From positions 1 to 64,000 of the forward strand of contig JAIUOW010000016.1 in NCBI GenBank assembly GCA_020161775.1: a stretch of DNA of 64,000 bases. Direction: 5' to 3'. Made by a program: the position numbers and the translations under genes. Of the stretch, positions 1 through 64,000 are shown piece after piece (positions within the stretch are counted from its first letter, which is position 1; each line of letters begins with the position of its first letter). The stretch comes from Pseudomonadota bacterium. Lineage in GTDB: Bacteria; Pseudomonadota; Gammaproteobacteria; Burkholderiales; Burkholderiaceae_C. Below the pieces are notes generated by a model. That model ran no database searches. It saw nothing but the letters and a program-made list of their open reading frames with translations, and had not been told where the DNA came from.

Positions 1-133
1 GCTTCCCATCATGGCCGCTCCTTCGATTTAGTCGTGGCGAAAATCTAGGCGGTCAGTGGGAGTTTTTCAACACAATAAGCCGAAAGCGGACGTGTAATCA
101 GGATGAGGCTGTGGCGCGGTGAGTGTCGGCTGA

Positions 134-160
134 AGGCTGATTGCAGCCTCCCGATTTTTT
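134..160 (+). terminator. Possible intrinsic terminator of an upstream gene
   Basis: A 6-bp stem (AGGCTG, loop ATTG, CAGCCT) is followed after four bases by a run of six T. It would end a plus-strand gene lying left of the window. The stem is short, so this is tentative. Apart from a doubtful small ORF at 243-500 and the operator-like palindrome at 570-585, I see nothing else in the first 650 bases. Confidence 0.35.
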
Positions 161-242
161 CGAGTCAATGACAGCATCGAGAGAAACCGGTCACTGAAAA
201 AAGCAGTCGCTAGATTGCCTGCGTGCGCTCACAGCATTTGTC

Positions 243-500
243 GTGCCTAACACTGGGGCTACACCGGAAACCCAGCGTCCTTTGAAAATCTCGGCTCATC
301 CCGGCGTACTCCCGATCGGATTGGCACATTCGATCAATGAGGCTTTTGCCAACTTTGGATGGAAGTCTGAGTCCTTGGAGGATCAGATTGCGACGGAAAC
401 GCCCGAATATGACCCAATATGGTGCGTTCTTGGCTGTGTTGAACCGAAATACAGGTTAATTCGTGCTTCAGTATTGGCATTGAATTTGCTTACTGGTTGA
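243..500 (+). CDS. Doubtful small ORF, unknown
   Basis: An 85-codon reading frame starting with GTG lies in the otherwise empty region before the transporter operon. It has no recognisable domain, signal peptide or membrane segment, and I see no convincing Shine-Dalgarno sequence ahead of the GTG. Its composition is not clearly protein-like. It could be a small hypothetical gene or chance. It is listed only because it is the longest frame in this gap. Confidence 0.15.
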   Translation: MPNTGATPETQRPLKISAHPGVLPIGLAHSINEAFANFGWKSESLEDQIATETPEYDPIWCVLGCVEPKYRLIRASVLALNLLTG

Positions 501-569
501 TTAATTAATTCTCGGGATAACCCTAGATTGCAGCCCATGCATTGCAGTTTATAGTTCTTTTCTGAAATT

Positions 570-585
570 AATTAAACGTTTAATT
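570..585. promoter_or_regulatory. AT-rich perfect palindrome upstream of transporter operon
   Basis: AATTAAACGTTTAATT is a perfect 16-bp palindrome about 75 bases before the binding-protein gene. Related TTAATT/AATTAA arms recur ahead of nicC (5296-5315) and ahead of the TetR gene (10595-10617). The likely ligand is the TetR-family protein encoded at 9916-10584. That link is inferred from shared half-sites and linkage. Confidence 0.55.
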
Positions 586-658
586 CATTTAATCCCAGTT
601 CAGCTATGCCTCAAGGAGGGGCGGTCTGGGATTTTCCTAACCCTACTTGGAGAGCCAC

Positions 659-1792
659 ATGGAATACTGGAAAAAGCTACTTATCACCACGGGTCTGGCG
701 TCGCTGTCATCGCTGGTTGCAGCGCAGCAGACCATCAAGATTGGCGTAATTGAGCCGCTTACGGGCTCGGTAGCCTACAACGGGCAAGCATCTTTGAACG
801 GTGCAAAGCTGGCAGTTGAACGCAGGAACGCGGCGGGTGGGGTGCTTGGGCGCAAGATTGAGCTCGTCATTGAGGACGGGCAATGTCGTCCGGCCAACTC
901 GGTCAATGCTGCGGAGAAGTTGATTCAGCGCGACAAGGTTGTGGCCGTACAGGGCGCGTTCTGCAGCTCGGCGACAGCGGCCGTCATGCCGCTCGCTGAA
1001 AAATACAAGACGCCTTTCATCACGGGCGTGTCTTCTAAAGCGGATCTGACGGAAAAAGGGCTTCAGTACTTCTTCCGGTCGGCAGAAACGGACCGCCTGA
1101 TGTCCAAGACTTTCAGCAAGATACTGGCTGAAAAGCTGCAACTCAAGACGGTGGCTTACATCGGTGTGAACGATGACTGGGGTCGTGGCGGCGTAGAAGA
1201 CTTCTCGAAAGACTTGGAGGCCCTGGGCGTCAAGACTGTGATGAAGGAGTATTTTGATCACGGCGCGACAGACTTCTACACCTTGCTCACCAAACTGCGT
1301 GCCAGCAAGGCCGATGGGGTGTTCGTCGCTGCAGAAACTCAGGATGGATCCATCCTTGTGAAGCAGTTCAAGGAAATTGGTCTGCAGACCAAGATTTTCG
1401 GAGTGGGGTCCTGGGCTACGGCAGACTTCATCGGTCTGACTGGGCCTGCGTCCGAAGGCATCTATGCAGCTGTGCCCTATGCATCGAGTCTGCCGGGTGA
1501 GCGCAACAAGGCATTCGTTGAGTTGTATGCGACGGCCTACAAAGAAAAGCCGGGAAAGTATGGCGCGGCTGGCTACAACTCCATGAACATTCTGCTCGAC
1601 GCCATCGCGCGTGCTGGCAAGACAGACGCAGATGCCATTCGCGATGCATTGCGAAAGACAGATTACCTTGCACCAAATGGCCGCTACCGGTTCACGGACA
1701 AGGGAGAAGGCTACGGCTTTGATGTCGCACTGGTGCAAATCGTGAACAAAGAGCCGGTAGTCGTGACCCAAGCCCAGACGGACAAGCCCTAA
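659..1792 (+). CDS. Periplasmic substrate-binding protein, branched-chain amino acid ABC family
   Basis: This 377-residue protein has a signal peptide (charged MEYWKK, hydrophobic core, AQQ cleavage region) followed by the TIKIGVIEPLTG opening typical of LivJ/LivK-type type I periplasmic binding proteins. It would capture the substrate for the permease and ATPase genes that follow. The ATG at 659 is preferred over an in-frame TTG at 647 because GGAGAG lies at a good distance before it and it opens directly into the signal peptide. Since the operon is next to a nicotinate-degradation cluster and shares operator-like repeats with it, the ligand may be nicotinate, 6-hydroxynicotinate or a related aromatic acid rather than an amino acid. 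That ligand assignment is inference. Confidence 0.9.
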   Translation: MEYWKKLLITTGLASLSSLVAAQQTIKIGVIEPLTGSVAYNGQASLNGAKLAVERRNAAGGVLGRKIELVIEDGQCRPANSVNAAEKLIQRDKVVAVQGAFCSSATAAVMPLAEKYKTPFITGVSSKADLTEKGLQYFFRSAETDRLMSKTFSKILAEKLQLKTVAYIGVNDDWGRGGVEDFSKDLEALGVKTVMKEYFDHGATDFYTLLTKLRASKADGVFVAAETQDGSILVKQFKEIGLQTKIFGVGSWATADFIGLTGPASEGIYAAVPYASSLPGERNKAFVELYATAYKEKPGKYGAAGYNSMNILLDAIARAGKTDADAIRDALRKTDYLAPNGRYRFTDKGEGYGFDVALVQIVNKEPVVVTQAQTDKP

Positions 1793-1811
1793 AGCAAGGC
1801 AGACGTTGACT

Positions 1812-2684
1812 ATGGAACTGCTGCCACAGTACCTCGCCAACGGTCTGGTGATCGGGTCGTTCTACGCGCTGTCAGCGCTGGGACTGACCCTGATCCTGGG
1901 GCTGATGCGCGTGGTGAACTTTGCCCACGGCGAGTTGTACATGCTCGGGGGTGTCATGGGCTGGTGGGCGACCACTCGTCTGGGCCTGGATTTTTTCTCG
2001 GGCCTGATGCTTGTCGCGATTGTCATGGGCGCCTTTGGATGGCTGATTGATCGGCTGCTGATCGAAAGAATCCGGGACCAGGGCGAAGAGCCCGGCATCC
2101 TGTTGACCATTGGGCTGTCCATCTTCTTGGCTAATACCGCCTTGCTGGCAGTAGGAACTGCACCATTGAAAGTCGAGGCACCGCTGTCGGCGGGGCCGCT
2201 GATTCTCGGGCCCGTGGTGTTGACCAAGTTGCGGGTTTTTGCCGTCCTGGCGTGTGCGGTGCTGATTGCCGGTGCCTGGCTGGTGATTCACAAGACGCGA
2301 CTGGGTCGGGCAATGCGTGCAACATTCCAAGACCCGATGGCGGCTCAGCTGGTGGGTGTGCGAACAGCCAATGTCTACGCGGCAACATTCGCCATGGGCA
2401 CTGTGATTGCATCGCTTGCGGGCATGTTACTGGGATCTATTTATTCCGCGCAGGTTGCAATTGGTGGGCTGGTCAGCATGAAGGCGTTCGTGGTCGTGAT
2501 CCTGGGGGGCATGGGTTCGTTCGCAGGCGCCATCCTGGGGGGGGTGCTACTGGGCATCGTTGAAGCCCTGTGGGGCGGCTATGTTGCGACTGGCTGGGTG
2601 GACATCATCGGCTTTGCGCTTGTGATTCTCACGCTTCTATTCCGTCCCTATGGACTGTTTTCTAAGCGAGCGGAGCGCGCATGA
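1812..2684 (+). CDS. ABC transporter permease, LivH type
   Basis: This 290-residue, very hydrophobic protein carries the conserved LivH sequence NGLVIGSFYALSALGLTLI and the NFAHGE motif early in the protein, plus the GGMGSFAGAILGG segment near the C terminus. It forms one half of the membrane channel with the LivM-type protein encoded next. The ATG at 1812 is used; an in-frame TTG lies six bases earlier. The gene overlaps the next by four bases (ATGA), as expected for translational coupling. It follows the binding-protein gene after a short gap and belongs to the same operon. Confidence 0.92.
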   Translation: MELLPQYLANGLVIGSFYALSALGLTLILGLMRVVNFAHGELYMLGGVMGWWATTRLGLDFFSGLMLVAIVMGAFGWLIDRLLIERIRDQGEEPGILLTIGLSIFLANTALLAVGTAPLKVEAPLSAGPLILGPVVLTKLRVFAVLACAVLIAGAWLVIHKTRLGRAMRATFQDPMAAQLVGVRTANVYAATFAMGTVIASLAGMLLGSIYSAQVAIGGLVSMKAFVVVILGGMGSFAGAILGGVLLGIVEALWGGYVATGWVDIIGFALVILTLLFRPYGLFSKRAERA

Positions 2685-3673
2685 ACTTTGAAAAGAAAAC
2701 ACTGTTTCTCCTGATGGCCTTGGCCGCCATCTTCCCCTTACTGGTTCAGGATCAGTATGTCCTGCACATCACCATCATGGTGCTGTTCTATGCGATTCTG
2801 GCCAGCGGGTTGAACCTGGTCGTGGGTTACGTCGGTGAGTTTTCGTTGGGTCATACCGCGTTTCTGGGAACGGGGGCGTATGCGGCTGCCATTCTCTCTA
2901 CCCAATACGGCTGGCCACTGTGGGCCACGATTCCAGCGGCAGGCCTGCTCGCTGCACTCATGGGATTCATCATCGGCGGACTCACACTGCGTCTGCAGGG
3001 GCCTTTTTTTGTGATCGTGACGCTCTCTTTTGCAGAGGTGTTGCGTCTGATCGCTGACAACTGGATCGGTCTGACCAACGGCCCCATGGGTATTGCCGGC
3101 ATTCCGCAGCCTGAGTCGCTGGTCGATGCCAGTACGCTTGAATCCAAGCAGTTCTATTACGCGGTTGTCTGGCTCTTGCTGGCGCTCACGCTCTATCTGT
3201 CGTATCGCTTCGTCTATTCGAACGCAGGACGCGCAGCAGTAGCCGTTCGCGAGAACCGGTATGTGGCGCAATCAATTGGGATTCGACCTCTGAATTACAC
3301 CTTGCTGGCCTTGGTGCTGGGAGCGCTACTGTCTGGCATGGCGGGCGGTTTCTATGCGCATTACATCTCTTTCGTTGGTCCGGAAGTCTTTCGATTCGCG
3401 TTCATGGTCAGCATGATCATCATGGTGCTGATAGGTGGCAAAGGAACATTGGTGGGGCCCTTGATCGGCGCGCTGCTCGTGACTTTCCTGGAGGAATACT
3501 TGCGGGAAGCCAAAGAACTGCGACTGTCTCTTTTTGGACTGGCAGTGATTGGTATTGTTTTGTTCCTTCCGCGCGGAATGATGGGCTTTGTGATGCAGCG
3601 ACGCGAACGCATGGAGAGAAAAAAAACTGCATCTGCCATGGCCCTCAAGGCTAAATCTGGGAGACCTGCATGA
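2681..3673 (+). CDS. ABC transporter permease, LivM type
   Basis: This 330-residue membrane protein shows the family features GLNLVVGYVGEFSLGHTAF near residues 45-65 and RENRYVAQSIGI in the middle, the usual cytoplasmic loop that contacts the ATPases. It pairs with the LivH-type permease. Start and stop codons overlap those of its neighbours by four bases on both sides, so the operon is tightly coupled. The C-terminal tail is lysine- and arginine-rich, which is common in this family. Confidence 0.92.
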   Translation: MNFEKKTLFLLMALAAIFPLLVQDQYVLHITIMVLFYAILASGLNLVVGYVGEFSLGHTAFLGTGAYAAAILSTQYGWPLWATIPAAGLLAALMGFIIGGLTLRLQGPFFVIVTLSFAEVLRLIADNWIGLTNGPMGIAGIPQPESLVDASTLESKQFYYAVVWLLLALTLYLSYRFVYSNAGRAAVAVRENRYVAQSIGIRPLNYTLLALVLGALLSGMAGGFYAHYISFVGPEVFRFAFMVSMIIMVLIGGKGTLVGPLIGALLVTFLEEYLREAKELRLSLFGLAVIGIVLFLPRGMMGFVMQRRERMERKKTASAMALKAKSGRPA

Positions 3674-4467
3674 GCACAAGCACGCTATCTATGCAACCGC
3701 GGGGCTTGGAGATCAGCGGACTGGGCAAATCCTTTGGCGGTATCCACGCTGTCAGGGACATCAGCTTCCAGGTCAATCCAGGCGAGATTGTGGGACTGAT
3801 CGGTCCCAACGGCGCCGGCAAGACGACGTGCTTCAACCTCATCACCGGCTTCTATACGCCGAGTGCGGGGGAGGTGCGTTTCGGTGATGAGCTCGTCACG
3901 GGGAAAAAGCCTTTCCAGATGGCACAGCGCGGCATCGTGCGAAGTTTTCAGAAGACAAATATTCTGAAATCCCTGACCGTTTTCGAGAATGTGCTGACAG
4001 GTCACTACATGGAGGCCAAGCAATCGCTTTGGCGCACTTTTTTTCCTAATCAGGCTGTGAGGGACAAAGAGGTGAGTGTGCGAGAGAGTGCGCAGAAGAT
4101 CGTTCACACGATGGGATTGGCGCACCGGATTGATACACCAGCGTCGGCACTGTCATGTGGAGAACTTCGTCTTCTCGAGGTTGCGTTGGCGTTGGCTGCC
4201 AAGCCTGAGATCCTGATGCTGGACGAGCCAGCGGCTGGACTCAACAGCCAGGAAGCGAAGACCTTCGGGGGGATTCTGAAGACACTGCGAGGCACCCTGG
4301 TACGTTCGATTCTGATCGTCGAGCACAACATGAGCCTGGTGATGGGCGTGTCGGATCGGGTGGTGGTAATGCACTTCGGTCAAAAACTGGCGGAAGGAAG
4401 TCCTGCCGAGATCCAGGCAAATTCACTGGTAATCGATGCCTATCTGGGCGGAGGTAAGAAGGAATGA
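3670..4467 (+). CDS. ABC transporter ATP-binding protein, LivG type
   Basis: This 265-residue ATPase has a Walker A (GPNGAGKTT, about residues 44-52) and a Walker B (EILMLDEPAAGL), followed by the IVEHNMSLVMGVSDRVVVMHFG switch region typical of LivG. The signature motif is LSCGELR rather than the usual LSxGxQ, which is seen in this subfamily (LSYGxxR). It energises import together with the LivF-type protein. It overlaps both neighbours by four bases. It has a short N-terminal extension before the ABC domain. Confidence 0.92.
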   Translation: MSTSTLSMQPRGLEISGLGKSFGGIHAVRDISFQVNPGEIVGLIGPNGAGKTTCFNLITGFYTPSAGEVRFGDELVTGKKPFQMAQRGIVRSFQKTNILKSLTVFENVLTGHYMEAKQSLWRTFFPNQAVRDKEVSVRESAQKIVHTMGLAHRIDTPASALSCGELRLLEVALALAAKPEILMLDEPAAGLNSQEAKTFGGILKTLRGTLVRSILIVEHNMSLVMGVSDRVVVMHFGQKLAEGSPAEIQANSLVIDAYLGGGKKE

Positions 4468-5249
4468 GTGAAGCAGTGATGGCTTTGATGACAGCATCCG
4501 ATTCCAACGAGGATGCGGAAGTGAAAAATGTGCATGGCCGGGCACTGCTTGAGTTGCGTGATGTCCATGTGAGCTATGGCAAGACAGCAGCCTTGCATGG
4601 TGTCAACCTGTCGGTTCGTCAAGGCGAAGTGGTCGCCTTCATCGGAGCAAACGGGGCGGGTAAAACGACGACGCTGCGCACCATCTCAGGTCTGCTGAAG
4701 CCCACGCGTGGAGAGATTCTGCTTCGTGGCAACAGCATTGCAGGCATGCCTGCCGACAAGATCGTGGCGCGCGGCATTGCTCAGTCGCCCGAAGAGCGCC
4801 ATGTCTGGCCGACGATGACGGTTGATGAAAATTTGGCCATGGGTGCATATCTTTGCCGCTCTGCCGCTGACGTCGAAAAGCGCAAGGGGGTTGTCTATCA
4901 CCGGTTTCCGCGCCTCAAAGAACGCTTTCGACAATTGGCTGGTACGTTGAGCGGTGGTGAGCAGCAGATGCTGGCTATTGGCCGTGCCTTGATGTCGGAG
5001 CCTGACTTGCTTTTGCTGGATGAGCCGAGTCTGGGCTTGAGTCCGCGCATGGCCGATGAGGTCTTCGAGTTTGTGCGCGAGATCAATGGCCACGGCGTGA
5101 CAGTGGTGCTGGTTGAGCAAAACGTGCACAACGCGCTCAATGTGGCTACTCGCGCTTACGTGTTTGAGACGGGCCGTGTTGTCGCAGATCGCGACTCTGA
5201 AAGTCTGAAGCATGACCCGGAGCTGCTGAGTGCCTACCTAGGCGCCTAG
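4464..5249 (+). CDS. ABC transporter ATP-binding protein, LivF type
   Basis: This 261-residue ATPase has Walker A GANGAGKTT, signature LSGGEQQ, and Walker B DLLLLDEPSLGLSP, the exact LivF-type wording. An N-terminal extension of about 30 residues precedes the domain; a later start inside it is possible. It is the last gene of the five-gene transporter operon. A hairpin lies about 20 bases downstream, then an AT-rich operator-like repeat, so nicC probably has its own promoter. Confidence 0.92.
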   Translation: MSEAVMALMTASDSNEDAEVKNVHGRALLELRDVHVSYGKTAALHGVNLSVRQGEVVAFIGANGAGKTTTLRTISGLLKPTRGEILLRGNSIAGMPADKIVARGIAQSPEERHVWPTMTVDENLAMGAYLCRSAADVEKRKGVVYHRFPRLKERFRQLAGTLSGGEQQMLAIGRALMSEPDLLLLDEPSLGLSPRMADEVFEFVREINGHGVTVVLVEQNVHNALNVATRAYVFETGRVVADRDSESLKHDPELLSAYLGA

Positions 5250-5269
5250 GTCCTCCCTGGAGCAAGAAT

Positions 5270-5288
5270 CGCGGGGCACTTCCCCGCG
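5270..5288 (+). terminator. Hairpin after the transporter operon
   Basis: CGCGGGG and CCCCGCG form a 7-bp perfect GC stem around a five-base loop, followed by TTAATAATTAATTT. This fits a weak intrinsic terminator or attenuator that separates the transporter operon from nicC. The AT-rich tail merges into the operator-like repeat at 5296-5315. Confidence 0.5.
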
Positions 5289-5295
5289 TTAATAA

Positions 5296-5315
5296 TTAAT
5301 TTAACAACTAATTAA
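5296..5315. promoter_or_regulatory. AT-rich inverted repeat upstream of nicC
   Basis: TTAATT (5296-5301) and AATTAA (5310-5315) form an inverted repeat with an eight-base spacer, 38 bases before the nicC start. It shares its half-sites with the palindrome at 570-585 and with the element at 10595-10617. It is a candidate operator for the linked TetR-family repressor. Confidence 0.5.
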
Positions 5316-5352
5316 CTTGGAATCGATCACAGATCGAAAGACTGGAGAAAAG

Positions 5353-6588
5353 ATGAAGAAAACCTTGCGAGTCGGCATTGTGGGCGCCGGTATTGGCGGT
5401 GTTGCCTTGGCGCGTGCCCTGCATCAAAAAGGCATTGAAGCCCATCTGTTTGAGCGAGCACCGGCTTTCGGAGAAATTGGCGCGGGGGTCCAGATGACGC
5501 CCAACGCCGCCAAGGTACTCAAGGCACTGGGCGTCAGTGAAGGACTGATGCGTATTGGATTTTTGCCCAATGCCATGGTGGGACGGAACTGGAACGATGC
5601 GCGTGAATTGTTCCGCACGCCATTGCGTGAGGTGTGTCCCCGGGCTTTTGGTGCGGATTTCTGGCACGTCCATCGGGCAGATCTGCATACCATTCTCTGC
5701 GAGGGGCTGCCGACCGAGCGTGTGAAGTTCAACGTGGTTTGCACCGGTGTGACGCAGCGTGAAGACTCTGCAATCGCACATTTCAACGATGGCAGCAGCT
5801 TTGAGGCTGATCTGATTGTCGGTGCTGACGGCATTCACTCCGTTGTTCGTGATGCGACATGGGGTAAATCTACCGCGCAGTTCACGGGGCATATGTGCTG
5901 GCGCGCCTTGGTGCCGGTTGAGCAGCATCCACTGCCTTTCGTGAGTCCGGATGCCTCCTTTTGGATGGGGCCCAAGGCGCACATCGTGACCTACTACGTC
6001 AAGGGCGGTGCAGCCGTCAACATTGTGGCGGTCAACGAGAGCGCAGATTGGGTCGCCGAATCATGGACCGAACCCAGCACGCGTGAAGAGCTTCTGTCAG
6101 CATATGAGGGCTGGCACGACAACATCATTCAGCTGTTCAAGAGAACAGACAAGCAACAGATCTTCAAATGGGGTCTGTTTGACCGCGATCCTATGGAACG
6201 CTGGACGAAGGGCCGAGTGACGCTGTTGGGCGATGCTGCGCACCCCATGCTGCCCTTTCTGTCACAAGGTGCGGCCATGGCGATCGAGGATGGGTACGTG
6301 CTCGCCGAGGCCCTGGCGCATTTTGGCCAAGACATCGAGGAGGCCATGAACGCCTACGAGGAAGAGCGTCGCCCGCGCACGGCACGCGTGCAACTGGAGG
6401 CTCGTGAGCGTGGCAGGACTTATCACCTGGCCAGTCCGGAAGAGCAGAAAAAACGCGATGAGGCTTTCCAGCAAGCCCAAGCCAAAAATCCCAACGCTGT
6501 TGGCATCAAGGCCGAGTGGGTCTACGAGTATGACGCGACGAAGTGCGTCGAGCGCTTTGGTGCATCTTCTGTTGAAGCTACTGCATAA
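5353..6588 (+). CDS. nicC: 6-hydroxynicotinate 3-monooxygenase-like FAD hydroxylase (NicC)
   Basis: This 411-residue flavoprotein has the N-terminal Rossmann motif GIVGAGIGGVALA, the DG motif VGADGIHSVVRD and the GD motif LLGDAAHPMLPF of class A aromatic hydroxylases. The C-terminal EWVYEYD resembles the end of NicC. NicC uses NADH and O2 to convert 6-hydroxynicotinate to 2,5-dihydroxypyridine with loss of CO2. The substrate is assigned mainly from the adjacent nicE, nicD, nicX and nicF genes; a salicylate-hydroxylase-type activity is the alternative. The ATG at 5353 is preferred over an in-frame TTG at 5317 because GGAGAAAAG directly precedes it. Confidence 0.82.
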   Translation: MKKTLRVGIVGAGIGGVALARALHQKGIEAHLFERAPAFGEIGAGVQMTPNAAKVLKALGVSEGLMRIGFLPNAMVGRNWNDARELFRTPLREVCPRAFGADFWHVHRADLHTILCEGLPTERVKFNVVCTGVTQREDSAIAHFNDGSSFEADLIVGADGIHSVVRDATWGKSTAQFTGHMCWRALVPVEQHPLPFVSPDASFWMGPKAHIVTYYVKGGAAVNIVAVNESADWVAESWTEPSTREELLSAYEGWHDNIIQLFKRTDKQQIFKWGLFDRDPMERWTKGRVTLLGDAAHPMLPFLSQGAAMAIEDGYVLAEALAHFGQDIEEAMNAYEEERRPRTARVQLEARERGRTYHLASPEEQKKRDEAFQQAQAKNPNAVGIKAEWVYEYDATKCVERFGASSVEATA

Positions 6589-6598
6589 AGGTATTCCT

Positions 6599-7375
6599 AT
6601 GACAAGCAAGAAAAACTTCCGCATCGGCCAAATTGTCCCCAGCTCCAACACGACGATGGAGACGGAAATCCCCGCGATGCTTCGTCTGCGCGAGCAGGTT
6701 CGACCCGAACGTTTCACATTCCATTCGGCGCGCATGCGCATGAAGCACGTCGTCAAGGAGGAGTTGGCGGCGATGGACGCTGAATCGGACCGTTGCGCTC
6801 TAGAGCTCAGTGATGCCCGAGTGGACGTGCTCGGTTACGCCTGTCTGGTGGCCATCATGGCCATGGGGCACGGGTATCACTGCCAGTCACAGGCACGCCT
6901 GGGTGGCGTGACACAGGCTAATGGCGGCGAAGCACCTGTTGTGACCAGCGCGGGAGCTTTGGTGGACGCACTCAAAGTCATGGGAGCCAAGCGCATCGCG
7001 GTGGTCGCTCCCTACATGGTTCCTTTGACCAAGCTTGTGATCGACTACATCGAAAACGAGGGCTTTGAAGTCAGTGATTGGCGCGCACTGGAAATTCCGG
7101 ACAACTTGGACGTCGGTCGCCATGATCCGGCTCGGCTGCCAGGTATCGTGGCCGGCATGAAGACTGATGATGTGGATGTGATTGTGTTGTCTGCTTGCGT
7201 GCAGATGCCGTCACTGCCAGCCATCGCTCAGGTCGAAGCTCAGACGGGCAAGCCCGTGCTGACGGCGGCGGTCGCCACGACCTATGCCATGTTGGGTGCC
7301 TTGGGTCTTGAGCAATTTGTCCCGGGAGCGGGTGCGCTACTTTCCGGTGATTACGTCAAGCGGAGCAAGGCATGA
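6599..7375 (+). CDS. nicE: Maleate cis-trans isomerase (NicE)
   Basis: This 258-residue protein of the Asp/Glu racemase superfamily opens with FRIGQIVPSSNTTMETE, typical of maleate isomerases. The two catalytic cysteines are visible as C82 (GYACLVA) and C200 (LSACVQMPS). It would convert maleate to fumarate, the last step of the aerobic nicotinate pathway. It starts ten bases after nicC and overlaps nicD by four bases, so it is part of the same operon. Arylmalonate decarboxylase is a relative but is less likely in this context. Confidence 0.85.
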   Translation: MTSKKNFRIGQIVPSSNTTMETEIPAMLRLREQVRPERFTFHSARMRMKHVVKEELAAMDAESDRCALELSDARVDVLGYACLVAIMAMGHGYHCQSQARLGGVTQANGGEAPVVTSAGALVDALKVMGAKRIAVVAPYMVPLTKLVIDYIENEGFEVSDWRALEIPDNLDVGRHDPARLPGIVAGMKTDDVDVIVLSACVQMPSLPAIAQVEAQTGKPVLTAAVATTYAMLGALGLEQFVPGAGALLSGDYVKRSKA

Positions 7376-8202
7376 GCGCCAGCACGTTCAAGTATGGAGC
7401 CAACGTCCATGCCAACGGCATCCGTCAGCACTACTTGCGATACGGCGGTTCAGACGGTGCGCGCATAGACCAAGATGCCGTCGTACTGGTCCCGGGGATT
7501 ACCAGTCCGGCAGTGACATGGGGCTTTGTGGCAGAACGACTGGGGCAACAGTTCGACACCTATGTGCTGGATGTCCGCGGAAGAGGTCTGAGCCAGTCCG
7601 AAGATGAGCTGGACTACAGCCTCGACGCGCAAGCCAGCGATCTGCTGGCCTTTACGGCGGCTTTGGGGCTGCCCCGTCACGCTTACCTGGGGCATTCCAT
7701 GGGGGGGCGTATCGCCATCCGGGCTGCCTCACAACAGCCAGCCGGGCTGACCAAGGTGGTTGCCGTGGATCCGCCGGTATCGGGACCGGGACGTCGGCCC
7801 TATCCAGCGCAACTACCCTGGTATGTGGATTCGATTCGTCAAGCCCAACGGGGCATGACTGCAGAGCAAATGAAGGTCTTTTGTCCGACGTGGACGCTGG
7901 ACCAGCTGAGACTGCGTGCCCAGTGGCTGCACACCTGCAATGAGCGCGCCATTGTGACGAGCTTCAATGCTTTTCAGACGGACGACATCCATGCCAACCT
8001 GCCGGCGATAGCGGTCCCTCTCATGCTGATGACAGCTGAGCGCGGTGACGTTGTCCCGGAACGTGATGTCCAGGAGTTTCTGAGCTTGGCACGCAACTGC
8101 GTGACCGTTCGCGTTCCGAATGCCGGCCACATGATCCCTTGGGACAACGAAGACGGATTTTATTCGGCCTTGGGAGATTTTCTTGGCGCTAGCGTTGCCT
8201 GA
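7372..8202 (+). CDS. nicD: N-formylmaleamate deformylase, alpha/beta hydrolase (NicD)
   Basis: This 276-residue alpha/beta hydrolase has the nucleophile elbow GHSMGG with S109, an acidic candidate near residue 134 (VAVDPP) and a C-terminal histidine in NAGHMIPWDN. The DVRGRGLSQS strand-loop is typical of the fold. NicD hydrolyses N-formylmaleamate to maleamate and formate. The assignment rests on the fold plus its place between nicE and nicX. It overlaps nicE by four bases. Confidence 0.83.
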   Translation: MSASTFKYGANVHANGIRQHYLRYGGSDGARIDQDAVVLVPGITSPAVTWGFVAERLGQQFDTYVLDVRGRGLSQSEDELDYSLDAQASDLLAFTAALGLPRHAYLGHSMGGRIAIRAASQQPAGLTKVVAVDPPVSGPGRRPYPAQLPWYVDSIRQAQRGMTAEQMKVFCPTWTLDQLRLRAQWLHTCNERAIVTSFNAFQTDDIHANLPAIAVPLMLMTAERGDVVPERDVQEFLSLARNCVTVRVPNAGHMIPWDNEDGFYSALGDFLGASVA

Positions 8203-8232
8203 TCGATCAATTCTTTCCATCAAGGATTCCAT

Positions 8233-9300
8233 ATGCCCATACACGATACCGACCTTATCCGTGCCTGGACCCAGGTTCTGAAGTTGTCCAAGCTTCAGCC
8301 TGGGCAGGCCGTCACGATTCTGACCAGCGACAATACCCATCCGCAGACGCTGCGTTGTGCCATCACGGCGGCTACGATGTTAGGAGCCACAGTCTGTCGA
8401 CTTGATTTGCCGCCTGTCAACGGCGACAAGGCTCTGAGCCGTGATCCACTGGCCTACCTGGGAACGACACCGCTGACAGGTAATCCTCCTGCTATCGCGG
8501 CGCTCAAGGCCAGTGACCTCGTCCTCGATCTGATGACCTTGTTGTTCTCGCCGGAACAGCACGAGATCCTTGCCTCTGGGACCAAGATCCTGCTTGCGGT
8601 GGAACCTCCCGAAATCCTGGCTCGTCTGGTTCCTACCGAGGAGGACTATCGTCGTGTGCAGGCTGGCGTGAAGTTGCTGAAAAACAAGAGCCTCATGCGC
8701 GTGACGTCGACAGCCGGTACAGATCTCCATCTTCCCTTGGGTGAATACCCGATCACGGCAGAGTATGGTTTTGTAGACCAGCCAGGTCGTTGGGATCATT
8801 GGCCGAGCGGGTTTGTATTCACTTGGCCGAACGAAGGCGGGGCTCGTGGGCGTATCGTCCTCGACAAAGGAGACATCCTTTTGCCGCAGAAGAGCTACGT
8901 GACAGAGCCCATCACGCTGACCGTTGAGCAAGGGTTTGTCACCCGTATTGAGGGAGGTGTCGAAGCTGAGCTGCTCAAGGAATACATCGACTCCTTCGAA
9001 GATCCGGAGGCTTACGCCATCTCGCACATCGGCTGGGGTCTGCAAAAGCGAGCCTTCTGGTCGACCTTGGGGCTGTATGACCGTGAGGCTTCGATAGGCA
9101 TGGATGCACGGGCAGTCAACGGAAATTTCCTGTTCTCGCTGGGCCCAAACAATGAGGCTGGGGGCAGCCGGACCACCACCTGCCACATCGACATTCCAAT
9201 GCGTCGTTGCAATGTCTTTGTCGATGATTTGCAGGTGGTTAAGGAAGGGAAGGTCGTGGAGTCCTTGATGGTTGATCAAGGAGATTCCCATGCAGGATGA
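8233..9300 (+). CDS. nicX: 2,5-dihydroxypyridine 5,6-dioxygenase (NicX)
   Basis: This 355-residue protein matches the NicX family in length and in overall features; NicX is a mononuclear Fe(II) ring-cleaving dioxygenase unrelated to the usual extradiol enzymes. It opens 2,5-dihydroxypyridine to N-formylmaleamate. The C-terminal half holds conserved acidic and histidine residues (for example SHIGWG and TTCHIDIPMRRC) that are plausible iron ligands. AAGGA lies before the ATG at 8233. The gene follows nicD after 30 bases and overlaps nicF by 11 bases. Confidence 0.85.
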   Translation: MPIHDTDLIRAWTQVLKLSKLQPGQAVTILTSDNTHPQTLRCAITAATMLGATVCRLDLPPVNGDKALSRDPLAYLGTTPLTGNPPAIAALKASDLVLDLMTLLFSPEQHEILASGTKILLAVEPPEILARLVPTEEDYRRVQAGVKLLKNKSLMRVTSTAGTDLHLPLGEYPITAEYGFVDQPGRWDHWPSGFVFTWPNEGGARGRIVLDKGDILLPQKSYVTEPITLTVEQGFVTRIEGGVEAELLKEYIDSFEDPEAYAISHIGWGLQKRAFWSTLGLYDREASIGMDARAVNGNFLFSLGPNNEAGGSRTTTCHIDIPMRRCNVFVDDLQVVKEGKVVESLMVDQGDSHAG

Positions 9301-9904
9301 GTCCGCGGTCTACCAGCGGCAGGGCTTTGGTGCCGGACTCGGACTGAAGCCGCCCCTAGGGCTGCTGATCATCGACTTCGTCAACGGTTTTGCTGATCCG
9401 GACGGATTCGGTGGTGGCAATATCTCGGCGGCTATTCGCAACACCATTCCCCTGCTGGCAATGGCCCGCGACAAGGGCTGGCCAGTGGCGCACAGCCGTA
9501 TCGTCTATGCCGACGACGATAGCGATGCCAATGTCTTCAGCGCGAAGGTGCCCAGCATGCTGCAGCTGAAGGAGCACGCACCAGCCAGCGCCATCGTGAC
9601 GGAGCTCAGCCCTCGTCCGGGCGAGCTGATTGTTCGAAAAAACGTACCGTCTGCTTTTTTCGGTACGGCACTGGCTCCGTGGTTAACGCAGCAGGGGGTA
9701 AAAACCTTGCTGGTGGCCGGTTGTGTCACCAGTGGTTGCGTGCGTGCCAGTGTTGTGGACGCCATGTGCTGGGGCTTTCGCCCCGTCGTACTGTCTGATT
9801 GTGTGGGCGACCGCGCCATCGGCCCGCACGAGGCCAGTTTGTTCGATATGCGGCAGAAATATGCTGACGTCATCGACCTTGCGGCCTTGCGGCAGCAGGT
9901 GTAG
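9290..9904 (+). CDS. nicF: Maleamate amidohydrolase, isochorismatase family (NicF)
   Basis: This 204-residue cysteine hydrolase shows the full catalytic triad of the isochorismatase fold: D29 (LLIIDFVNGF), K117 (IVRKNVPSAFFGT) and C150 (CVTSGCVRAS). It would release ammonia from maleamate to give maleate. The ATG at 9290 is chosen because AAGGAG sits just before it; an in-frame start at 9272 lies inside nicX and lacks such a site. It is the last gene of the nic operon and converges with the TetR gene 11 bases away. Confidence 0.87.
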   Translation: MQDESAVYQRQGFGAGLGLKPPLGLLIIDFVNGFADPDGFGGGNISAAIRNTIPLLAMARDKGWPVAHSRIVYADDDSDANVFSAKVPSMLQLKEHAPASAIVTELSPRPGELIVRKNVPSAFFGTALAPWLTQQGVKTLLVAGCVTSGCVRASVVDAMCWGFRPVVLSDCVGDRAIGPHEASLFDMRQKYADVIDLAALRQQV

Positions 9905-9915
9905 GCGGATAAGAA

Positions 9916-10584
9916 TCAGGGGGCCTCAAACCCCCCGGTCACAAAGCGCGTGACCTGATCGATCAAACCTTCGGTGTCTTCCGCGTCGTACAGCCCTTTG
10001 GGCACCATCTCTTCCATGCGGTGTGTATCGGAAAAGGCATAAAGGTAGGTGCCGACCATCAGGGTGACACGCCAATAGGCGTCCAACTCTCCCAGCGTGG
10101 GAAGTGCCAGTCGCATTGCGTCGACATAGCGCTGTGTTGAGGCTCCGTAAGCATCGGTACGCAGCGGGTACGAGATTTCGGGTGGCTCAGTGTGCAAGCG
10201 TGCCTGCAAGCGCAGGAATGAGCGGCCCTGGGGCGTGGCGCGCAGTGCCAGCGTGGGTGAGAGAAAAGAGCGAACGATCTCCCTGACCGTCGGCTTGCCG
10301 GTGGCCAGCAAGCTGTCCAGGAGTTCAATGCGTTCAGCCGATATCTTCTGGCCGCGGCGTAAAAATGTTTCTTGGAACAGGCCGTACTTCGAGCCGAAAT
10401 AGTAGCTGATCAAGGCCTGCGTCACATTGACAGCCTCGGCAATTTCGCGCAGCGTGGTTCCGGCGTAACCGAGATCTGCAAATTTGGATTCAGAGGCATC
10501 CATGATTGCGTCGCGGATGTTGCTGAGCCCTTCAGGACGCCCCGGCCCCTTTTGTTTCGGGCGAGTGCTGGCTTGTTTAACCAT
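9916..10584 (-). CDS. TetR-family repressor, NicS-like
   Basis: This 222-residue regulator has an N-terminal TetR helix-turn-helix (GYAGTTLREIAEAVNVTQALISYYFGSK split across residues 40-67) and a C-terminal ligand-binding domain. A basic N-terminal arm (about 20 residues) precedes the HTH. It probably represses the nic and transporter operons and is relieved by a pathway intermediate; this is inferred from linkage and from shared AT-rich repeats at three start regions including its own. It is transcribed convergently to nicF. Confidence 0.8.
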   Translation of the reverse strand: MVKQASTRPKQKGPGRPEGLSNIRDAIMDASESKFADLGYAGTTLREIAEAVNVTQALISYYFGSKYGLFQETFLRRGQKISAERIELLDSLLATGKPTVREIVRSFLSPTLALRATPQGRSFLRLQARLHTEPPEISYPLRTDAYGASTQRYVDAMRLALPTLGELDAYWRVTLMVGTYLYAFSDTHRMEEMVPKGLYDAEDTEGLIDQVTRFVTGGFEAP

Positions 10585-10594
10585 ATCCCCTTCT

Positions 10595-10617
10595 TTAATT
10601 GATCGTTTGTTTAATTA
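10595..10617. promoter_or_regulatory. AT-rich repeat upstream of the TetR gene
   Basis: TTAATT at 10595-10600 and again at 10611-10616, with CGTTT between, lie 10-33 bases before the TetR start codon. The element resembles, but does not exactly copy, the palindromes at 570-585 and 5296-5315. It would allow autorepression. Confidence 0.4.
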
Positions 10618-11006
10618 TAGTGGGCGATCGGCAGGGTCTACGCTAAGCGACCATGATCAATAGCGGAAAGAACAGTTCTCTCGATTGCTCGCGAAGCAAA
10701 GGTTGAGGTTGTTTGCAGACGGCCCAAGCGCGGGTTCCGATCCTGATGGCTTCAATATTGAACGCTTCTGAAAGCTGACCTACGCAGGACCGAGATACTC
10801 ATCGAAAAGTGAACTACGTTGGCCCTACCTTGTAAGTTTTAAAGGCAGGGGGAATGTAGCGGCAACTTGGTGGCCGAAACCAGACATCAAAAGAACGGAG
10901 GCGAATGGCAGCAATCGCTGCAAAGCAGTCATTGACGAGCGATGAGCGCCAGATGTCTGCTTTCGACCCAAAGCTGCCGTCGATTCACCCAAGTTGTGAG
11001 TGACGC
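10618..11006. other. Gene-free spacer
   Basis: About 390 bases between the TetR gene promoter and the end of the SRAP gene. I see no convincing gene, RNA or repeat here. It marks the junction between the catabolic cluster and the SOS cassette. Confidence 0.5.
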
Positions 11007-11729
11007 TCAAAACAGCCCATCCTGCTCCGGCAAATCCGGCTTCACCACCTTTCCACTCTCCGCCCTGGGCGCCTTCTTCCGAGCCGGCGCCGGCACATGC
11101 TCTCCCAACAGCGGCCCACGCCAAGGCTTCAGCAGCGAAGCAGCCTCCTCGACGGTGCCATCCAGCCACCGCTGATACTCCTGCGGCGCCAGCACCACCA
11201 CCATGCGCTTTTCGTCTTCAGGCTTGTGAAACCGCTTCATGAACGGATGGTCGTCCGCATTCACCGTCAGCATCGCCATGGTGTACAGGACCCGCCCGTC
11301 AGGGTGCTTGACCTCGTCGTAGATGCCGGCGATCCCCATGGGCACGAAGCCCGGCTGCCAGATGCGCCAGCGCTCATAGTGGCCGCTTTCATAGTTCGGC
11401 TCATACACGCACTCGACCGGGATGATGCAGCGCCGCCCAGAAGCCCAGGCGCCCTTGTAGGTCCGCTTGCGCTGCACCTCTTCGCCCCGCGCATTGAACG
11501 TGTTCCGTGCCCATTCCAGCTTGGCCACAAAGTCCGGCACAAACCGGAAGATCGCATCCACCGCTTTCAACGGCGGCGCCGTCGGGTCTGGCCCCGTGGC
11601 CCTGATCAGCATCGGTGAGAACTGCCCCGGATAGGTATCGCTGGGCGGCCCGGGATCGCCCTCGGTCGAGGCATTGAAGTACTGCAGCAGCCGCTGGGGA
11701 TCGGTCACGCCAAGGAAGTTGGAGCACAT
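11007..11729 (-). CDS. SRAP-domain abasic-site protein (YedK/HMCES family)
   Basis: This 240-residue protein begins MCSNF, so C2 becomes the N-terminal catalytic cysteine that forms a stable thiazolidine link with abasic sites in single-stranded DNA. Other family residues are visible: N in FNARGEE, E in PVECVYEPNY and H in NADDHPFMKRFH. Its length matches the family. It diverges from the umuDC operon across a LexA-type box at 11796-11811, so it is probably SOS-induced together with the translesion polymerase. The C-terminal tail is basic and proline-rich. Confidence 0.9.
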   Translation of the reverse strand: MCSNFLGVTDPQRLLQYFNASTEGDPGPPSDTYPGQFSPMLIRATGPDPTAPPLKAVDAIFRFVPDFVAKLEWARNTFNARGEEVQRKRTYKGAWASGRRCIIPVECVYEPNYESGHYERWRIWQPGFVPMGIAGIYDEVKHPDGRVLYTMAMLTVNADDHPFMKRFHKPEDEKRMVVVLAPQEYQRWLDGTVEEAASLLKPWRGPLLGEHVPAPARKKAPRAESGKVVKPDLPEQDGLF

Positions 11730-11795
11730 CGCCAGATGGTACGGCCACGCGCCGCAGGCTCGCCAGGTAAAGCGCTCGCAGGGGGAGTGATGATA

Positions 11796-11811
11796 CTGTA
11801 TAAATAAACAG
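11796..11811. promoter_or_regulatory. LexA (SOS) box in divergent promoter
   Basis: CTGTATAAATAAACAG has the CTGT-N8-ACAG architecture with an AT-only spacer of the Gram-negative LexA site. It sits 67 bases before the SRAP start and 25 bases before the 11836 gene, which leads the umuDC operon. One box could control both directions. Confidence 0.85.
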
Positions 11812-11835
11812 CTTCAAAGTACCTCGGAGCCCACC

Positions 11836-12168
11836 ATGACCACCACCGCCGAAGACACCCGCCCCTTTGCCATCCAGATCACCCTGAACAAGGCCGACCA
11901 CCTGAGCGCCGCCGAGCGCCAGGAACTCATGCAAGCCTTTCGAGACAACCTGCAGATCATCCTGGGCGGCCGCGAAGCCATGCAGGCCACCCTGATGGAG
12001 CAATACGCCCAGCACTACGGTCCTGGCCGCGATCCCATGGCCGATGTCGAACCCCAGGGCGCCTTCCGCCGCGCCTTCATCGTGGCCGACTACACCACCT
12101 GGATGGGCCGCGACCGCCCGCTGGGCGCGCACTTCGGCATCCTGTTCGACCAACTTCCCCCGAATTGA
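11836..12168 (+). CDS. Small hypothetical protein leading the umuDC operon
   Basis: This 110-residue protein has no domain I recognise. It is soluble-looking, with an amphipathic middle (AAERQELMQAFRDNLQIIL) and a C-terminal part rich in aromatic residues. It starts 25 bases after the LexA box and is followed six bases later by umuD, so it should be co-induced by DNA damage. A role linked to polymerase V or SRAP is possible from context only. Confidence 0.7.
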   Translation: MTTTAEDTRPFAIQITLNKADHLSAAERQELMQAFRDNLQIILGGREAMQATLMEQYAQHYGPGRDPMADVEPQGAFRRAFIVADYTTWMGRDRPLGAHFGILFDQLPPN

Positions 12169-12174
12169 TGCACC

Positions 12175-12612
12175 GTGTACGAGCCGCCAGCCGTCTTGCT
12201 GGGCGCATACGTGCCCAGCCCTGCCTTGCCCCTGCCGTGGGTGTCGGGCACCGTGCGTGCGGGCTTCCCGTCCCCGGCCGATGACTTCCTGGTCAAGCGC
12301 CAAGACCTGAACGACCTGCTCATCACCCACCCCGCCGCCACCTTCTTCTGGCGGGCACGGGGCCTGTCCATGCAGTCCGCCGGCATTGGCGACGGCGACA
12401 TCCTGGTCGTGAACCGGGCCCTGGCCCCGCGTCACGGCTGCATCGTCATTGCCGAGGTGGACAACGACTTCACCGTCAAATACCTGTACCAGCGCGCCGG
12501 GCGCATCAAGCTGCGCGCGGCGGACCCGACCTTCCCCGACATCGTCCCCAAGGACGGCCAGACGCTGACCACCGTGGGCGTGGTCACGGCCGTCATCAAA
12601 CAGTTCAAGTAG
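12175..12612 (+). CDS. umuD: UmuD-like S24 self-cleaving subunit of polymerase V
   Basis: This 145-residue protein has the Ala29-Gly30 self-cleavage site (TVRAGF), the catalytic S65 in GLSMQSAGIGDGD and K102 in DNDFTVKYLY. RecA-stimulated cleavage would produce UmuD', the accessory subunit of the translesion polymerase. The start is GTG at 12175. It lies directly before umuC with a two-base gap and behind the LexA box, so the operon is an SOS unit. Confidence 0.92.
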   Translation: MYEPPAVLLGAYVPSPALPLPWVSGTVRAGFPSPADDFLVKRQDLNDLLITHPAATFFWRARGLSMQSAGIGDGDILVVNRALAPRHGCIVIAEVDNDFTVKYLYQRAGRIKLRAADPTFPDIVPKDGQTLTTVGVVTAVIKQFK

Positions 12613-12614
12613 CC

Positions 12615-13910
12615 ATGTACGCCCTGGTGGATGGAAACAACTTCTACGTGAGCTGCGAGCGTGCGTTTCGCCCCAGCTTGAAGAACCGACCGGTGGTGGT
12701 GCTGTCCAACAACGATGGCTGCGCTATCTCCCGCAGCAACGAGGCCAAAGCCCTGGGCGTGGCCATGGGCGCGCCCTGGCACCTGGTCAAACAGAAGCTG
12801 CCCGATGCAGACATCGTGGCGCTGTCGGCCAACTTCACGCTGTACGGGGACATGAGCAACCGGCTCATGAGCATTGCCGCCGGGCTAGGGCCGGAACAGG
12901 AGATTTATTCGATTGACGAATGCTTTGTGGGGCTGGACGGGGTACGTGGTGACCTGGTGGACCGCGCCCAGCGCGTGCGTGAACGCATCCTGCAGTGGAT
13001 CGGTATCCCTTGCGGCATTGGGATCGGCACCACCAAGACCCTGGCCAAGCTGGCCAACCACATTGCCAAGAGCGCGGACCGCAGGCCGGGGAGCTATCCC
13101 ATTGAACTGGCGCGGGTTTGCAACCTGGCTGCGCTGGCGCCCGGACAACTGACGGAAATGCTCGCAGCCACGGATGTGAGAGAAGTCTGGGGCGTGGGGC
13201 CCAAGAACGCCGAGAAGTTGCGCGCATTGGGCATCACCACCGTGGCCGATCTGGTGCGCATGGACCCGGTGATGGCGCGCATGAAGTTCTCTGTGATGCT
13301 GGAGCGCACCGTGCGCGAGCTGCAGGGGATGCCTTGCATTGCGTTTGAAGATGCCCCCGCCGCCAAGAAAGAAATCGCCTGCACCCGGTCATTCGGCCGG
13401 GCCATCACCGATTTACCGCCGCTGATCGAGGCCGTGACGGAGTTCGCCCTGCGCGCCGGCGAGAAGCTGCGCCGCCAGGGCAGTGTGGCCGGCAACGTAC
13501 TGACCTTCGTGCACACCAGCCCGCACAAGGTTGGGCCGCAGTACAGCAAGGCGGTGACCATGCCACTGCGCAGGCCGACGGCTGACAGTGGTGATCTGGT
13601 CAATGCCGCCATCCGGGGGATCCGTACGGTGTACCGGCCTGGCTTCAAGATGGCCAAGGCGGGGGTGATGCTGCTGGACTTGCAGCCTGGTGATGTACAC
13701 CAGGCCGAGCTGCCGCTGGGTGATTCAGCCGCTGACCGCGGGCCGCTGATGGCGACCATGGACAAGCTGAACCAGCGCTATGGGAAGGGCGCGCTCATCC
13801 TGGCCAGTGCGGGCACTGCGGGCGAGCAACGGGCCTGGTCGATGCGGCAGGAGATGCGAACGCCGCATTACACGACGCAGTGGCAGGACATGCCGGTGGC
13901 GTTTGCTTGA
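12615..13910 (+). CDS. umuC: UmuC-like Y-family DNA polymerase V catalytic subunit
   Basis: This 431-residue polymerase is full length for UmuC. It has the catalytic acidic residues in LVDGNNFYVSCE and YSIDECFVGLDG, the GIGIGTTKTLAKLANHIAK helix region, helix-hairpin-helix-like DNA-binding segments (VWGVGPKNAEKLRALGI), and a C-terminal little-finger and DUF4113-type tail. It performs error-prone translesion synthesis. It is in an operon with umuD and the 11836 gene. Confidence 0.93.
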   Translation: MYALVDGNNFYVSCERAFRPSLKNRPVVVLSNNDGCAISRSNEAKALGVAMGAPWHLVKQKLPDADIVALSANFTLYGDMSNRLMSIAAGLGPEQEIYSIDECFVGLDGVRGDLVDRAQRVRERILQWIGIPCGIGIGTTKTLAKLANHIAKSADRRPGSYPIELARVCNLAALAPGQLTEMLAATDVREVWGVGPKNAEKLRALGITTVADLVRMDPVMARMKFSVMLERTVRELQGMPCIAFEDAPAAKKEIACTRSFGRAITDLPPLIEAVTEFALRAGEKLRRQGSVAGNVLTFVHTSPHKVGPQYSKAVTMPLRRPTADSGDLVNAAIRGIRTVYRPGFKMAKAGVMLLDLQPGDVHQAELPLGDSAADRGPLMATMDKLNQRYGKGALILASAGTAGEQRAWSMRQEMRTPHYTTQWQDMPVAFA

Positions 13911-13971
13911 GGCGTGACAAACGTTCGCGGCGGTCTTCATCGCGTACCGAACCGTGTGAAGCGGGTAATAG

Positions 13972-14364
13972 TGGCTATCTCAACGTGCCAACACTGATCG
14001 TTCAGGGTACGACTTTGTTGCGCCGAGCCTGCATGGAATACTGCAGTCAGCCAACATGCTGGTAGACACCGTCAAGACGCTTCACACGACGTTCTTCGAG
14101 GCTACGCAGGGCCTAGGCTACCAATCAGTTCTGCGGAAGTTTGACCTGCGACCAGTGATATTGGGGCCTACTGAACTCGCGGAGAACATTCAGGCGACAT
14201 ATAAGGCTGCCTGCAAAGCACTTGTTGGCATCGGCATCGAGAAGTGGGTCACCAACAGAAAGAAGGAAGCACGTTCTACAGGACGTTCAAGTTTCCCGTT
14301 GAGATGCCCCCGCTTTCGCGAAACACGTCAGAAAGTCTTCGAGCTTCCTGCGTCCGATGGCTGA
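13972..14364 (+). pseudogene. Possible gene remnant of unknown function
   Basis: From 13972 a plus-strand frame runs open to 14364. Its first ATG is at 14056. The translation for about 90 residues looks protein-like (for example GYDFVAPSLHGILQSANML, then VDTVKTLHTTFFEATQGLG), while the end overlaps the 3' end of the minus-strand RepA-like gene and looks like a shadow. There is no start codon or ribosome-binding site at the left end. It may be the 5'-truncated remnant of a gene cut by insertion of the island. The rest of 13911-14275 holds nothing I recognise. Confidence 0.25.
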
Positions 14365-15796
14365 ACTGCTCCGGATGGGGTTGCGGTATTCGCCTGACAA
14401 TGCCATTCAGCATGTCCGTCCGTTCAAGCCATCCGCTGTGCTGATCTTTGAGTACTGAGCGTGTGACCGCCATCCTAGGATTGCCCGACGTCTCGTCGAA
14501 CACCGAATTCTCCATTAACTCGATAGCGGCCTGCACGATATCCAGGAATTTCAGGTGATCAGGGTGTGACGAATCTGCTTCCGGCGGATCAGCAAAACCG
14601 GTGTCAGATTGAGCAGGTTGCGCAGGTTGAGCAGGTTGCGCAAATTGGTGTGGCTGCTTACTAAAGCGGGCTAGAAACGGATTTTCGCTCCCGGAAGTGT
14701 TTTCAGGCATTCCAGGCTGCGGCCCCCAGGACCACGAATCCGAGAAGCTGTTCGGCACTACGCCTGAATGCATCGATCCAGCAACCGGCTGACGCCTGAA
14801 CCAGAAACTTTGCCGGGCTATGAACTGTGTATAAATGCCGGCTGCAGGCATCGCGCGCCGTACAGACGCCATGCTGATTCCATCGCCCTTCGCCCTTTTC
14901 TCGACTTCGTTGACCGACATGCCATCCGTAGGAATGTTTGACCTCAGCCAATGCACAGCTGTCTTCACGCGCGCGCCAAGCGGCAATTCGACAGATGCAA
15001 AAATTTCCTCGGGCGTGCCATCGAGTGGAGTCAAAGCGTGCACATAGGGCATATAGACATCTTCAACAAGCGACCAATTCAAGTCGAGCTGGAACCCACC
15101 GTAGGTGCTGCCGAACTCAGACTTGACACACGCAACGGAATACCGATCTCGGGCGCGGAGATCTTCAATGTCCGACTCTGAAACTCCGATCACGACGGAA
15201 GCGGCGTCTGCCAGATGCAGATCCAGCAGTCTGCCAGCTGGATCTTTTCGACGTTGACGCCTTGCGACCGCTGAAACCACTAACGCCACATTTTCGCGGT
15301 GGCACGCAGCCCTCAATTCGCGCCACGCGCTGCATCGATCTTCTTCCTTGCCCTTCGGCCTCGCCGCAGCCTCGACAAAAATAATCCGAGCTGATTCCTT
15401 TCGGTTGATGTGAACCAGAAGCTCCGGCAGGTCGTCGACTACGTCAAACGGCTGGCAATTGCCGATGACCGCGACAATTCGATCATCTGCTCCTGCCGCA
15501 GCCAGCAACCGCTTACTTGTGACAAGGAAATGCGGCGTCGACGCCCACAGCAGAATTGGCTGACAAAACTTTGCGGGCGTCCCGACTGGTTGATCCGATT
15601 GTCCAGTAACCTTCCCAGCCAGATCTGCGAAATACGCGTTGTGGCCATGGCTGCAATTTCCCGCGACAACCGTCACGTGGCCGAGCGCGACCATATCCGG
15701 CAGCACCCAATTGACGCGCTCAAAAGGCTGTTGAGACAGCGGCACAAGCGTTGTGTTGTTCGCAGAATGATTTGGAAAATAGGGATTCTTAATCAC
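14276..15796 (-). CDS. RepA/KaiC-like ATPase homologue with degenerate P-loop
   Basis: This 506-residue protein is laid out like the RepA-type hexameric helicases of islands and plasmids: a VPLSQ...VNWVLPDMVALGHVTVVAG lead-in, then a P-loop position. There the expected GxxGxGKS/T reads GNCSHGHNA, so the nucleotide-binding lysine is absent. The Walker B position reads ARIIFVEAAA, also altered. A winged-helix-like C-terminal part and an AQPAQPAQPAQ run near residue 410 follow. GTG at 15796 is chosen: it overlaps the AlpA stop (GTGA) and AGGAG precedes it. It is probably a non-catalytic relative of an island replication initiator. Confidence 0.6.
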   Translation of the reverse strand: MIKNPYFPNHSANNTTLVPLSQQPFERVNWVLPDMVALGHVTVVAGNCSHGHNAYFADLAGKVTGQSDQPVGTPAKFCQPILLWASTPHFLVTSKRLLAAAGADDRIVAVIGNCQPFDVVDDLPELLVHINRKESARIIFVEAAARPKGKEEDRCSAWRELRAACHRENVALVVSAVARRQRRKDPAGRLLDLHLADAASVVIGVSESDIEDLRARDRYSVACVKSEFGSTYGGFQLDLNWSLVEDVYMPYVHALTPLDGTPEEIFASVELPLGARVKTAVHWLRSNIPTDGMSVNEVEKRAKGDGISMASVRRAMPAAGIYTQFIARQSFWFRRQPVAGSMHSGVVPNSFSDSWSWGPQPGMPENTSGSENPFLARFSKQPHQFAQPAQPAQPAQSDTGFADPPEADSSHPDHLKFLDIVQAAIELMENSVFDETSGNPRMAVTRSVLKDQHSGWLERTDMLNGIVRRIPQPHPEQFSHRTQEARRLSDVFRESGGISTGNLNVL

Positions 15797-16056
15797 TTTT
15801 GATTCTCCTGGCGCGCGTGCTGCTTGCTTCGGGCAATTTGAGCTTGAACCCACTGCTGTACGTCCAAGAAACTCCACAGCGCCTTGTTGAGACCCTCAAT
15901 TTCAACCTGAGCGGGGAACCGCTCCTCCTTCATGAGCTTGTAAAGAGTTGATCGCCCCAGCCCCGTGATCGCCAAAGTGACTTCCACCTCAATCAGGGCA
16001 TCGAATTGGCCATGCGGCTGGGCTTCAAGCTTGTCGGTCAGCTGCAGCATCGCCAT
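15793..16056 (-). CDS. AlpA-family excisionase/transcription regulator
   Basis: This 87-residue protein has the MerR-like winged helix of AlpA proteins: LIEVEVTLAITGLGRSTLYK, LMKEERFP, and a WSFLDVQQWV end. AlpA proteins activate or assist excision of P4-type elements. The frame extends to a TTG at 16209, but the extra 51 residues look unnatural and cover the palindromic region, so ATG 16056 (or 16050) is preferred. It is followed by the RepA-like gene with a four-base overlap and diverges from the 16216 gene. Confidence 0.72.
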   Translation of the reverse strand: MAMLQLTDKLEAQPHGQFDALIEVEVTLAITGLGRSTLYKLMKEERFPAQVEIEGLNKALWSFLDVQQWVQAQIARSKQHARQENQK

Positions 16057-16090
16057 CACCAGACCGCCGATTGGCGTAGTTGAGAAATTT

Positions 16091-16209
16091 TTGTCGCGCA
16101 CGTTTTTTTCCTGGAACTGCGCCAAGACTAAGGCCCAGGGAAGCTGTGATCCATACCCACCCTGGATCTCCAGGGTGGGTAGAAGCCGCTCTTTTTTGGT
16201 GCGCGACAA
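16091..16209. repeat. 11-bp inverted repeat flanking the alpA upstream region
   Basis: TTGTCGCGCAC at 16091-16101 and GTGCGCGACAA at 16199-16209 are exact reverse complements about 97 bases apart. They bracket the region between the alpA-like gene and the 16216 gene. They could be paired operator half-sites that allow looping, or binding sites for the AlpA-like protein. Confidence 0.55.
16154..16181. promoter_or_regulatory. 28-bp palindrome between alpA-like gene and 16216 gene
   Basis: TACCCACCCTGGA and TCCAGGGTGGGTA are perfect 13-base arms around a two-base centre. The site is nested inside the wider 11-bp inverted repeat. There is no T-run directly after it on either strand, so it is more likely an operator than a terminator, although a T6 run occurs ten bases further on the plus strand. 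Confidence 0.65.
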
Positions 16210-16215
16210 TCAGTC

Positions 16216-17355
16216 ATGAGCAATTCCTATCTCGTCGTGCGACTGCAAACTGTGTTTGAGCGGATGTTCGTCCAGCAAATGGTCATCCGCCGACTGATTG
16301 CCGAATGCCCAAGCGCCTTTTATGCGCTTGACGCTATTCGTGATGACTTGCTTGAACTCATGGTGGTAGAACACCAGCAACTTGGCCAGGACTTGGCGGT
16401 TCGGGTGGCATCATCTTGGCTGACTTTGCTCGAACGACAGGCGGGGAGGCGCGCGATCTTGGAAAGAGATGTAGCTTTTCTCGCCGAGGACCTCGCCGAT
16501 GTGTTCGACATGACGGCATCCTGGACGGAGGTTTGCGATCTTCTAGCTGAGCATGCTAGTACTGTGGCCGAGTTTCAACGTGACTTTAATTTTCTGGACT
16601 ATTGCAGCTTGTTGTCATTAACGAGTTACTGCTCGGGCTCTTCCATGTGCGCCAATCGAGAAAAAATTCTCGCCGAAATCACCGATCACGATAAAGAACG
16701 TTTTCCAAATGAGCTTGTTTGGATAGATCCTACAAAGAAGACAACAGCTGACTTGCGGACAGCTATTCTTCTCTCTCAGCAGCGAAGTCGATTTACGTCG
16801 CCTGGGATCCAGGTAATAGACAGCAGGGCGTCTCGCAAAACACATGGAACGAATGATGCTGTTTCACTCGTCGTAAATCTTAATCAAGCGCCGGCCGATA
16901 TAGACAGGGCGCTAGCTTACTTTAAAGCGGCGATTGAAGAACGACTGTGTGAAGTGCACGAACTGGAGATACCTGGATGGCAAGATTACTTGGGAACCAA
17001 TTTCGCTAAGTGGACGAGTCGAGATGCAGATGTCGTTCCGCAAAAATCAATGGTCGTGCCAAGAATTCTGGGACTGTGGTGCTGGGATCTCACTTCTGGA
17101 CTGAATTTGACCCCTGTAGAACAACACAAATTGGTTCAAGGGCTATCCATTGCCAAAGCGTACGAAAAGATTGACGAACTCCGACGGTCCAAATCCCAAG
17201 ATACACCGGGATTTGCCAAAGTATCCAAAGCGCGGAAAGAAATCTCAGCGCTCATTGATGCAGGTGGAGACACTCCGACTCGACTAGATCTTGCAGTAAC
17301 TGGGCATGAAGGAATCAGGCTAGGAAAAAGGTCAGCAGTTGAACGAGTCAAGTAG
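16216..17355 (+). CDS. Island protein of unknown function
   Basis: This 379-residue protein has no domain I recognise, no signal peptide and no membrane segment. The N-terminal third is helical and rich in acidic residues (for example LAEDLADVFD), and there is a cysteine-containing middle (SYCSGSSMCANRE). Base composition is clearly more AT-rich than the flanking polymerase V and prophage genes, a sign of separate origin. It diverges from the alpA-like gene across the palindrome and converges with the integrase. A cargo or defence role is conceivable but not shown. Confidence 0.75.
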   Translation: MSNSYLVVRLQTVFERMFVQQMVIRRLIAECPSAFYALDAIRDDLLELMVVEHQQLGQDLAVRVASSWLTLLERQAGRRAILERDVAFLAEDLADVFDMTASWTEVCDLLAEHASTVAEFQRDFNFLDYCSLLSLTSYCSGSSMCANREKILAEITDHDKERFPNELVWIDPTKKTTADLRTAILLSQQRSRFTSPGIQVIDSRASRKTHGTNDAVSLVVNLNQAPADIDRALAYFKAAIEERLCEVHELEIPGWQDYLGTNFAKWTSRDADVVPQKSMVVPRILGLWCWDLTSGLNLTPVEQHKLVQGLSIAKAYEKIDELRRSKSQDTPGFAKVSKARKEISALIDAGGDTPTRLDLAVTGHEGIRLGKRSAVERVK

Positions 17356-17420
17356 CTCAATCGGGAGCGACTCGTGTAGCCCCATGTACCGTGCTACGCC
17401 GCTCCACTCTTCGTCATCGA

Positions 17421-18659
17421 CTAGCTGGCAGTTACCGCATGCAGAAACTTGTCCACACAGTCAGCCCAGTGCTCCATCATGATTCGTCGTTGCGGCAGTT
17501 GTCTGCTGTGGTCATAGGCGCCCCTGATTTTTCCGCGACTGTGCGCCAGTTGCAGCTCGATGTGATCTGACGGAAACTGTCGTTCATACAACGCGGTTGA
17601 AGCCAGCCCCCTGAATCCATGCCCTGTCATTCTCCCCTTGTAGCCAAGGCGCTCCAACGCTTTCAGGATGGTGTTGTTGCTCATTGGCTTTTTGGGATCC
17701 CGGTCGCCAGGAAAAATCAGTTCGCCGCCGCCGGACACCAGTTGCAGTGTCCTGAGCACCTGAATGGCCTGAGGCGCAAGCGGTACGACATGGAGTCTCT
17801 TCATCTTCATGCGTTCAGCTGGAATTTTCCATTCAGCCTGTTCGAAGTCGATCTCTGACCAACGCGCACCTATGAGTTCCGAGGTTCGAACAAAGGTGAG
17901 CATCAATAACTTTATAGCCAGTCGAGTCTTAGGCGAGCCTTGGTAGGCCTCGACCTTTCTCAAAAGAGTCGGGAGCTCGTCTTCACCAATCCTGGCAAAG
18001 TTCGTCGCTTTGCGTTGCGGCAGCACATCAGAAGGCTTGAAGTCGGCGGCAGGATTTCGGGCCGCCAAGCCTCGTGTGATCGCATAGCGAAATATCTGGC
18101 TACTGGTATCGCGAGCCCGCTTGGCAATGTCCGTCGCACCCCGTCCCTGAATCCGTTCCATCACTTGGACAATGTCTTTGGGCGCGATGTCTTCAATCGG
18201 CATGTGGCCAATGCTGGGGAAAACATTCCGCTCAAGTCGACTCATGACATCGCACGCGTATCGGGCGTGACGGCCAACACTCCAGATGCGGTGCCAGTCC
18301 CTCGCCACCGATTCGAACGAATTTTGAAGGGCAACCCTCAATGCCCGCTTTGCGTCACGACGTTCAGCCGCGGGGTCGACCCCGCTAAGCAACTTCTTGC
18401 GGGCTTCATCACGCGCAGCTCTGGCCTCAGCCAAGGAAACCTTGGGGTAGCTGCCCAACGGGAGCAGTTTCTCCTTGCCCCCGAAGTGGTACTTCCAGCG
18501 CCACGCCCTCAAGCCTGTGGTGGAAACAAGCACGTAGAGGGAGTTGCCATCAGCAACTTTGTAGTCGCGATCGCGCGTAACCAGATTGCGCAGTTGCGCA
18601 TCAGTAAGCTTGCCTTTAAGTTGGCGAGTGCGCCGTTGGTGGGTTTCGATTTCAAGCAT
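17421..18659 (-). CDS. P4-type tyrosine integrase
   Basis: This 412-residue recombinase has the N-terminal DUF4102-like arm-binding domain (LYVLVSTTGLRAWRWKYHFGG, LPLGSYPKVSLAEAR) followed by the catalytic domain. The active-site residues are all present: R258 in FVRTSEL, H290 region, H347 and R350 in GHGFRG, H373 in QLAH, and nucleophile Y382 in GAYDHS. It looks intact. Such integrases usually insert at tRNA or other conserved 3' ends; I cannot see such a target here. It could serve the small island to its left or the prophage to its right. Confidence 0.93.
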   Translation of the reverse strand: MLEIETHQRRTRQLKGKLTDAQLRNLVTRDRDYKVADGNSLYVLVSTTGLRAWRWKYHFGGKEKLLPLGSYPKVSLAEARAARDEARKKLLSGVDPAAERRDAKRALRVALQNSFESVARDWHRIWSVGRHARYACDVMSRLERNVFPSIGHMPIEDIAPKDIVQVMERIQGRGATDIAKRARDTSSQIFRYAITRGLAARNPAADFKPSDVLPQRKATNFARIGEDELPTLLRKVEAYQGSPKTRLAIKLLMLTFVRTSELIGARWSEIDFEQAEWKIPAERMKMKRLHVVPLAPQAIQVLRTLQLVSGGGELIFPGDRDPKKPMSNNTILKALERLGYKGRMTGHGFRGLASTALYERQFPSDHIELQLAHSRGKIRGAYDHSRQLPQRRIMMEHWADCVDKFLHAVTAS

Positions 18660-18685
18660 TTCGGGGTCCTTAATAGACGGAAAAA

Positions 18686-18726
18686 TACCCCGATACAGCT
18701 TTTATCCCTACCCCTTTTAGTACCCC
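18686..18726. repeat. Triple TACCCC repeat upstream of the integrase
   Basis: TACCCC occurs at 18686, 18709 and 18721, and read on the minus strand gives three GGGGTA units just ahead of the integrase start. Spacing is irregular (23 and 12 bases). They may be arm-type integrase or excisionase sites or part of the int promoter. Further right to 18760 there are imperfect GGATATGGACC/GGATCGCTGC repeats. Confidence 0.35.
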
Positions 18727-18771
18727 GTTAGCAGCATGGATCGCTGCGGACGGATATGGACCGCTAAAGAC

Positions 18772-18799
18772 AAAAGGCCCTGACTTGTCAGGGCCTTTT
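18772..18799. terminator. Strong bidirectional terminator at the prophage end
   Basis: AAAAGGCCCTGA and TCAGGGCCTTTT are perfect 12-base arms around a four-base loop, giving A/T tails on both strands. On the minus strand it follows the last lysis-end gene and would stop late prophage transcription before the integrase. Confidence 0.85.
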
Positions 18800-18937
18800 G
18801 CTGCTACGGAAGACCGTTACGGATCTTCACGGACGGGGGTTGGCGGAGAGGGTGTCAGCGTAAAAGCGAGCACTGGCGCGGCCTCCAGACCCACGATATG
18901 GTCGGATGCCTACAAAAATGCCTACGGGCTCAACCGC

Positions 18938-19237
18938 TCAAATCGACGGCTGCGTGAACGACTTTCGCACACGCGGTGCGGGCGGGGCCTGCTTGGGCGC
19001 GGGCGCCTCGGCGACCGGGGGGCAATCCAGACTGAGGAGCCAAACGCCCGGTTCGACCACCCCCACGAGCACCTGAACGACCTTGCCATTCTGGCAGTAC
19101 ACCTGGACCTGGATCCCGTCGGATGACTCGGGCTCGGCGGTGGGAGGTGCGGCTGGTGCGGCTGCGGCCAGAGTCGCTGCGGCATATAGCGCCGCTGTGG
19201 CGCACAGGCCGGGCCGGGTGAGGGCGGAGATCCTCAT
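18938..19237 (-). CDS. Small exported hypothetical protein at the end of the lysis region
   Basis: This 99-residue protein begins MRISALTRPGLC and continues into an alanine-rich hydrophobic segment with an AxA-type cleavage region, so a signal peptide is likely. The mature part is proline-rich at its end. The ATG at 19237 overlaps the preceding stop (ATGA); an upstream in-frame start at 19252 is less likely. It is the last late gene before the terminator. Function is unknown. Confidence 0.65.
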   Translation of the reverse strand: MRISALTRPGLCATAALYAAATLAAAAPAAPPTAEPESSDGIQVQVYCQNGKVVQVLVGVVEPGVWLLSLDCPPVAEAPAPKQAPPAPRVRKSFTQPSI

Positions 19238-19512
19238 GGCTGTCCTTTCCACTTTTCAACAAGCTCATCGAAAGTCGGCGCGGCGCGCGAGGGCCGGCCG
19301 TGCCGCTGCTCGCTCTGTGCATCGTGCTCGGCCGAAGCCGAGCGCATACTTTCCACCCGCGCCACACGGCGATCAGCCAGCGCCTGGCTCACCCGCCCAC
19401 CGCCGTCGCGGTACGCCTCACAAGCCCGCAAGATGTCGGCGAACACGTTGCTGCGCTTGTCGCCGGCCTCGCGCTGGCGGTCGATCCATGTGGTGTGGTC
19501 GAACGCGCCCAT
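19234..19512 (-). CDS. Small hypothetical protein
   Basis: This 92-residue, charged, soluble-looking protein has no recognised domain. Its start codon overlaps the Rz stop (TGATG) and its stop overlaps the next start, so it is translated as part of the coupled lysis operon. The sequence is arginine- and aspartate-rich with predicted helices. Confidence 0.65.
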   Translation of the reverse strand: MGAFDHTTWIDRQREAGDKRSNVFADILRACEAYRDGGGRVSQALADRRVARVESMRSASAEHDAQSEQRHGRPSRAAPTFDELVEKWKGQP

Positions 19513-20102
19513 CAGCGCCCCTGCTCGCCACAGATCGCGGCGCGGTCATTCTTGATGAGCGCCATCAGGGTGTCGATTTCTGCAGCGGCTGTCCCAAGAA
19601 GCCTTCGACCTTCGACAGCCAGGCCGAAGCCTTCGTCAACCAGTCCATATAGGGCTTGGTTTCGATCTGCGATACGCTGGCAGGCAGCGGGGTCGTCTTT
19701 GCTTGCTGCACGGTCTGCGGCGGCGGCGGCGACGGCGTTGTCGTGCACGCGGCGCACGCGCTGCATATCGACAGCATGAGCAGCCTGGAGCGCCAGCTTT
19801 TGGGTGATGAAGCCATCAATGATCTCCTGTTGGGTTCGAGCGTGGGCGGCTTGGCTATTGGCCATGGCCAGGTTGTGAGCCGCTACGAGCTGGAGCCGGT
19901 CGCCCCGGTCCTTCTCGGCCTGGCGCCTGAGATCCGCGATCTGGACCTCTGCCTTGGACAGGCGCACCGTCTGCACGCCCACGGCGCCCAGCAGGCCCAC
20001 CACGACAGCGCCCACGACCCACCAGAGCGTGCCGCCACCGGCAAGGCCAGCCAGCCTGGCGGCCAGACCCAGGGGCGCGACGCTGATGGTCACGAAAGCC
20101 AC
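19512..20102 (-). CDS. Rz-like inner-membrane spanin subunit
   Basis: This 196-residue protein has one N-terminal transmembrane segment (LWWVVGAVVVGLLGAVGVQ, about residues 26-45) followed by a long helical periplasmic region with coiled-coil character. It carries a nested small lipoprotein gene in another frame (19565-19819), which is the diagnostic arrangement of Rz/Rz1. The complex joins inner and outer membranes in the last step of lysis. It overlaps the endolysin gene by 13 bases. Confidence 0.87.
   Translation of the reverse strand: MAFVTISVAPLGLAARLAGLAGGGTLWWVVGAVVVGLLGAVGVQTVRLSKAEVQIADLRRQAEKDRGDRLQLVAAHNLAMANSQAAHARTQQEIIDGFITQKLALQAAHAVDMQRVRRVHDNAVAAAAADRAASKDDPAACQRIADRNQALYGLVDEGFGLAVEGRRLLGTAAAEIDTLMALIKNDRAAICGEQGR
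19565..19819 (-). CDS. Rz1-like outer-membrane lipoprotein spanin, nested in Rz
   Basis: This 84-residue frame lies wholly inside the Rz gene, shifted by one base. It has a short hydrophobic signal (RLLMLSICSACAAC) with a lipobox-type cysteine, followed at once by TTTPSPPPPQ. A proline-rich segment after the lipidated cysteine is typical of o-spanins. Two or three cysteines lie close together, so which is lipidated is uncertain. It is the outer-membrane partner of the Rz-like protein. Confidence 0.82.
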   Translation of the reverse strand: MMASSPKSWRSRLLMLSICSACAACTTTPSPPPPQTVQQAKTTPLPASVSQIETKPYMDWLTKASAWLSKVEGFLGQPLQKSTP

Positions 20103-21052
20103 CTCAAGTACTTGTCAGCCCGGACGAACACGTCCTTCACGTGATGGCGATTGATGTCACACGCGGACCGGTTGCCGTACAGCGGCGCGCGGCTCTTCAT
20201 GCACACGTGCTCGACGTGGCCGAACCACTGGCCCGGGTCACAGCCGGGCTTCAGTGCGCACGCCGTGCGCTCTTTCTCCACCCCACCTCGGCCGCCGTTG
20301 TAGGCCGCGTCCGCGAACTGAAGCGCCGCCATCGCGTCGTCGGCGCGCGGGGCAAAGTAGCGATAGTCGTCGCGCACCTTGAGCACCACGGCGCGCATCT
20401 GCAGGTCAGGCCGGTCGAACACGTTGCCCCAGTTCCAGCCCTTGAGCTGGGGGTATCGGTCAACCATCTCCTGCAGCGCGTCGAAGCGCTCGGTGCCGTC
20501 GGAGCGGTAGGCCCGCGTGATCTGACCCAGGCCGGCGCCCTGCTCGCGCGCGCTCTTCAATTCACTGCGAGGGTTCCAGCATTTCTTCTTCAGCGCAAAG
20601 CACCCGCTCTCATGCTCGATCAGGCCGCCGACGTAGCCATGGTGCGGTGCGTCAAAGAAGTGGGCGACGACCTCGGCGCGCAGGGTTGGCATGTACTGGT
20701 GCGCCTGCGGGGGCACGTAGGTCCGGATGTCCTGCGCATTGGCAGCAGACGCGAAGATGGTCGCAAACGCCAGAAAGAAAATGGCGATGGCGATCAGCGC
20801 CCGCCCTGGGTCAGCAGCAGCAAAGAGCTTTCGCAGGTCGGTGCTGTCACCATAGTCGAGGTAGGCCTTGCGTGCCCAGTGGACGATGGTCAGCACCACG
20901 ATGCCGCGCGCCAGGTAGATGAGCCAGGCCGCACTCTTGAAAATGCCATCCGAGCTGCTGAAGGTGTTGACGAGCAACACGACGACAGCCATCACGAAAA
21001 TGAAGAACGTGCGCTTGCGCATGGCGAGCTTTCGGGCGAGTCGAGCAAACAT
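20090..21052 (-). CDS. Membrane-anchored lytic transglycosylase (endolysin, possibly with holin-like N terminus)
   Basis: This 320-residue protein has three hydrophobic segments at about residues 15-30, 41-60 and 85-105, then a soluble lytic-transglycosylase domain. Catalytic features are E148 in IEHESGC, GLGQI at about 174-178 and AYNGG near 253. Four or more cysteines in the catalytic part suggest disulfides in the periplasm. It would cleave peptidoglycan from the membrane. The three-span N terminus is unusual for an endolysin and resembles a class I holin in layout. It lies just before Rz. Confidence 0.8.
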   Translation of the reverse strand: MFARLARKLAMRKRTFFIFVMAVVVLLVNTFSSSDGIFKSAAWLIYLARGIVVLTIVHWARKAYLDYGDSTDLRKLFAAADPGRALIAIAIFFLAFATIFASAANAQDIRTYVPPQAHQYMPTLRAEVVAHFFDAPHHGYVGGLIEHESGCFALKKKCWNPRSELKSAREQGAGLGQITRAYRSDGTERFDALQEMVDRYPQLKGWNWGNVFDRPDLQMRAVVLKVRDDYRYFAPRADDAMAALQFADAAYNGGRGGVEKERTACALKPGCDPGQWFGHVEHVCMKSRAPLYGNRSACDINRHHVKDVFVRADKYLRWLS

Positions 21053-21061
21053 GGCTGTCTC

Positions 21062-21490
21062 CTACAGGGGTCTCAAATTGAGTTGGGTGTCCTGGGGCAG
21101 TCGCGCCAGCGCGTCCGTGACCTGCGCCAGCCGCATCTGCAACTGCGTCATCTCGGTGCTCAGGCGAGCGACCTCGCGTTCCAGGTACGCGTTCTTGGCG
21201 CTCAGGCCGGCGATCTCCTCGGCGTCCTTGGTGCGACGATCCCAGGCCTCAGCAGCGGCAGCCATGGCCCGGTCGCGCTCAGCGCGCAGCGTACCGATCA
21301 GGTTCTCTTCGGCGCGGTCCTTGGCGATTTCCGTGCTGTCGCGGCTGGTCTTGCGGCGCAGCCACAGTAGGGTAGCGATGAAGCTCGCAGCGGCGCCGAT
21401 GATCCAACTGATCTGGTCACCGTGCGGGGGCGCGGGAAGCGGGGACGCTGGAGGGACGGCAATGGTGGTCACGATCTTGTCCGTGGTCAT
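21062..21490 (-). CDS. Small membrane protein with coiled coil, lysis-linked
   Basis: This 142-residue protein has one transmembrane segment (ISWIIGAAASFIATLLWL) followed by charged residues and a long coiled coil (about residues 60-130). The ATG at 21490 overlaps the stop of the upstream gene (ATGA), so it is preferred to the longer frame. It may be a holin, antiholin or a further spanin-like factor; layout alone does not decide. Confidence 0.65.
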   Translation of the reverse strand: MTTDKIVTTIAVPPASPLPAPPHGDQISWIIGAAASFIATLLWLRRKTSRDSTEIAKDRAEENLIGTLRAERDRAMAAAAEAWDRRTKDAEEIAGLSAKNAYLEREVARLSTEMTQLQMRLAQVTDALARLPQDTQLNLRPL

Positions 21491-21993
21491 GGCGTCACGA
21501 TCTCGCGGTTCAAGCCAGTGCGGTACAGGGCCCAGGCACTGGCCAGGCACATGGTCCACTCCAGGGCGCTACCGGGGGCGAAGCCGCCCACGGCCAAATT
21601 CACAGCAGCCGTGCTGACGAACCATACGGCGAAGCCATAGCTGTTGATGATCAGCGCCCAGATGGGCCTGGCCACCGGGTCAAACAGCCGCCAGTACACC
21701 CCGGCGAAGTGCAGCAAGAACGCCCACGCCCACACGGTCTGATCGGCAATTTGGCGCAACACCGCGTAGGCGTCGCGCTGGAAGGCCAGCGGATCCAGAA
21801 GCGAGGCGAAAGCCCACATCAGCGAAGCATTGGCCAGGATGATGCGGATCGTGGTGGTGTCGGCACAAAGGGCGACGACCTTGATCAGGTTGGTGACTTG
21901 ACCGATGCGCGAGAGCCCAGCTTGGGTATCTTGCGTTCGTAGGTGGCGAAGGTGGTCCAGCAACATGATCAGGTCCGATGCCTGAATCTTCAT
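21487..21993 (-). CDS. Multi-spanning membrane protein, candidate holin
   Basis: This 168-residue protein has about four hydrophobic segments (RIILANASLMWAFASLL, VWAWAFLLHFAGVYW, IWALIINSYGFAVWFV, LEWTMCLASAWALYR). The first 45 residues are soluble. It is the first membrane protein of the lysis cassette and is coupled to the next gene. A holin or pore-forming role is plausible from position and topology. Confidence 0.6.
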   Translation of the reverse strand: MKIQASDLIMLLDHLRHLRTQDTQAGLSRIGQVTNLIKVVALCADTTTIRIILANASLMWAFASLLDPLAFQRDAYAVLRQIADQTVWAWAFLLHFAGVYWRLFDPVARPIWALIINSYGFAVWFVSTAAVNLAVGGFAPGSALEWTMCLASAWALYRTGLNREIVTP

Positions 21994-22031
21994 TGCGGGC
22001 GCGGCGCGCGCGCTCGGGTGTTTTCCGAGTT

Positions 22032-22376
22032 CTACCGCCGCGCCACCGCAATCATCACCTTCGCCAGCGTTCCAATGGCCTTGATGACGGTGTTGAGGCG
22101 CTCCAGGACGGCCACCACGAGCTTCTGCCGGGAATCCAGCGATGAGCGGTAGTTCGAGTAGGCCTTTGAGGCGAAGAAGTCGCGCGCGTCACTCAGGCTG
22201 AGCGACAACCCCAGGGGATACGCAGTGCTTGCGTGGATGGCCAGCTCACCGGCCTGGTTGATCAGGTCCTGCGAAAAGCCTTCGCGTTCCTTCTGAAATG
22301 CAGGGAAGAGCGCGAAATCGGGCCGGGTGTTTCGGCCCGGCCTCCTCGTGCGGCCAGAACACCAGCCCTTCATCAT
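22032..22376 (-). CDS. Tail-region protein, likely read by frameshift from the 22246-23010 gene
   Basis: The protein-like part runs from about PDFALFPAFQKEREGF to the stop, with two helical stretches (SLDSRQKLVVAVLERLN, AIGTLAKVMIAVARR). An ATG-ATG pair at 22376/22373 could start it, but no Shine-Dalgarno sequence is visible and the first 18 residues look like shadow translation. Joining it in the +1 frame to the upstream gene near 22335 gives one smooth protein. It may thus be the extension of a tail assembly chaperone, or the product of an indel. Confidence 0.5.
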   Translation of the reverse strand: MMKGWCSGRTRRPGRNTRPDFALFPAFQKEREGFSQDLINQAGELAIHASTAYPLGLSLSLSDARDFFASKAYSNYRSSLDSRQKLVVAVLERLNTVIKAIGTLAKVMIAVARR

Positions 22377-23010
22377 CGACACCACACACAAAGAAGTGCT
22401 GCAGCGCGGTGCGATGGCGCTCCCACGCAAGCTGGAGTTCCTCGAATTCCGACTCGGGCATGGCCATGAGCGCAGCGATGCGGCTCTTCCCCCACTCAAG
22501 TAGCTCGATGTCCGTCATGGCCGTGTAGTCGGGCTCCGGCGCGCCGGCGGCGTGGACCTGAAATGCGATGACCCCGACGAGCCATTGGCCCCGGTTCTCG
22601 CATGAGCGCTCCAGCAACTCCGCGTGCACACCCAACAGCGGGCGCAGGACGCGTTGCACACCCGCGACCTCGCCCAGCTTGACCTCGGCCGGCGCCGGGA
22701 GATCTTTGTCGAACATAAGGTAGTCCGACAGCGCCGCCTCGCCGACGGCAAAGTCCGCGCCGGTATCGGACACCTGTGAGAGGTAGTGGCACACCAGCCG
22801 CGCGCGCTCTTCCACCGTCCACAGCCGGGGATCGGTGACATAGCCCGGCGCCGGCGCGGTGGCACCGCTGGCGACAAAGCGAAGGAACTCCGTGGTCGTT
22901 GCCTCGTGCCGGTCAGCGGGAAGGCGGCACACCGCGCTGGCTTCGGCCAATGTGATCTCGCGGAGCTGGACAGCCACGCGCTTGCTGCGAAATACAGGGA
23001 ACAGGATCAT
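22246..23010 (-). CDS. Tail-region protein, candidate tail assembly chaperone
   Basis: This 254-residue protein starts MILFPVFRSKRVAVQLREI at an ATG four bases after the previous stop begins (TGATCATG). The N-terminal two thirds resemble conserved phage tail proteins in style (LPADRHEATTTEFLRFVAS, DPRLWTVEERARLVCHYL), but I cannot name the family firmly. The last 30 residues are arginine- and proline-rich and look out of frame, suggesting a shift into the 22032-22376 frame. It follows the sheath and tail genes. Confidence 0.6.
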   Translation of the reverse strand: MILFPVFRSKRVAVQLREITLAEASAVCRLPADRHEATTTEFLRFVASGATAPAPGYVTDPRLWTVEERARLVCHYLSQVSDTGADFAVGEAALSDYLMFDKDLPAPAEVKLGEVAGVQRVLRPLLGVHAELLERSCENRGQWLVGVIAFQVHAAGAPEPDYTAMTDIELLEWGKSRIAALMAMPESEFEELQLAWERHRTALQHFFVCGVDDEGLVFWPHEEAGPKHPARFRALPCISEGTRRLFAGPDQPGR

Positions 23011-23012
23011 GA

Positions 23013-23831
23013 TCAGCGGCGTGAGCCGGCCCAGTCTGCTTTGTCGATGGCGGTGAGCGTGGCGAGCGATAGCGTCATCGCACCGGCGATGAGATTGCCC
23101 TTGCGGTCGCGCGGCCCCGTGAGGGGATACGGGATCGTCTCGATCACCACGGGGCGGAAGAGCTTGTTGGCATAGGCCATGCCCAGGATCTGCGGCGCCT
23201 CGGACGGGTAGACCGTGCGCCAGCCCTTTTCTGCATTGCTGTCCAGCGTGTTGCCCACCAGCCCCTGCGATGACAGCACCTTTGGCAAGGCCCATTGCAT
23301 GAGCTGGTCCATCGGCGCCTCAACTTCGGTCGTCGCGTCGTACAGCGCGCGAAAGTGCGCAGTGACGTTCAGGCGTAGCGGTGGCATGCCGGAGAACACC
23401 TGGGTCGAGTTCAGTTTCGTGACGGCCGTGCGGCCTTCAAGCGTCTTGAGCTGGCTGTTGGCCTGGCTAATCTGTCCGCCGAGGAAGCTGTCCGAACCGA
23501 AGCGTTCCTGCAGCGAATTGAGGATGGCGTCGAAGCCCCCGGTCTGGAACATGGATGACAGGCTGGACAGCTTGGCGTCCGCCGTCTGGTTCTCGAATGG
23601 CGAGGTCCAGTTGGCCGTCTGTTCGAGCTGGCCATCCGTCAGCGGCGCCTGTACCTCCACGGATCCAGGCTCGCGCTCCCATCGCACATTGGTCCCCTCC
23701 ACAATGCGGCGGACCGGGAAGAAACTGGCGATCAGGTGACGTGACAACCCCGTCCAGTCGGATGACAGGACGGGGTTGCTTGGGCCGGTGGACTGCCCGG
23801 AGTAAGCCCCCAGGCGGTCAATACTGGGCAT
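23013..23831 (-). CDS. Baseplate or tail-tube-associated structural protein
   Basis: This 272-residue protein is probably a virion component from position after the sheath gene. The C-terminal half (PPLRLNVTAHFRALYDA, then GPRDRKGNLI and LSLATLTAIDKADW) has the beta-rich style of tube-cap or baseplate proteins of contractile tails. No catalytic motif is visible. Alternatives are a tail-completion or tube-initiator protein. Confidence 0.5.
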   Translation of the reverse strand: MPSIDRLGAYSGQSTGPSNPVLSSDWTGLSRHLIASFFPVRRIVEGTNVRWEREPGSVEVQAPLTDGQLEQTANWTSPFENQTADAKLSSLSSMFQTGGFDAILNSLQERFGSDSFLGGQISQANSQLKTLEGRTAVTKLNSTQVFSGMPPLRLNVTAHFRALYDATTEVEAPMDQLMQWALPKVLSSQGLVGNTLDSNAEKGWRTVYPSEAPQILGMAYANKLFRPVVIETIPYPLTGPRDRKGNLIAGAMTLSLATLTAIDKADWAGSRR

Positions 23832-23845
23832 GGGTCAGCCGATGA

Positions 23846-24583
23846 TCACAGGCCCGAGCGGGCGCGAATCTTCATGGACTTGGCGCGGCGCATCTTTGCG
23901 GATGAGCTGTGGGCCTTGCGGCGCGCCTTGCGGATAGCGACCTTCTGGCCGGCGGACAGCACCACACGACCGCTCACGCGCTTCATGATGCGAACCTTGC
24001 GACCGCCGCGAACCACGACCTTTTTCTTGTACACCGCGTCCAGCACCGCGTCGAACAGCGATGCGCTCGATTCAGCGTCGAAGGCGAAGGCGTCCACGTC
24101 GTCCATGGACTCGTCTTCGCCCTGGGGCAGCGCGCCTTTGATGAACTCCAGCACGCGGCCGGCCGCTTCGTCGCTGTTTTCTTCCAGCAGCGCCAAAGCG
24201 TCCGCTTCGGCCACGCCCTTGCCCACCAGATAGTCGAAGGCGTTTTCGAGCGCCACGGAGATCAGCGCGGCCTCCTCGTCGGTCAGCTCGCCGTCCTTGT
24301 TGTCGTCAGCGATGCCCACGAGCAGCGCGAACAGGCGGTCGGCCATGGTTTCGCCCTGGTCCAGATCACCTGCCTCAGTTTCGGCCCACTGCTGGATCGC
24401 GGCGGCCACGGCCAGGCGAATGTCGGCCTCCAGGTAACTCTCGGCGGCGTCAAGAACGCCCGCCGGCTTGTCGTCCTTCGGAGGCAACGCCGAATCGAGC
24501 ACGGGCTTGGCGACGGGCGGCTTCTGTTGGGCAAAGGCGCCCAGTCGAGCGAGCGCTTGTTTTGCGGGGTGGCTGGCGAACAT
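23846..24583 (-). CDS. Tail-region protein with an EF-hand loop and a polycationic C terminus
   Basis: This 245-residue protein has three zones: an acidic helical body, a perfect EF-hand-type calcium loop at residues 93-104 (DDNKDGELTDEE, with D1, N3, D5, G6, L8, E12), and a strongly basic tail from about residue 190 rich in Lys and Arg (KARRKAHSSSAKMRRAKSMK). It lies directly after the sheath gene. It may bind DNA, RNA or an acidic tail surface. The family is not recognised. Confidence 0.6.
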   Translation of the reverse strand: MFASHPAKQALARLGAFAQQKPPVAKPVLDSALPPKDDKPAGVLDAAESYLEADIRLAVAAAIQQWAETEAGDLDQGETMADRLFALLVGIADDNKDGELTDEEAALISVALENAFDYLVGKGVAEADALALLEENSDEAAGRVLEFIKGALPQGEDESMDDVDAFAFDAESSASLFDAVLDAVYKKKVVVRGGRKVRIMKRVSGRVVLSAGQKVAIRKARRKAHSSSAKMRRAKSMKIRARSGL

Positions 24584-24607
24584 GTTGGGACTCCTCTGTC
24601 TGTTGCG

Positions 24608-26443
24608 TTACTTCACAAGGGTTTGCTGCACGATGACCTGACGGGCAACGCCGTCATAGCTGGTCCAGTAGTCGATCAGCACCAGATCCGCCGGCCGCAC
24701 TTCGGACTTCTGCACGCGGAACTGGAAAGCGGCGTTGCCCTCCAGGTTCTTGGACGGCACGAGCCAGCCGCTGGCCTGGGCGCCCTCGAACAGCGGCTGC
24801 AGGAACGCATTCATGCGGCGGATGAACTCGGTCATGGGGAGCTGGAGCAGCTCCTTGGCGTACAACGTCACCCAGGTGTCGATGGTCGAGGACATCTCGG
24901 CCACGTTGATCAGCTTCTTGTAGCTGACCACGGACTTCGCGCTGGTCAGGCTGTCGGTAAAGACGTACCGGCCGCCGCCGTTGTACGTCTCAAAGATCAC
25001 CGGGTTGATCTTGGCTCGGGCCAGGTCCGACAGATCCTGCTCGGACGGGCGCACGAGCTGGCGCACACCGGTGCGGTTCAGCGGCCAGTCCTTGCCGGCG
25101 ACCGGGTAGTTCTTCGGCGCGAAGCCCTTGGCATTGATGCGCGCGTTGCGGGCGCAACGCATGGCGATGTTCAGGCCCGCAGCACCCCAGATGGCCTTTC
25201 CGCCGTTCATGGGGTCGTCCGCCTCAAGCGGGGCCCAGTAGCAGTGGATGTAGTGGCTGTCGAGGTTCAGACTTTCCGCGAAGGCGATAGCCGCCGCCAC
25301 ACCCAGGTCGCCCGGGATGTCGGCCCCCACTGGGGTGTTGATCTCGATGCCCAGGGCGCCGATCTTGCTGAACAGCGCGATAGCCTTGGTCCCGCCCGTG
25401 GTCAGGTAGCCGAACGGGGTGCTCACCGTGTCGCGCAGCGCGTCGATGCAGCGGTCGTAGTCGCTGTTGGCGTAGGTGGTGCCGCCTTCAGAGAAGCACA
25501 CCAGCGTGGCCGACGTGACCCACTTGTCCTTGTTGGAGGTGTCGCGGCCGTAGAACGTGGTGTTGGGGTCGATGGTCTTTCCCGTGGCCACGCCCATCTC
25601 GTAGGACTCCGAGCGCGCGGCGATCAGGTCCGGCAGGTACTTGGTCTGGCCGAAATCGTCCTTGGCGTCAGGATCCAGCGATCCCTCGAACTCGTCCAGC
25701 AGCGCACCGGCGCTGTCGTAGACGCGCATCTCGACATCCTTGGTCGCCACGGCGGTGCCGCTGGACAGCAGCGTATCCGCGTGAAACGCCCACTTGATGC
25801 CGTCGTTGAAGCAGTCATGGTGCATCAGCCACGCGACGAAATTCTCGGTCGGCTTGGAGGCGGACACGGTGAACACCGGCGAGGCGGCCACCTTCACGGT
25901 CGGCGCGGTCGAATAGCCAGTGCCAGGCGTGGTTACGGTCGCAGACGTGATGACACCTGCGGTCGCCGTGATCGTCGCCACCGCGCCCGTACCCGGGCCG
26001 CCAAACACCAGCGAGTCGCCAGTGACATAGCCGGTACCGCCGTCCACGACCGTGATACCCGTCACGCCGCCACTGCCGACCGTGGCGGTCAGGTTGGCGC
26101 CACTGCCAATGTTCATGACCGCATAGGACTTGGCCGCAGCCGCAGGCGTCAGGCGCTGGATGACGGCCTCGAAGGCGCCGTTTTGCAGCTCCTCGTAGAC
26201 CTGGACCTTGGCCTCGTTCAGCGCGTTGGAGCGAATCGAAGCCGGGCCGCCGGTCTTCGTGTAGAAGTTGGTGCGGTTGACCCGGAACGGACGGTCGATA
26301 CGGCCGCGCGTCAGGCGCGCGATGGTCGCCGGGATCTGGTCTGAATTGTCGGGGACGGCGCCATCCGTCGCGTCGAGGATGGGGTTCAGTTGGACGCCAG
26401 GCTGGAAGCCGAGCTGTCGGACAAAGGCACGGAATCCGCTCAT
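24608..26443 (-). CDS. Contractile tail sheath protein
   Basis: This 611-residue protein has the conserved C-terminal sheath signature: NAFLQPLFEGAQASGWLVP and EVRPADLVLIDYWTSYDGV followed by a terminal beta strand. This is the hallmark of T4 gp18-like sheaths that polymerise around the tail tube. Residues about 116-187 form an inserted glycine-rich beta repeat (GGTGYVTGDSL, GTGYSTAPTV) not present in a minimal sheath. It follows the capsid and 26466 genes in the same transcription unit. Confidence 0.85.
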   Translation of the reverse strand: MSGFRAFVRQLGFQPGVQLNPILDATDGAVPDNSDQIPATIARLTRGRIDRPFRVNRTNFYTKTGGPASIRSNALNEAKVQVYEELQNGAFEAVIQRLTPAAAAKSYAVMNIGSGANLTATVGSGGVTGITVVDGGTGYVTGDSLVFGGPGTGAVATITATAGVITSATVTTPGTGYSTAPTVKVAASPVFTVSASKPTENFVAWLMHHDCFNDGIKWAFHADTLLSSGTAVATKDVEMRVYDSAGALLDEFEGSLDPDAKDDFGQTKYLPDLIAARSESYEMGVATGKTIDPNTTFYGRDTSNKDKWVTSATLVCFSEGGTTYANSDYDRCIDALRDTVSTPFGYLTTGGTKAIALFSKIGALGIEINTPVGADIPGDLGVAAAIAFAESLNLDSHYIHCYWAPLEADDPMNGGKAIWGAAGLNIAMRCARNARINAKGFAPKNYPVAGKDWPLNRTGVRQLVRPSEQDLSDLARAKINPVIFETYNGGGRYVFTDSLTSAKSVVSYKKLINVAEMSSTIDTWVTLYAKELLQLPMTEFIRRMNAFLQPLFEGAQASGWLVPSKNLEGNAAFQFRVQKSEVRPADLVLIDYWTSYDGVARQVIVQQTLVK

Positions 26444-26465
26444 GGTCGTTCCTTGAAAATCGGGT

Positions 26466-27218
26466 TTACTTCGGCAGCTTCGTGATCACGAGCACCCCGG
26501 GGTCGAGGTAGTTCAGGTCGAGAACGGCCATCAGGTTCTGCTGCACCTGGTGTGCATGCTCAAGGCTCAGCAGGGTGATGCGACCCGTGCCGCCGGCCTG
26601 GATGTGGGCGCCAGAGACGGGCTCGGACAGAGCAATGCCGCTGTTGTTCCCCACCTCGATGACGCACGGGAACTCATTGGCCGCAGCGCGGGCCTGCGCC
26701 TCTTGCGCCTGACGTTGCGCATTCGCCTGGTGCTCATCTTCCTTCGCCGCCAGCCGTTGGGCCTCGGCATCAGCTTCAGCGCGCGCGGCCGCAGCCGCGT
26801 CCGCGCGCTCCTGGTCTTCCAGCACCTTTGCCGCCTCGGTCTGGCTCGCCACGTAGTCCGAGAGCATCTGCTCGCGCACATCGCCCGCGAGCGCATTCCA
26901 GTCAGCAACAGACAGGCCGCTGGCCGCGTGAGCACCAGCCACCACCACACCGAGCTGCACTTCCTGGCCGCCGATGGGGACCATCGAAGGCAGGACGCCA
27001 CTGCCGATCAGTACAGCAGATTCGCCGCCGGCCTCACTGGCGCCGTCCGTCGAGACCGTCGGGCCAGCGCCCACGACGAGCACATCGCTTTTTGCAGCGT
27101 CGGGTGCCAGCGCTGCCGTGGCGGCTGGCGTGGCCGTCGGCGCGGCGGCGCGCGCCTGGGCAGGAGCGGGGGCCGCCCCTGCCTTGCTCGTGGCTGCTTT
27201 CCTGGTGGAGGGGGTCAT
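26466..27218 (-). CDS. Alanine-rich structural protein of unknown function
   Basis: This 250-residue protein begins with a low-complexity Ala/Pro/Lys region (about 45 residues), then a folded segment, an Ala/Glu/Arg-rich helix with coiled-coil character (residues 130-178), and a C-terminal domain ending in LDPGVLVITKLPK. It sits between the capsid and sheath genes and is probably a head or head-tail virion protein. No family is recognised. Confidence 0.6.
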   Translation of the reverse strand: MTPSTRKAATSKAGAAPAPAQARAAAPTATPAATAALAPDAAKSDVLVVGAGPTVSTDGASEAGGESAVLIGSGVLPSMVPIGGQEVQLGVVVAGAHAASGLSVADWNALAGDVREQMLSDYVASQTEAAKVLEDQERADAAAAARAEADAEAQRLAAKEDEHQANAQRQAQEAQARAAANEFPCVIEVGNNSGIALSEPVSGAHIQAGGTGRITLLSLEHAHQVQQNLMAVLDLNYLDPGVLVITKLPK

Positions 27219-27233
27219 GGCGGCGCCCAGTCC

Positions 27234-28904
27234 TTACTTCATGTTGGTGATGGTCAGGCGTGCGCAGCCCATCGCCGACGGCTGGTGCGGGTTCACCACC
27301 GTGAAGTCACGGGCGAACATCGCAGAGCCGTTCACCAGATCCGACTGGGTACCCAGCGGGATGAAGGTCGGCGCGATGGCGTCGCCCAGCACGATGGGGC
27401 AGCGGGCGACCTGGCTGGAGCGACCGATACAGGTCAGCTCGGCAGTGGTCAGGTCGGCCGATTGGGTCGGGCCCTTGGGCGAGTAGTACACCTCGTACTT
27501 GCCAAACAGGCGGCCGGCGCGGTAGATGCCGGGGCGCTTGGCGATGCCGGACGGGGTGAACATGTCGCTGGGGAGGCCTTCCCACTGCGACACGACCCAC
27601 GACGGAGCGTAGATGTGCGTGATGCCGTGGTCCATGGTCTTGTTGGCCATGGCCTGGTCCAAGTTCGCCAGGACAGGCATGAAGTCCTGCCAGATGCCGG
27701 CGCGGTTCTTCTGGGCGATCTGGCCGTCGTAGTCGAAGTCGTAGGTGTCCTGGTTGTTGTAACCCAGGGCGCGCGCCATGCGCAGGGCTTGGTAGTGGCG
27801 CTCCATGGACATCTGGGTGCGGATGGCCATCAGCGCTTCGGAGTCAGCGTCCAGGCCCAGTTCGTTCTTGATCTGGCCCGAGGCATCAATGCTGATGCCG
27901 GTCTTCACGCGCCACGGGTTGGCATACAGGTCCCACACCTCGGCCTTGACGAGCACGTTGGGGATCAGCGACGGAGAGGTCTCGTAGTCGATGAAGGCCT
28001 GGCCCAGCACCTCGGTGCCGACCGGGAGGGTCGGGGAGATGGTCGTGAGCTGCACGTCGCCGTTCGCCACGGTGACATAGCCAGCGATGGTGTAGTCCAC
28101 GCCCGCGATGTTGGCGGTGCAACTGATCGGCGAATTGGCGGCGGAGCCAGTGGCTGCATCCTGGCCGACGGGGATACCGTTGACGTAGATGATGGTGCGG
28201 CCACGCAGCACCGGCAGAGCAACGCCGTTGGGATCGCAGAAGCTCAGGTCGTCGGCCAGGTTGGTCTTCGTGAACTTGCGGTTGAACGGCTGGCTGCCGC
28301 TGATGTCGAAGCGCACAAAGCGCGAAGACGAGGTGTACACGTCGCCGGCGGCGGTGCCATCCATCAGGCCGTTGGCGGTGTAGTCACCATAGGTGTTGCC
28401 CGCCATGTGCGACAGGATGGCGAGCTTGGCCTGGTTGGAGCCGATGTCCACGGGCAGGTAGGCGGCAAAGGGGATCGCTTCAGCGATGGCCGACAGCGTT
28501 GCGACCACAGCGCGATTGGGCTGCAGCGACATCTGGTCGTGGTGAGCGGAGGTTGCCGAGTCCAGCAGGTTGCCGCGCTGGTCGATGCCCATGAAAGCAG
28601 TTTCGCCTTGCTGGATGGCGGCCTCGATCACGTCGGCCGTGGGCAGGGTGCCGTGCTCTGCCTTGAAGTGGGCGATACCGGCTGCCACGGAGTCCAGCAC
28701 GCGGCCTTCGTCACCTTCGGTCATGCGACCCAGCAGAGCCTGCAGGCGGGCGGGCAATGCGGCAGTGCCGGGCTTGTTCTTGATCTGGTCTTTCACGCCG
28801 TCCAGGATGGCCTGGCCGCGTTCGCCGGACTCGAATTGAGGGGCGATGCTGTCGAGGAAGTTGCTGACCTCGCGCGTGGAATTGGTGCTGTAAACGGGCT
28901 TCAT
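27234..28904 (-). CDS. Major capsid protein, T4 gp23-like
   Basis: This 556-residue protein resembles the large HK97-fold capsid proteins of T4-type phages: a helical N terminus that could be removed by the prohead protease, then a core with PFAAYLPVDIGSNQAKLAIL and SMERHYQALRMARALGYN segments and a C-terminal DFTVVNPHQPSAMGCARL strand. It leads its own transcription unit, with a terminator and the GGGAAAA/AGAAT promoter element directly upstream. GGAG precedes the ATG. Confidence 0.75.
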   Translation of the reverse strand: MKPVYSTNSTREVSNFLDSIAPQFESGERGQAILDGVKDQIKNKPGTAALPARLQALLGRMTEGDEGRVLDSVAAGIAHFKAEHGTLPTADVIEAAIQQGETAFMGIDQRGNLLDSATSAHHDQMSLQPNRAVVATLSAIAEAIPFAAYLPVDIGSNQAKLAILSHMAGNTYGDYTANGLMDGTAAGDVYTSSSRFVRFDISGSQPFNRKFTKTNLADDLSFCDPNGVALPVLRGRTIIYVNGIPVGQDAATGSAANSPISCTANIAGVDYTIAGYVTVANGDVQLTTISPTLPVGTEVLGQAFIDYETSPSLIPNVLVKAEVWDLYANPWRVKTGISIDASGQIKNELGLDADSEALMAIRTQMSMERHYQALRMARALGYNNQDTYDFDYDGQIAQKNRAGIWQDFMPVLANLDQAMANKTMDHGITHIYAPSWVVSQWEGLPSDMFTPSGIAKRPGIYRAGRLFGKYEVYYSPKGPTQSADLTTAELTCIGRSSQVARCPIVLGDAIAPTFIPLGTQSDLVNGSAMFARDFTVVNPHQPSAMGCARLTITNMK

Positions 28905-28965
28905 GCGTTTCTCCGTAGGGTTTGGACATTTCCAGCAAGGCGAGGTCGCCTATGCCTGAGAACGC

Positions 28966-29007
28966 ATTCTTCGCGGGGGGGCGTGCGTGAACTGCTTCGT
29001 TTTTCCC
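28966..29007 (-). promoter_or_regulatory. Late promoter element of the capsid unit
   Basis: GGGAAAA (29001-29007) is followed after exactly 30 bases by AGAAT (28966-28970) on the minus strand. The predicted start site is about 55 bases before the capsid ATG. It lies immediately after the terminator at 29013-29034, so transcription must restart here. Confidence 0.7.
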
Positions 29008-29012
29008 AAATG

Positions 29013-29034
29013 AAAAAGCCCGCACGCAGCGGGC
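29013..29034 (-). terminator. Intrinsic terminator before the capsid gene
   Basis: GCCCGC and GCGGGC form a six-base GC stem with a five-base loop, followed on the minus strand by five T. It ends the unit that finishes with the 29054 gene. Confidence 0.8.
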
Positions 29035-29053
29035 CTCGATGGAGCGAACGGCG

Positions 29054-29530
29054 TCAGGCTGCGGGCGTCAGCCCGGCAAGCGTTGCACGCCCCTGCTCCA
29101 CAGCCACGCGCAAGTCATCACGTCGCGCGGTCAGCGTCTCAAGCATGGAGACCCGCGACACGCGGATGCTGGGCGGCAGTGGCACGCGCACCTTGGCGAG
29201 CGCACGCTGGAACGCGCCGCGCGCGGTATCCATGCGCTCAGCGATCTCGCCGATGGCCTTCGCGTGGTCGTCCTGGTTGCGCAGCGGCACGGCCTTGCCG
29301 TTGAGCCGGACCTCGAACACGTCACCGGTGAGCTTGACCGCAAAGGTCACGCGCTGGCCATCCGCGAATGTGAAGTGGACGTTGCGAAAGGACACGCCCG
29401 CGCGGCGGGCCAGGCCCGCGTCCACCTCGCTGGTCACCACCACGGCGCCCGCGCGGTTGAACAGACGCTGGGCCTCGCGTAGCGCGCGGTCCTTGCCGCC
29501 CTTGTCCAGATCGAAAATCAGTGACTTCAT
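29054..29530 (-). CDS. Phage protein of unknown function, possible antirestriction/head accessory
   Basis: This 158-residue protein has an N-terminal alpha/beta part with FADGQRVTFAVKLTGDVF and EVRLNGKAVPL strands and a C-terminal helical part. Proteins of this style accompany DarA/DarB-like genes in other prophages, as far as I recall, but I cannot confirm the family. It is the last gene of the tube/baseplate unit, just before the terminator. Confidence 0.55.
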   Translation of the reverse strand: MKSLIFDLDKGGKDRALREAQRLFNRAGAVVVTSEVDAGLARRAGVSFRNVHFTFADGQRVTFAVKLTGDVFEVRLNGKAVPLRNQDDHAKAIGEIAERMDTARGAFQRALAKVRVPLPPSIRVSRVSMLETLTARRDDLRVAVEQGRATLAGLTPAA

Positions 29531-29532
29531 TT

Positions 29533-30009
29533 TTAGCCTTTCGCTGTGCTGGTAGGCGACAAGTCGCCCTGCTCGTCGTGGTAGTGGGTGTCTCCGACGT
29601 TCTGCCCGTTGTTCGTCAGCGCGCCGACCGTCGCCACGTCACCATTGACAGTTGTCTGCGCATTGATGATCAGTTCGCTTGCATTCAGGATCATCTGACC
29701 GTCGGCCGTCAATTCAATGTTGGCATGGCGGTAGCGCCGCCAGTTCACCGGGTTTCCCTCTCGCGGGGTGCGAAAGCCCGTGATGATGGGGTAGCGTGGA
29801 TCGCCGCATTCAAACGACAGCCACACGGTGTCGCCGGCCACGATGCGGATCTCTGTCTCGCCCGCGCGGTCGCCCAGGGGGTTCTCGAACACAGCCACTG
29901 GCAACTCGCTGGATCCATCGGTGATGCCTGGGATGCTGACTTTGCAGGTGCGCGTGGGGCCGTCGTAGCTGACGACCACGCCGGGCCAGCGGCTGGGCAG
30001 GTTGTTCAC
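29533..30009 (-). CDS. Baseplate spike/assembly protein with OB-fold (gpV/gp5-like)
   Basis: This 158-residue protein has the opening of baseplate OB-fold proteins (RWPGVVVSYDGPTRTCKVSIPG), then VWLSFECGDPRYPIITGF, a short repetitive beta region (NASELIINAQTTVNGDV) and a histidine-rich end (GDTHYHDEQGD). This is typical of the central spike base. The GTG at 30009 is chosen over an ATG at 30030 because GGGGAGG stands eight bases before it and it overlaps the upstream stop as GTGA. Confidence 0.75.
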   Translation of the reverse strand: MNNLPSRWPGVVVSYDGPTRTCKVSIPGITDGSSELPVAVFENPLGDRAGETEIRIVAGDTVWLSFECGDPRYPIITGFRTPREGNPVNWRRYRHANIELTADGQMILNASELIINAQTTVNGDVATVGALTNNGQNVGDTHYHDEQGDLSPTSTAKG

Positions 30010-30899
30010 TTCACGACCTCCCCGAGCCACAACTGCGAGTACTGCTGCCCACCACCACCGTCGGCGCCGCCGTCAACCACGTGCGCAGCCGTGATCACCG
30101 CGAAGGGGCGCCCGGCGATGTCGATTCTCATGCCCGCCATCAGGTGCGGAGCAAAGTCGCTGCGGGCCTTGCGCCGCAGGATCAGCGCCGTACTGAGGTT
30201 GTTCAGGATCCGCGTGTCGGCGCGCGGCCGGTACATGACGCCCCGCCCCACCTCCGCGCGCGTGGCGATGTGGACACCGGCGGCGTCGGTCGAGAAGGCG
30301 AACGGGACTTTATGACGCTCCAGGAACTCGCTGTCCACACCCTGCGTGGAGTCTTCGCGTAGCGTAGCCACTGGCTCCTGGTCGAGCATCTCGCCCAAAC
30401 GGCGGAACGCGACCTTGCCCTCGTTGAGCACCAGCGCGCCCGCCTCCTCCTGCAGCGCCTTCGCGATCTCGAACGAGGGGGTCATGCCCTTGAAGCAGGC
30501 AAAAACTCCCACGGTGAAGTCCTGCTCAATGGTGACTTGGGCCCCGCACGCGCGGTAGATTTCCCCCAGAGAAGCGCCGTAGCGCACGATGCTGCGCTGG
30601 GTGCGCTGCGTGATGGCAGCACAGGAGGCCAGGATGCCCACCAGCTTGCGCGTCTTTACCGGCCGGTCGCCCTGGGTGCGCCCGCTGTCGCCCCCGGGCG
30701 AGTTCTTGATGATCAGGAATTCAGCCTCTTCCCGCCCGACCTTGATTTTCGAGCCATTGGCGATTGGCTCCGTGTCCAAGGTGTCGCGAAGCTCCAGCTC
30801 CACGGTTTGGGGCATGGGTGTCAGATCCGAGCGCAGCACGGCCCGAACGATCAGGTCACTGCGCAGCGCGCTGTCCGAGCCTTCGGGATAGATGAGCAC
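30006..30899 (-). CDS. Baseplate hub-like tail protein
   Basis: This 297-residue protein precedes the spike gene with a four-base overlap. Its layout (VELELRDTLDTEPIANGSKI early, a VGREEAEFLIIKNS strand region, then a C-terminal RMDIAG-type beta segment) fits hub proteins that hold the spike in contractile tails. No catalytic motif is seen. The call rests on position and fold-style, so it is moderate. Confidence 0.6.
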   Translation of the reverse strand: MLIYPEGSDSALRSDLIVRAVLRSDLTPMPQTVELELRDTLDTEPIANGSKIKVGREEAEFLIIKNSPGGDSGRTQGDRPVKTRKLVGILASCAAITQRTQRSIVRYGASLGEIYRACGAQVTIEQDFTVGVFACFKGMTPSFEIAKALQEEAGALVLNEGKVAFRRLGEMLDQEPVATLREDSTQGVDSEFLERHKVPFAFSTDAAGVHIATRAEVGRGVMYRPRADTRILNNLSTALILRRKARSDFAPHLMAGMRIDIAGRPFAVITAAHVVDGGADGGGGQQYSQLWLGEVVK

Positions 30900-30900
30900 G

Positions 30901-31362
30901 TCAGGCCCCGACGGTCACGATCTCATGCTGAAACGCGCGCGCGGGCAGGGTCTCGGTCTCCATGAGCGTGATGTCCTGCTGCACCTCACTCACAGAACGG
31001 CCATAGGGCTCAAGGCCCATGGCGCGCGATGCCTCCAGACGAATGGCGTTCGCTCGCTCGACGTAGAGCTTGAAAAGCGGGTTGATGACCGACCACTCCC
31101 CCACGGCCACCACGGTGTTCTCGTCGATGTCGGCAATGTTTTTGACCGGGTACGCGGGAATCAGTACTGGATCCTGCTCCGGGGGCGAGTCGCCGGCCGC
31201 CGGGAGATTGTCCGCGCCCGTCAGGCTGGCGATGAAACCGTGCGCCGCGTAGTGCCGCGTAGCCTGCAAGGCGCAATCCAGCACCTGCTCCGGCAAAAGA
31301 ACAAGTCCGCCAGACTCGCCAGCGGCGTAGTGCTCGTCCGCAAGCTGCGCGAGTGTGATCAC
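30901..31362 (-). CDS. Head-tail connector/neck-like protein
   Basis: This 153-residue protein is soluble, with an N-terminal helical part (LAQLADEHYAAGESGGLVLLP) and a conserved-looking PAYPVKNIADIDENTVV segment followed by a long helix (LYVERANAIRLEASRAMGLE). It lies between the tube and hub genes. A neck or connector role is inferred from these features and position. Confidence 0.5.
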   Translation of the reverse strand: MITLAQLADEHYAAGESGGLVLLPEQVLDCALQATRHYAAHGFIASLTGADNLPAAGDSPPEQDPVLIPAYPVKNIADIDENTVVAVGEWSVINPLFKLYVERANAIRLEASRAMGLEPYGRSVSEVQQDITLMETETLPARAFQHEIVTVGA

Positions 31363-31374
31363 GGTCAGCCTCGA

Positions 31375-31869
31375 TTAGACCGGGATGTTGCCCGGTACCT
31401 TGTCGCCGAAGTAGTGGAAGAAGATCGTGCCCGTCACCAGCAGCACCTGCTGGCGCGACTCGAAATCGCGGTCCGGGTTGTCGAGCTGCACAAACGCGTC
31501 CACCAGCTTGAGCCCACGGTAGAAGCGCTCCGGCGTGCCTTCGTAGACGGTCGCCTGGAAGCGGCCACCGGACGCGGCGACGCGCTCGCTGAAGTCGTGC
31601 ACCTGGCCGCCGACGGTCTCCATGATGGAGATGGCGCCCTGCTGGTTGATCTTGAGCTGGCCCGGCTGCCAGGAGGCGGCGCCCATGGGCATGGGAACCT
31701 CGATCTCGCCCACCGTGGACAGCTCCGGCCAGGGAAATTGCTTGATCAGCAACTGCAGCGACTCAAAACCGTCGATGACCATCACGGCATCGGAGGTGAT
31801 GGCCTTGTCACCCAGCAAGCGGGTGGCGTTGTAAGCCCCCTTGAGAAATTCCTTGGACGAAACGGTCAT
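31375..31869 (-). CDS. Tail tube protein (gp19-like)
   Basis: This 164-residue protein has the length and beta-rich pattern of tube proteins of contractile tails (VMVIDGFESLQLLIKQFPWP, GEIEVPMPMGAASWQPGQ, GGRFQATVYEGTPERFYR). It would stack as hexameric rings inside the sheath. It is the first gene of the unit driven by the promoter element at 31896-31937; AGGGG precedes the ATG. Confidence 0.68.
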   Translation of the reverse strand: MTVSSKEFLKGAYNATRLLGDKAITSDAVMVIDGFESLQLLIKQFPWPELSTVGEIEVPMPMGAASWQPGQLKINQQGAISIMETVGGQVHDFSERVAASGGRFQATVYEGTPERFYRGLKLVDAFVQLDNPDRDFESRQQVLLVTGTIFFHYFGDKVPGNIPV

Positions 31870-31895
31870 GACGTACCCCTAGATTGGACAAGGGG

Positions 31896-31937
31896 AGTGT
31901 CCAGCCGCCCTACTGCCCCGCCCCCTGCCGTTTTCCC
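31896..31937 (-). promoter_or_regulatory. Late promoter element of the tube unit (variant)
   Basis: GGGAAAA (31931-31937) is followed after 30 bases by ACACT (31896-31900), a two-mismatch version of AGAAT. The upstream element is exact. It is placed back to back with the plus-strand promoter at 31939-31966, one base away. Confidence 0.55.
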
Positions 31938-31938
31938 G

Positions 31939-31966
31939 TTGACATCTTTTTGTTTCCATATACAAT
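31939..31966 (+). promoter_or_regulatory. Sigma70-type promoter of the plus-strand gene group
   Basis: TTGACA (31939-31944), a 16-base spacer and TACAAT (31961-31966) form a near-consensus promoter. GTTTCCATATACAATTAATCG (31952-31972) contains the -10 and recurs almost exactly at 38617-38636. It drives the gene starting at 31991. Confidence 0.8.
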
Positions 31967-31990
31967 TAATCGAAGATCAGGAGATACGCC

Positions 31991-32653
31991 ATGCTTGCCA
32001 CCCAGTCCCTTACCCCCTCGGCCCACCAGCGCATCGCGGTGATGGGGGCGGCTGCCATGGCCGATGCGCGCCACGCCCGTGAAGCCGCAGCCCGGTCCGA
32101 AGTCATGGACAAGGCGGTTCGCTTCGCGATGGCCCACACGGACGTGATGGACTGGCTGGACCAGAACCCCAGCAACCCGTTTGCCCAGTCCCTGTCCGAG
32201 AGCCTGAACAAGTACGGTTCACTCACCGAGGGCCAGGTGCGTGCAGTGCGCAACCGGACCACGGCGGCCACGGCCGCGCCGGTGATCCAGGTAGCGCGCA
32301 TTGAAGAGGCGTTCGACACGGCCCGCAACGCCGGCCTGAAGCGCCTCAAGATGCATCTGGACACCTTCGAGTTCAAACCGGCCGGCGAGAAAAGCGCGAA
32401 CGCGGGCGGGATCTATGTCACGGAGGACGGCGCATACCTGGGCAAGGTCATGGGCGGGCGATTCCTGAAGACCGGCGCCTGCAGCGATGACCAGCAGGCC
32501 CGTGTCCTGGCTGCCGCCAGCGATCCGGCTGCCGCCGCCAAGGCGTACGGTCAGCGCACCGGCCGCTGTTCGATCTGCGGGCGCGAGCTGACCGCCGATG
32601 AGAGCATTGAGCGGTTCGTTGGGCCGATCTGTGCGAGCAAATACGGCTTCTGA
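31991..32653 (+). CDS. DUF6011-type zinc-finger protein
   Basis: This 220-residue protein has an N-terminal helical region and a C-terminal DUF6011-like finger: C193 and C196 in GRCSICGREL and C214 in GPICASKYGF. The central part may bind nucleic acid (MGGRFLKTGACSDDQQ). AGGAG lies seven bases before the ATG. It is the first of three plus-strand genes that run against the late genes and have a consensus promoter, so they are probably early or lysogenically expressed. Confidence 0.75.
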   Translation: MLATQSLTPSAHQRIAVMGAAAMADARHAREAAARSEVMDKAVRFAMAHTDVMDWLDQNPSNPFAQSLSESLNKYGSLTEGQVRAVRNRTTAATAAPVIQVARIEEAFDTARNAGLKRLKMHLDTFEFKPAGEKSANAGGIYVTEDGAYLGKVMGGRFLKTGACSDDQQARVLAAASDPAAAAKAYGQRTGRCSICGRELTADESIERFVGPICASKYGF

Positions 32654-32717
32654 TCAGGAAAGTAGCGGCCCCGCAGCCGCGATCATCGTCACAATTGCCA
32701 CCAACAAAGGGAAAGTC

Positions 32718-33437
32718 ATGCCTCGTCAAATTCAAGAGCCGAGCGCCACTGTCGAGCGCGACGGATCCGGTCAGAGAACCATTTACCAGCACCCTGCCTT
32801 CGGCAAAATCCGCGCTGGTCGCGTCGAAGGTCTGGCCGCGCTGTACGGTTCGGACTTCGAACACCAACGGTACATCCGCATCAAAATCGGCCCCAGCCGT
32901 CTTGAGCGCAGTCTCAGCGATGACAGCTACTTCACCACCAACGAGGGGTACATTGAGGTGGACCTGTCCGAAGCCCAATGGGCGACGTTCGTCTCCTCGT
33001 TGAACGTGAGCCAAGGTGTGCCGTGTACCGTGGCCTATCGCGACGGCAAACCGATCCCCGGGCTACCCAAGCCTGAAAGCCGAACGCAACAGTTCGGTGG
33101 TGAGCTGAAAGAGCGCATGGCGCGCGCCGCGCAACGTCTCCAGGAGGTTGAAGACCTGGTGGCGGCCAGCGGCCTGTCCAAGGCAAAGCAGGCCGAAATG
33201 CGCGCCTCACTGGATCACGCACGCATGGACATCGGCGTCCACGCGGAGTTCGTCGTCGGCCGGTTCGATGAGCACATGGAGCAGACGGTCGAAGCCGCTA
33301 AGACGGAAGTCAATGCCTACCTGCTGGGCTCCATCCAGCGCGCCGGGCTGGAGGCGCTGGGCGCTAAGCCAGCCCTGACCTTGGACTACGCGAACGGAGA
33401 CCGTGATGAGCAACCTGCTCCTCAAACAGCTCCGTGA
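32718..33437 (+). CDS. Hypothetical phage protein, early-type
   Basis: This 239-residue protein has a beta-rich N-terminal half (YIRIKIGPSRLERS, EGYIEVDLSEAQWATFV) and a helical C-terminal half. The ATG at 32718 is chosen over an upstream in-frame start because AAAGGGAAAG precedes it. It follows the DUF6011 gene in the same direction. Function is unknown; nucleic-acid metabolism is a guess from position. Confidence 0.65.
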   Translation: MPRQIQEPSATVERDGSGQRTIYQHPAFGKIRAGRVEGLAALYGSDFEHQRYIRIKIGPSRLERSLSDDSYFTTNEGYIEVDLSEAQWATFVSSLNVSQGVPCTVAYRDGKPIPGLPKPESRTQQFGGELKERMARAAQRLQEVEDLVAASGLSKAKQAEMRASLDHARMDIGVHAEFVVGRFDEHMEQTVEAAKTEVNAYLLGSIQRAGLEALGAKPALTLDYANGDRDEQPAPQTAP

Positions 33438-33621
33438 CCAGGGTCTGATCACGGGTGACGTGCTGCCCTTCGCGCGCCCAGGCGCCGCGCAGGATCTGGC
33501 CGCGCGCACGGACAGGGCGGTGATGGTGCTGGACGCTGTGAATAACGGCGACTACTGGGTGGTCACCAAAGAGGATGCCGAGCGTCTGGCCGCTGCCGGC
33601 TACCAGAGGCACGAGGCCTGA
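33406..33621 (+). CDS. Small hypothetical protein
   Basis: This 71-residue protein overlaps the previous gene by 32 bases. It is soluble and mixed in charge (LLKQLRDQGLITGDVLPFAR, WVVTKEDAERLAAAGY). The start is ATG 33406, next to a GTG at 33403. It is the last of the three plus-strand genes and converges with the 33647 gene. Confidence 0.6.
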   Translation: MSNLLLKQLRDQGLITGDVLPFARPGAAQDLAARTDRAVMVLDAVNNGDYWVVTKEDAERLAAAGYQRHEA

Positions 33622-33646
33622 GAACGGCCTGCTCGCGACCAATCAT

Positions 33647-34054
33647 CTACTTCGTCGGGCATTTGCGAAATGCCTGCTGGCCAGGGTTGAATACCGGCCC
33701 CGCCTGCAGCAACTTTCCGCCCGGCCCGGCCGTCTTGAGCACCAGGCCCCGGGCATCCTTGGACACCACCACCGTGCCGATGAACGCGGCATCGGCGTTC
33801 AGGTCAGCCGCACCCACGAACGACTTTGGGGGCTCACCTTTGCCGAAGTAGCTCGCCGTCTGATCTTCGAGGTTGTTCGCCACGGTAGTGCGTTCGCCCT
33901 GGATCAGGGTCGCACTGCTCATGGCAATTACCACCGCCCCCTTGGAAAGATCGCTGCACTGCACCGCGAAGGTCCCGAGCATTGCCCGGTCGTCTATGCC
34001 GGCGTGGGCCGAAGCGGCAAAGGCGAGCAACAGGAAGAGGCTTTTCGTGTTCAT
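33647..34054 (-). CDS. Exported hypothetical protein, candidate moron
   Basis: This 135-residue protein has a clear signal peptide (MNTKSLFLLLAFAASAHA) and a small beta-rich mature domain with two cysteines. It has its own sigma70-like promoter inserted between tape-measure and tube units, with the -10 six bases before the ATG and no Shine-Dalgarno sequence. This is the pattern of a lysogenic-conversion (moron) gene. Function is unknown; an envelope effect such as exclusion is possible. Confidence 0.7.
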   Translation of the reverse strand: MNTKSLFLLLAFAASAHAGIDDRAMLGTFAVQCSDLSKGAVVIAMSSATLIQGERTTVANNLEDQTASYFGKGEPPKSFVGAADLNADAAFIGTVVVSKDARGLVLKTAGPGGKLLQAGPVFNPGQQAFRKCPTK

Positions 34055-34060
34055 GGGCGA

Positions 34061-34088
34061 ATTCTAGTCACCGTCCCCGGGTCTTCAA
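34061..34088 (-). promoter_or_regulatory. Promoter of the exported gene, leaderless type
   Basis: On the minus strand TTGAAG (34083-34088), a 16-base spacer and TAGAAT (34061-34066) form a plausible sigma70 promoter. Only six bases separate the -10 from the ATG at 34054, so the transcript should begin at or next to the start codon. Confidence 0.6.
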
Positions 34089-34117
34089 TGGCGATCTGCC
34101 ACGCGCGCTCGCCACAC

Positions 34118-36151
34118 TCAGGCGCCAATGCCGCCGTTCACGATGTGGGCAATGCTGCGGTCCCCCACGTCCTGGCCGATGGGCTCCTGCACAACGGCGC
34201 GCACCGTCGGTGCACGGTCGTCGCGCGGGATCTGCGGCACGGTCACCGCCTCGGCGGGTGGCAGCTTGTCTGGCACGGGCGATGGCACGGACACGACACC
34301 GGGCTTCGGCAGTCCTGCTGAGACCGCCGTTCCCGAGTAGCTGGCAAGGAATCCACCCCGATCACGGGCAACATCATCGAAGTACTTGCGGGCTGTCGTC
34401 CCGTTGGCATCGGCCGGGCCAACGCTCCCTCGTGCGACAGCCTTTGCTCCACCGAAACCGGCCAGGTGCCGGGTCTTGAGGTAGCCAGCGACTTCCGATG
34501 GCGGCGTCGCGCTGTTGATCAAACCGTCCTTCATCAATTGCCGATACGCCGCATCTGAATTCGTTTTGAACGCTGCGTCCTGCGTCGTGGCGCTGGCCAG
34601 ATACTTGTCGTAGCTCAGGCCGTTGCTCCAGTTCCCCTCGTTCTTGAGGAACTTGGTCATCCCGCCTGACTTGCCCCAAGCGTACTCACGGCTGTGCCCA
34701 TCCGCCTTCATGGCTGCATTGACAGACGCGGCACCCCCTTTGATCAAGCCAGCGTCCGCCAGCCAGCCAGCCCCAGCCTGATACCGGCCCATGTACCCGG
34801 CAGAGTTCACCACGTCGAGCTTGCCCCCTGCGCTTTCCGTCATGACCGTGCTGGCCACCAGGGCGCGGGTCTGGGCATCGCTCAGGTTGCCGATCTTGCC
34901 CGCGCTGTAGGACGCGCCCGTCTGCATGGCGAGCGCGCGCGGGTCGGATTTCAGATTGCGCTTGCGCTGCTGGATCCCGGCGACCGTGCGCCCGAGGGAC
35001 TGCGCCAGGGACGTTGCCGGCGCCAGCTCTGCCGCACCGTCCAGGCGCCGAGGGTCGTTGAACGCGCGGCCGTCGGCGCCGAGGGCGTTGGCGCGGTCGA
35101 AGCGGCGCGGGTCGTTGCGGTCCCGACCGCCTTCCCCGGGCAACTGAGGCGCGCGCACCTGCGGGCTCAGGATGTCGGCCTTGCCACGCTCATACTCCGA
35201 CTGCACAGCTTTCACCGGCGCCAGCACCTGATCGCGCTTTTCCTTGATCCAGTTCTTCAGCGAATCGAAGGCGTCAAAAATCTTCGTGGTGATGCCGCTC
35301 TTGTCGAGCCAGTCATAGATCGCGCCGCCGATCTTGGTCCCCACCACCCCAGCCAGGCCTGCGACGATCAGCGTGCCCGCCCCGGCCAGCAGCATGGGCA
35401 GCAGCCGCGCCACGGAGCCCGCCATGGCTCCCACACCCAGGCCCCCGCCGCCGTCGACGGTGATGGGGGTCGGCGTCGCGTCGGCCCGCTTCCCCTTGAT
35501 CGCGTTCAGCAGCCGGGTGTACCAGCGCTCTTTCTTGCGCTCGGCGGCGCGCTCCTTGGTGCGCCCGAACATGGCAAACATCCCGCGCCCCAGCGGCTCC
35601 ACCACGGACTTCACCTCGTGCATTGCGGTCACGGCCGGGTCAATCTGCTCTGAACCCTGGGCCATGCCACGAATGGCGTCACCCAGGCCGCTCATCCGCT
35701 CGGACAGGCGGGAGATCAGCCCCGTGCCGCTCGCGTCGCCGGTTCCGGCCCCGCCGCCCGCCGTGAACCGGCCCTTTCCGTCGCGCTGCAGGTCAGGCTC
35801 AGCCTGCGCCCCGGCCGTGGTGGGTGCCAGGCCCCTTCCGCGCGTAGCGGCGACAAAGCGGCCGGCACCGTCACGGGCACGCGGCGCCACGGCGCGAGTG
35901 GAGGAGCTGGCCACCGGGGATCGCCCCCCCACAGTAGATGTGCGCCCGGCGGGCTCCACCACACGCGCGGCTGACGCTCTCGATGCGCTCGCGCGTGCGG
36001 AGACCCCCAGCGCCCGGGCAATGGCGCGAACGTCGGTGCGCACGTCCTTCATCACCTTTGCGTCCGCGCGTTGCTGGCTGAGCAGTTCCCGCTGGCCGGC
36101 GACAAGATCGCCGACCAGGAAGCCTTGTTTGTCGTGCGCGATGCTGCTCAT
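34118..36151 (-). CDS. Tape-measure-like tail protein with a muralytic-type domain
   Basis: This 677-residue protein has a low-complexity N-terminal region with RDGAGRF and RDGKGRF repeats (near residues 94 and 128), hydrophobic glycine-rich segments (MLLAGAGTLIVAGLAGVVG), then a C-terminal lysozyme/transglycosylase-like region (TESAGGKLDVVNSAGYMG, then AYRQLMKDGLINS). The design fits a tail protein ejected into the periplasm that opens peptidoglycan. It is in a unit with the portal and 36148 genes. Confidence 0.65.
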   Translation of the reverse strand: MSSIAHDKQGFLVGDLVAGQRELLSQQRADAKVMKDVRTDVRAIARALGVSARASASRASAARVVEPAGRTSTVGGRSPVASSSTRAVAPRARDGAGRFVAATRGRGLAPTTAGAQAEPDLQRDGKGRFTAGGGAGTGDASGTGLISRLSERMSGLGDAIRGMAQGSEQIDPAVTAMHEVKSVVEPLGRGMFAMFGRTKERAAERKKERWYTRLLNAIKGKRADATPTPITVDGGGGLGVGAMAGSVARLLPMLLAGAGTLIVAGLAGVVGTKIGGAIYDWLDKSGITTKIFDAFDSLKNWIKEKRDQVLAPVKAVQSEYERGKADILSPQVRAPQLPGEGGRDRNDPRRFDRANALGADGRAFNDPRRLDGAAELAPATSLAQSLGRTVAGIQQRKRNLKSDPRALAMQTGASYSAGKIGNLSDAQTRALVASTVMTESAGGKLDVVNSAGYMGRYQAGAGWLADAGLIKGGAASVNAAMKADGHSREYAWGKSGGMTKFLKNEGNWSNGLSYDKYLASATTQDAAFKTNSDAAYRQLMKDGLINSATPPSEVAGYLKTRHLAGFGGAKAVARGSVGPADANGTTARKYFDDVARDRGGFLASYSGTAVSAGLPKPGVVSVPSPVPDKLPPAEAVTVPQIPRDDRAPTVRAVVQEPIGQDVGDRSIAHIVNGGIGA

Positions 36152-36876
36152 GGCCTGATGAAGGTATCGACCTCGGTGAAGGTCATGGCCAGCTCGCCCA
36201 GGCTCTGCTCGCGCCGCGAAGCCTCATGCTGGATGGACTGGGGGCGCATGCGCACATGCTGCTTGTAGGCATCTTCCCGCGCCATGGGGGTGGCGTGGTA
36301 GATCTCCACGTCAATCCAGGATTCAGACGGCAGTCCGAATGTGCCGTCGCCGTGCGCCGCCTGCTCCACCTTGGCCGCGAACCACCGCTTGAGGGAACCG
36401 CGCGAGTCGTCCATCGTGGTGATGTTCAGCTCAATCGCCTCCTTGCCCGTCAGGCGGTCCAGCATGGCAGCGCCCAGGGGAATCTTCTCACCCACCAGGG
36501 TGCTGGCGCTGTAGCTGACATCGAGGGCGAACAGGTTGAACAACGAGGTGAAATAGCTGCCCGGTGCGTACTCGACGGGCGGCGGGTTGTAGTCCACGAT
36601 CTGGATGAAGAACAGGTTCTTGCGCGCGAGCTGCGCGGAGGCGAGCTGTTGGTACGTGTCACGCGCCTGCGCAAGCGTCATGCCCCCGAGAAGTGGTTGT
36701 GCCACCTCAGCGGCGCCGCCCAGCAGACCTTTGGCGAAGTCCCGGACCTGCAGGAGCTGCTGAATCTTGCGAACCGACGAGCTGGGAATCTTCTGGGCGA
36801 CGGCGCGGGCGATACGCGCGGCGGCCGTCGTGCGCAGCGTGTCGAAAGCCCGGGGATTCAGTTCCGGCAGGGCCAT
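36148..36876 (-). CDS. Tube/baseplate junction protein (gp54/gp48-like fold)
   Basis: This 242-residue protein has the beta-rich tube-like core FFIQIVDYNPPP, NLFALDVSYSAS and IELNITTMDDSRGSLKRWF, which is typical of tube-related caps at the baseplate. It precedes the tape-measure-like gene with a four-base overlap and follows portal. Assignment is by fold-style. Confidence 0.55.
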   Translation of the reverse strand: MALPELNPRAFDTLRTTAAARIARAVAQKIPSSSVRKIQQLLQVRDFAKGLLGGAAEVAQPLLGGMTLAQARDTYQQLASAQLARKNLFFIQIVDYNPPPVEYAPGSYFTSLFNLFALDVSYSASTLVGEKIPLGAAMLDRLTGKEAIELNITTMDDSRGSLKRWFAAKVEQAAHGDGTFGLPSESWIDVEIYHATPMAREDAYKQHVRMRPQSIQHEASRREQSLGELAMTFTEVDTFIRP

Positions 36877-36877
36877 A

Positions 36878-38527
36878 TCAATGCTTCAGGCTCGCCACGG
36901 CGCCGTCCTGCTGGGCTCCGCCTTCAGCCTCCACAGGGGGCTCGCCGCCGGGTGCACCAAAACCACCGCCGAAGCCGCCTGCCTCCTCCTTCGCCTTGCG
37001 ATCAGCCTCCTTCTTCGCGTCTTCGATGGCCTTGGCAATCAGTTTGGCGCGATCCGTGTCCATGCGCATGGTCTTTTCGAGCAGATCCACGTTCGCATTG
37101 ACGCCCAGGCCGAGGTCGCGCATGGATGTCAATGTCTGGACGAGGACGGCGCCCGCGTTCATCGCATCGGATTCGGTGCGCTGGCGCTCGGTCTCCAGCG
37201 CGCTGATCGTTCCGTAGAAGTTGATCTTCCACGGCCGCTTCTTCTTGTCGTAGGCGTGGCCGTGCTTGTACGCCAGATGCACGTCGCAGATGTGATTGAA
37301 GAAATCCGACAGGGCCACGCGCGTGGTGCGCGAGCGCTCCGCCGACTGGGCGCTGGTGCGGAAGAAGCCACCTTCACCCAAGCCGCCAGACATCATGTCG
37401 GCGAAGCCCAGCATTGTGATGTCGGTTCCCAGCGCGCCGCACAGCAGCTTGGCGTGCATGAGCACGTCGTCGATGCTGATGTTGCCGGCGCGGCCAGAAC
37501 CGGAGCCACCCGCTGAGTTGACACCCTGGATCTGGAGGAGCTGCTTGTCACCCCAGACGGGAATGAGGTGGCGAACACGGCCGAGGAACGGCATGCCCTT
37601 GGTCAAGGCCTCATCCGCCACCTTCTTGCTCTTTTGCAGCATCGTTTTGACGCTGGCAAGGAACGCCTCACGCTGTTCGATGGTCAGGCCCTGCACCTGC
37701 GCTGTGAACATGGATTCATCAATCGAATCCAGCACGCGCTGCCCCACCAGGCCCTGCAGCGCCGCGACAAAGTTGTCGTACTGCTTTTCCGCGTCGGCCA
37801 GGAAGCTGCCGCCCACCAGGCTCGGCATCAGTGGCAGCTCGTCGATGTCGTCCACCATCATCCGGGACCGCCATGCCTTTTCGATGGCCAGCGGCTGCGG
37901 CGTGTAGATCATGCGCGGCATCTCCAGGTGAGCCATCTGGTTCATGGTCAGGCGCTCGCGCATCTTGTTGCCGGTCGCGATGACGCAGACCTTCGTCTCG
38001 TTGCCCTGCTTGTACGGCTGGACCAGCGGGGGCAGCAGCATCTCGTCCGTCAAGACATCCACGACGCCCAAGCCCTTCTTGGGATAGAGGCGCCCGTAGG
38101 CATCGCCCCAGGCCGCGCCGTTGTAGGCGACCTGCATGGCAATCCGGTTGAAGATCGGGCCCAGGTCATCACTCAGTTCCTTGGCGACCGCCTCAGACTC
38201 GCCACCCACCTTCCCACCGCCGCCGCGCGCATCGCCGGTGGCCTCCACGAACACCAGATCCCCGGATGTCTCGTGCCCACCGAGCGCGGCCGTGACATGC
38301 AATCGCAGCGCGCCCGACACGATGGGGTCTGTCAGCATTCGCTGGTACTTGCTGTAGATGTCCTGCCGGGACCTGGCGCTGACCGCGCCTGCGCCGGTCA
38401 GCGCGGCCGTGGTCAACGTCTCCGCGTAGCTGAAGCCAGCGCGGTCGACCTCTTCAAGGTGCTCTTTGCCCCATCCCAAGCGGGCCATCGTTGCCTTGAT
38501 CCAACTCTGTTTCGATGCTGCCGCCAT
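36878..38527 (-). CDS. Portal protein, T4 gp20-like
   Basis: This 549-residue protein has portal features: SKYQRMLTDPIVSGALRLH near the N terminus, a beta-rich wing, the long stem-type helices with LLCGALGTDITMLGFADMM, and a Lys/Glu-rich C-terminal helix ending in a Gly/Pro tail. It forms the dodecameric vertex for packaging. The ATG at 38527 is used; the frame extends upstream through the promoter element and is unlikely to be translated there. It is the first gene of its unit. Confidence 0.72.
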   Translation of the reverse strand: MAAASKQSWIKATMARLGWGKEHLEEVDRAGFSYAETLTTAALTGAGAVSARSRQDIYSKYQRMLTDPIVSGALRLHVTAALGGHETSGDLVFVEATGDARGGGGKVGGESEAVAKELSDDLGPIFNRIAMQVAYNGAAWGDAYGRLYPKKGLGVVDVLTDEMLLPPLVQPYKQGNETKVCVIATGNKMRERLTMNQMAHLEMPRMIYTPQPLAIEKAWRSRMMVDDIDELPLMPSLVGGSFLADAEKQYDNFVAALQGLVGQRVLDSIDESMFTAQVQGLTIEQREAFLASVKTMLQKSKKVADEALTKGMPFLGRVRHLIPVWGDKQLLQIQGVNSAGGSGSGRAGNISIDDVLMHAKLLCGALGTDITMLGFADMMSGGLGEGGFFRTSAQSAERSRTTRVALSDFFNHICDVHLAYKHGHAYDKKKRPWKINFYGTISALETERQRTESDAMNAGAVLVQTLTSMRDLGLGVNANVDLLEKTMRMDTDRAKLIAKAIEDAKKEADRKAKEEAGGFGGGFGAPGGEPPVEAEGGAQQDGAVASLKH

Positions 38528-38566
38528 GTAGATACCGTTGTTTGTGCCGCCGGTGGGTGAGGTTCG

Positions 38567-38608
38567 ATTCTTCCGCCGCATGCATGCCCGGCCCACGCCC
38601 GGTTTCCC
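38567..38608 (-). promoter_or_regulatory. Late promoter element of the portal unit
   Basis: GGGAAAC (38602-38608) is followed after exactly 30 bases by AGAAT (38567-38571) on the minus strand. The upstream element overlaps the expected -35 region of the divergent plus-strand promoter at 38603-38631. Confidence 0.65.
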
Positions 38609-38631
38609 AATCGCGGGTTTCCATATACAAT
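38603..38631 (+). promoter_or_regulatory. Promoter of the RHH gene, leaderless type
   Basis: TACAAT (38626-38631) within GTTTCCATATACAATAATCG lies six bases before the ATG at 38638, with no Shine-Dalgarno sequence. The -35 region is poor (TTTCCC or TTCCCA) and overlaps the GGGAAAC element of the opposite late promoter. The 20-base segment is shared with the promoter at 31939-31966. Confidence 0.65.
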
Positions 38632-38637
38632 AATCGG

Positions 38638-38886
38638 ATGGCACGACTCAAAAAAGGCGAAGTCCCCACGCCCGTCAAGGTCCGACTGCGGCAGTACCGC
38701 GACGATCTGGAGCGCAGCGGGGGGAGCCGGCTGCTCGTAGATCTCGAAAAGCCCGCCACGGACGCCTTGGCGGCGATCATTGAGCGCGACACCCCTACCG
38801 ATGCCACCAAGCCCCTGTCCAAGAAGGACGCTGTAACCAGCGCTCTGCTGCACTACGCGCGCTCGCGCAAGCCAGCACGCCCCTGA
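38638..38886 (+). CDS. Ribbon-helix-helix-type regulator
   Basis: This 82-residue protein has a basic N terminus, a short strand (SRLLVDL), helix (KPATDALAAIIER), loop, and helix (SKKDAVTSALLHYAR), the MetJ/Arc layout. It probably binds DNA as a dimer and is a candidate regulator of the shared promoter segment or of the divergent late promoter. It is the only plus-strand gene here and is likely translated from a leaderless transcript. Confidence 0.7.
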   Translation: MARLKKGEVPTPVKVRLRQYRDDLERSGGSRLLVDLEKPATDALAAIIERDTPTDATKPLSKKDAVTSALLHYARSRKPARP

Positions 38887-38921
38887 GAAAAATATCCCCC
38901 GAGCCCTTGCGGACCCGGGGG
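38886..38921. terminator. Hairpin terminator between convergent units
   Basis: CCCCCG (38896-38901) and CGGGGG (38916-38921) form a strong stem; on the minus strand it is followed by ATATTTTT, on the plus strand by CAATCGCTTTTT. It would end the darB-like unit and probably also the RHH gene. Confidence 0.7.
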
Positions 38922-38971
38922 CAATCGCTTTTTCACCAAAGGAGACAACTGGGCAAGCCCTGTCGTCCCCT

Positions 38972-39490
38972 CTATGTTGTGGCGACAGCCCCACCGCCGG
39001 GCTCGGTGTTTTCCGGTTCCGGCTCAGATTCGAGAGGCACAGCATCCAGGTTCGCCGCTACCGCGATGGCTCCCGGGCCGAGCCGGCGCGCCTCCATGTT
39101 CGAGTCGAACAGCACGTATGCCTCGTCACTCTCGTCATCCAGCATGAACTGGGCGGCACCCGCCAGATAAGTTGCCCGGTAGTAGTCCTTGAACATCTCG
39201 CCTGCCACCAGGGCGCTCAGGGCCGGCAGGCCCCCCCCGTAGGCGGCCAGCACCGAGCCATCGAACGCTGGCCCGAAATCCTCGCCCTGGGCGAACAGGG
39301 CCGCCTTGACAGTCCACCAGTACGGGCCGAATTCAAGGTACGACATCGGGAACAGGCGGAGCCGCTGCGCAATGATCTGGGCCGCGTAGCGCGCGGGATC
39401 TGCGCCGGGGATGGTGGCTTGTAGCGCTGCAGCCGTGGCCGCCGACTGGGCTGTGATCTGCTCAGGTGTGAATTGCAGTTGGGTGAGCAT
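38972..39490 (-). CDS. Hypothetical protein downstream of darB-like gene
   Basis: This 172-residue protein is hydrophobic/aromatic in the middle (YLEFGPYWWTVKAALFAQG) with a disordered acidic C terminus. It starts nine bases after the darB-like stop and shares its unit. No family is recognised; a capsid-internal or injection-related role is possible from context only. Confidence 0.6.
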   Translation of the reverse strand: MLTQLQFTPEQITAQSAATAAALQATIPGADPARYAAQIIAQRLRLFPMSYLEFGPYWWTVKAALFAQGEDFGPAFDGSVLAAYGGGLPALSALVAGEMFKDYYRATYLAGAAQFMLDDESDEAYVLFDSNMEARRLGPGAIAVAANLDAVPLESEPEPENTEPGGGAVATT

Positions 39491-39499
39491 GATGGTCCC

Positions 39500-42400
39500 T
39501 TACGCTGGCACGACTTGAAGAACTTGGGCGACACGGGGGAAGTTCTGCTGCAAATAGGGCCAGGTCGCGGCCGGCACCTCCCACAGCTCCTTGTCCCCGC
39601 GCCACATGGCACGCCCGCCGACGAACTTCGCGGCGGCCTTGATGGTTTCCTTGTTGGGGCGCGTCTCTCCCTTGATGCCGATGGTGCCGCTCGGGCTCTC
39701 AAGCTCGAACTCGACCTTCGCCGGCGCCGCAGGAGCTTCCGCTGCTTGCGGCGCCGCCACCGGCGCAGGCTTGGGCTCGGCTGCGCGGCGCAGCGCTGCG
39801 GCGCGCGTGTTGTAGGCGTAGTGCATCGAATGCGGCACCCAGGGGAGCCTCTTCTCGCCTTCGTCCAGCCACAGCCATGGCATGGCGGCGGCCACCACAG
39901 TGGCAAGCTCCCGATCCAGAGCATCCAGGTCTGGCGCGCCGTTCAATCGGGCCTCCCCGTCAGCCGGCCAGTCGGCGGCGCTCTTGATCGCATCCTTGAC
40001 CAGATAGGCGTAGCTCGCATAGTCGCTATCGAGCAGTGCGGCGAAGTCTTGCGGCTTGAAAGTTGTGCCGTGCGCCTTGGCATAGTCCACCAGGGCGTTC
40101 GCCTTGAGCTGACCCGGATTCGTCGGGTAGCCGATGTCTTCCAGGGTCTCCAGCGCAGATACCTCAATGACTTTGCCGTCCCACCTCCGCACCACCGCCG
40201 CCTGCGCCTGTCCGATGGACTGCAGGCTCGACGAAATTCCAGGTAGATCGGGGTTCACCGGGAATGGGAACAGCGGCGCAGGCAGCTTGTATCGCGTGGA
40301 CAGGTAACGAACCGTCGTCACATTCTTGCGATGGGCCGCCACTGCCGGCACGACTGTGCTGAACATCAGCGTCCGGCCGCTTTCGCTGGTGGTCGTGATC
40401 TGGTCATCATGGGCAGCGGCCTCAACGCAGGCCTGCTCATACTCTGGCGTGCCGAACATGATGAAGGTCCAGCCCGCCGAAATGGCATCGCTGACCTCCC
40501 GGCTGACAACCCGCTCGCCAGGTGTGAGGAGCACGATCTTCGTCGCGCTGGCCAGCACCGCGAGTTGACCCTTGCGGTCTCGCACGAACATGCCCTTGGC
40601 GAACATGCGGCCGTCCACCACAGCCGCATCACCAGACCGGACAGCCTCCACCATCTCCAGGGGATACACACCCTCCGTGCCTTTCGCCAGGCGCTCAAAG
40701 TCCTTGAGCGCCTCATCGGCCATGCTGCGCGCGGCGGCAACCTCGGACGCCCAGTCGCCGGCCAGCGGCCCATCCGCTTTGGGCTTGGAGTTGTGCTTGA
40801 ACCGGCTGAGCAGTTCCTCGCGCACCTTGCTGGGCAACTTAGCGCCAGTTGAATGAGCCAGCAGGCTCTCGAAGTCCTGCTTGTATGTCTTGGCGCCCAT
40901 GCCGTTGAAGTTGTAGCTCACCGTGTAGCTGAACTCGGCCGAGTCATCGAGTTCACGCACCATACCCGCGTACCGCGCGCGCATCTCTGCCAGCCGCGTT
41001 TCCAGCTTGATCTGGGCGTTGGCATTCAGTTTGCCGGAGCTGGCACGCTGCGCCATCGCATCAATGGCCTGCTTCAGGTCCCAGGCCGCAACAGCATTCG
41101 CGGCGATCCAACTCTCCACCGTCGGGTGCTGTTGAATGAATGCCTGCTGAGACTGCGCCGTCTTGAAGTTGATCACCTGACGCGCTCGGGCGGACTCGGC
41201 GCGGGCCAGCTTCTCCTTCAGCTCCGCGCGCTCGCGCACCGCGCGCATGGCTCCCTCATCGCCCACCGCGTTGATCAGGTCGTCGTATTCCTGCGCGGTC
41301 AGGCCGCCGGCAATGGCTACGTCGTTGCCGCCCTGTTTGTCCATCACCGCGCCGATCCAGTCCGCCTTTTTGGTGGTCAGGATGCGCTTGTACTCATCGA
41401 ACGTGCCATCGGCGAAGTAGTGGTAGCGGTTCACTCGGGCAGTGGTGTTGCCCTGGCGCACGCCGCGCCCGTCGCGCTGGATGGTGGAATCCGGCGTCCA
41501 CCCGATGGTGAGATGGTGAATGGCCTGCGTACCCTTTTGCAGGTTGATGCCCACCTCGGCCTTCTCGTTGGCAATGACGTAGCGGTACCGGTTTTCCTCG
41601 CCCTCGGCGTTGAATCCGTCCTGCACGCCCTGGATCTGCTCGGCGTTCTTGATCGTCTGACCGCTGACGTTCACGATAGCGGAGGCAGCCACGCCGGCAT
41701 GCTTCACCAGGAGCCGCTTGATCTTGTTGTGCAGGGACAGCACGTCGCAGAAGATGAGCTGCTTGACGCGGCCGGTCTGGGAGCGCGGGTTCGCCTCCTC
41801 CTTGCGCACGTTCTCCAGAAGCGCGGCCAGCTTCGGGGGGATGGTGCAATCCAGGTCCAGCCCCATCTTGTCGGCGATCTTCTCGAACTCGCCCTGCAGG
41901 TTGGTGTCCATCGTGTCGATCACGATGCGGGCGTCCTTCGTGATCTGGGCCTGCACCTTGATGCGCGCCAGCTTGACCTCGTTGTCCCCGTCGCGCACCA
42001 CCTTGACGCCCACCACGGCCTCGGGCGTCGTCCACGGCCCCGCCAGGGCCCGTGCTTCGATCTTGCCCAGCTTGTTGAACGCTGCCACCACCTGGGCCGC
42101 CAGCTCTGCCTGGGCGGCGCCGAACAGGTAGAACGTGGCGCGCTCGTCCAGCTCAGGGTCCGCGATCAGCAAGGTCATCTTGTTGATCAGGTTGAACGGG
42201 TGGGCGATCAGCTCGACCGGCTCGCCGAACTTCTCCGACACCCGAGCCAGCGCCGCCAGCTCTTCCTCGGTAGGAGAGCCGTCCGACTTCATGCTCTCGC
42301 GGGCGCCTCGATAGGCCAGCTTGTACTCATTGAGCGAAGCCTCGGCGCGGGCGGTCAACTGCACCTTGGTGGTCCACTCCGGCGCTTCCGGCAGACGCAG

Positions 42401-45400
42401 ATCGTCACCACCCTCCTTCACGTCGGCGGCCGTCTTGATCGTCATGACGGTAGCGATGGCGTTGCGCAGCAGGTCCACGTTCTGCAGACCCCGGAAGACG
42501 CGATACGGCTTGATACGGCCGTCGATGGTCATCTCGTCGTCGTCTTCGATCTGGCACATCACGTTCATGAACGCGTCCGCGCCGGTCGCGCCCAGGCACA
42601 GGTCGTGCACCCGCTGCTCGCCCACGGCCAGGCAGAGCATCGAGTAGATCTCCAGAGGGCTGTTCGTGATGGGCGTGGCCGTCAGACCCAGCACGCCATC
42701 GGTCAGCGCGCTCAGGCTGCGGATGTACCAGGCCTTAATCTGGATGTCGAGGCCGCGCTGGGAGGCCTCCGCAACGCTCAGGAATTTGGCGCCGGAGAAC
42801 TCGACCGTGTTCTTGCTGTTCTTGTACTGGTGCAGCTCATCGCCCACCAGGCTGTCCACGCCCATGTCCTCGAAGAACGGGATGGCCGACGACTTGGCGC
42901 CGGTGCCGCTGGTGGCCTCGGAGCGCTTCGAGTCGGCGCGCTCCGACTCGGCGGCCTTTTCGCTGCCGGCGTAGCTCGGGTCCACCGACATCAAGTAGCT
43001 GTCATAGGCCTCGACCGTCTCATCCTTCAATGGAATGAGTTTGAAGGCCTCCAAGGTCATGAACACCTTGCTGTGCTTGTTCTCCAGCACGCGATTCAGG
43101 TCGCGGGCGTAGTTCGCGGGGTCTACGCTGGCCTTGCCTGTCTTGGGATCCACATCCAGGCCCACAAACAGGCACCCGTCGCCCGATGCGTACACCGGAG
43201 GGCGGTATTGAGGGTGGCCCGGTGCGTAGCTGCCCACCATGACCTCTTTGCGCCAGTTGGACAGGGTGGTGTTTGGGACCACAAAGAAGGTCTTTTTCTT
43301 GACACCGATGTTCTGGACGTAGAGCACGCTTGCCAGAGCGGTTGCCGTCTTCCCCAGCCCGACATCGAATCCGTTGATCCCGCCGAAACTGCGCGCCTGC
43401 TTGCGCACAAAGGCGTTCTGGTAGCCGTGGAGGCTGAAATCTGGGTGGATGCCGTCGATCTTCAGCGGGGAGGTGTCCTCGGTCTCGCGGAAGTACAGCC
43501 GCGCCGGGTCGTTCGCCACGGCATTGAGCCGCTCCATGATCAGCGGATTGGACTTGACCCACTGGTCGAACTGGGCGTTCGCCTGAGCGGTCATCTCCTT
43601 GAGCATGGCCCGGCGCTGCGCGTCCAGGCCTGGGTCTTTGGCGGCCTCTTCCTCCTTGGTTCGGGTCGAAAGGTTGCCCTTCTTCAGGTACTCGGCGAAC
43701 CGCTTGAGCTGGCGCTCCCGCTCGGTCTTGGGATTGATGTCCGCGATGATGACCTTGTTGCCCTCGTCATCGAACGCCACCACGAACGACGGGTGCATGA
43801 AGCGGCGCAGGAACTCGGCGCGCTCCTCAATGGTCGTGTACGGCGAGAACAGGTTGAACCGGAGCCCGCCGGGGTCCACCTTGGCGATGCGCTCGCTGGC
43901 CAGCAGCTTCTGGCGCAGCAGCTTGTCGCGCACGGCGCCAGAGGCCGCCGCGATCTCTGCATCAATGCGCTGCAGGAACTGGGCAAGGTTGCCGGTGTAG
44001 TAGTCGTCGGCCTTCGTGGCGCTCCTGCCGTCGGCGCTGATGCACCAGTCGTCAGTCGCTAGGGGGTCAAACTGCTCCCCATAGATTCCCTTGAGCGTGG
44101 GGATGTCGATGGTGATCCCCTGCGTGGCGTACTTCACCGCCTCAACCTGGGCGTGCTCGTCGCGGTCCTTCATCGCCACCTCGGCCGCGCCGGCGCCGCG
44201 CCATAGCGCCGAGAAGCCTGCTTTGCGGTCATAGACGATGCCGACCTTCTGGAGCCCCGCCTTACTCTGGCGCGAGAACCCTGCCGGCGCCTTGCGCGCC
44301 GTGGTGGCCCCGGCCTGGAGCGCCTCGGACACCGCCGGGTATTCCTCCAGGTAGTTGAATCCCGCTTCCTCTCCGTGCTGCTGCATGACCTCCACGGCCG
44401 CGAGCCCCGCCGCCAGCGTTGTCCAGTAGCGCGCCCGGTCGCCGGCGTCCAGCTCGATCAGGTCGCGGTGCGCGCCGCGCAGCCACAGCGGCAGGTCCAT
44501 GTCCATGGAACGCTCGCGCAGGTGCAGCACGTAGTCGTTGGCCTGAGTCCAGTCCACCTTGTTCGTCACCGCTACCGTCGCGGAGGTCAGCGACTGGCCC
44601 AGTGCGTCAAAGCGGTCATCATCCGGCGCGCGCCCGAGCGACACCCACACGCCGCCGCGCATCTCCAGTGTCTGCCCGGCCATGGTGATCGTGTCGCCTT
44701 CGTTGTAGCTGATGGGCTCCGTTTCGGTGGCCGCCAGCAGCTTCCAGTCGATGCGCGAGTCGGGCAGCTTGGTGAGCAGCTTCGCGATATTGGGGATGGA
44801 CTGGTCGCTGACCACGCGGTCCACGTCGCGAAACTTGGTCGAGTCCTTGGGGACAAACTCTCCCAGGATGAAGCGCTTGCCCTCGCCGGCGAAGTACATG
44901 CCACCGATGAACTCGGTCCACTGCACGCGCGACTCCACCAGCAGGGCCGGGTTCTGCTCGCGCAGCTCCTCGATCTTGCGCAGGGCGTCGCGGCTGAACT
45001 TGCGCAGCACGATCACGTCGGTGATGGTGTCTGCATCGGCTGTGCCAAACACGCTGTTCGGCAACCGGTAGGCGCCCCGGAACTCGGCCATGTAGCTCAT
45101 GGCAATGCGCAACTGCTCTTCACGGCCGCCCTTGGCGCTCACCACGCGCGGCGGCACGATGAATGCCGCAAGGCCGCCGGGCTTGAGCTTCTCCAGCGAG
45201 CGCAGGATGAAATAGGTCTCCAGCGGCTGGTCCTGATACTTCGGGTCGATCTTGCGGTTGCTGCCACGGTCGTGCACACCGCCGAATGGCACGTTCGTGA
45301 TCACCGCGTCCCAAATCTCGTCCGGCGTGCGGCTGGCCACCGCCTCGAAGGGACTGACGGTCACGCTGTGGCCTGGGCCGCCGTTCACGAGCTGGTTGAC

Positions 45401-46039
45401 CCGGCCGGAGGTCTCGTTCAGCTCCACCGCCTCAATGGCCGCATCCGGCGGCGCAGTGGCGCCGAAGATGCCCACGCCGGCGCACGGGTCGCCGACCTTG
45501 CCGCCCTTGAAGCCCATGGCGCGCACCAGGTCCCATATCCCGGATGCGATGGGCTTTGGGGTGTAGTACTCGTAGGCACTGCCCTTCTTGCCGTCCTCGC
45601 CCACCAGGTTGCCGCCGGTGCCGCTGTAGCGCGCCAGGATCTGCTTCTGTTCGGCAGTGATGGGGGCGGCAGGATCCTGAGCCGTCAGATCGCGCAGCAG
45701 GGCCATCGCCTGAGCGTTGTCCCTCTTGCGCTGGCTGTGCTTGCGGTTCGGGTCGAAGTCGTAGAACTGGGCCGTAACGACGCGCGGCTCGGCGACGGGC
45801 TCGGGGCCGCCCTCTAGGTCGAAGGCATCGCGCTCGCGCTTCTTGACTGACAGGTCCGCGCCCAGCTTCCCGAGTACCGTCACCATCTTGGCAGCGATGC
45901 GTGCCGCGCTGAGGGCCGCCATAGGCGCGGTGGGCACCAATGCGGCCTTCTGGCGCACCAAGCCCATCAGCTCGGCGGTGAGCCTCATGCGGGCGATTGG
46001 GTTGAGTTTTTCTTGTGTATCGCCCGCTGCGGATTCCAT
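39500..46039 (-). CDS. DarB-like polyvalent protein: N6-adenine methyltransferase plus SNF2-type helicase
   Basis: This 2179-residue protein has an N-terminal methyltransferase with motif I DPCAGVG (184-190) and motif IV NVPFG (249-253), then a superfamily 2 helicase: Walker A GLGKT (894-898), DELH (1067-1070), LTATPITNS (about 1119) and motif VI QRDGRGVRQGN (about 1520). Linkers and a C-terminal domain follow. Phage P1 DarB and related polyvalent proteins share this layout; they are packed in heads and protect injected DNA from restriction. It leads its unit from promoter 46065-46106; AGAGG precedes the ATG. Confidence 0.88.
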   Translation of the reverse strand: MESAAGDTQEKLNPIARMRLTAELMGLVRQKAALVPTAPMAALSAARIAAKMVTVLGKLGADLSVKKRERDAFDLEGGPEPVAEPRVVTAQFYDFDPNRKHSQRKRDNAQAMALLRDLTAQDPAAPITAEQKQILARYSGTGGNLVGEDGKKGSAYEYYTPKPIASGIWDLVRAMGFKGGKVGDPCAGVGIFGATAPPDAAIEAVELNETSGRVNQLVNGGPGHSVTVSPFEAVASRTPDEIWDAVITNVPFGGVHDRGSNRKIDPKYQDQPLETYFILRSLEKLKPGGLAAFIVPPRVVSAKGGREEQLRIAMSYMAEFRGAYRLPNSVFGTADADTITDVIVLRKFSRDALRKIEELREQNPALLVESRVQWTEFIGGMYFAGEGKRFILGEFVPKDSTKFRDVDRVVSDQSIPNIAKLLTKLPDSRIDWKLLAATETEPISYNEGDTITMAGQTLEMRGGVWVSLGRAPDDDRFDALGQSLTSATVAVTNKVDWTQANDYVLHLRERSMDMDLPLWLRGAHRDLIELDAGDRARYWTTLAAGLAAVEVMQQHGEEAGFNYLEEYPAVSEALQAGATTARKAPAGFSRQSKAGLQKVGIVYDRKAGFSALWRGAGAAEVAMKDRDEHAQVEAVKYATQGITIDIPTLKGIYGEQFDPLATDDWCISADGRSATKADDYYTGNLAQFLQRIDAEIAAASGAVRDKLLRQKLLASERIAKVDPGGLRFNLFSPYTTIEERAEFLRRFMHPSFVVAFDDEGNKVIIADINPKTERERQLKRFAEYLKKGNLSTRTKEEEAAKDPGLDAQRRAMLKEMTAQANAQFDQWVKSNPLIMERLNAVANDPARLYFRETEDTSPLKIDGIHPDFSLHGYQNAFVRKQARSFGGINGFDVGLGKTATALASVLYVQNIGVKKKTFFVVPNTTLSNWRKEVMVGSYAPGHPQYRPPVYASGDGCLFVGLDVDPKTGKASVDPANYARDLNRVLENKHSKVFMTLEAFKLIPLKDETVEAYDSYLMSVDPSYAGSEKAAESERADSKRSEATSGTGAKSSAIPFFEDMGVDSLVGDELHQYKNSKNTVEFSGAKFLSVAEASQRGLDIQIKAWYIRSLSALTDGVLGLTATPITNSPLEIYSMLCLAVGEQRVHDLCLGATGADAFMNVMCQIEDDDEMTIDGRIKPYRVFRGLQNVDLLRNAIATVMTIKTAADVKEGGDDLRLPEAPEWTTKVQLTARAEASLNEYKLAYRGARESMKSDGSPTEEELAALARVSEKFGEPVELIAHPFNLINKMTLLIADPELDERATFYLFGAAQAELAAQVVAAFNKLGKIEARALAGPWTTPEAVVGVKVVRDGDNEVKLARIKVQAQITKDARIVIDTMDTNLQGEFEKIADKMGLDLDCTIPPKLAALLENVRKEEANPRSQTGRVKQLIFCDVLSLHNKIKRLLVKHAGVAASAIVNVSGQTIKNAEQIQGVQDGFNAEGEENRYRYVIANEKAEVGINLQKGTQAIHHLTIGWTPDSTIQRDGRGVRQGNTTARVNRYHYFADGTFDEYKRILTTKKADWIGAVMDKQGGNDVAIAGGLTAQEYDDLINAVGDEGAMRAVRERAELKEKLARAESARARQVINFKTAQSQQAFIQQHPTVESWIAANAVAAWDLKQAIDAMAQRASSGKLNANAQIKLETRLAEMRARYAGMVRELDDSAEFSYTVSYNFNGMGAKTYKQDFESLLAHSTGAKLPSKVREELLSRFKHNSKPKADGPLAGDWASEVAAARSMADEALKDFERLAKGTEGVYPLEMVEAVRSGDAAVVDGRMFAKGMFVRDRKGQLAVLASATKIVLLTPGERVVSREVSDAISAGWTFIMFGTPEYEQACVEAAAHDDQITTTSESGRTLMFSTVVPAVAAHRKNVTTVRYLSTRYKLPAPLFPFPVNPDLPGISSSLQSIGQAQAAVVRRWDGKVIEVSALETLEDIGYPTNPGQLKANALVDYAKAHGTTFKPQDFAALLDSDYASYAYLVKDAIKSAADWPADGEARLNGAPDLDALDRELATVVAAAMPWLWLDEGEKRLPWVPHSMHYAYNTRAAALRRAAEPKPAPVAAPQAAEAPAAPAKVEFELESPSGTIGIKGETRPNKETIKAAAKFVGGRAMWRGDKELWEVPAATWPYLQQNFPRVAQVLQVVPA

Positions 46040-46064
46040 GTGTGACCTCTATGTGTTGAGGTCG

Positions 46065-46106
46065 ATTCTCAAAAGGCAAACGCCCCGCAAAGGGGGCGTT
46101 TTTCCC
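46065..46106 (-). promoter_or_regulatory. Late promoter element of the darB-like unit
   Basis: GGGAAAA (46100-46106) is followed after exactly 30 bases by AGAAT (46065-46069). The upstream element overlaps the terminator hairpin, so stop and restart signals are fused. The predicted start site lies about 20 bases before the ATG. Confidence 0.7.
46078..46103. terminator. Hairpin terminator overlapping a late promoter
   Basis: AAACGCCCC and GGGGCGTTT are nine-base arms with a six-base loop, followed by T on the plus strand and by GCCTTTT on the minus strand. It would end the 46135 gene transcript. Confidence 0.65.
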
Positions 46107-46134
46107 GTCGCAAGCGCCCGCAGGCGCCGCGCAT

Positions 46135-46722
46135 TTAGTGCGCCTGCTGGGTGGTCAGTTTGGTGGTGTAGACGCCGCCCGAGGTGGGCGTGTCGGTGCC
46201 TGCGCCAGCCAGCACACCCCACAGCGACGTGGACTCGGCGGCCAACTTCACGATCTTGCCCTTCAGGTCGGCGTTCTCGGCATACTGGGTCGCGCCCAGG
46301 TCGGCGGGCGTGCCGATCAGGACAGAGCCCAGATACTTGGTGCGGTCAGCGGCTTCCAGGTCGAAAGCGGCGTTGTCCAGCTTGGCAGCGGGCGCAGCGT
46401 TGTACAGGTGCAGCGTGAAGTTGCCCATGCCGGTGTTGGCAGCCTGGGCCACCATCAAGTCCACAGCGGCGATGCGCACCGCGCCGCCCTTGGGCCCGAT
46501 CTCGGTGAATTCCATGATCGCGTCGCCGGCGTTCCCGGGCGTCGATGCATCGGCGCGGCCGATCATGTCACCGGCGGCGTAAGCGGTGGTGTTGGTGGGG
46601 CGGGTCATCGCCACGGCGGCCTGAAAGACCGCAGAGTTGGCGATGGCCGCCGGTGCGGCGCGGGTGGTCCCCGTGGTGTTCTTGCTGCTCTTGAAAGTAA
46701 GTTCGGTCTTGACGACTGCCAT
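46135..46722 (-). CDS. Putative virion decoration protein
   Basis: This 195-residue protein is rich in Thr, Ala and Gly with alternating beta-type segments (FTEIGPKGGAVRIAAVDLMV, NFTLHLYNAAPA), as in small head-decoration or structural proteins. It forms a single-gene unit with its own late promoter and terminator, suggesting high or separate expression. No family is recognised. Confidence 0.55.
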   Translation of the reverse strand: MAVVKTELTFKSSKNTTGTTRAAPAAIANSAVFQAAVAMTRPTNTTAYAAGDMIGRADASTPGNAGDAIMEFTEIGPKGGAVRIAAVDLMVAQAANTGMGNFTLHLYNAAPAAKLDNAAFDLEAADRTKYLGSVLIGTPADLGATQYAENADLKGKIVKLAAESTSLWGVLAGAGTDTPTSGGVYTTKLTTQQAH

Positions 46723-46757
46723 GGCGCTCTCCGAGGGAGTAGTTGAATGAGGCCTTC

Positions 46758-46799
46758 ATTCTGTGAAGCCCCGGACCATCGCCGCGCCCAGCTTTTCCC
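46758..46799 (-). promoter_or_regulatory. Late promoter element of the 46135 gene
   Basis: GGGAAAA (46793-46799) is followed after exactly 30 bases by AGAAT (46758-46762). A leader of about 29 bases with GGAGAG follows before the ATG at 46722. Confidence 0.7.
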
Positions 46800-46815
46800 G
46801 TTTGCGGTGAGTGCC

Positions 46816-47529
46816 TTAAGTCTTTGAAATCACACGCAAAATCACCACATTGATGAATTCGGAACCGTCCGCTACAATTGCGTCCAAGGTCGGCTCGCTG
46901 GCCCCGGCATCCCCATCCTCCCGAGTTTGAAACTTGGGGTAAGCGGTGGGGATGTTTCTTTTGTGCCAGGACTCGTGCATGTCGTGGTTCAAGCTGTAGA
47001 CCAGCGCCCCAGACTTTTCCTCGCCCACGTTCACCCCCATCTCGACGACATAGCCAGGCAAAGCCACGATGCCGCTGAAGAAGTGGAACGCCACGAACCG
47101 GCCGGCGTCCTTGTAGGGCTCGCTGCGCCCGTGATATTTCCCACGTTCCAGCACCACGGGCACGGCCGGGAGCAGCCGCAGCTTCAGCAGGTCCTGCGTC
47201 GCGCCGTGGCGAATCTTTTCCCACGTGGCGCCCGACACCTTCACCGGTCCAATGGGGCTCACCAGGGCGCGGCCCTGCAGGTGTTGCTGGAACCATAGAC
47301 GGCCTTGCGCGCGCGCCTCTTTGGGGTCCGTGGCGGTGATCACCTCCGTGTCGCCAAGCTGCGCAAGCGCGGCAGAAGGGTCTGTCGCCACGCCCAGCAG
47401 GCCGCGCAGCTCCATGATCTCGCTGGCCAGCCGCAGGCGCTCCAGGGCTGCGCCCGGAGCCAGGCCCTGCACTGACTGGATGAGCGCGCTCAATTGCTGC
47501 ACCAAGGCAGCGCGGGTCATCGGCTCCAT
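46816..47529 (-). CDS. Polyvalent-type small protein, possible PBECR-like nuclease
   Basis: This 237-residue protein has a helical N terminus and a C-terminal domain from about residue 90 (VSPIGPVKVSGATWEKIRHG, then LLPAVPVVLERGK) that resembles the barnase/EndoU/colicin/RelE-like nuclease modules of polyvalent proteins, or their LPD relatives. I cannot confirm catalytic residues; H and R/K candidates are in IRHG and ESWHKR. It follows the DarA-like gene in the same unit. Confidence 0.5.
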   Translation of the reverse strand: MEPMTRAALVQQLSALIQSVQGLAPGAALERLRLASEIMELRGLLGVATDPSAALAQLGDTEVITATDPKEARAQGRLWFQQHLQGRALVSPIGPVKVSGATWEKIRHGATQDLLKLRLLPAVPVVLERGKYHGRSEPYKDAGRFVAFHFFSGIVALPGYVVEMGVNVGEEKSGALVYSLNHDMHESWHKRNIPTAYPKFQTREDGDAGASEPTLDAIVADGSEFINVVILRVISKT

Positions 47530-47534
47530 GGCGC

Positions 47535-50500
47535 TCAGCTCGCGAGAGCTGCTCTGGCCGCCTGGGTGGCCGCGTCCGAATAGGCCTGCGCCGCGCGCTC
47601 CAGCAGCGCCATCATCTCCGCGTCGCCTTCGTACTTCGTGAACATCGGCTCAATGCGCTCCAGAATTCCGTCTTCCAGCAGGTCGGCCTTGCCGTTGATC
47701 ATGTTCTGCAGGTAGGCCTCGTCGGTCTTGCGCTCAGTCACTTTGGCATCCTCCCTGGCCGGTTCATCCATCACGGTTGGCGTGGCCGCGCCCGCACCCA
47801 ACTCGGCGGCCAGTTCGTCAGCAGACATATCCACCGGCTTCGCCTCTGTGACGACAAAGCCCGCCGCGCGAAGTTGGGCGATGACGCTCTCGGTATGTGC
47901 GGCCAGAACCTTGCCGCTCTCCGAGCCGGGGGTTGCATTCATGATGGCCCAGGCTTTCTCACCTGCCTTGGAATCAGGCAGGAAGGTTGTGAACATGCCA
48001 TCGGTGCGATAGGAAATGTCCCCGGCGGGCCCAACGTCGGGCTGAGCTTCAGACGCCGAAGCAGTGCCCTTGATTTCATCGAGCGTCTTCGGTTCCCAGT
48101 GCAGATCCAGTTCCACGCCGTTCTGCACCAGCTCCACGATGGAGATATAGCCCGACTCGGGGTAGCCGCCGCCCAGGTCGGCCAGGCCAAATGCCTGGAC
48201 CTGCTCCCGCTCGCGGTCGCGCTCGGTGATGTACCAGTCGGCACCGCCCCGGAAGTAGTGCAACCGTGCCAGTGCCTTGCCGCCCTGTCCGTCCGTGTCG
48301 TAGGTCTTGGGCATGGCCTCAATGTTCCTGGCCATCTCCACCATCTTGTCGTAGAAGAACTGGGCCTCCTCACCGGCCATGCCCGCCTCGATGGCTTTGC
48401 GCTGGCCGCGCGGCATGTAGTCGGCGATCTGCCGCAGCGCGGCGCGCCCCTCAGCTTCCGTGGCCTTGGGCTTCTCAGGGGGATCCACCACAGGGGCCGC
48501 TGCCGGCGGGTCAGCAGGGGGTACGCCGGCGCCACCGACCGTCGTGTTCTCCACCAGCCAGTCCACCATCTCGCCCGCATCGTCGTCGCTCCACATGGGG
48601 GTGCGGCGCTCACCGTCCACCGGGGATACGAACGTGACGCGCTGGTTGCCGCTGGCGCCGACATAGACCATGGCCTTGCCGTCGCCGCCGATGAGTGCCC
48701 GGCCGATCACCTCGCCCGCGCGACGGATCGTCCCGACGATCATCTGGTACTGTTCGCCGCCGGTGTGCGGGTTGGCGTCATCGAAGATTCCGCTGGTGTC
48801 GCCCTTCTTCAGCACCTCAATGGCGCGCCGGAACTGCTCCGCGTTGCGGCGCTCCAGGTCAGCCTGCTCGATGTCCCCGCGCTCACGGTTGATGGGCTCG
48901 TTGGTCACCACCACGTCCAGGGCGACCTCCAGTTGCGCGATGGCCGCCGACACATCACCCGCGAAGTCCAGCACCGCGTCGGCTGGCAGCAGCGGCTGCG
49001 CCAGCGCTTTCACCGCATCGAGGAACGGCTGGTTGTCAATGTGCGGATAGAGCGCCTTCATCTTCGGATGGCGCAGCAGGTTGCGCGATCCGCTGTGGCG
49101 AATGCGCTTCGACAGGTAGTCGTTGATCAGGCGCGCGTCATGCGCGAAATCAGCGTAGTCATCCTCCTGCTGCGCCGTCAGGGTGGTGCCGCCCTTGCGG
49201 TTCACCGCGATGTCAATCAGCTCGCCCAGGATGCGCTGGGCGTCGGCCTTGGTCATGGTCGAGCGCGCCCAGCCGCTGGTGGTGTCAATCGCCAGCTCTT
49301 TGTCCGAGCGAATGAAGTCCCTGAAGTACTTCACCAGCTTCGCGGTCGCGGCGATGGCGTCCTTTGACTGGTTCAGGTACGCGCCGTCGGCGTCATCGAA
49401 CAGCGGCATGGACGCATCGTCGCCATCAACAGGCACGCCATCCAGCACCGTCATCGTCACGTCCCAGCCCACCGTGAGACCCAGTTCCTTCGCGCGTTGG
49501 TCAATGGTCCTCGCTGACACGAACGGGCTGTAGCTGGACTCGCCCAGGCTGTGGAACACGTCTTCCTTGAACGCGGGCGTGGCGTCGGCAAACCGGTAGG
49601 CGGCATCCACTGCCGCCAGCGCGTCGGCCGCTGAATCGGGCGCCACGGCGGTCGGCTCGGGCTGGGCGGTTTCAGCCGGAAGCGAAATCATCGCCTTGCG
49701 CGCGCGCGCCAGCATGTCCGACCCGTTCTTTCCACGCAGAGGCATGAGCACACCCACCAGCTTGCCATGGTGGCGCACTCCCACCGAAACCTCGGGGCCT
49801 TCCGCAAAGAACTCGCAGCCCTTGTAGGTCTTGACGAAATAGGCCACGTACTTCGATTCCAGCCACACCCAGACGCTGCCATTTTCATTCGACAGCACCA
49901 GCGACTCGCGAGGGATGTACTCAATGGCGCGGCCCTGCTTGGCCTTGCGGTTGTCAACCACTCGCTCTTCGTAGTCGTAATGCGAGATGGGCTCCACCTT
50001 GGTGCCGCGACCCTTTGCAGCGGCCTCGATCTTCGCCACTGCCGCCTCGGGTACCCGGCGAATTAATGCGCTGCCGGTGTCCACAAAGTACTTGGCGATG
50101 GCGTTCTGCACCAGCGTCGGGCGCTGGGTGAAGTCCATCAGGTGTCCGTTGGACCAACCCGGCAAGATCTCATTGCCATCCGCGCCGCCCGTGGGCAAGA
50201 TCAGCGTGTTGCTCTTGTTCAGCCCAAGCTGGACGGCCGTCGGCATCTTGAGGCGGCTCATGTCGAACGGCTTGTAGTTGGCCTGCTGCTCCGCCTCAGC
50301 CACGGCGCGGGCCGCGCGGTCTACGTCGGCCTTGGTCCACAGCGCGATGGACACTGATCCGTTGTCGGTAGACAGGTGCGCCAGCGGATTCTGATCCTTC
50401 AATGAAAAATCCGCCATGTTGCGGCTCAGGGTGCGAACCTCGGCGCCGGCCGCAGCAGCAGCCTCAATCTCCGCGTCCGTAGGGCTCGCGGGCCGCCCAC

Positions 50501-52988
50501 CGTCGCTGGGCTCGGGGAATTCCAGGTTACCGGCGGCAATGGCTGCATCGGCGGCGGCCTGGGCTTCGGCCTCGGTCGGATAAGAGGGGCTGATTGGATT
50601 GCCGTTTGACGCGTGAGCAACTCGCGACCGCCCGTCGTCGTTCACCACCACAAGGGCAGGACCAACCTCGGCATTCAACAGCGCAGCCAGGTCAACGGGG
50701 CTGGATTCAAGGTCATCGACCATGCCATCGCGCCCGTATGTGGCCGTGCGACTCGTATTGCCCGTGACGTAAAAGCGCGTCCCAGTCGCGTTACCACCTT
50801 GATCACGTGCCACATGGATTTCCAGCTTGGCACCCGCCTTCATCAGAGGCATGCTCGCAGTATCGGAACTCCAGCCCAGTCCACGCAGCGCGGCCTTCAC
50901 TGCTTCCACGCGAGACTCGACCATCGCGCCCCGCTCTTCTGCATTGTTCACATCTGCCGACGCTGACCCAACCGGCTTCGCCATGTCGCCCACCATGTTG
51001 TTCAGCGTGCCGGCCAGAGCGGCCGCCTTCTCGGTCAGGTTGTCCGGCACGCGCTCAACGCCATTGAGCACCCAGGTGACGGCCACCACGTTCGCGCCGG
51101 CGCCGACCTGGCGCACCTCCTGGGTGATGCCGTAGACGCTCCCCGCGAAGGCCTTGGACAGCGACACCCCGGAGCCCTTCCAATCCATCTCGCGCAGGGC
51201 ATTGCGCACGTTCACCATGCGCTGCTGAAGCGCTGAATCAAGGGCGTCTTGCCACTTCAACACCAGCTTGTCATCGGCCACCACGGCGGCATAACCCCCA
51301 TCGTCGGCGACGGCGGCGATGATGTCGGCGGCCATGCCGCACTCCGCCAGCACGGCGTCGCGGGCGGCGTTGCCCTCCACGGGCGCCGATTGGGCCGGGG
51401 GCTCGGCGGGCGCAGCCACTGCGGCCGGCGTCTCGACTTTCGCAGGCTCCACCCGATCCACGGTCCTCGCGCCCTCGGGCCCCGCCTCGGACACTGCCAC
51501 CGCATAGCCGGCGGCCGTGAGGCGCTTCATGTGCTCCTGCAGCGTCCAGGCCGGGATGCCGACCATCGCCACGGGGCTGTACTTGCCCGCGCCGCGCCGG
51601 GTCAGCGTGAGATCCAGCACCTTTGCCACGAGCGCCGCGCTCTCGCCCAGCACCTCGTAGAAGTCCCCCATTCGGTACAGCAGCACGGCCTCGGGGTTTT
51701 GGGCCTTCAGGCGCAGGTACTCCAGCTCAAACGGCGACTTCGGCGTGATGGAGGGCTCGGCCGCCACCTTGGCGATCTCGATCTGGCGGGTAAGGTCAGC
51801 CAGCTCGGATTCCAGGCCGGCGATCTCGGTCTTGATGGCCTCGACCTGGGCGACGCGCTCCGCCGTCTTGGCGTTGGCGCGCAGAAAGGCAGCGCTGTTG
51901 CGCTCCACCAGGCGCATGATGCGGCGCGCGACCTCGCGGATGTTCAGCTCCTGGCCGCGTTCGGGCGCGACCACGATGGTCACGTCCTTCTTGTTGAGCA
52001 TCCACTTCCAGGAGATCAGCTCGTCCATGGGCGTGAGCTTGGCCGGCGTGGTGTCGGGGTTGTGGAACCAGATGGAGATGGTCTGACCGTCGGTCATCTG
52101 GAACAGCACCATGACCTGCAGCACCCCGCGCGCGCGCACGGGGTCGCTGATCGTGACCTCCGTCGGCTTCACCTTGTCGCCGGCCGCCTCCATGACCTTC
52201 TTGAGCAGGTCCATCTTGATCGTCATGCGGCTGACCTGCACCACCAGGGCGTCCAGCACCGCCACGCTCTCGATGTCCGGGTCGCCCATGAGGTCCGTCA
52301 TGGTGACGGCATCGAACATCAGGCCGGCGGCCCCATCCTCGCGGTGCAGGTCATACAGCAGGCGGTGCATCGGCACTCCGACCGGGTTCGCGTCCTCGTC
52401 CCATTGAACGATGTTGTCCATGACGGCAGTTCCTTCTTGTGGCAGGTTTTCAATGTTGAAGCGCACGGTGCAGTCGCCGTAGCGCAGCCACCACTTCAGT
52501 TGATCGGGGGTGCAGGCAACAATGGACCCCAGCCCATTCCACCCACGGTCATAGGAGCCCAGGTACGCGGCGCGGGCCTGCTCCTCGGTCATGAAGCCAG
52601 CCATGACCTTGTGTTCGTCGAACTCGCCGTCAGCGCGGCGTTGGTTGATGACCCACACACGGCGCGACTCTGGGAACGGTCCCACAAAGATGTCCACCGG
52701 GTCGCCATCGGCGCCGCGCGAGCCCACGATGTCCCCGTAGTGCGCGGCCATGCGGTTGCTCCAACGCGTGCCATCGGGCGCGGTGCCGCTGCGGTACGTG
52801 CCGTATGCGTTCTCGATCTTGATCACCAGCCCCAGGACCCGGACGGGCGGGCTCTTCTTGTAATTGTTGGCCAGAGCCTGCGCGTCGGTGGGCGGGCGGC
52901 GGAGGTTGTACCCGCTCGCGGCCTCATGCGCGGCGCCCATCAAATGGGCAAAGGTGTCATCGAGGATGGCGCGGGCGGGGTGTTGCAC
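47535..52988 (-). CDS. DarA-like polyvalent protein with pyrophosphatase-, MutS-I- and DUF2958-like domains
   Basis: Domains in order, numbered from an open frame at 53030: pyrophosphatase-like (about 70-190, with DGDPVDIFVGPF at 109-119), DarA N-terminal-like (about 260-400, SIWFHNPDTTPAKL, LISWKWMLNKKDV), coiled coil, MutS domain I-like (433-520, LLYRMGDFYEVLGESA), long linkers, and near the end a DUF2958-like module (WYITERDRE, SGYISIVELVQNGVELDLHW). Total is about 1.8 thousand residues. The late promoter at 53017-53058 overlaps the first GTG, so GTG 52988 or ATG 52940 is the real start. It probably enters the host with phage DNA. Confidence 0.78.
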   Translation of the reverse strand: MQHPARAILDDTFAHLMGAAHEAASGYNLRRPPTDAQALANNYKKSPPVRVLGLVIKIENAYGTYRSGTAPDGTRWSNRMAAHYGDIVGSRGADGDPVDIFVGPFPESRRVWVINQRRADGEFDEHKVMAGFMTEEQARAAYLGSYDRGWNGLGSIVACTPDQLKWWLRYGDCTVRFNIENLPQEGTAVMDNIVQWDEDANPVGVPMHRLLYDLHREDGAAGLMFDAVTMTDLMGDPDIESVAVLDALVVQVSRMTIKMDLLKKVMEAAGDKVKPTEVTISDPVRARGVLQVMVLFQMTDGQTISIWFHNPDTTPAKLTPMDELISWKWMLNKKDVTIVVAPERGQELNIREVARRIMRLVERNSAAFLRANAKTAERVAQVEAIKTEIAGLESELADLTRQIEIAKVAAEPSITPKSPFELEYLRLKAQNPEAVLLYRMGDFYEVLGESAALVAKVLDLTLTRRGAGKYSPVAMVGIPAWTLQEHMKRLTAAGYAVAVSEAGPEGARTVDRVEPAKVETPAAVAAPAEPPAQSAPVEGNAARDAVLAECGMAADIIAAVADDGGYAAVVADDKLVLKWQDALDSALQQRMVNVRNALREMDWKGSGVSLSKAFAGSVYGITQEVRQVGAGANVVAVTWVLNGVERVPDNLTEKAAALAGTLNNMVGDMAKPVGSASADVNNAEERGAMVESRVEAVKAALRGLGWSSDTASMPLMKAGAKLEIHVARDQGGNATGTRFYVTGNTSRTATYGRDGMVDDLESSPVDLAALLNAEVGPALVVVNDDGRSRVAHASNGNPISPSYPTEAEAQAAADAAIAAGNLEFPEPSDGGRPASPTDAEIEAAAAAGAEVRTLSRNMADFSLKDQNPLAHLSTDNGSVSIALWTKADVDRAARAVAEAEQQANYKPFDMSRLKMPTAVQLGLNKSNTLILPTGGADGNEILPGWSNGHLMDFTQRPTLVQNAIAKYFVDTGSALIRRVPEAAVAKIEAAAKGRGTKVEPISHYDYEERVVDNRKAKQGRAIEYIPRESLVLSNENGSVWVWLESKYVAYFVKTYKGCEFFAEGPEVSVGVRHHGKLVGVLMPLRGKNGSDMLARARKAMISLPAETAQPEPTAVAPDSAADALAAVDAAYRFADATPAFKEDVFHSLGESSYSPFVSARTIDQRAKELGLTVGWDVTMTVLDGVPVDGDDASMPLFDDADGAYLNQSKDAIAATAKLVKYFRDFIRSDKELAIDTTSGWARSTMTKADAQRILGELIDIAVNRKGGTTLTAQQEDDYADFAHDARLINDYLSKRIRHSGSRNLLRHPKMKALYPHIDNQPFLDAVKALAQPLLPADAVLDFAGDVSAAIAQLEVALDVVVTNEPINRERGDIEQADLERRNAEQFRRAIEVLKKGDTSGIFDDANPHTGGEQYQMIVGTIRRAGEVIGRALIGGDGKAMVYVGASGNQRVTFVSPVDGERRTPMWSDDDAGEMVDWLVENTTVGGAGVPPADPPAAAPVVDPPEKPKATEAEGRAALRQIADYMPRGQRKAIEAGMAGEEAQFFYDKMVEMARNIEAMPKTYDTDGQGGKALARLHYFRGGADWYITERDREREQVQAFGLADLGGGYPESGYISIVELVQNGVELDLHWEPKTLDEIKGTASASEAQPDVGPAGDISYRTDGMFTTFLPDSKAGEKAWAIMNATPGSESGKVLAAHTESVIAQLRAAGFVVTEAKPVDMSADELAAELGAGAATPTVMDEPAREDAKVTERKTDEAYLQNMINGKADLLEDGILERIEPMFTKYEGDAEMMALLERAAQAYSDAATQAARAALAS

Positions 52989-53016
52989 GGTCGTCTGTGG
53001 GTAAGTTACCCCGACG

Positions 53017-53058
53017 ATTGTTTTCCCCACCCCCCTGCCGGCTGCTGGCCGTTTTCCC
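53017..53058 (-). promoter_or_regulatory. Late promoter element of the darA-like unit (variant)
   Basis: GGGAAAA (53052-53058) is followed after 30 bases by ACAAT (53017-53021), one mismatch from AGAAT. A second GGGAAAA occurs at 53021-53027. It lies between the end of the 53061 gene and the darA-like gene. Confidence 0.6.
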
Positions 53059-53060
53059 CT

Positions 53061-53585
53061 TTACACCTCGGGGACGAAGGGCTCCAGGTGGTGCAGGTCG
53101 TCGCGCGGGTTCAAGGCCAGCTTGCGCACATAAGGGGGGATGTTCACGTTGCTCAGCACGCTGACCACCTCGTAGACCAAGGCCGTGCCCAGACCCGGCG
53201 TGATGATCACCAGGTCGCTGGAATCCGCGATGAAGTGCCCTTCCTGACCTGGCCCGGCGGTGGACTCGATCTGGGCCTCTTGCGTGGCGGGCTGCAGCAC
53301 ACCATCGTCGCGCTCATTCATGTCATTGGGCTGATGCACGCCGCAGAACAGGCAGAAGCCCGGCCCGCGCTCAACGTAGTTGAACTCCGCCTCGTCTTCA
53401 CTGCGCAGCACACCCATGCCCCCAAGGGTCGGGCTGCCGCCCATCTCGCTGGGCTGACCGGTCTCCGGGTCGGCCTCCACCCGCGTCACCACCTTGCGCC
53501 AGACTGAGCACGGCATGGTGTTGGGATGGCGCAGCACCACCTGGCGGGTGGCTGCGGAAACGGCGGTTGGGACGGTGTTCAGCAT
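53061..53585 (-). CDS. Hypothetical phage protein
   Basis: This 174-residue protein has a beta-rich N terminus (RQVVLRHPNTMPCSVWRKVV), a cysteine pair in PGFCLFCGVHQP, and a C-terminal ITPGLGTALVYEVVSVLSNVNIPP segment. The CxxC-type pair may bind zinc. It lies between the SWIM protein and the darA-like promoter. No family recognised. Confidence 0.6.
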   Translation of the reverse strand: MLNTVPTAVSAATRQVVLRHPNTMPCSVWRKVVTRVEADPETGQPSEMGGSPTLGGMGVLRSEDEAEFNYVERGPGFCLFCGVHQPNDMNERDDGVLQPATQEAQIESTAGPGQEGHFIADSSDLVIITPGLGTALVYEVVSVLSNVNIPPYVRKLALNPRDDLHHLEPFVPEV

Positions 53586-53610
53586 GATGACCTCAGCTCC
53601 TCAGTATGCG

Positions 53611-54645
53611 TCAGCCCAGCTTCGCCAACATGGTCTGCAACTGCTTCGGCGACAGCACGCCCATGGCGGCCAGGGTCTTGGCCTTTTGCACAAACTGCTT
53701 CTTGGCCGACTCCACGCTGCGTGGCGTCACCTTTCCCGCCGGCGCGGCGCGGGCGCGCTCCACCACGGCCGCGACGGCGCGCGCCTGAGCCAGCCGCTGG
53801 CGCTTCTCGCTGGTGGTTTCCACCTTGCTGCGCTTCCAGGTTTCCTGCGCGCGCTGCTGTTCGGCAATCTGCTCGGCTTGCTTCTTTGAAAGAACCTTTG
53901 GCCGTTTGTCCAGGTTCTCACGGGCGTTCTCGATCATTCGCGCAATCTGCTGCTTGATGATCGGCATCGAGAGTTGCTGCATCACGCGCAGGATGTGCTT
54001 GCAGGCGACCCCGCGCAGGTTCGGATTGCGGATCTTCGGAAAGCCCGTCTCATCCCGGCCTGAGTTGTACTTTCCCACCGTGGCGATGTAGCGGTACCAG
54101 TAGGTGTGCCGGCCGCAGTCGCAGTCGAACTTCAGCGCGCCGGACACCACCGGTTTCACCAGGTCCGCCGCCGGCCCAGGGCTGGACACGGCCGCGCTGA
54201 AGGTCAGGAACTCCACGTGCACGTGGTGCCGCGCCACGTCGCTCTTCGGGCCGGCGTTGGTGATGAAGTGCACCCGCCCGCCGATGGACTGCATGGGCAC
54301 GGCTGTCTTGATCTCGCGGTTCGCTCGCTCGCGGTCTTCAGGCAGCGACAGGTCGATGATGGCCTTGGCGGTGATGCCCCCGCGAAACCGCTTGCCCAGG
54401 AGCTGGACGTTCTGGCGGAAGGTCCGCAGGTCTTCGTGCGTGATGGCGTGCAGATGCCCGCCCATCGTGGTGGTCAGCAGACGGCCCGCGTCGTACTCGC
54501 CACCCACCTCGGTGGGGTTCAGGATGCGCGCGGCGCGCTGGCGGTTGGCAAGCTCACCAAGGTAGCGGCCGGCCGCCTCGCGGTTCGCGCCCCGGTAGTT
54601 CGTCAGCACCCGCGCCAGCGGATTAGAGGAAGGTTTGCTTGCCAT
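53611..54645 (-). CDS. SWIM-type zinc-finger protein
   Basis: This 344-residue protein has a SWIM-like finger with C175 and C177 (FDCDCGRH) and C215/H217 (VACKHILRVM), the CxC...CxH pattern, preceded by a beta-rich domain and followed by a long basic helical tail (about residues 230-344, rich in Lys, Arg and Ala). SWIM domains bind DNA or proteins. Basic tail plus finger suggests DNA association inside the head. It overlaps the next gene upstream by 23 bases. Confidence 0.65.
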   Translation of the reverse strand: MASKPSSNPLARVLTNYRGANREAAGRYLGELANRQRAARILNPTEVGGEYDAGRLLTTTMGGHLHAITHEDLRTFRQNVQLLGKRFRGGITAKAIIDLSLPEDRERANREIKTAVPMQSIGGRVHFITNAGPKSDVARHHVHVEFLTFSAAVSSPGPAADLVKPVVSGALKFDCDCGRHTYWYRYIATVGKYNSGRDETGFPKIRNPNLRGVACKHILRVMQQLSMPIIKQQIARMIENARENLDKRPKVLSKKQAEQIAEQQRAQETWKRSKVETTSEKRQRLAQARAVAAVVERARAAPAGKVTPRSVESAKKQFVQKAKTLAAMGVLSPKQLQTMLAKLG

Positions 54646-54922
54646 AGCCCGCCTGCTGCTTCATCACCCTGAGCTGCGCCTCGGTCGGCAGGACCAACAG
54701 ACGCTCGGATAGCTCCAGCTCAGGGCTGTCCAGGCCAGCCGCAGCCTGCACTACCAGCGACTCGGTACGCCGGCCGTAGACCCGCTGCGACACCAGGGTG
54801 AGGTCAAAGCGTTCATCGGGCAGGGTCTGGTAGCGCACGGCGTCGCTCCAGGCCGTCGCGCGCAGGGAGAAGTCGCGCACGGCTTTGAACAGCAGGTTCC
54901 TGGCAAAGACCTCGATGGCCAT
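54623..54922 (-). CDS. Hypothetical phage protein
   Basis: This 99-residue protein starts MAIEVFARNLLFKAV at ATG 54922; the longer frame upstream is shadow of the 54934 gene. It is beta-rich (VRYQTLPDERFDLTLVSQRVYG). It overlaps the SWIM gene by 23 bases. No family recognised. Confidence 0.6.
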   Translation of the reverse strand: MAIEVFARNLLFKAVRDFSLRATAWSDAVRYQTLPDERFDLTLVSQRVYGRRTESLVVQAAAGLDSPELELSERLLVLPTEAQLRVMKQQAGYGKQTFL

Positions 54923-54933
54923 CGTGTGTGCGC

Positions 54934-55431
54934 TCAAGCGGTCACGAGCATGTCCAGACGGGGCGTCCAGAGCTGGCGGCTGCGGCACACCGCGCCCAAG
55001 GTGTTCGGCGTGAACCGCCACGACTCGGCAAGGCCCAGCGAGGCTCCGAAGGCCGCGCTGCAGTTGAACCGGCCTTCGCCAGGGTCCATGGGGTCCAGGA
55101 TGAACCGCAGGTTGCCAGGCAGGTCGTACTTCGTCTTTCGATCTGCGTGAAACTGAAACCACTCGCGGCTGGCCGCCTCCAGCCAGAACGGTAGCGGGAA
55201 CAGGTCCCAGTTCCCGTTGCTGAAGTCAATGTCCTTGAACCTGACCCCGCCGTCGATCAGGCTGCTGGAGCCGGCCGCGCCATCGGAGAACACCGCTTCA
55301 CAGTGGCTGTACGGGCCGTTGTCCCAGAAGCGCACCGCCTTGTTGAACAGGCCTTGCACCCCGGGCCGGGTGCCGGTGTAGAAGGCGCCGTAGAAGCCCC
55401 TGGGCAGGCCATCGGGCAGCTTACGCGTCAT
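54934..55431 (-). CDS. Permuted papain-like (YiiX/NlpC superfamily) cysteine enzyme
   Basis: This 165-residue protein carries the permuted active-site order of YiiX-type enzymes: H43 in YSHCEAVFSDG and, later, C124 in RFNCSAAFGASLGL. Such enzymes cleave amide bonds in peptidoglycan or lipids. Within the fibre/accessory region it may be a tail-carried hydrolase or a superinfection factor. It overlaps the upstream gene by 11 bases. Confidence 0.65.
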   Translation of the reverse strand: MTRKLPDGLPRGFYGAFYTGTRPGVQGLFNKAVRFWDNGPYSHCEAVFSDGAAGSSSLIDGGVRFKDIDFSNGNWDLFPLPFWLEAASREWFQFHADRKTKYDLPGNLRFILDPMDPGEGRFNCSAAFGASLGLAESWRFTPNTLGAVCRSRQLWTPRLDMLVTA

Positions 55432-55906
55432 AGCGCTCGCCCGGCAGGATGTCGGGGTTCAGGATCGCTGCGCGCTCCTCCAGCGAGAGTCGGAATGCAG
55501 CCGGGATGCCGGGCTGCAACAGCAAGCCGGTGAAGTTTGCCGCCTCGGTCAGCGCCAGGTCCACAAACGCCGAGGCGTTGATGCGGTTCAGGCCCGTGGT
55601 GATCAGGAGCTGCAGTGCCGTGCGCTCCTCGTCATCCTCCACCAACGTGGCGGCATAGCTGTCCTTGCTCAGGAACAGCGTCATTGCGTCGTACTTGGTC
55701 GAGATGCCGTCGGCGGTCTTGGGGAAGCGATTCTGGAAGGCTCGCTTGGTGAGGGGGAGCGACGCGGGCGCAGCGCCCACGATCTGCAGCTCCATGCCAA
55801 CGCGGCCCTCAACCCATCGTTGCCCGTCCAGCAGCACAGCCGCCCCGCCCTGCTGGAGCGTCGAATACTCGAACTCAACGCCGGCCTGATTGCGAAGGGT
55901 AGGCAT
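55421..55906 (-). CDS. Hypothetical tail-fibre-region protein
   Basis: This 161-residue protein has a beta N terminus (GVEFEYSTLQQGGAAVLLDG) and a helical C-terminal half (EDDEERTALQLLITTGLNR). It shares a one-base overlap with the large fibre gene and lies before the papain-like gene. A fibre chaperone or small baseplate role is possible but not shown. Confidence 0.55.
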   Translation of the reverse strand: MPTLRNQAGVEFEYSTLQQGGAAVLLDGQRWVEGRVGMELQIVGAAPASLPLTKRAFQNRFPKTADGISTKYDAMTLFLSKDSYAATLVEDDEERTALQLLITTGLNRINASAFVDLALTEAANFTGLLLQPGIPAAFRLSLEERAAILNPDILPGERYDA

Positions 55907-57777
55907 CAGAAGCCTCCCAGGGCGACGACGCGGCTGTTGATCCAGCCCTTTTGGCCGGGCGGATCATTCGCGGATTGGTCAAAGCTCTTGGCGGTGCTGC
56001 CATAGGTCGTGGCGTGCACGCCTTTGGTCTTGATCATCAGGGGCTGGCCGACGCTGGCGGTGTCGTTCGACACACCCAGCAGGATTGTGGGGCGCAGCTT
56101 GACCACGAGCACAGCCGTGCCTGTTGCCGAGCCTGGGCCCGCCGCTCCGCCTGTAGCGCTGTCGTGACAGAAGTACCCGCCCTTGATGAACTTGAACTTC
56201 GCGTTGCCCAGGGTCACCGCGTTCAGGTACGTCTGTACGAACGTCTTGTCGAGGCGGAACGAGTTGATCTGGCCGTTGCCGATGACATGGATGATGTTGA
56301 GCGACGGCTCGATCCCGATAGACAAGTCAGTAGCCGACACGGAGAGGGAAGTGCCGCTGAAGCACGGTGCGGTGTCGACGACGCCAGCGTTGCTGATGGT
56401 GAACAGTGCCAGGTCAGCCGATCCGCCGACACCAGCCGTGCAGCCCCCATACACCACATCATCGACCACCATGCAGGCCGACAGCACGCCACTATCGCCT
56501 CCATTGAAGTTAAGGATGGAGGATACCGTGTTCGAGCCGCCACCATTTTGAATCCAGGCGAGCTTGAACTCATAGCCAGCACCCGGTACGCAGACGAGCG
56601 CCAACCCAGTAGATAGCCGCAAGAGCTTCGCTGGACGGTTATTGGTGTTCGTGGTGAGCTGCTTCGGATAGGTCGCCTTCGCCACGCCCACCGAGCTGGT
56701 GTACAGGATGTTCCACGGGCCGGGCGTCGTGTCCGATCCGACGATCACAAAGTCGCCGTCGGTATCAGCCAGTAGCTTGAAGCGGGCGCCGCCTGCTGAT
56801 GCGACCGCGCTCAAGGTAGCCTGAGCCTTCACGATGGATCCGTCATCACCCACAACACCATAGGAGCCAGCGTTGGAGACCAGGGAGGCCACCCAGCAGA
56901 TCGGGCCGCCCACGTCCCCGGACCGGGCCACACGCAGCTCGCCCACGGTCTGCGAACCGTAGGTCCAGAGCGTCACCACGACACCACGAACGGTCCCGTC
57001 GGAATTGAACCTCAGCAGTTGCACGCCCGTGGGGTTCTGGTAGACGAACATCCAGCCGCCGTCGCTGATGGCCAGGGGCGCGTAGTTGGTGCGCGAGTAG
57101 CACCGGGTGTTGTACAGCTTTCGCTGGTCGTCGTTCAGCTCGTCCTGCATGGCCAGCGACAAGGACTCGATGGAGATCGCATTGCTCGTCACCGAGCCTG
57201 TCGCGCTCACAAAGCTGATCGTGTCGGTTGCCACCATCAGGAAGCCGCCGTTGTTGGTCTCCTGAAGGTAATAGACGTTGGAGCCCACAGACGCGCCCGC
57301 CAGAACGGTCAGCGTGGGGCCCAGGAGGCGCCAGTAGCCGGTCGAACCCTTGCGGTAGCCCAATGCGATGTTCCCGTTGCTCAGAACGGTCGCGCAGATG
57401 TTGCCCATCGTGGCCGCTTGCACACCCTCAATGACGTTGCGCGCCAGCAGCCCGCCAGCCGAGCTGTACCGGGAGGCGATCAGCTTGTAGTTCGTGGCGT
57501 CGTTGGAAGCGGCAAACACCACAAAATCGCCGTCCGGCATGTCCAGGCGGAGGCCGCTGCAGGCGTCCGGGCTCGCTTGATCGGTGGCGAACAGGGCCGT
57601 CGCCGGCCCGGCCGTCAGGGCTGCGCTGGAAATCATGCCGTTCAGGTTGCAGGTCACGAACTGCTTGGTGTCGAGAAACACCAGGTCTTGAGGCACGAAC
57701 TGCTCGTCCGCCGTGACAGTGACCTCGCCGTGCTCGGGGTTCTTGACTACCGCCCCGCCGTTGTCAATGAGTCGCAT
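55906..57777 (-). CDS. Large tail fibre protein
   Basis: This 623-residue protein is almost wholly short beta strands with repeated LxxxDGDFVVFA and FNSDGTVRGVVV-type units, as in beta-propeller or beta-helix receptor-binding fibres. There is no signal peptide or catalytic motif. It follows the 57780 and collar-fibre genes and is probably a host-recognition component. Confidence 0.65.
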   Translation of the reverse strand: MRLIDNGGAVVKNPEHGEVTVTADEQFVPQDLVFLDTKQFVTCNLNGMISSAALTAGPATALFATDQASPDACSGLRLDMPDGDFVVFAASNDATNYKLIASRYSSAGGLLARNVIEGVQAATMGNICATVLSNGNIALGYRKGSTGYWRLLGPTLTVLAGASVGSNVYYLQETNNGGFLMVATDTISFVSATGSVTSNAISIESLSLAMQDELNDDQRKLYNTRCYSRTNYAPLAISDGGWMFVYQNPTGVQLLRFNSDGTVRGVVVTLWTYGSQTVGELRVARSGDVGGPICWVASLVSNAGSYGVVGDDGSIVKAQATLSAVASAGGARFKLLADTDGDFVIVGSDTTPGPWNILYTSSVGVAKATYPKQLTTNTNNRPAKLLRLSTGLALVCVPGAGYEFKLAWIQNGGGSNTVSSILNFNGGDSGVLSACMVVDDVVYGGCTAGVGGSADLALFTISNAGVVDTAPCFSGTSLSVSATDLSIGIEPSLNIIHVIGNGQINSFRLDKTFVQTYLNAVTLGNAKFKFIKGGYFCHDSATGGAAGPGSATGTAVLVVKLRPTILLGVSNDTASVGQPLMIKTKGVHATTYGSTAKSFDQSANDPPGQKGWINSRVVALGGF

Positions 57778-57779
57778 GC

Positions 57780-58139
57780 TCAGCCCTCCCCGTGGACAGG
57801 ATCACCAATGAACCCGCGCGCGTGCGCGGTTACCGCGCGGTCACTCCAGACCGCCAGTGTTTCGGCCGTGGCCCCGTGGACGTTGCCGATGGGCTCGCCG
57901 GTGAGCCGATACAGCCCACCACCACCCACCAGCTTGTCAACCGGCGCGTCAATCTGGTCCTGCGGGGCATAGTCCGCCACGTTGGCCGAGTCGATAAGCG
58001 CCACCTTGATCTGGGCACCGAGGCCGGTCTGGTTGATCACCGTGAGGTTGAAGGTCCCGCACTTGCCCACCGCGCAGGTGAACAGCGGATTCCACTGGTT
58101 GGGGATGACGACGATGGCGCCGAGGCGTCCTGATGGCAT
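57780..58139 (-). CDS. Small tail-fibre-associated protein
   Basis: This 119-residue protein has beta strands with CAVGKCGTFNLTVINQTG and a C-terminal AHARGFIGDPVHGEG. It is between two fibre genes. Unknown family; probably a fibre cap or adaptor. Confidence 0.55.
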   Translation of the reverse strand: MPSGRLGAIVVIPNQWNPLFTCAVGKCGTFNLTVINQTGLGAQIKVALIDSANVADYAPQDQIDAPVDKLVGGGGLYRLTGEPIGNVHGATAETLAVWSDRAVTAHARGFIGDPVHGEG

Positions 58140-58148
58140 GGTGTGTCC

Positions 58149-58703
58149 TTACTGCTGGCCCAGGTAGAGCTGGCGATGTCGAGGAATGAGGTATTGGGGA
58201 TGCGGGTTAGCGGCTGCCTCATGGGCAGCCACGAGCTGGGCCGCGTGTGACAGGTTCGCGTCGATGACCACGGTCACAGAGCCGTAGGGAACGCGCACGA
58301 GCTGGAGCTTGAAGGTCGCCAGGTAGTCCAGCATGTTGCGCTGGGCGAAGGCCGTGGCCTGGGCCCAGAGCGCGAACAGCACGCCCCCGGCGTTCGGATT
58401 GCCCGCCCAAAAGCCCACCTCTGTCACGCTGTAGGGGTTCGGCGAGCCCGTCCAGGCCGGCGCGAACACGTCAATGCGCATCATGGCCGACGGCAGCACA
58501 TAGCCTGCCGAGATCGCGTGCAGCTCTTTCGGAGCCACCAGGGCCACGCGGTCATAGTCCGGCGAGCCGTCCGCAGTGTTCAGCGTGTAGGCGGAAGTGC
58601 CAAATTGCACATGGGTAATCGCCAGGTCCAGCCCCGCGCCATCCGCCGCGATGGCGGCGGCGAGTCCGGCGTTCGTGATGATGGGCGCGATGGGGGTGGG
58701 CAT
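58149..58703 (-). CDS. Collar-type tail fibre protein
   Basis: This 184-residue protein has the N-terminal fold of phage tail-collar fibre proteins (ITNAGLAAAIAADGAGLDLA, VTEVGFWAGNPNAGGVLFAL) and the classic fibre motif AANPHPQYL near the C terminus. It is the first gene of its unit; its -10-like AGAAT lies six bases before the ATG without a Shine-Dalgarno sequence. It connects fibres to the baseplate. Confidence 0.8.
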   Translation of the reverse strand: MPTPIAPIITNAGLAAAIAADGAGLDLAITHVQFGTSAYTLNTADGSPDYDRVALVAPKELHAISAGYVLPSAMMRIDVFAPAWTGSPNPYSVTEVGFWAGNPNAGGVLFALWAQATAFAQRNMLDYLATFKLQLVRVPYGSVTVVIDANLSHAAQLVAAHEAAANPHPQYLIPRHRQLYLGQQ

Positions 58704-58709
58704 GCGACG

Positions 58710-58751
58710 ATTCTGGAAGCCGTCCCCGTCGCGTCAGCCGGGCTTTTTCCC
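58710..58751 (-). promoter_or_regulatory. Late promoter element of the fibre unit
   Basis: GGGAAAA (58745-58751) is followed after exactly 30 bases by AGAAT (58710-58714). The ATG at 58703 is six bases further, so a leaderless transcript is predicted. Confidence 0.7.
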
Positions 58752-58764
58752 GCTCAGATCGGGG

Positions 58765-59232
58765 TCAGATCGTGGTCAGCCCGTTCAGCTCCGCCATGAA
58801 ATCGACCGTGCGCTGATAGCCCCGCTGGCGGCCGGCGAACAGGCAGGCGGCCAGCACCGCCACCTGGGCATTGCTCGCGTCCGGATGGATCTTGAACTTG
58901 ATCCCACCTTCGTCCATTCCATCCCGCTCGATGCGGGAATCCGGGTTGGCGCGTGCCGCGTCGCCCTGGAGGTTCAGCAGCTTGAGCGCCTGGAGGTCGT
59001 AGAACGCCAGAATGGCGTCGCGGGTCTCCTCTTCGATGAACAGCCCATCAAACGCCGCATCCCGCTGCTGGTTCGTTATTTTGAGGAACCCGTCGCGCGG
59101 GCCGCCCTCGTACTCCTTGGCAATCTTGACGATGGCCAGCACATCCGTGCCCGGGTCATAGGCGCCGTACAGGGTAGCGGGCTCGCCCGCGTAGCCAGCG
59201 ATATTGATCCGCATCAGAACGGTCTGCCCCAT
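58765..59232 (-). CDS. Hypothetical tail/baseplate protein
   Basis: This 155-residue protein has a mixed alpha/beta pattern (RINIAGYAGEPATLYGAYDPG, LAACLFAGRQRGYQRTV). Its start overlaps the upstream stop (TGATG). It lies before the fibre unit promoter. No family recognised. Confidence 0.55.
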   Translation of the reverse strand: MGQTVLMRINIAGYAGEPATLYGAYDPGTDVLAIVKIAKEYEGGPRDGFLKITNQQRDAAFDGLFIEEETRDAILAFYDLQALKLLNLQGDAARANPDSRIERDGMDEGGIKFKIHPDASNAQVAVLAACLFAGRQRGYQRTVDFMAELNGLTTI

Positions 59233-60029
59233 CAGAACTCTCCCACCTGCTGAACATCCGGCACGACTCCCGGCGGGATGTCATCGGGGTCCGGCTTGAC
59301 ATCCGGCCACGCATAGATGTCCGCCTGCTGCACCACCAGGTAGCCGTCCGGATCATCCACCGTGCCTGAGCCCTGTCCGTCACCCTCCACGTCCCCGGCT
59401 CGTGGGTGGGTGAGCATGGGCACCGTGGCCCGCAAGTTGAAGTCCACCGTAAGCACCGTGAGGTTCTTCTGCTCGCCGGGCATGTTGATGCCCGACACCT
59501 CCGGCATTTCCACCGACACCGGCCAGGCCGTGTCGATGCCCGCGAGGGGGAAGCTGGAATAGAACCGGCGCCTCTCCGTGGCAGAGGCATAGAGCTGCAA
59601 CTGCATGGCGATGGACCGCGCCGTGGCCTCGTCGGCCGCCGCCACGGCAACCTGCACCCGCACCTCGGAGACCACGGCGCGCATCTTGAACACGCGTTCC
59701 TTGGGGTCCCCTGGGATCATCACATCCATGGGATCGGCGGCCTGGCGCGTGTAGTCGGGCTGGGCCGGCATGTAGTCCTTGGAGGCGGCTGCGATCATGA
59801 TCGGCAGATAAGGCGTGGCGCGCGCGGCCTGGGAGGTGTCGTTCTTTCGCCAGCTCGCAAGCATGTCCTCCACCTGATCCACCATGCGCCCGGGCGCCCA
59901 CACCGCCGACTTGGCGAAGGGGCGCGCGGCGTACTCGGCCATGGCCGGGGTGTCTGCGATCAGCATCCCGTGGAAGGCCTGCAGGTACCGCCCGAAAGCG
60001 GCCTTGATCGGGTCCGTGAAGTTCGCCAT
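59232..60029 (-). CDS. Hypothetical virion protein
   Basis: This 265-residue protein has a helical N terminus, a beta-rich middle (FKMRAVVSEVRVQVAVAAAD) and an acidic/proline C terminus (PDVKPDPDDIPPGVVPDVQQ). It follows the protease-like gene. Possibly a tail terminator, neck or wedge protein; not firmly assigned. Confidence 0.5.
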   Translation of the reverse strand: MANFTDPIKAAFGRYLQAFHGMLIADTPAMAEYAARPFAKSAVWAPGRMVDQVEDMLASWRKNDTSQAARATPYLPIMIAAASKDYMPAQPDYTRQAADPMDVMIPGDPKERVFKMRAVVSEVRVQVAVAAADEATARSIAMQLQLYASATERRRFYSSFPLAGIDTAWPVSVEMPEVSGINMPGEQKNLTVLTVDFNLRATVPMLTHPRAGDVEGDGQGSGTVDDPDGYLVVQQADIYAWPDVKPDPDDIPPGVVPDVQQVGEF

Positions 60030-60031
60030 GG

Positions 60032-60904
60032 TCAGCGGCGAAAGTTGTACTTGCGTTCAGCGAACTCGGACTCGGCCGTGCGCGGAACCGGCGGATCCGG
60101 CAAACGATCCAACCGCACCAAGTCCATGTCCCTGAACTTGGTCCACTGGTCCAGATCGGCGGCCAGCACGAGCGTGGGCGCGACACGCACGTCTTCTGTG
60201 ATCAGCCCATCGAGCACAGCCGTGCGGCTCTTGCCGCTGGCGCTGGCCAGGCGCTCCACCAGCAAGTCGCGTTCATTGGAGATCCGCTCCAGCGTGTCCA
60301 GGGCGCGCTCGTGCTGGGCGTGCAGGCTGTCGAAAAGCTGCACCATCTCAGCCTGCTCGACAGCCGCGTGCTCGATCACCTGATCCAGCAGCGCAGCCAT
60401 CTCCGGGCCAATGCTGTCCAGCACCAGCTTGTGGCCCCGGTTCGTGCTGTAGTTCGGCTCGTACACGTAGTCGAAGCCATGGAAGGCGCGCGGGATGTAC
60501 GGCGTGGTGTTGGGCACGGCGTCAATCGCGCTGGAAAAGCCGCCGGCCTTGGACTTGTAGAGGCCCTCGGCGATGTGCCCGGCCTCGGTGTCCAGGAACT
60601 CCTCGCGGTGAGTGATGGTGCCGTCCGGCGTGGCGCTCAGCTCCACGGTGCGCACGGCCATGGGCAGGGACACGGCCTTGCCCGACTCCTTGTCGATGCC
60701 GCCCTCAACGGTCGCCATGCCGAATTTCACGCGCGGCCAGTGGCCGAAGTAGCCCAGCATGTCGCCGTGCTTGACCTTCTCCTGCACGTCCGATCCGTTG
60801 ATCATCTTGGCGAGAAGGGCGGTGTCAAAGTTGCGGTCACGGCCACGGAACTTGCGCCCGCGCTCGTGCACGTTGTAGGTGATGGGGTCAGTGACCAAAG
60901 GCAT
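60032..60904 (-). CDS. Prohead core/protease-like protein
   Basis: This 290-residue protein has a candidate prohead protease layout: a histidine in GYFGHWPRVKFG, acidic residues in HREEFLDTEAGH, and a serine-rich strand KAGGFSSAIDA, followed by a helical C-terminal half with coiled coil typical of scaffold/core. In such phages the protease trims the capsid N terminus. It lies far from the capsid gene. The catalytic residues are proposed, not proven. Confidence 0.5.
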   Translation of the reverse strand: MPLVTDPITYNVHERGRKFRGRDRNFDTALLAKMINGSDVQEKVKHGDMLGYFGHWPRVKFGMATVEGGIDKESGKAVSLPMAVRTVELSATPDGTITHREEFLDTEAGHIAEGLYKSKAGGFSSAIDAVPNTTPYIPRAFHGFDYVYEPNYSTNRGHKLVLDSIGPEMAALLDQVIEHAAVEQAEMVQLFDSLHAQHERALDTLERISNERDLLVERLASASGKSRTAVLDGLITEDVRVAPTLVLAADLDQWTKFRDMDLVRLDRLPDPPVPRTAESEFAERKYNFRR

Positions 60905-60946
60905 GTTGGTTCTCCAGTCGTTCTGGGTCTATGCGCATCTTGCCGC

Positions 60947-63871
60947 TCATGGGGCGGCGACTGCGTTCAGGAATTCCGGTTTGGTCAAAAGGTAGCTGCG
61001 CACCTCGCAGCCTCGCAAGACCTCTTCGATGTGGCGATTCCCACTGCCGCTCCCTACACGTGCAGAACTCAGCGCGGGGAAGCCAACCAGATCAGCAGAT
61101 TGAGTGTCTGCAACACCGCCACCGGTCACCGCCACCCGCATCACCCCCGATGCGCGGTTGAACCCCAGCGCGTACTTGCGCAGCTTGCCCGGCGTGCCCG
61201 CTGGGCGCACGAGATACGTCTGCGCAGACCCATTCCACGCCTCGAAGACAAACGATCCGTCTGACGCCTGATAGATGTGGATGTACGAGCCGCCAGCGCC
61301 ATCAACGCGAAAGATGGTCGAGTAAGCGGGAGGCGTGAGGCTTTGTGGTTCGCGCGCCTTCACGATGACTGTCCAGGCGTCCCCCCCCATTCCCAAAGCG
61401 GCCAGGTCTGCGCCCGCAATGTATTCCGCTGCGGCGCTGCTGGGTGCGTTGCCGGGCACATAGGGGCGCATCGGACCCGGGGCGAAGTTCGCACCCCAAG
61501 CGTACAAGCCACTACCTACAGGGATGGTCGAGAAGACCGCACCATCACCCGTCGTCAGTTCAAAGCTGAATCCAGCGTTGACGCCGGCCTGAAGAGTTCC
61601 CGTCAGGCCGATCCGGATGTGGTTGTGAACCCGCTCGATGTAGGGGGTGAACCCCACAGCCGTTTGCCCGATAGTCAAAGTCGGCAGGTGAAACCACACG
61701 CGGTGATCGCCCGTAGAGTCGTAGAGGTTGGCCACCGCCCAGACCACCTCGTCTGGCATCAAATGAACACTGCCGCTGAAGACGCCAGGCGCCGCAATGA
61801 CTTGACCCAGTTGGTAGCATTGATGCGGATCAACACCAGAGATCACCGATACAAACTTGCGCGAGCCGGTCCCACCCATCGGATCTGCGGCTGTGTTGGT
61901 TGGAGCCACTTGATAATGGGTCCACACGCTACCGTTGTTCAGCTCGTCCTGCGACTTGTTCAGAAGATTGGGCGTCAAGCCAGATACACCCAAGCCCAAG
62001 TTCACGCCGTTGATGTCAAAGACGAACCTCGGCTCATCCTCGTCGACCGGCACAAGGTCACCAAAGGGCGCTGAGTTCACGACTGCCGATGGACCAATGT
62101 TCTCGTTGTCAATGATCGTTCCCAGCGGAGCTTCGCCGCATTGAAGGGTTCCAAAGAAGTGACCTGTACCGTCTTCCGTACCGCTCAGGACGGCATCTAC
62201 CAGCGTGGTGCTTGCCTGTGTGGTCGTGCCTTCGACCTCGACCCCAAATAGTCCATCGCCATAGTTGAATCGTCCTTTGAGCGTACCCGCCAGCATGTTG
62301 CATTCACCAGTCTGCACGTTCACTTGGACAGATGCGACAGAAACTGCACCGGGGAACTGGAGAACGTCGAAAGTGACGATCTTGTCTGTCCTGCCACCGT
62401 CGCGAAAGAAGAACCTGTAGCCCAAAGTAACGCCAGCCACCACGCCCGCGAAGCCCGCCAGCTCCACATAGCTGTAGGTGTACCGCCCCCCCAGATGCTC
62501 CGTCAATTTCGACATTCTCTTACCGGTGGGCCCGTAGACATCCGAGAGGGTCAACAGCGCAAGTGCATCGGTGGTCCACCCTCCAGACGATGGCGTTGAC
62601 CCGAAGTTGACGAGGTTCCGCCGGGGCCAGTTGGTGGTGGTGCCTTCAATGAACGGCTCGCTCTCCGTGGTTCCCTTCTTGATGTGAACCCTGTCGATGC
62701 GCACTGTGCGCGCAACGCCGTCACGGGTGACGAGATAGACGCGGCACTGCGTATCGGTGGTGAGCCCATTCACCGCTTGGGTCGTCATCTTGTATCGACG
62801 CCACCCGGCAGACAGGTGAAGAATATCCTCATGCGACCACTGCGCGGTGCTCGGCATGCCGAGGAACTGGATATTGAAGTTGGCAGGCGCGGCCGACCAC
62901 ACGTCGAGCATGATCGTCAGCCTGTCGCCGTTCTCGATGGTGATGGTCGTATCTAGATAGACGCGAGCATTCAGTGCAGCGGCAAACGCAACTTCATCGA
63001 CCGCAACAACCCCATCAAAGGGATTGGCCTCGACGTTAGACGTGACTGTAGCGTCGACCGCATACCAATCCCCAATGCTGCGAGGAAACTGACAGTGGTT
63101 TGTTCTGCTGATTCCGACCGCTCCAGTGATGCGTCGGGCTGTTCGCCCGCCACCACCCACAAAGGCCAATGGAGCTGGCACGCCGCCACTCTCCACGAAG
63201 TTGATGTTTTGTGCCGCCGGCCCACCCACGTAGTAGCCGTTGGTCTGCCCAGTGAATGATTGGAAGTTCGCCCCCGCGTACATCCCCGATGCCATCGCCA
63301 GGCGCTGCTCCATGCGCGTGAGCATGGCGAACTCCAGCACGATGCGCGCTGGCACCACGGACCGCAGCGCGGGCACGGTGGCCAGCACGTCATCGCCCGT
63401 CGTGTTCGCTGACTCGATGGCCACGCGCACGCGGCTGGTGGTGAAGCGGTCGGCGTGCACGATGGTGGACAGGTTGTCCGGGTAGGTGGCTGTCTTGAGC
63501 TGGTGGAGCTGCTCGACGGTCCAGCCATTCGGCCAGAGGAGCTGCAGGTAGGTGCGCAGCATGTGCAGCCCGCGCTTGGGGTTGCGCGCCCGCCACGACC
63601 GGAAGAGGTAGCGCATGGCCGACTCGTCCGGGCGGCGGTAGAGGGCGAGCCCCTCGTTCTTCACCGCGCGCTCGACCTGGGCGAACGGCCCCAGATGGGG
63701 CGTGCCGGCGGTGTTCGTCACCCGCTCGGCCGCGCGGACGAACTCGGTGAACATCTCGATGAACAGCGCCTTCAGCTCGGCTTCGATCTGGTCCGCCTCG
63801 TGGCTTGCGCGCAGCGGCGCCAGGTCAACCGAATCCTGCTGGGTGATCGGGTCGTTCCGGTGCTGGGTCAT
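60947..63871 (-). CDS. Large tail protein with LamG-like domains
   Basis: This 974-residue protein has a helical N-terminal baseplate-like part (about 200 residues, with RNPKRGLHMLRTYLQLLWPN) and long beta-sandwich repeats, the last being LamG/concanavalin-like (SYIHIYQASDGSFVFEAWNG, LGFNRASGVMRVAVTGGG). It may bind surface glycans. ATG 63871 is used because it overlaps the upstream stop (TGATG); the frame extends to 63883. Confidence 0.65.
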   Translation of the reverse strand: MTQHRNDPITQQDSVDLAPLRASHEADQIEAELKALFIEMFTEFVRAAERVTNTAGTPHLGPFAQVERAVKNEGLALYRRPDESAMRYLFRSWRARNPKRGLHMLRTYLQLLWPNGWTVEQLHQLKTATYPDNLSTIVHADRFTTSRVRVAIESANTTGDDVLATVPALRSVVPARIVLEFAMLTRMEQRLAMASGMYAGANFQSFTGQTNGYYVGGPAAQNINFVESGGVPAPLAFVGGGGRTARRITGAVGISRTNHCQFPRSIGDWYAVDATVTSNVEANPFDGVVAVDEVAFAAALNARVYLDTTITIENGDRLTIMLDVWSAAPANFNIQFLGMPSTAQWSHEDILHLSAGWRRYKMTTQAVNGLTTDTQCRVYLVTRDGVARTVRIDRVHIKKGTTESEPFIEGTTTNWPRRNLVNFGSTPSSGGWTTDALALLTLSDVYGPTGKRMSKLTEHLGGRYTYSYVELAGFAGVVAGVTLGYRFFFRDGGRTDKIVTFDVLQFPGAVSVASVQVNVQTGECNMLAGTLKGRFNYGDGLFGVEVEGTTTQASTTLVDAVLSGTEDGTGHFFGTLQCGEAPLGTIIDNENIGPSAVVNSAPFGDLVPVDEDEPRFVFDINGVNLGLGVSGLTPNLLNKSQDELNNGSVWTHYQVAPTNTAADPMGGTGSRKFVSVISGVDPHQCYQLGQVIAAPGVFSGSVHLMPDEVVWAVANLYDSTGDHRVWFHLPTLTIGQTAVGFTPYIERVHNHIRIGLTGTLQAGVNAGFSFELTTGDGAVFSTIPVGSGLYAWGANFAPGPMRPYVPGNAPSSAAAEYIAGADLAALGMGGDAWTVIVKAREPQSLTPPAYSTIFRVDGAGGSYIHIYQASDGSFVFEAWNGSAQTYLVRPAGTPGKLRKYALGFNRASGVMRVAVTGGGVADTQSADLVGFPALSSARVGSGSGNRHIEEVLRGCEVRSYLLTKPEFLNAVAAP

Positions 63872-64000
63872 CACTGGTTCCACAGTCCGCCGTTGTGGTC
63901 GGCGTATTCGAGATTGACCTCAAGGCTGTCGTTGGCGATGTGAACGAACTGCTCGGGCAGCGGTGCGCCCAAGGTGCTGATCACCACCTCGAAGTCACTC
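63871..64000 (-). CDS. C-terminal end of an upstream phage gene (partial)
   Basis: An open minus-strand frame enters from the right edge and ends at 63871, sharing one base with the next ATG. The last residues read PLPEQFVHIANDSLEVNLEY then ADHNGGLWNQ. It is probably a baseplate or tail protein; the rest lies outside the window. Confidence 0.6.
   Translation of the reverse strand, partial: SDFEVVISTLGAPLPEQFVHIANDSLEVNLEYADHNGGLWNQ

Follow-up and report, generated by a model that had tools for sequence, protein, structure and literature searches.

A candidate family of activator-dependent late promoters in prophages of the P1 structural lineage

The window analyzed here is a stretch of 64,000 nucleotides that forms the first 64 kb of a 128-kb contig (GenBank JAIUOW010000016.1, assembly GCA_020161775.1) from a Pseudomonadota bacterium of the Burkholderiaceae_C. 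The contig carries structural genes of the P1 lineage, encoding sheath, portal, tail tube, Hdf-like, and DarB-like proteins. Genes with late counterparts in Xanthomonas phage Rb1 occupy the minus strand between about 22 and 78 kb of the contig, and many more Rb1 genes have counterparts along it. The window capsid protein is 45.6% identical to that of Rb1 and about 23% identical to P1 gp23. With capsid, sheath, portal, tube, DarB, and Hdf all homologous, the element is, judging from its genes, a prophage of the P1 (Punavirus-like) structural lineage, in which neither the P1 late activator Lpa nor the P1 −22 box was detected (P1 background was drawn from passages of PMC8198154 and PMC10695390).

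Seven minus-strand sites in the window share two short boxes at a fixed distance (Table 1), and each read letter for letter as the first-pass annotation had given it. Box 1 is GGGAAAA at six sites and GGGAAAC at 38567 (sites are named by their left coordinate); exactly 30 nt then lead to box 2, which is ACAAT at 53017, ACACT at 31896, and AGAAT at the other five. The wording of the motif had to be amended for the wider family described below: box 1 stands, with GGAAAA rather than GGGAAAA as its core; the spacing after GGAAAA is 29 or 30 nt; and box 2 is a −10 element of the form xANA(A/C)T.

Table 1. Putative late promoters, a portal ORF, and the candidate activator gene (window positions unless stated)
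Feature	Position	Strand	Sequence elements	Gene or remark
Late promoter	28966..29007	−	Box 1 GGGAAAA (29001-29007), N30, −10 AAGAAT (AGAAT 28966-28970)	Major capsid gene 27234-28904; ATG 61 nt past −10, with SD
Late promoter	31896..31937	−	GGGAAAA, N30, GACACT	Precedes tail tube gene 31375-31869 (phrog_1120)
Late promoter	38567..38608	−	GGGAAAC, N30, AAGAAT	Precedes portal gene (phrog_1497)
Portal ORF	36878-38644	−		Likely start 38527 or 38488
Late promoter	46065..46106	−	GGGAAAA, N30, GAGAAT	Precedes DarB-like methyltransferase/helicase gene 39500-46039
Late promoter	46758..46799	−	GGGAAAA, N30, CAGAAT	Precedes ORF 46135-46722
Late promoter	53017..53058	−	GGGAAAA, N30, AACAAT	Precedes giant ORF 47535-53030
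Late promoter	58710..58751	−	GGGAAAA, N30, CAGAAT	Precedes ORF 58149-58703
Candidate HTH gene	about 92726-93442 of contig, past window end	−		phrog_7396

The giant ORF that follows site 53017 is a homologue of an Rb1 gene annotated as internal head protein; its likely start is 52988 or later, and from 52988 it encodes 1817 aa. A family search with the 195-aa product of the ORF after site 46758 gave none. At site 58710, the ATG of the following ORF coincides with the predicted +1, and this gene is possibly leaderless. Terminators had been described upstream of three of the units. Scanning positions 28000 to 47500, we found terminator-like sites on the minus strand for two of them, a hairpin at 29037-29015 directly upstream of site 28966 and another site at 38921-38896 upstream of site 38567, but none was listed for site 46065, where a hairpin absent from the scan list lies inside the N30, between box 1 and the −10. 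The seven are probably not the full set, since one more site is likely at the start of the terminase small-subunit gene, at contig position 78248, past the window end.

Next, we looked into how the paired motif compares with chance, and the observation in the window was confirmed as real. Dinucleotide shuffling, repeated 100 times, never produced the exact form, GGGAAA-N31-AGAAT, which the window holds five times. When exact GGGAAA/AGAAT pairs were counted at every gap from 10 to 60 in 124 kb of the contig, gap 31 alone had any (count of 5), and the whole 4.36-Mb host genome holds the exact pair only once more, on another contig. With up to 2 mismatches allowed, 14 pairs were counted against a shuffle mean of 7.7, and 2 of 100 shuffles reached 14; because this excess is modest, the strength of the window signal lies in the exact form. 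Relaxed matches number 8 on the prophage contig, 2 of them outside late genes, and 3 across the remainder of the 4.36 Mb. A host promoter class was rejected on the small number of such pairs off the prophage contig.

Starting from the capsid, we collected 76 related loci (32 genome loci and 44 viral ones), in which GGAAAA-N29-ANAAT was found 39 times and GGAAAA-N30-ANAAT 61 times. Counted as distinct sites with flanks, after removal of duplicates by exact sequence, 36 have gap 29 and 51 have gap 30 (other gaps, mean of 3.1 and maximum of 8); the counts include some coding hits inside the gene of a helix-turn-helix (HTH) protein considered below, which we did not take as promoters, and one site that is not independent, since locus L053 is a metagenome copy of the window capsid region. 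All but one of 88 distinct sites (87/88) lie on the capsid strand, and GGAAAA was by a wide margin the top 6-mer at the box 1 distance (78 versus 6.4 expected). The hosts with which the genome loci are labelled include Pusillimonas, Pigmentiphaga, Nitrosomonas, Collimonas, Halomonas, Ectothiorhodospira, and an Acinetobacter MAG, which we take to be Beta- and Gammaproteobacteria; a MAG labelled Alistipes is suspected to be a mis-binned contig. Among 65 contigs found through the HTH protein, the 44 outside the capsid search, which include contigs encoding a related capsid, hold 9 distinct sites at gap 29 and 18 at gap 30, where other gaps average 2.5 and never exceed 6; the HTH coding hit makes up 2 of the 18. 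At the loci of distant HTH relatives alone (L173-L195), GGAAAA at gap 30 was second-ranked and did not stand out (10 versus 1.8, z = 5.2).

We then evaluated the regions upstream of the capsid genes in 61 sequences, namely 59 of the 76 capsid loci, the window, and Rb1; the 17 loci left out are mostly partial matches that stop short of the capsid start, along with L046 and four loci that repeat a contig or phage already listed. A strict site was found in 55 of the 61 and a strict or relaxed site in 57, while the capsid genes of L026, L051, L072, and L075 have neither upstream. When the set was made non-redundant by shared k-mers, the values were 40/46 and 42/46, respectively, with shuffle means of 0.075 and 0.31. 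Furthermore, six long phage sequences carry 41 sites on the late strand and 2 on the opposite strand. A degenerate position weight matrix trained without the window phage's sites gave a spacing peak that was broad in the window phage (14, 19, and 20 at three adjacent gaps, others ≤10), clear in G100 (17, others ≤11), modest in Rb1 (13, others ≤10), weak in G106 (15, others ≤11) and G101 (12, others ≤10), and absent in the AT-rich G112 (17 versus up to 19 elsewhere). Late-strand sites are numerous in G100, the closest long relative, and in some of them the −10 is cut down to xAnnnT. The promoter family itself, common to many related prophages, is close to certain.

For an unconditioned set of sites, we took each GGAAAA that precedes, by 44 to 115 nt, an ATG having a ribosome-binding site and opening an ORF of 80 codons or more, with no −10 demanded; redundant sites were removed by identity here and in the dyad analysis. 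Across the 152 non-redundant sites, A36 (0.61), A38 (0.62), and T40 (0.69) stood out. An A..T pair four bases apart begins at offset 35 in 37 sites and at offset 36 in 84, together 113 of the 152, against 1 to 20 sites at other single offsets from 20 to 55 and 5 to 31 at other neighbouring pairs of offsets. Taking T40 as −7 places box 1 at about −47 to −42. At the predicted +1 (offset 47), A is weakly enriched (0.39), and since it is almost as enriched at offset 50 (0.38), the start site is not proven by the A at +1. Weaker conserved positions are A at −5, A at −4, C at −1, and C at +11. The −35 element is absent, as had been noted: none rises above chance in the family, and the best TTGACA match at the seven sites covers 2 to 4 of 6 bases (the 4 at 58710). 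A dyad reading of box 1 was weakly supported, and its right half is missing from the window's own sites. A −10, no −35, and a fixed upstream box are features of activator-dependent sigma-70 promoters, and the anatomy is of that type. The first-pass reading, in which the sites would be phage late promoters that combine a poor −10 with an activator site near −45, withstood the controls applied, namely shuffles, shifted spacings, the host genome, strand, related phages, and the emergence of the −10 in the unconditioned set.

To find a candidate activator, we compared ORFs no longer than 420 aa, taking those with a start in the 14- to 112-kb part of the contig. An XRE-type HTH protein is common to all six long sequences and was, by Pfam and PHROGs, the only shared ORF with a recognized DNA-binding domain, in a scan that left out ORF 60032-60904, the Rb1 counterpart of which is annotated as prohead protease. 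All 48 scanned members match both phrog_7396 (unknown function) and the general regulator family phrog_8. Pfam HTH_31 and HTH_3 both narrowly miss the cut-off in the window phage, and HTH_31 exceeds it in Rb1; in NCBIfam, the window protein hits a single model, that of the RstR repressor (35 bits versus a cut-off of 80). By tblastn, the Rb1 HTH protein matches no other of 50,697 phage records. An AlphaFold2 model of the G100 orthologue (mean pLDDT of 85.8, pTM of 0.52) has an N-terminal HTH (XRE domain) and long helices. C.BclI, C.AhdI, P22 c2, and lambda repressor are among the best 50 of 508 PDB matches of the model; these 50 cover mainly the HTH part, and 1 of the 508 has an E value below 0.001.

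Of 20 records, 19 contain the HTH protein, and P1 lacks it. The promoter motif goes with it in all 19, although two of the phages, G113 and G114, have no exact ANAAT form and carry a capsid site ending in AGACT. Among the 31 records of a second set, the HTH protein was found in 22 of 26 motif-bearing genomes (L036 with the motif in relaxed form) and in 0 of 5 motif-less ones; this set overlaps the first, some of the 26 being the same phages, and is not fully independent, and the sole whole genome among the 5 is that of Macromonas, counted twice (G038 and G117). The four motif-bearing genomes in which the HTH protein was not found are all MAGs. The Macromonas genome (99% complete) has a P1-like capsid gene without the motif, and the HTH protein was not found there either. 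At least one gene of a P1-lineage panel was detected at 60 of the 65 HTH loci and none at L185, L187, L188, L195, and L197. A terminase start lies within 3 kb downstream of the HTH gene, on the same strand, at 55 of the 65 loci; it is farther away at two (L194 and L196, the latter being G100) and was not detected at 8. The distance is about 14 kb in the window's contig, with the HTH gene upstream on the same strand, and 9 kb in G100. In the P1 gene order lpa-pacA-pacB, lpa fills the place where the HTH gene mostly sits.

Because the HTH protein and the motif share one lineage, their co-occurrence is partly a matter of descent, and the counts overstate its weight as evidence. Promoter flanks track the HTH protein (correlation of 0.54) and, more closely, the capsid (0.68); given the capsid, the correlation with the HTH protein was not significant and gave no support to the activator assignment (partial Mantel test, 0.069, P = 0.27, n = 23 after redundancy was removed from the 27 loci that had both parts; in two more loci with a capsid hit, no site was found by script). 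XRE dimers usually read a dyad, and box 1 is asymmetric. On its distribution and gene position, the phrog_7396 protein is probably the late activator and would bind box 1.

We propose, with a probability of roughly two in three, that a P1-lineage prophage uses the seven sites as late promoters, switched on by the phrog_7396 activator at GGAAAA. RNA polymerase with the housekeeping sigma factor would read the weak −10 with no −35 to hold, and a phage activator on the GGAAAA box would supply the missing contact, most simply, and probably, to sigma region 4. Lambda CI at PRM contacts sigma region 4, and the controller (C) proteins of restriction systems do similarly. The most likely such activator would be the phrog_7396 protein.

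The sites may also be activator-dependent late promoters at which a different phage protein, or a recruited host protein, recognizes box 1 and the HTH protein has another role. Consistent with this, flank variation tracks the capsid rather than the HTH protein, four of the 26 motif-bearing genomes yielded no HTH protein, and several proteins common to the six long sequences are without known family or function and could hide a DNA-binding protein. We nevertheless consider it unlikely, given that the HTH protein is the only shared ORF of that size range with a recognized DNA-binding domain (save the unscanned 60032-60904), that its gene is mostly in the lpa position, and that it is missing from the motif-less P1 and Macromonas. 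If the HTH protein does bind box 1, it might do so as a lysogenic or early repressor of the late promoters; XRE proteins are mostly repressors, and RstR was the one NCBIfam model matched. A repressor usually covers the −10 or the start, however, whereas box 1 stops near −42, and a promoter that lacks a −35 needs help, not blocking, which makes repression quite improbable.

Two further explanations dispense with a specific activator. Box 1 could be an A-tract UP-like element recognized by the alpha subunit, which would fit its A-richness and its place upstream of the −35 position, but UP elements tolerate sequence variation, such pairs are few in the host genome off the prophage contig, and GGAAAA is far ahead of every other 6-mer there, purely A-rich ones included; on that dominance we rejected the UP element as very improbable. 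Chance or coding coincidence does account for one recurrent hit inside the HTH coding sequence, taken as a non-promoter; for the family as a whole it is hardly credible, being contradicted by the shuffles, the shifted gaps, the strand bias, and the unconditioned test, and it is refuted by the unequal counts at other spacings.

Our preferred reading, late promoters served by the phrog_7396 protein, extends the first-pass annotation, in which the P1-lineage membership, the promoters in prophages of many other bacteria, and the accompanying candidate activator gene were all unseen. We lean toward the view that the P1 lineage has two interchangeable late switches, Lpa with the −22 box in enterobacterial phages and an unrecognized XRE-type activator family, phrog_7396, with the GGAAAA box at −47 to −42 elsewhere. 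If this is true, homologous virion genes are combined with different switches and different sets of dispersed promoters, which raises the question of how a lineage swaps an activator along with a set of scattered promoters. In addition, a promoter family that can be recognized in sequence makes late operons callable in dozens of uncharacterized prophages, and a protein family of unknown function gains a first testable function.

As in the first-pass annotation, no described activator with such a site was found in the open-access literature searched. P2 Ogr and P4 Delta are phage late activators that act from upstream, at TGT-N12-ACA near −55. The exact form of that site is missing from the 100 nt at each of the seven sites (best matches have 1 to 3 mismatches), and Ogr-type sites were rejected on this ground. 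Lambda CI at PRM and the C proteins share the XRE fold with the candidate and activate from a site near −42; the candidate differs from them in that the C-terminal half of its model consists of long helices and in its proposed target, a late regulon with an asymmetric box. The gene transfer agent proteins GafA and GafYZ are phage-derived activators, and GafY has been proposed to aid sigma-70 polymerase at degenerate −35 elements, according to passages of PMC11150451 and PMC9638019. Those passages place the action of GafY, together with IHF, at −123 to −113 and that of GafZ between −35 and −10, in contrast to about −47 to −42 for box 1, and their domains are called DnaA-like or sigma-like, whereas the candidate is XRE-type, a comparison made by description. 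Going by those passages, the gene transfer agent activators are nearest in logic while binding elsewhere.

The late promoters of P1 itself are activated by Lpa (gp10, PF25716), and this system was rejected for the window prophage, in which neither Lpa nor the −22 box was detected. The P1 box AAGTGACTT is absent at the seven sites (5 to 8 mismatches of 9). Paired with a −10 and with 1 mismatch allowed, it was not found in 124 kb of the contig, while two P1 stretches gave 6 pairs and one of five other phages (G101) gave a single pair. Lpa was found in P1 and in none of 17 other records (1/18), as well as in 0 of 7 records without the HTH protein, in a search that was also silent in every control genome. 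By tblastn against the phage collection, Lpa matched 25 records, all of them Escherichia, Salmonella, Enterobacteria, Punavirus, or Cronobacter phages, with Rb1 not among them. Conversely, P1 has no match to GGAAAA-N29/30-ANAAT. To our knowledge, late control in the P1 lineage has been described only for Lpa-bearing phages. The two systems are nonetheless alike in their common structural lineage and in having several scattered promoters with an often imperfect −10. The P1 activator gene adjoins pacA/pacB, a place that the candidate gene takes at most HTH loci but not in the window phage or G100. They differ in the box, which in P1 lies mostly four bases from the −10 (the annotated −22 region) and in the window family at about −47 to −42, and in the activator, the candidate here being an XRE-type HTH protein unrelated to Lpa.

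The minus-strand putative late promoters at 31896 and 38567 (named by the left coordinate of the -10 box) each stand back to back with a sigma-70-like promoter on the plus strand, and the two divergent promoters share an identical 15-mer, GTTTCCATATACAAT. Because box 1 of the late promoters (family core GGAAAA) abuts or overlaps the divergent -35 in both cases and these promoters lead into plus-strand ORFs, a single bound protein could influence transcription in both directions at the two sites.

Features at the divergent promoters and near the HTH gene
Feature	Position	Strand	Context
Sigma-70-like promoter, divergent	window 31939-31966	+	back to back with 31896
Sigma-70-like promoter, divergent	window 38604-38631	+	back to back with 38567
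DUF6011 protein ORF	window 31991-32653	+	downstream of promoter 31939-31966
Small ORF	window, from 38638	+	downstream of promoter 38604-38631; ATG at predicted +1
DUF1367 protein gene and second small conserved ORF	contig JAIUOW010000016.1 93983-94895	-	beside HTH gene
Two small cysteine-rich proteins	Xanthomonas phage Rb1 (L011) 1589-1807 and 1811-2041		between HTH gene and terminase

At late site 46065 (46065-46106), a hairpin followed by a T-rich stretch (AACGCCCC...GGGGCGTTT) lies within the spacer that separates box 1 from the -10; it is absent from the list of the terminator scan and is possibly a terminator inside the promoter. At late site 58710 (ORF 58149-58703) and at contig position 78248, beyond the window (terminase small subunit), an ATG lies 6 to 7 nt past the -10 and coincides with the predicted +1 or is next to it; this points to leaderless late mRNAs for both genes.

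The late motif was not found in two related loci with P1-like capsid genes, L026 (Macromonas bipunctata) and L075 (a 36-kb fragment), and neither the XRE-type HTH gene, our candidate late activator, nor Lpa, the late activator of phage P1, was detected there; possibly these are decayed prophages or use a different type of late switch.

Beside the HTH gene, the second small conserved ORF had no Pfam match; for one of the two Rb1 proteins, the annotation reads transcription initiation factor IIE alpha finger. In lambdoid phages, the nin region precedes Q, and the gene order around the HTH gene of the phage in the window is reminiscent of this arrangement.
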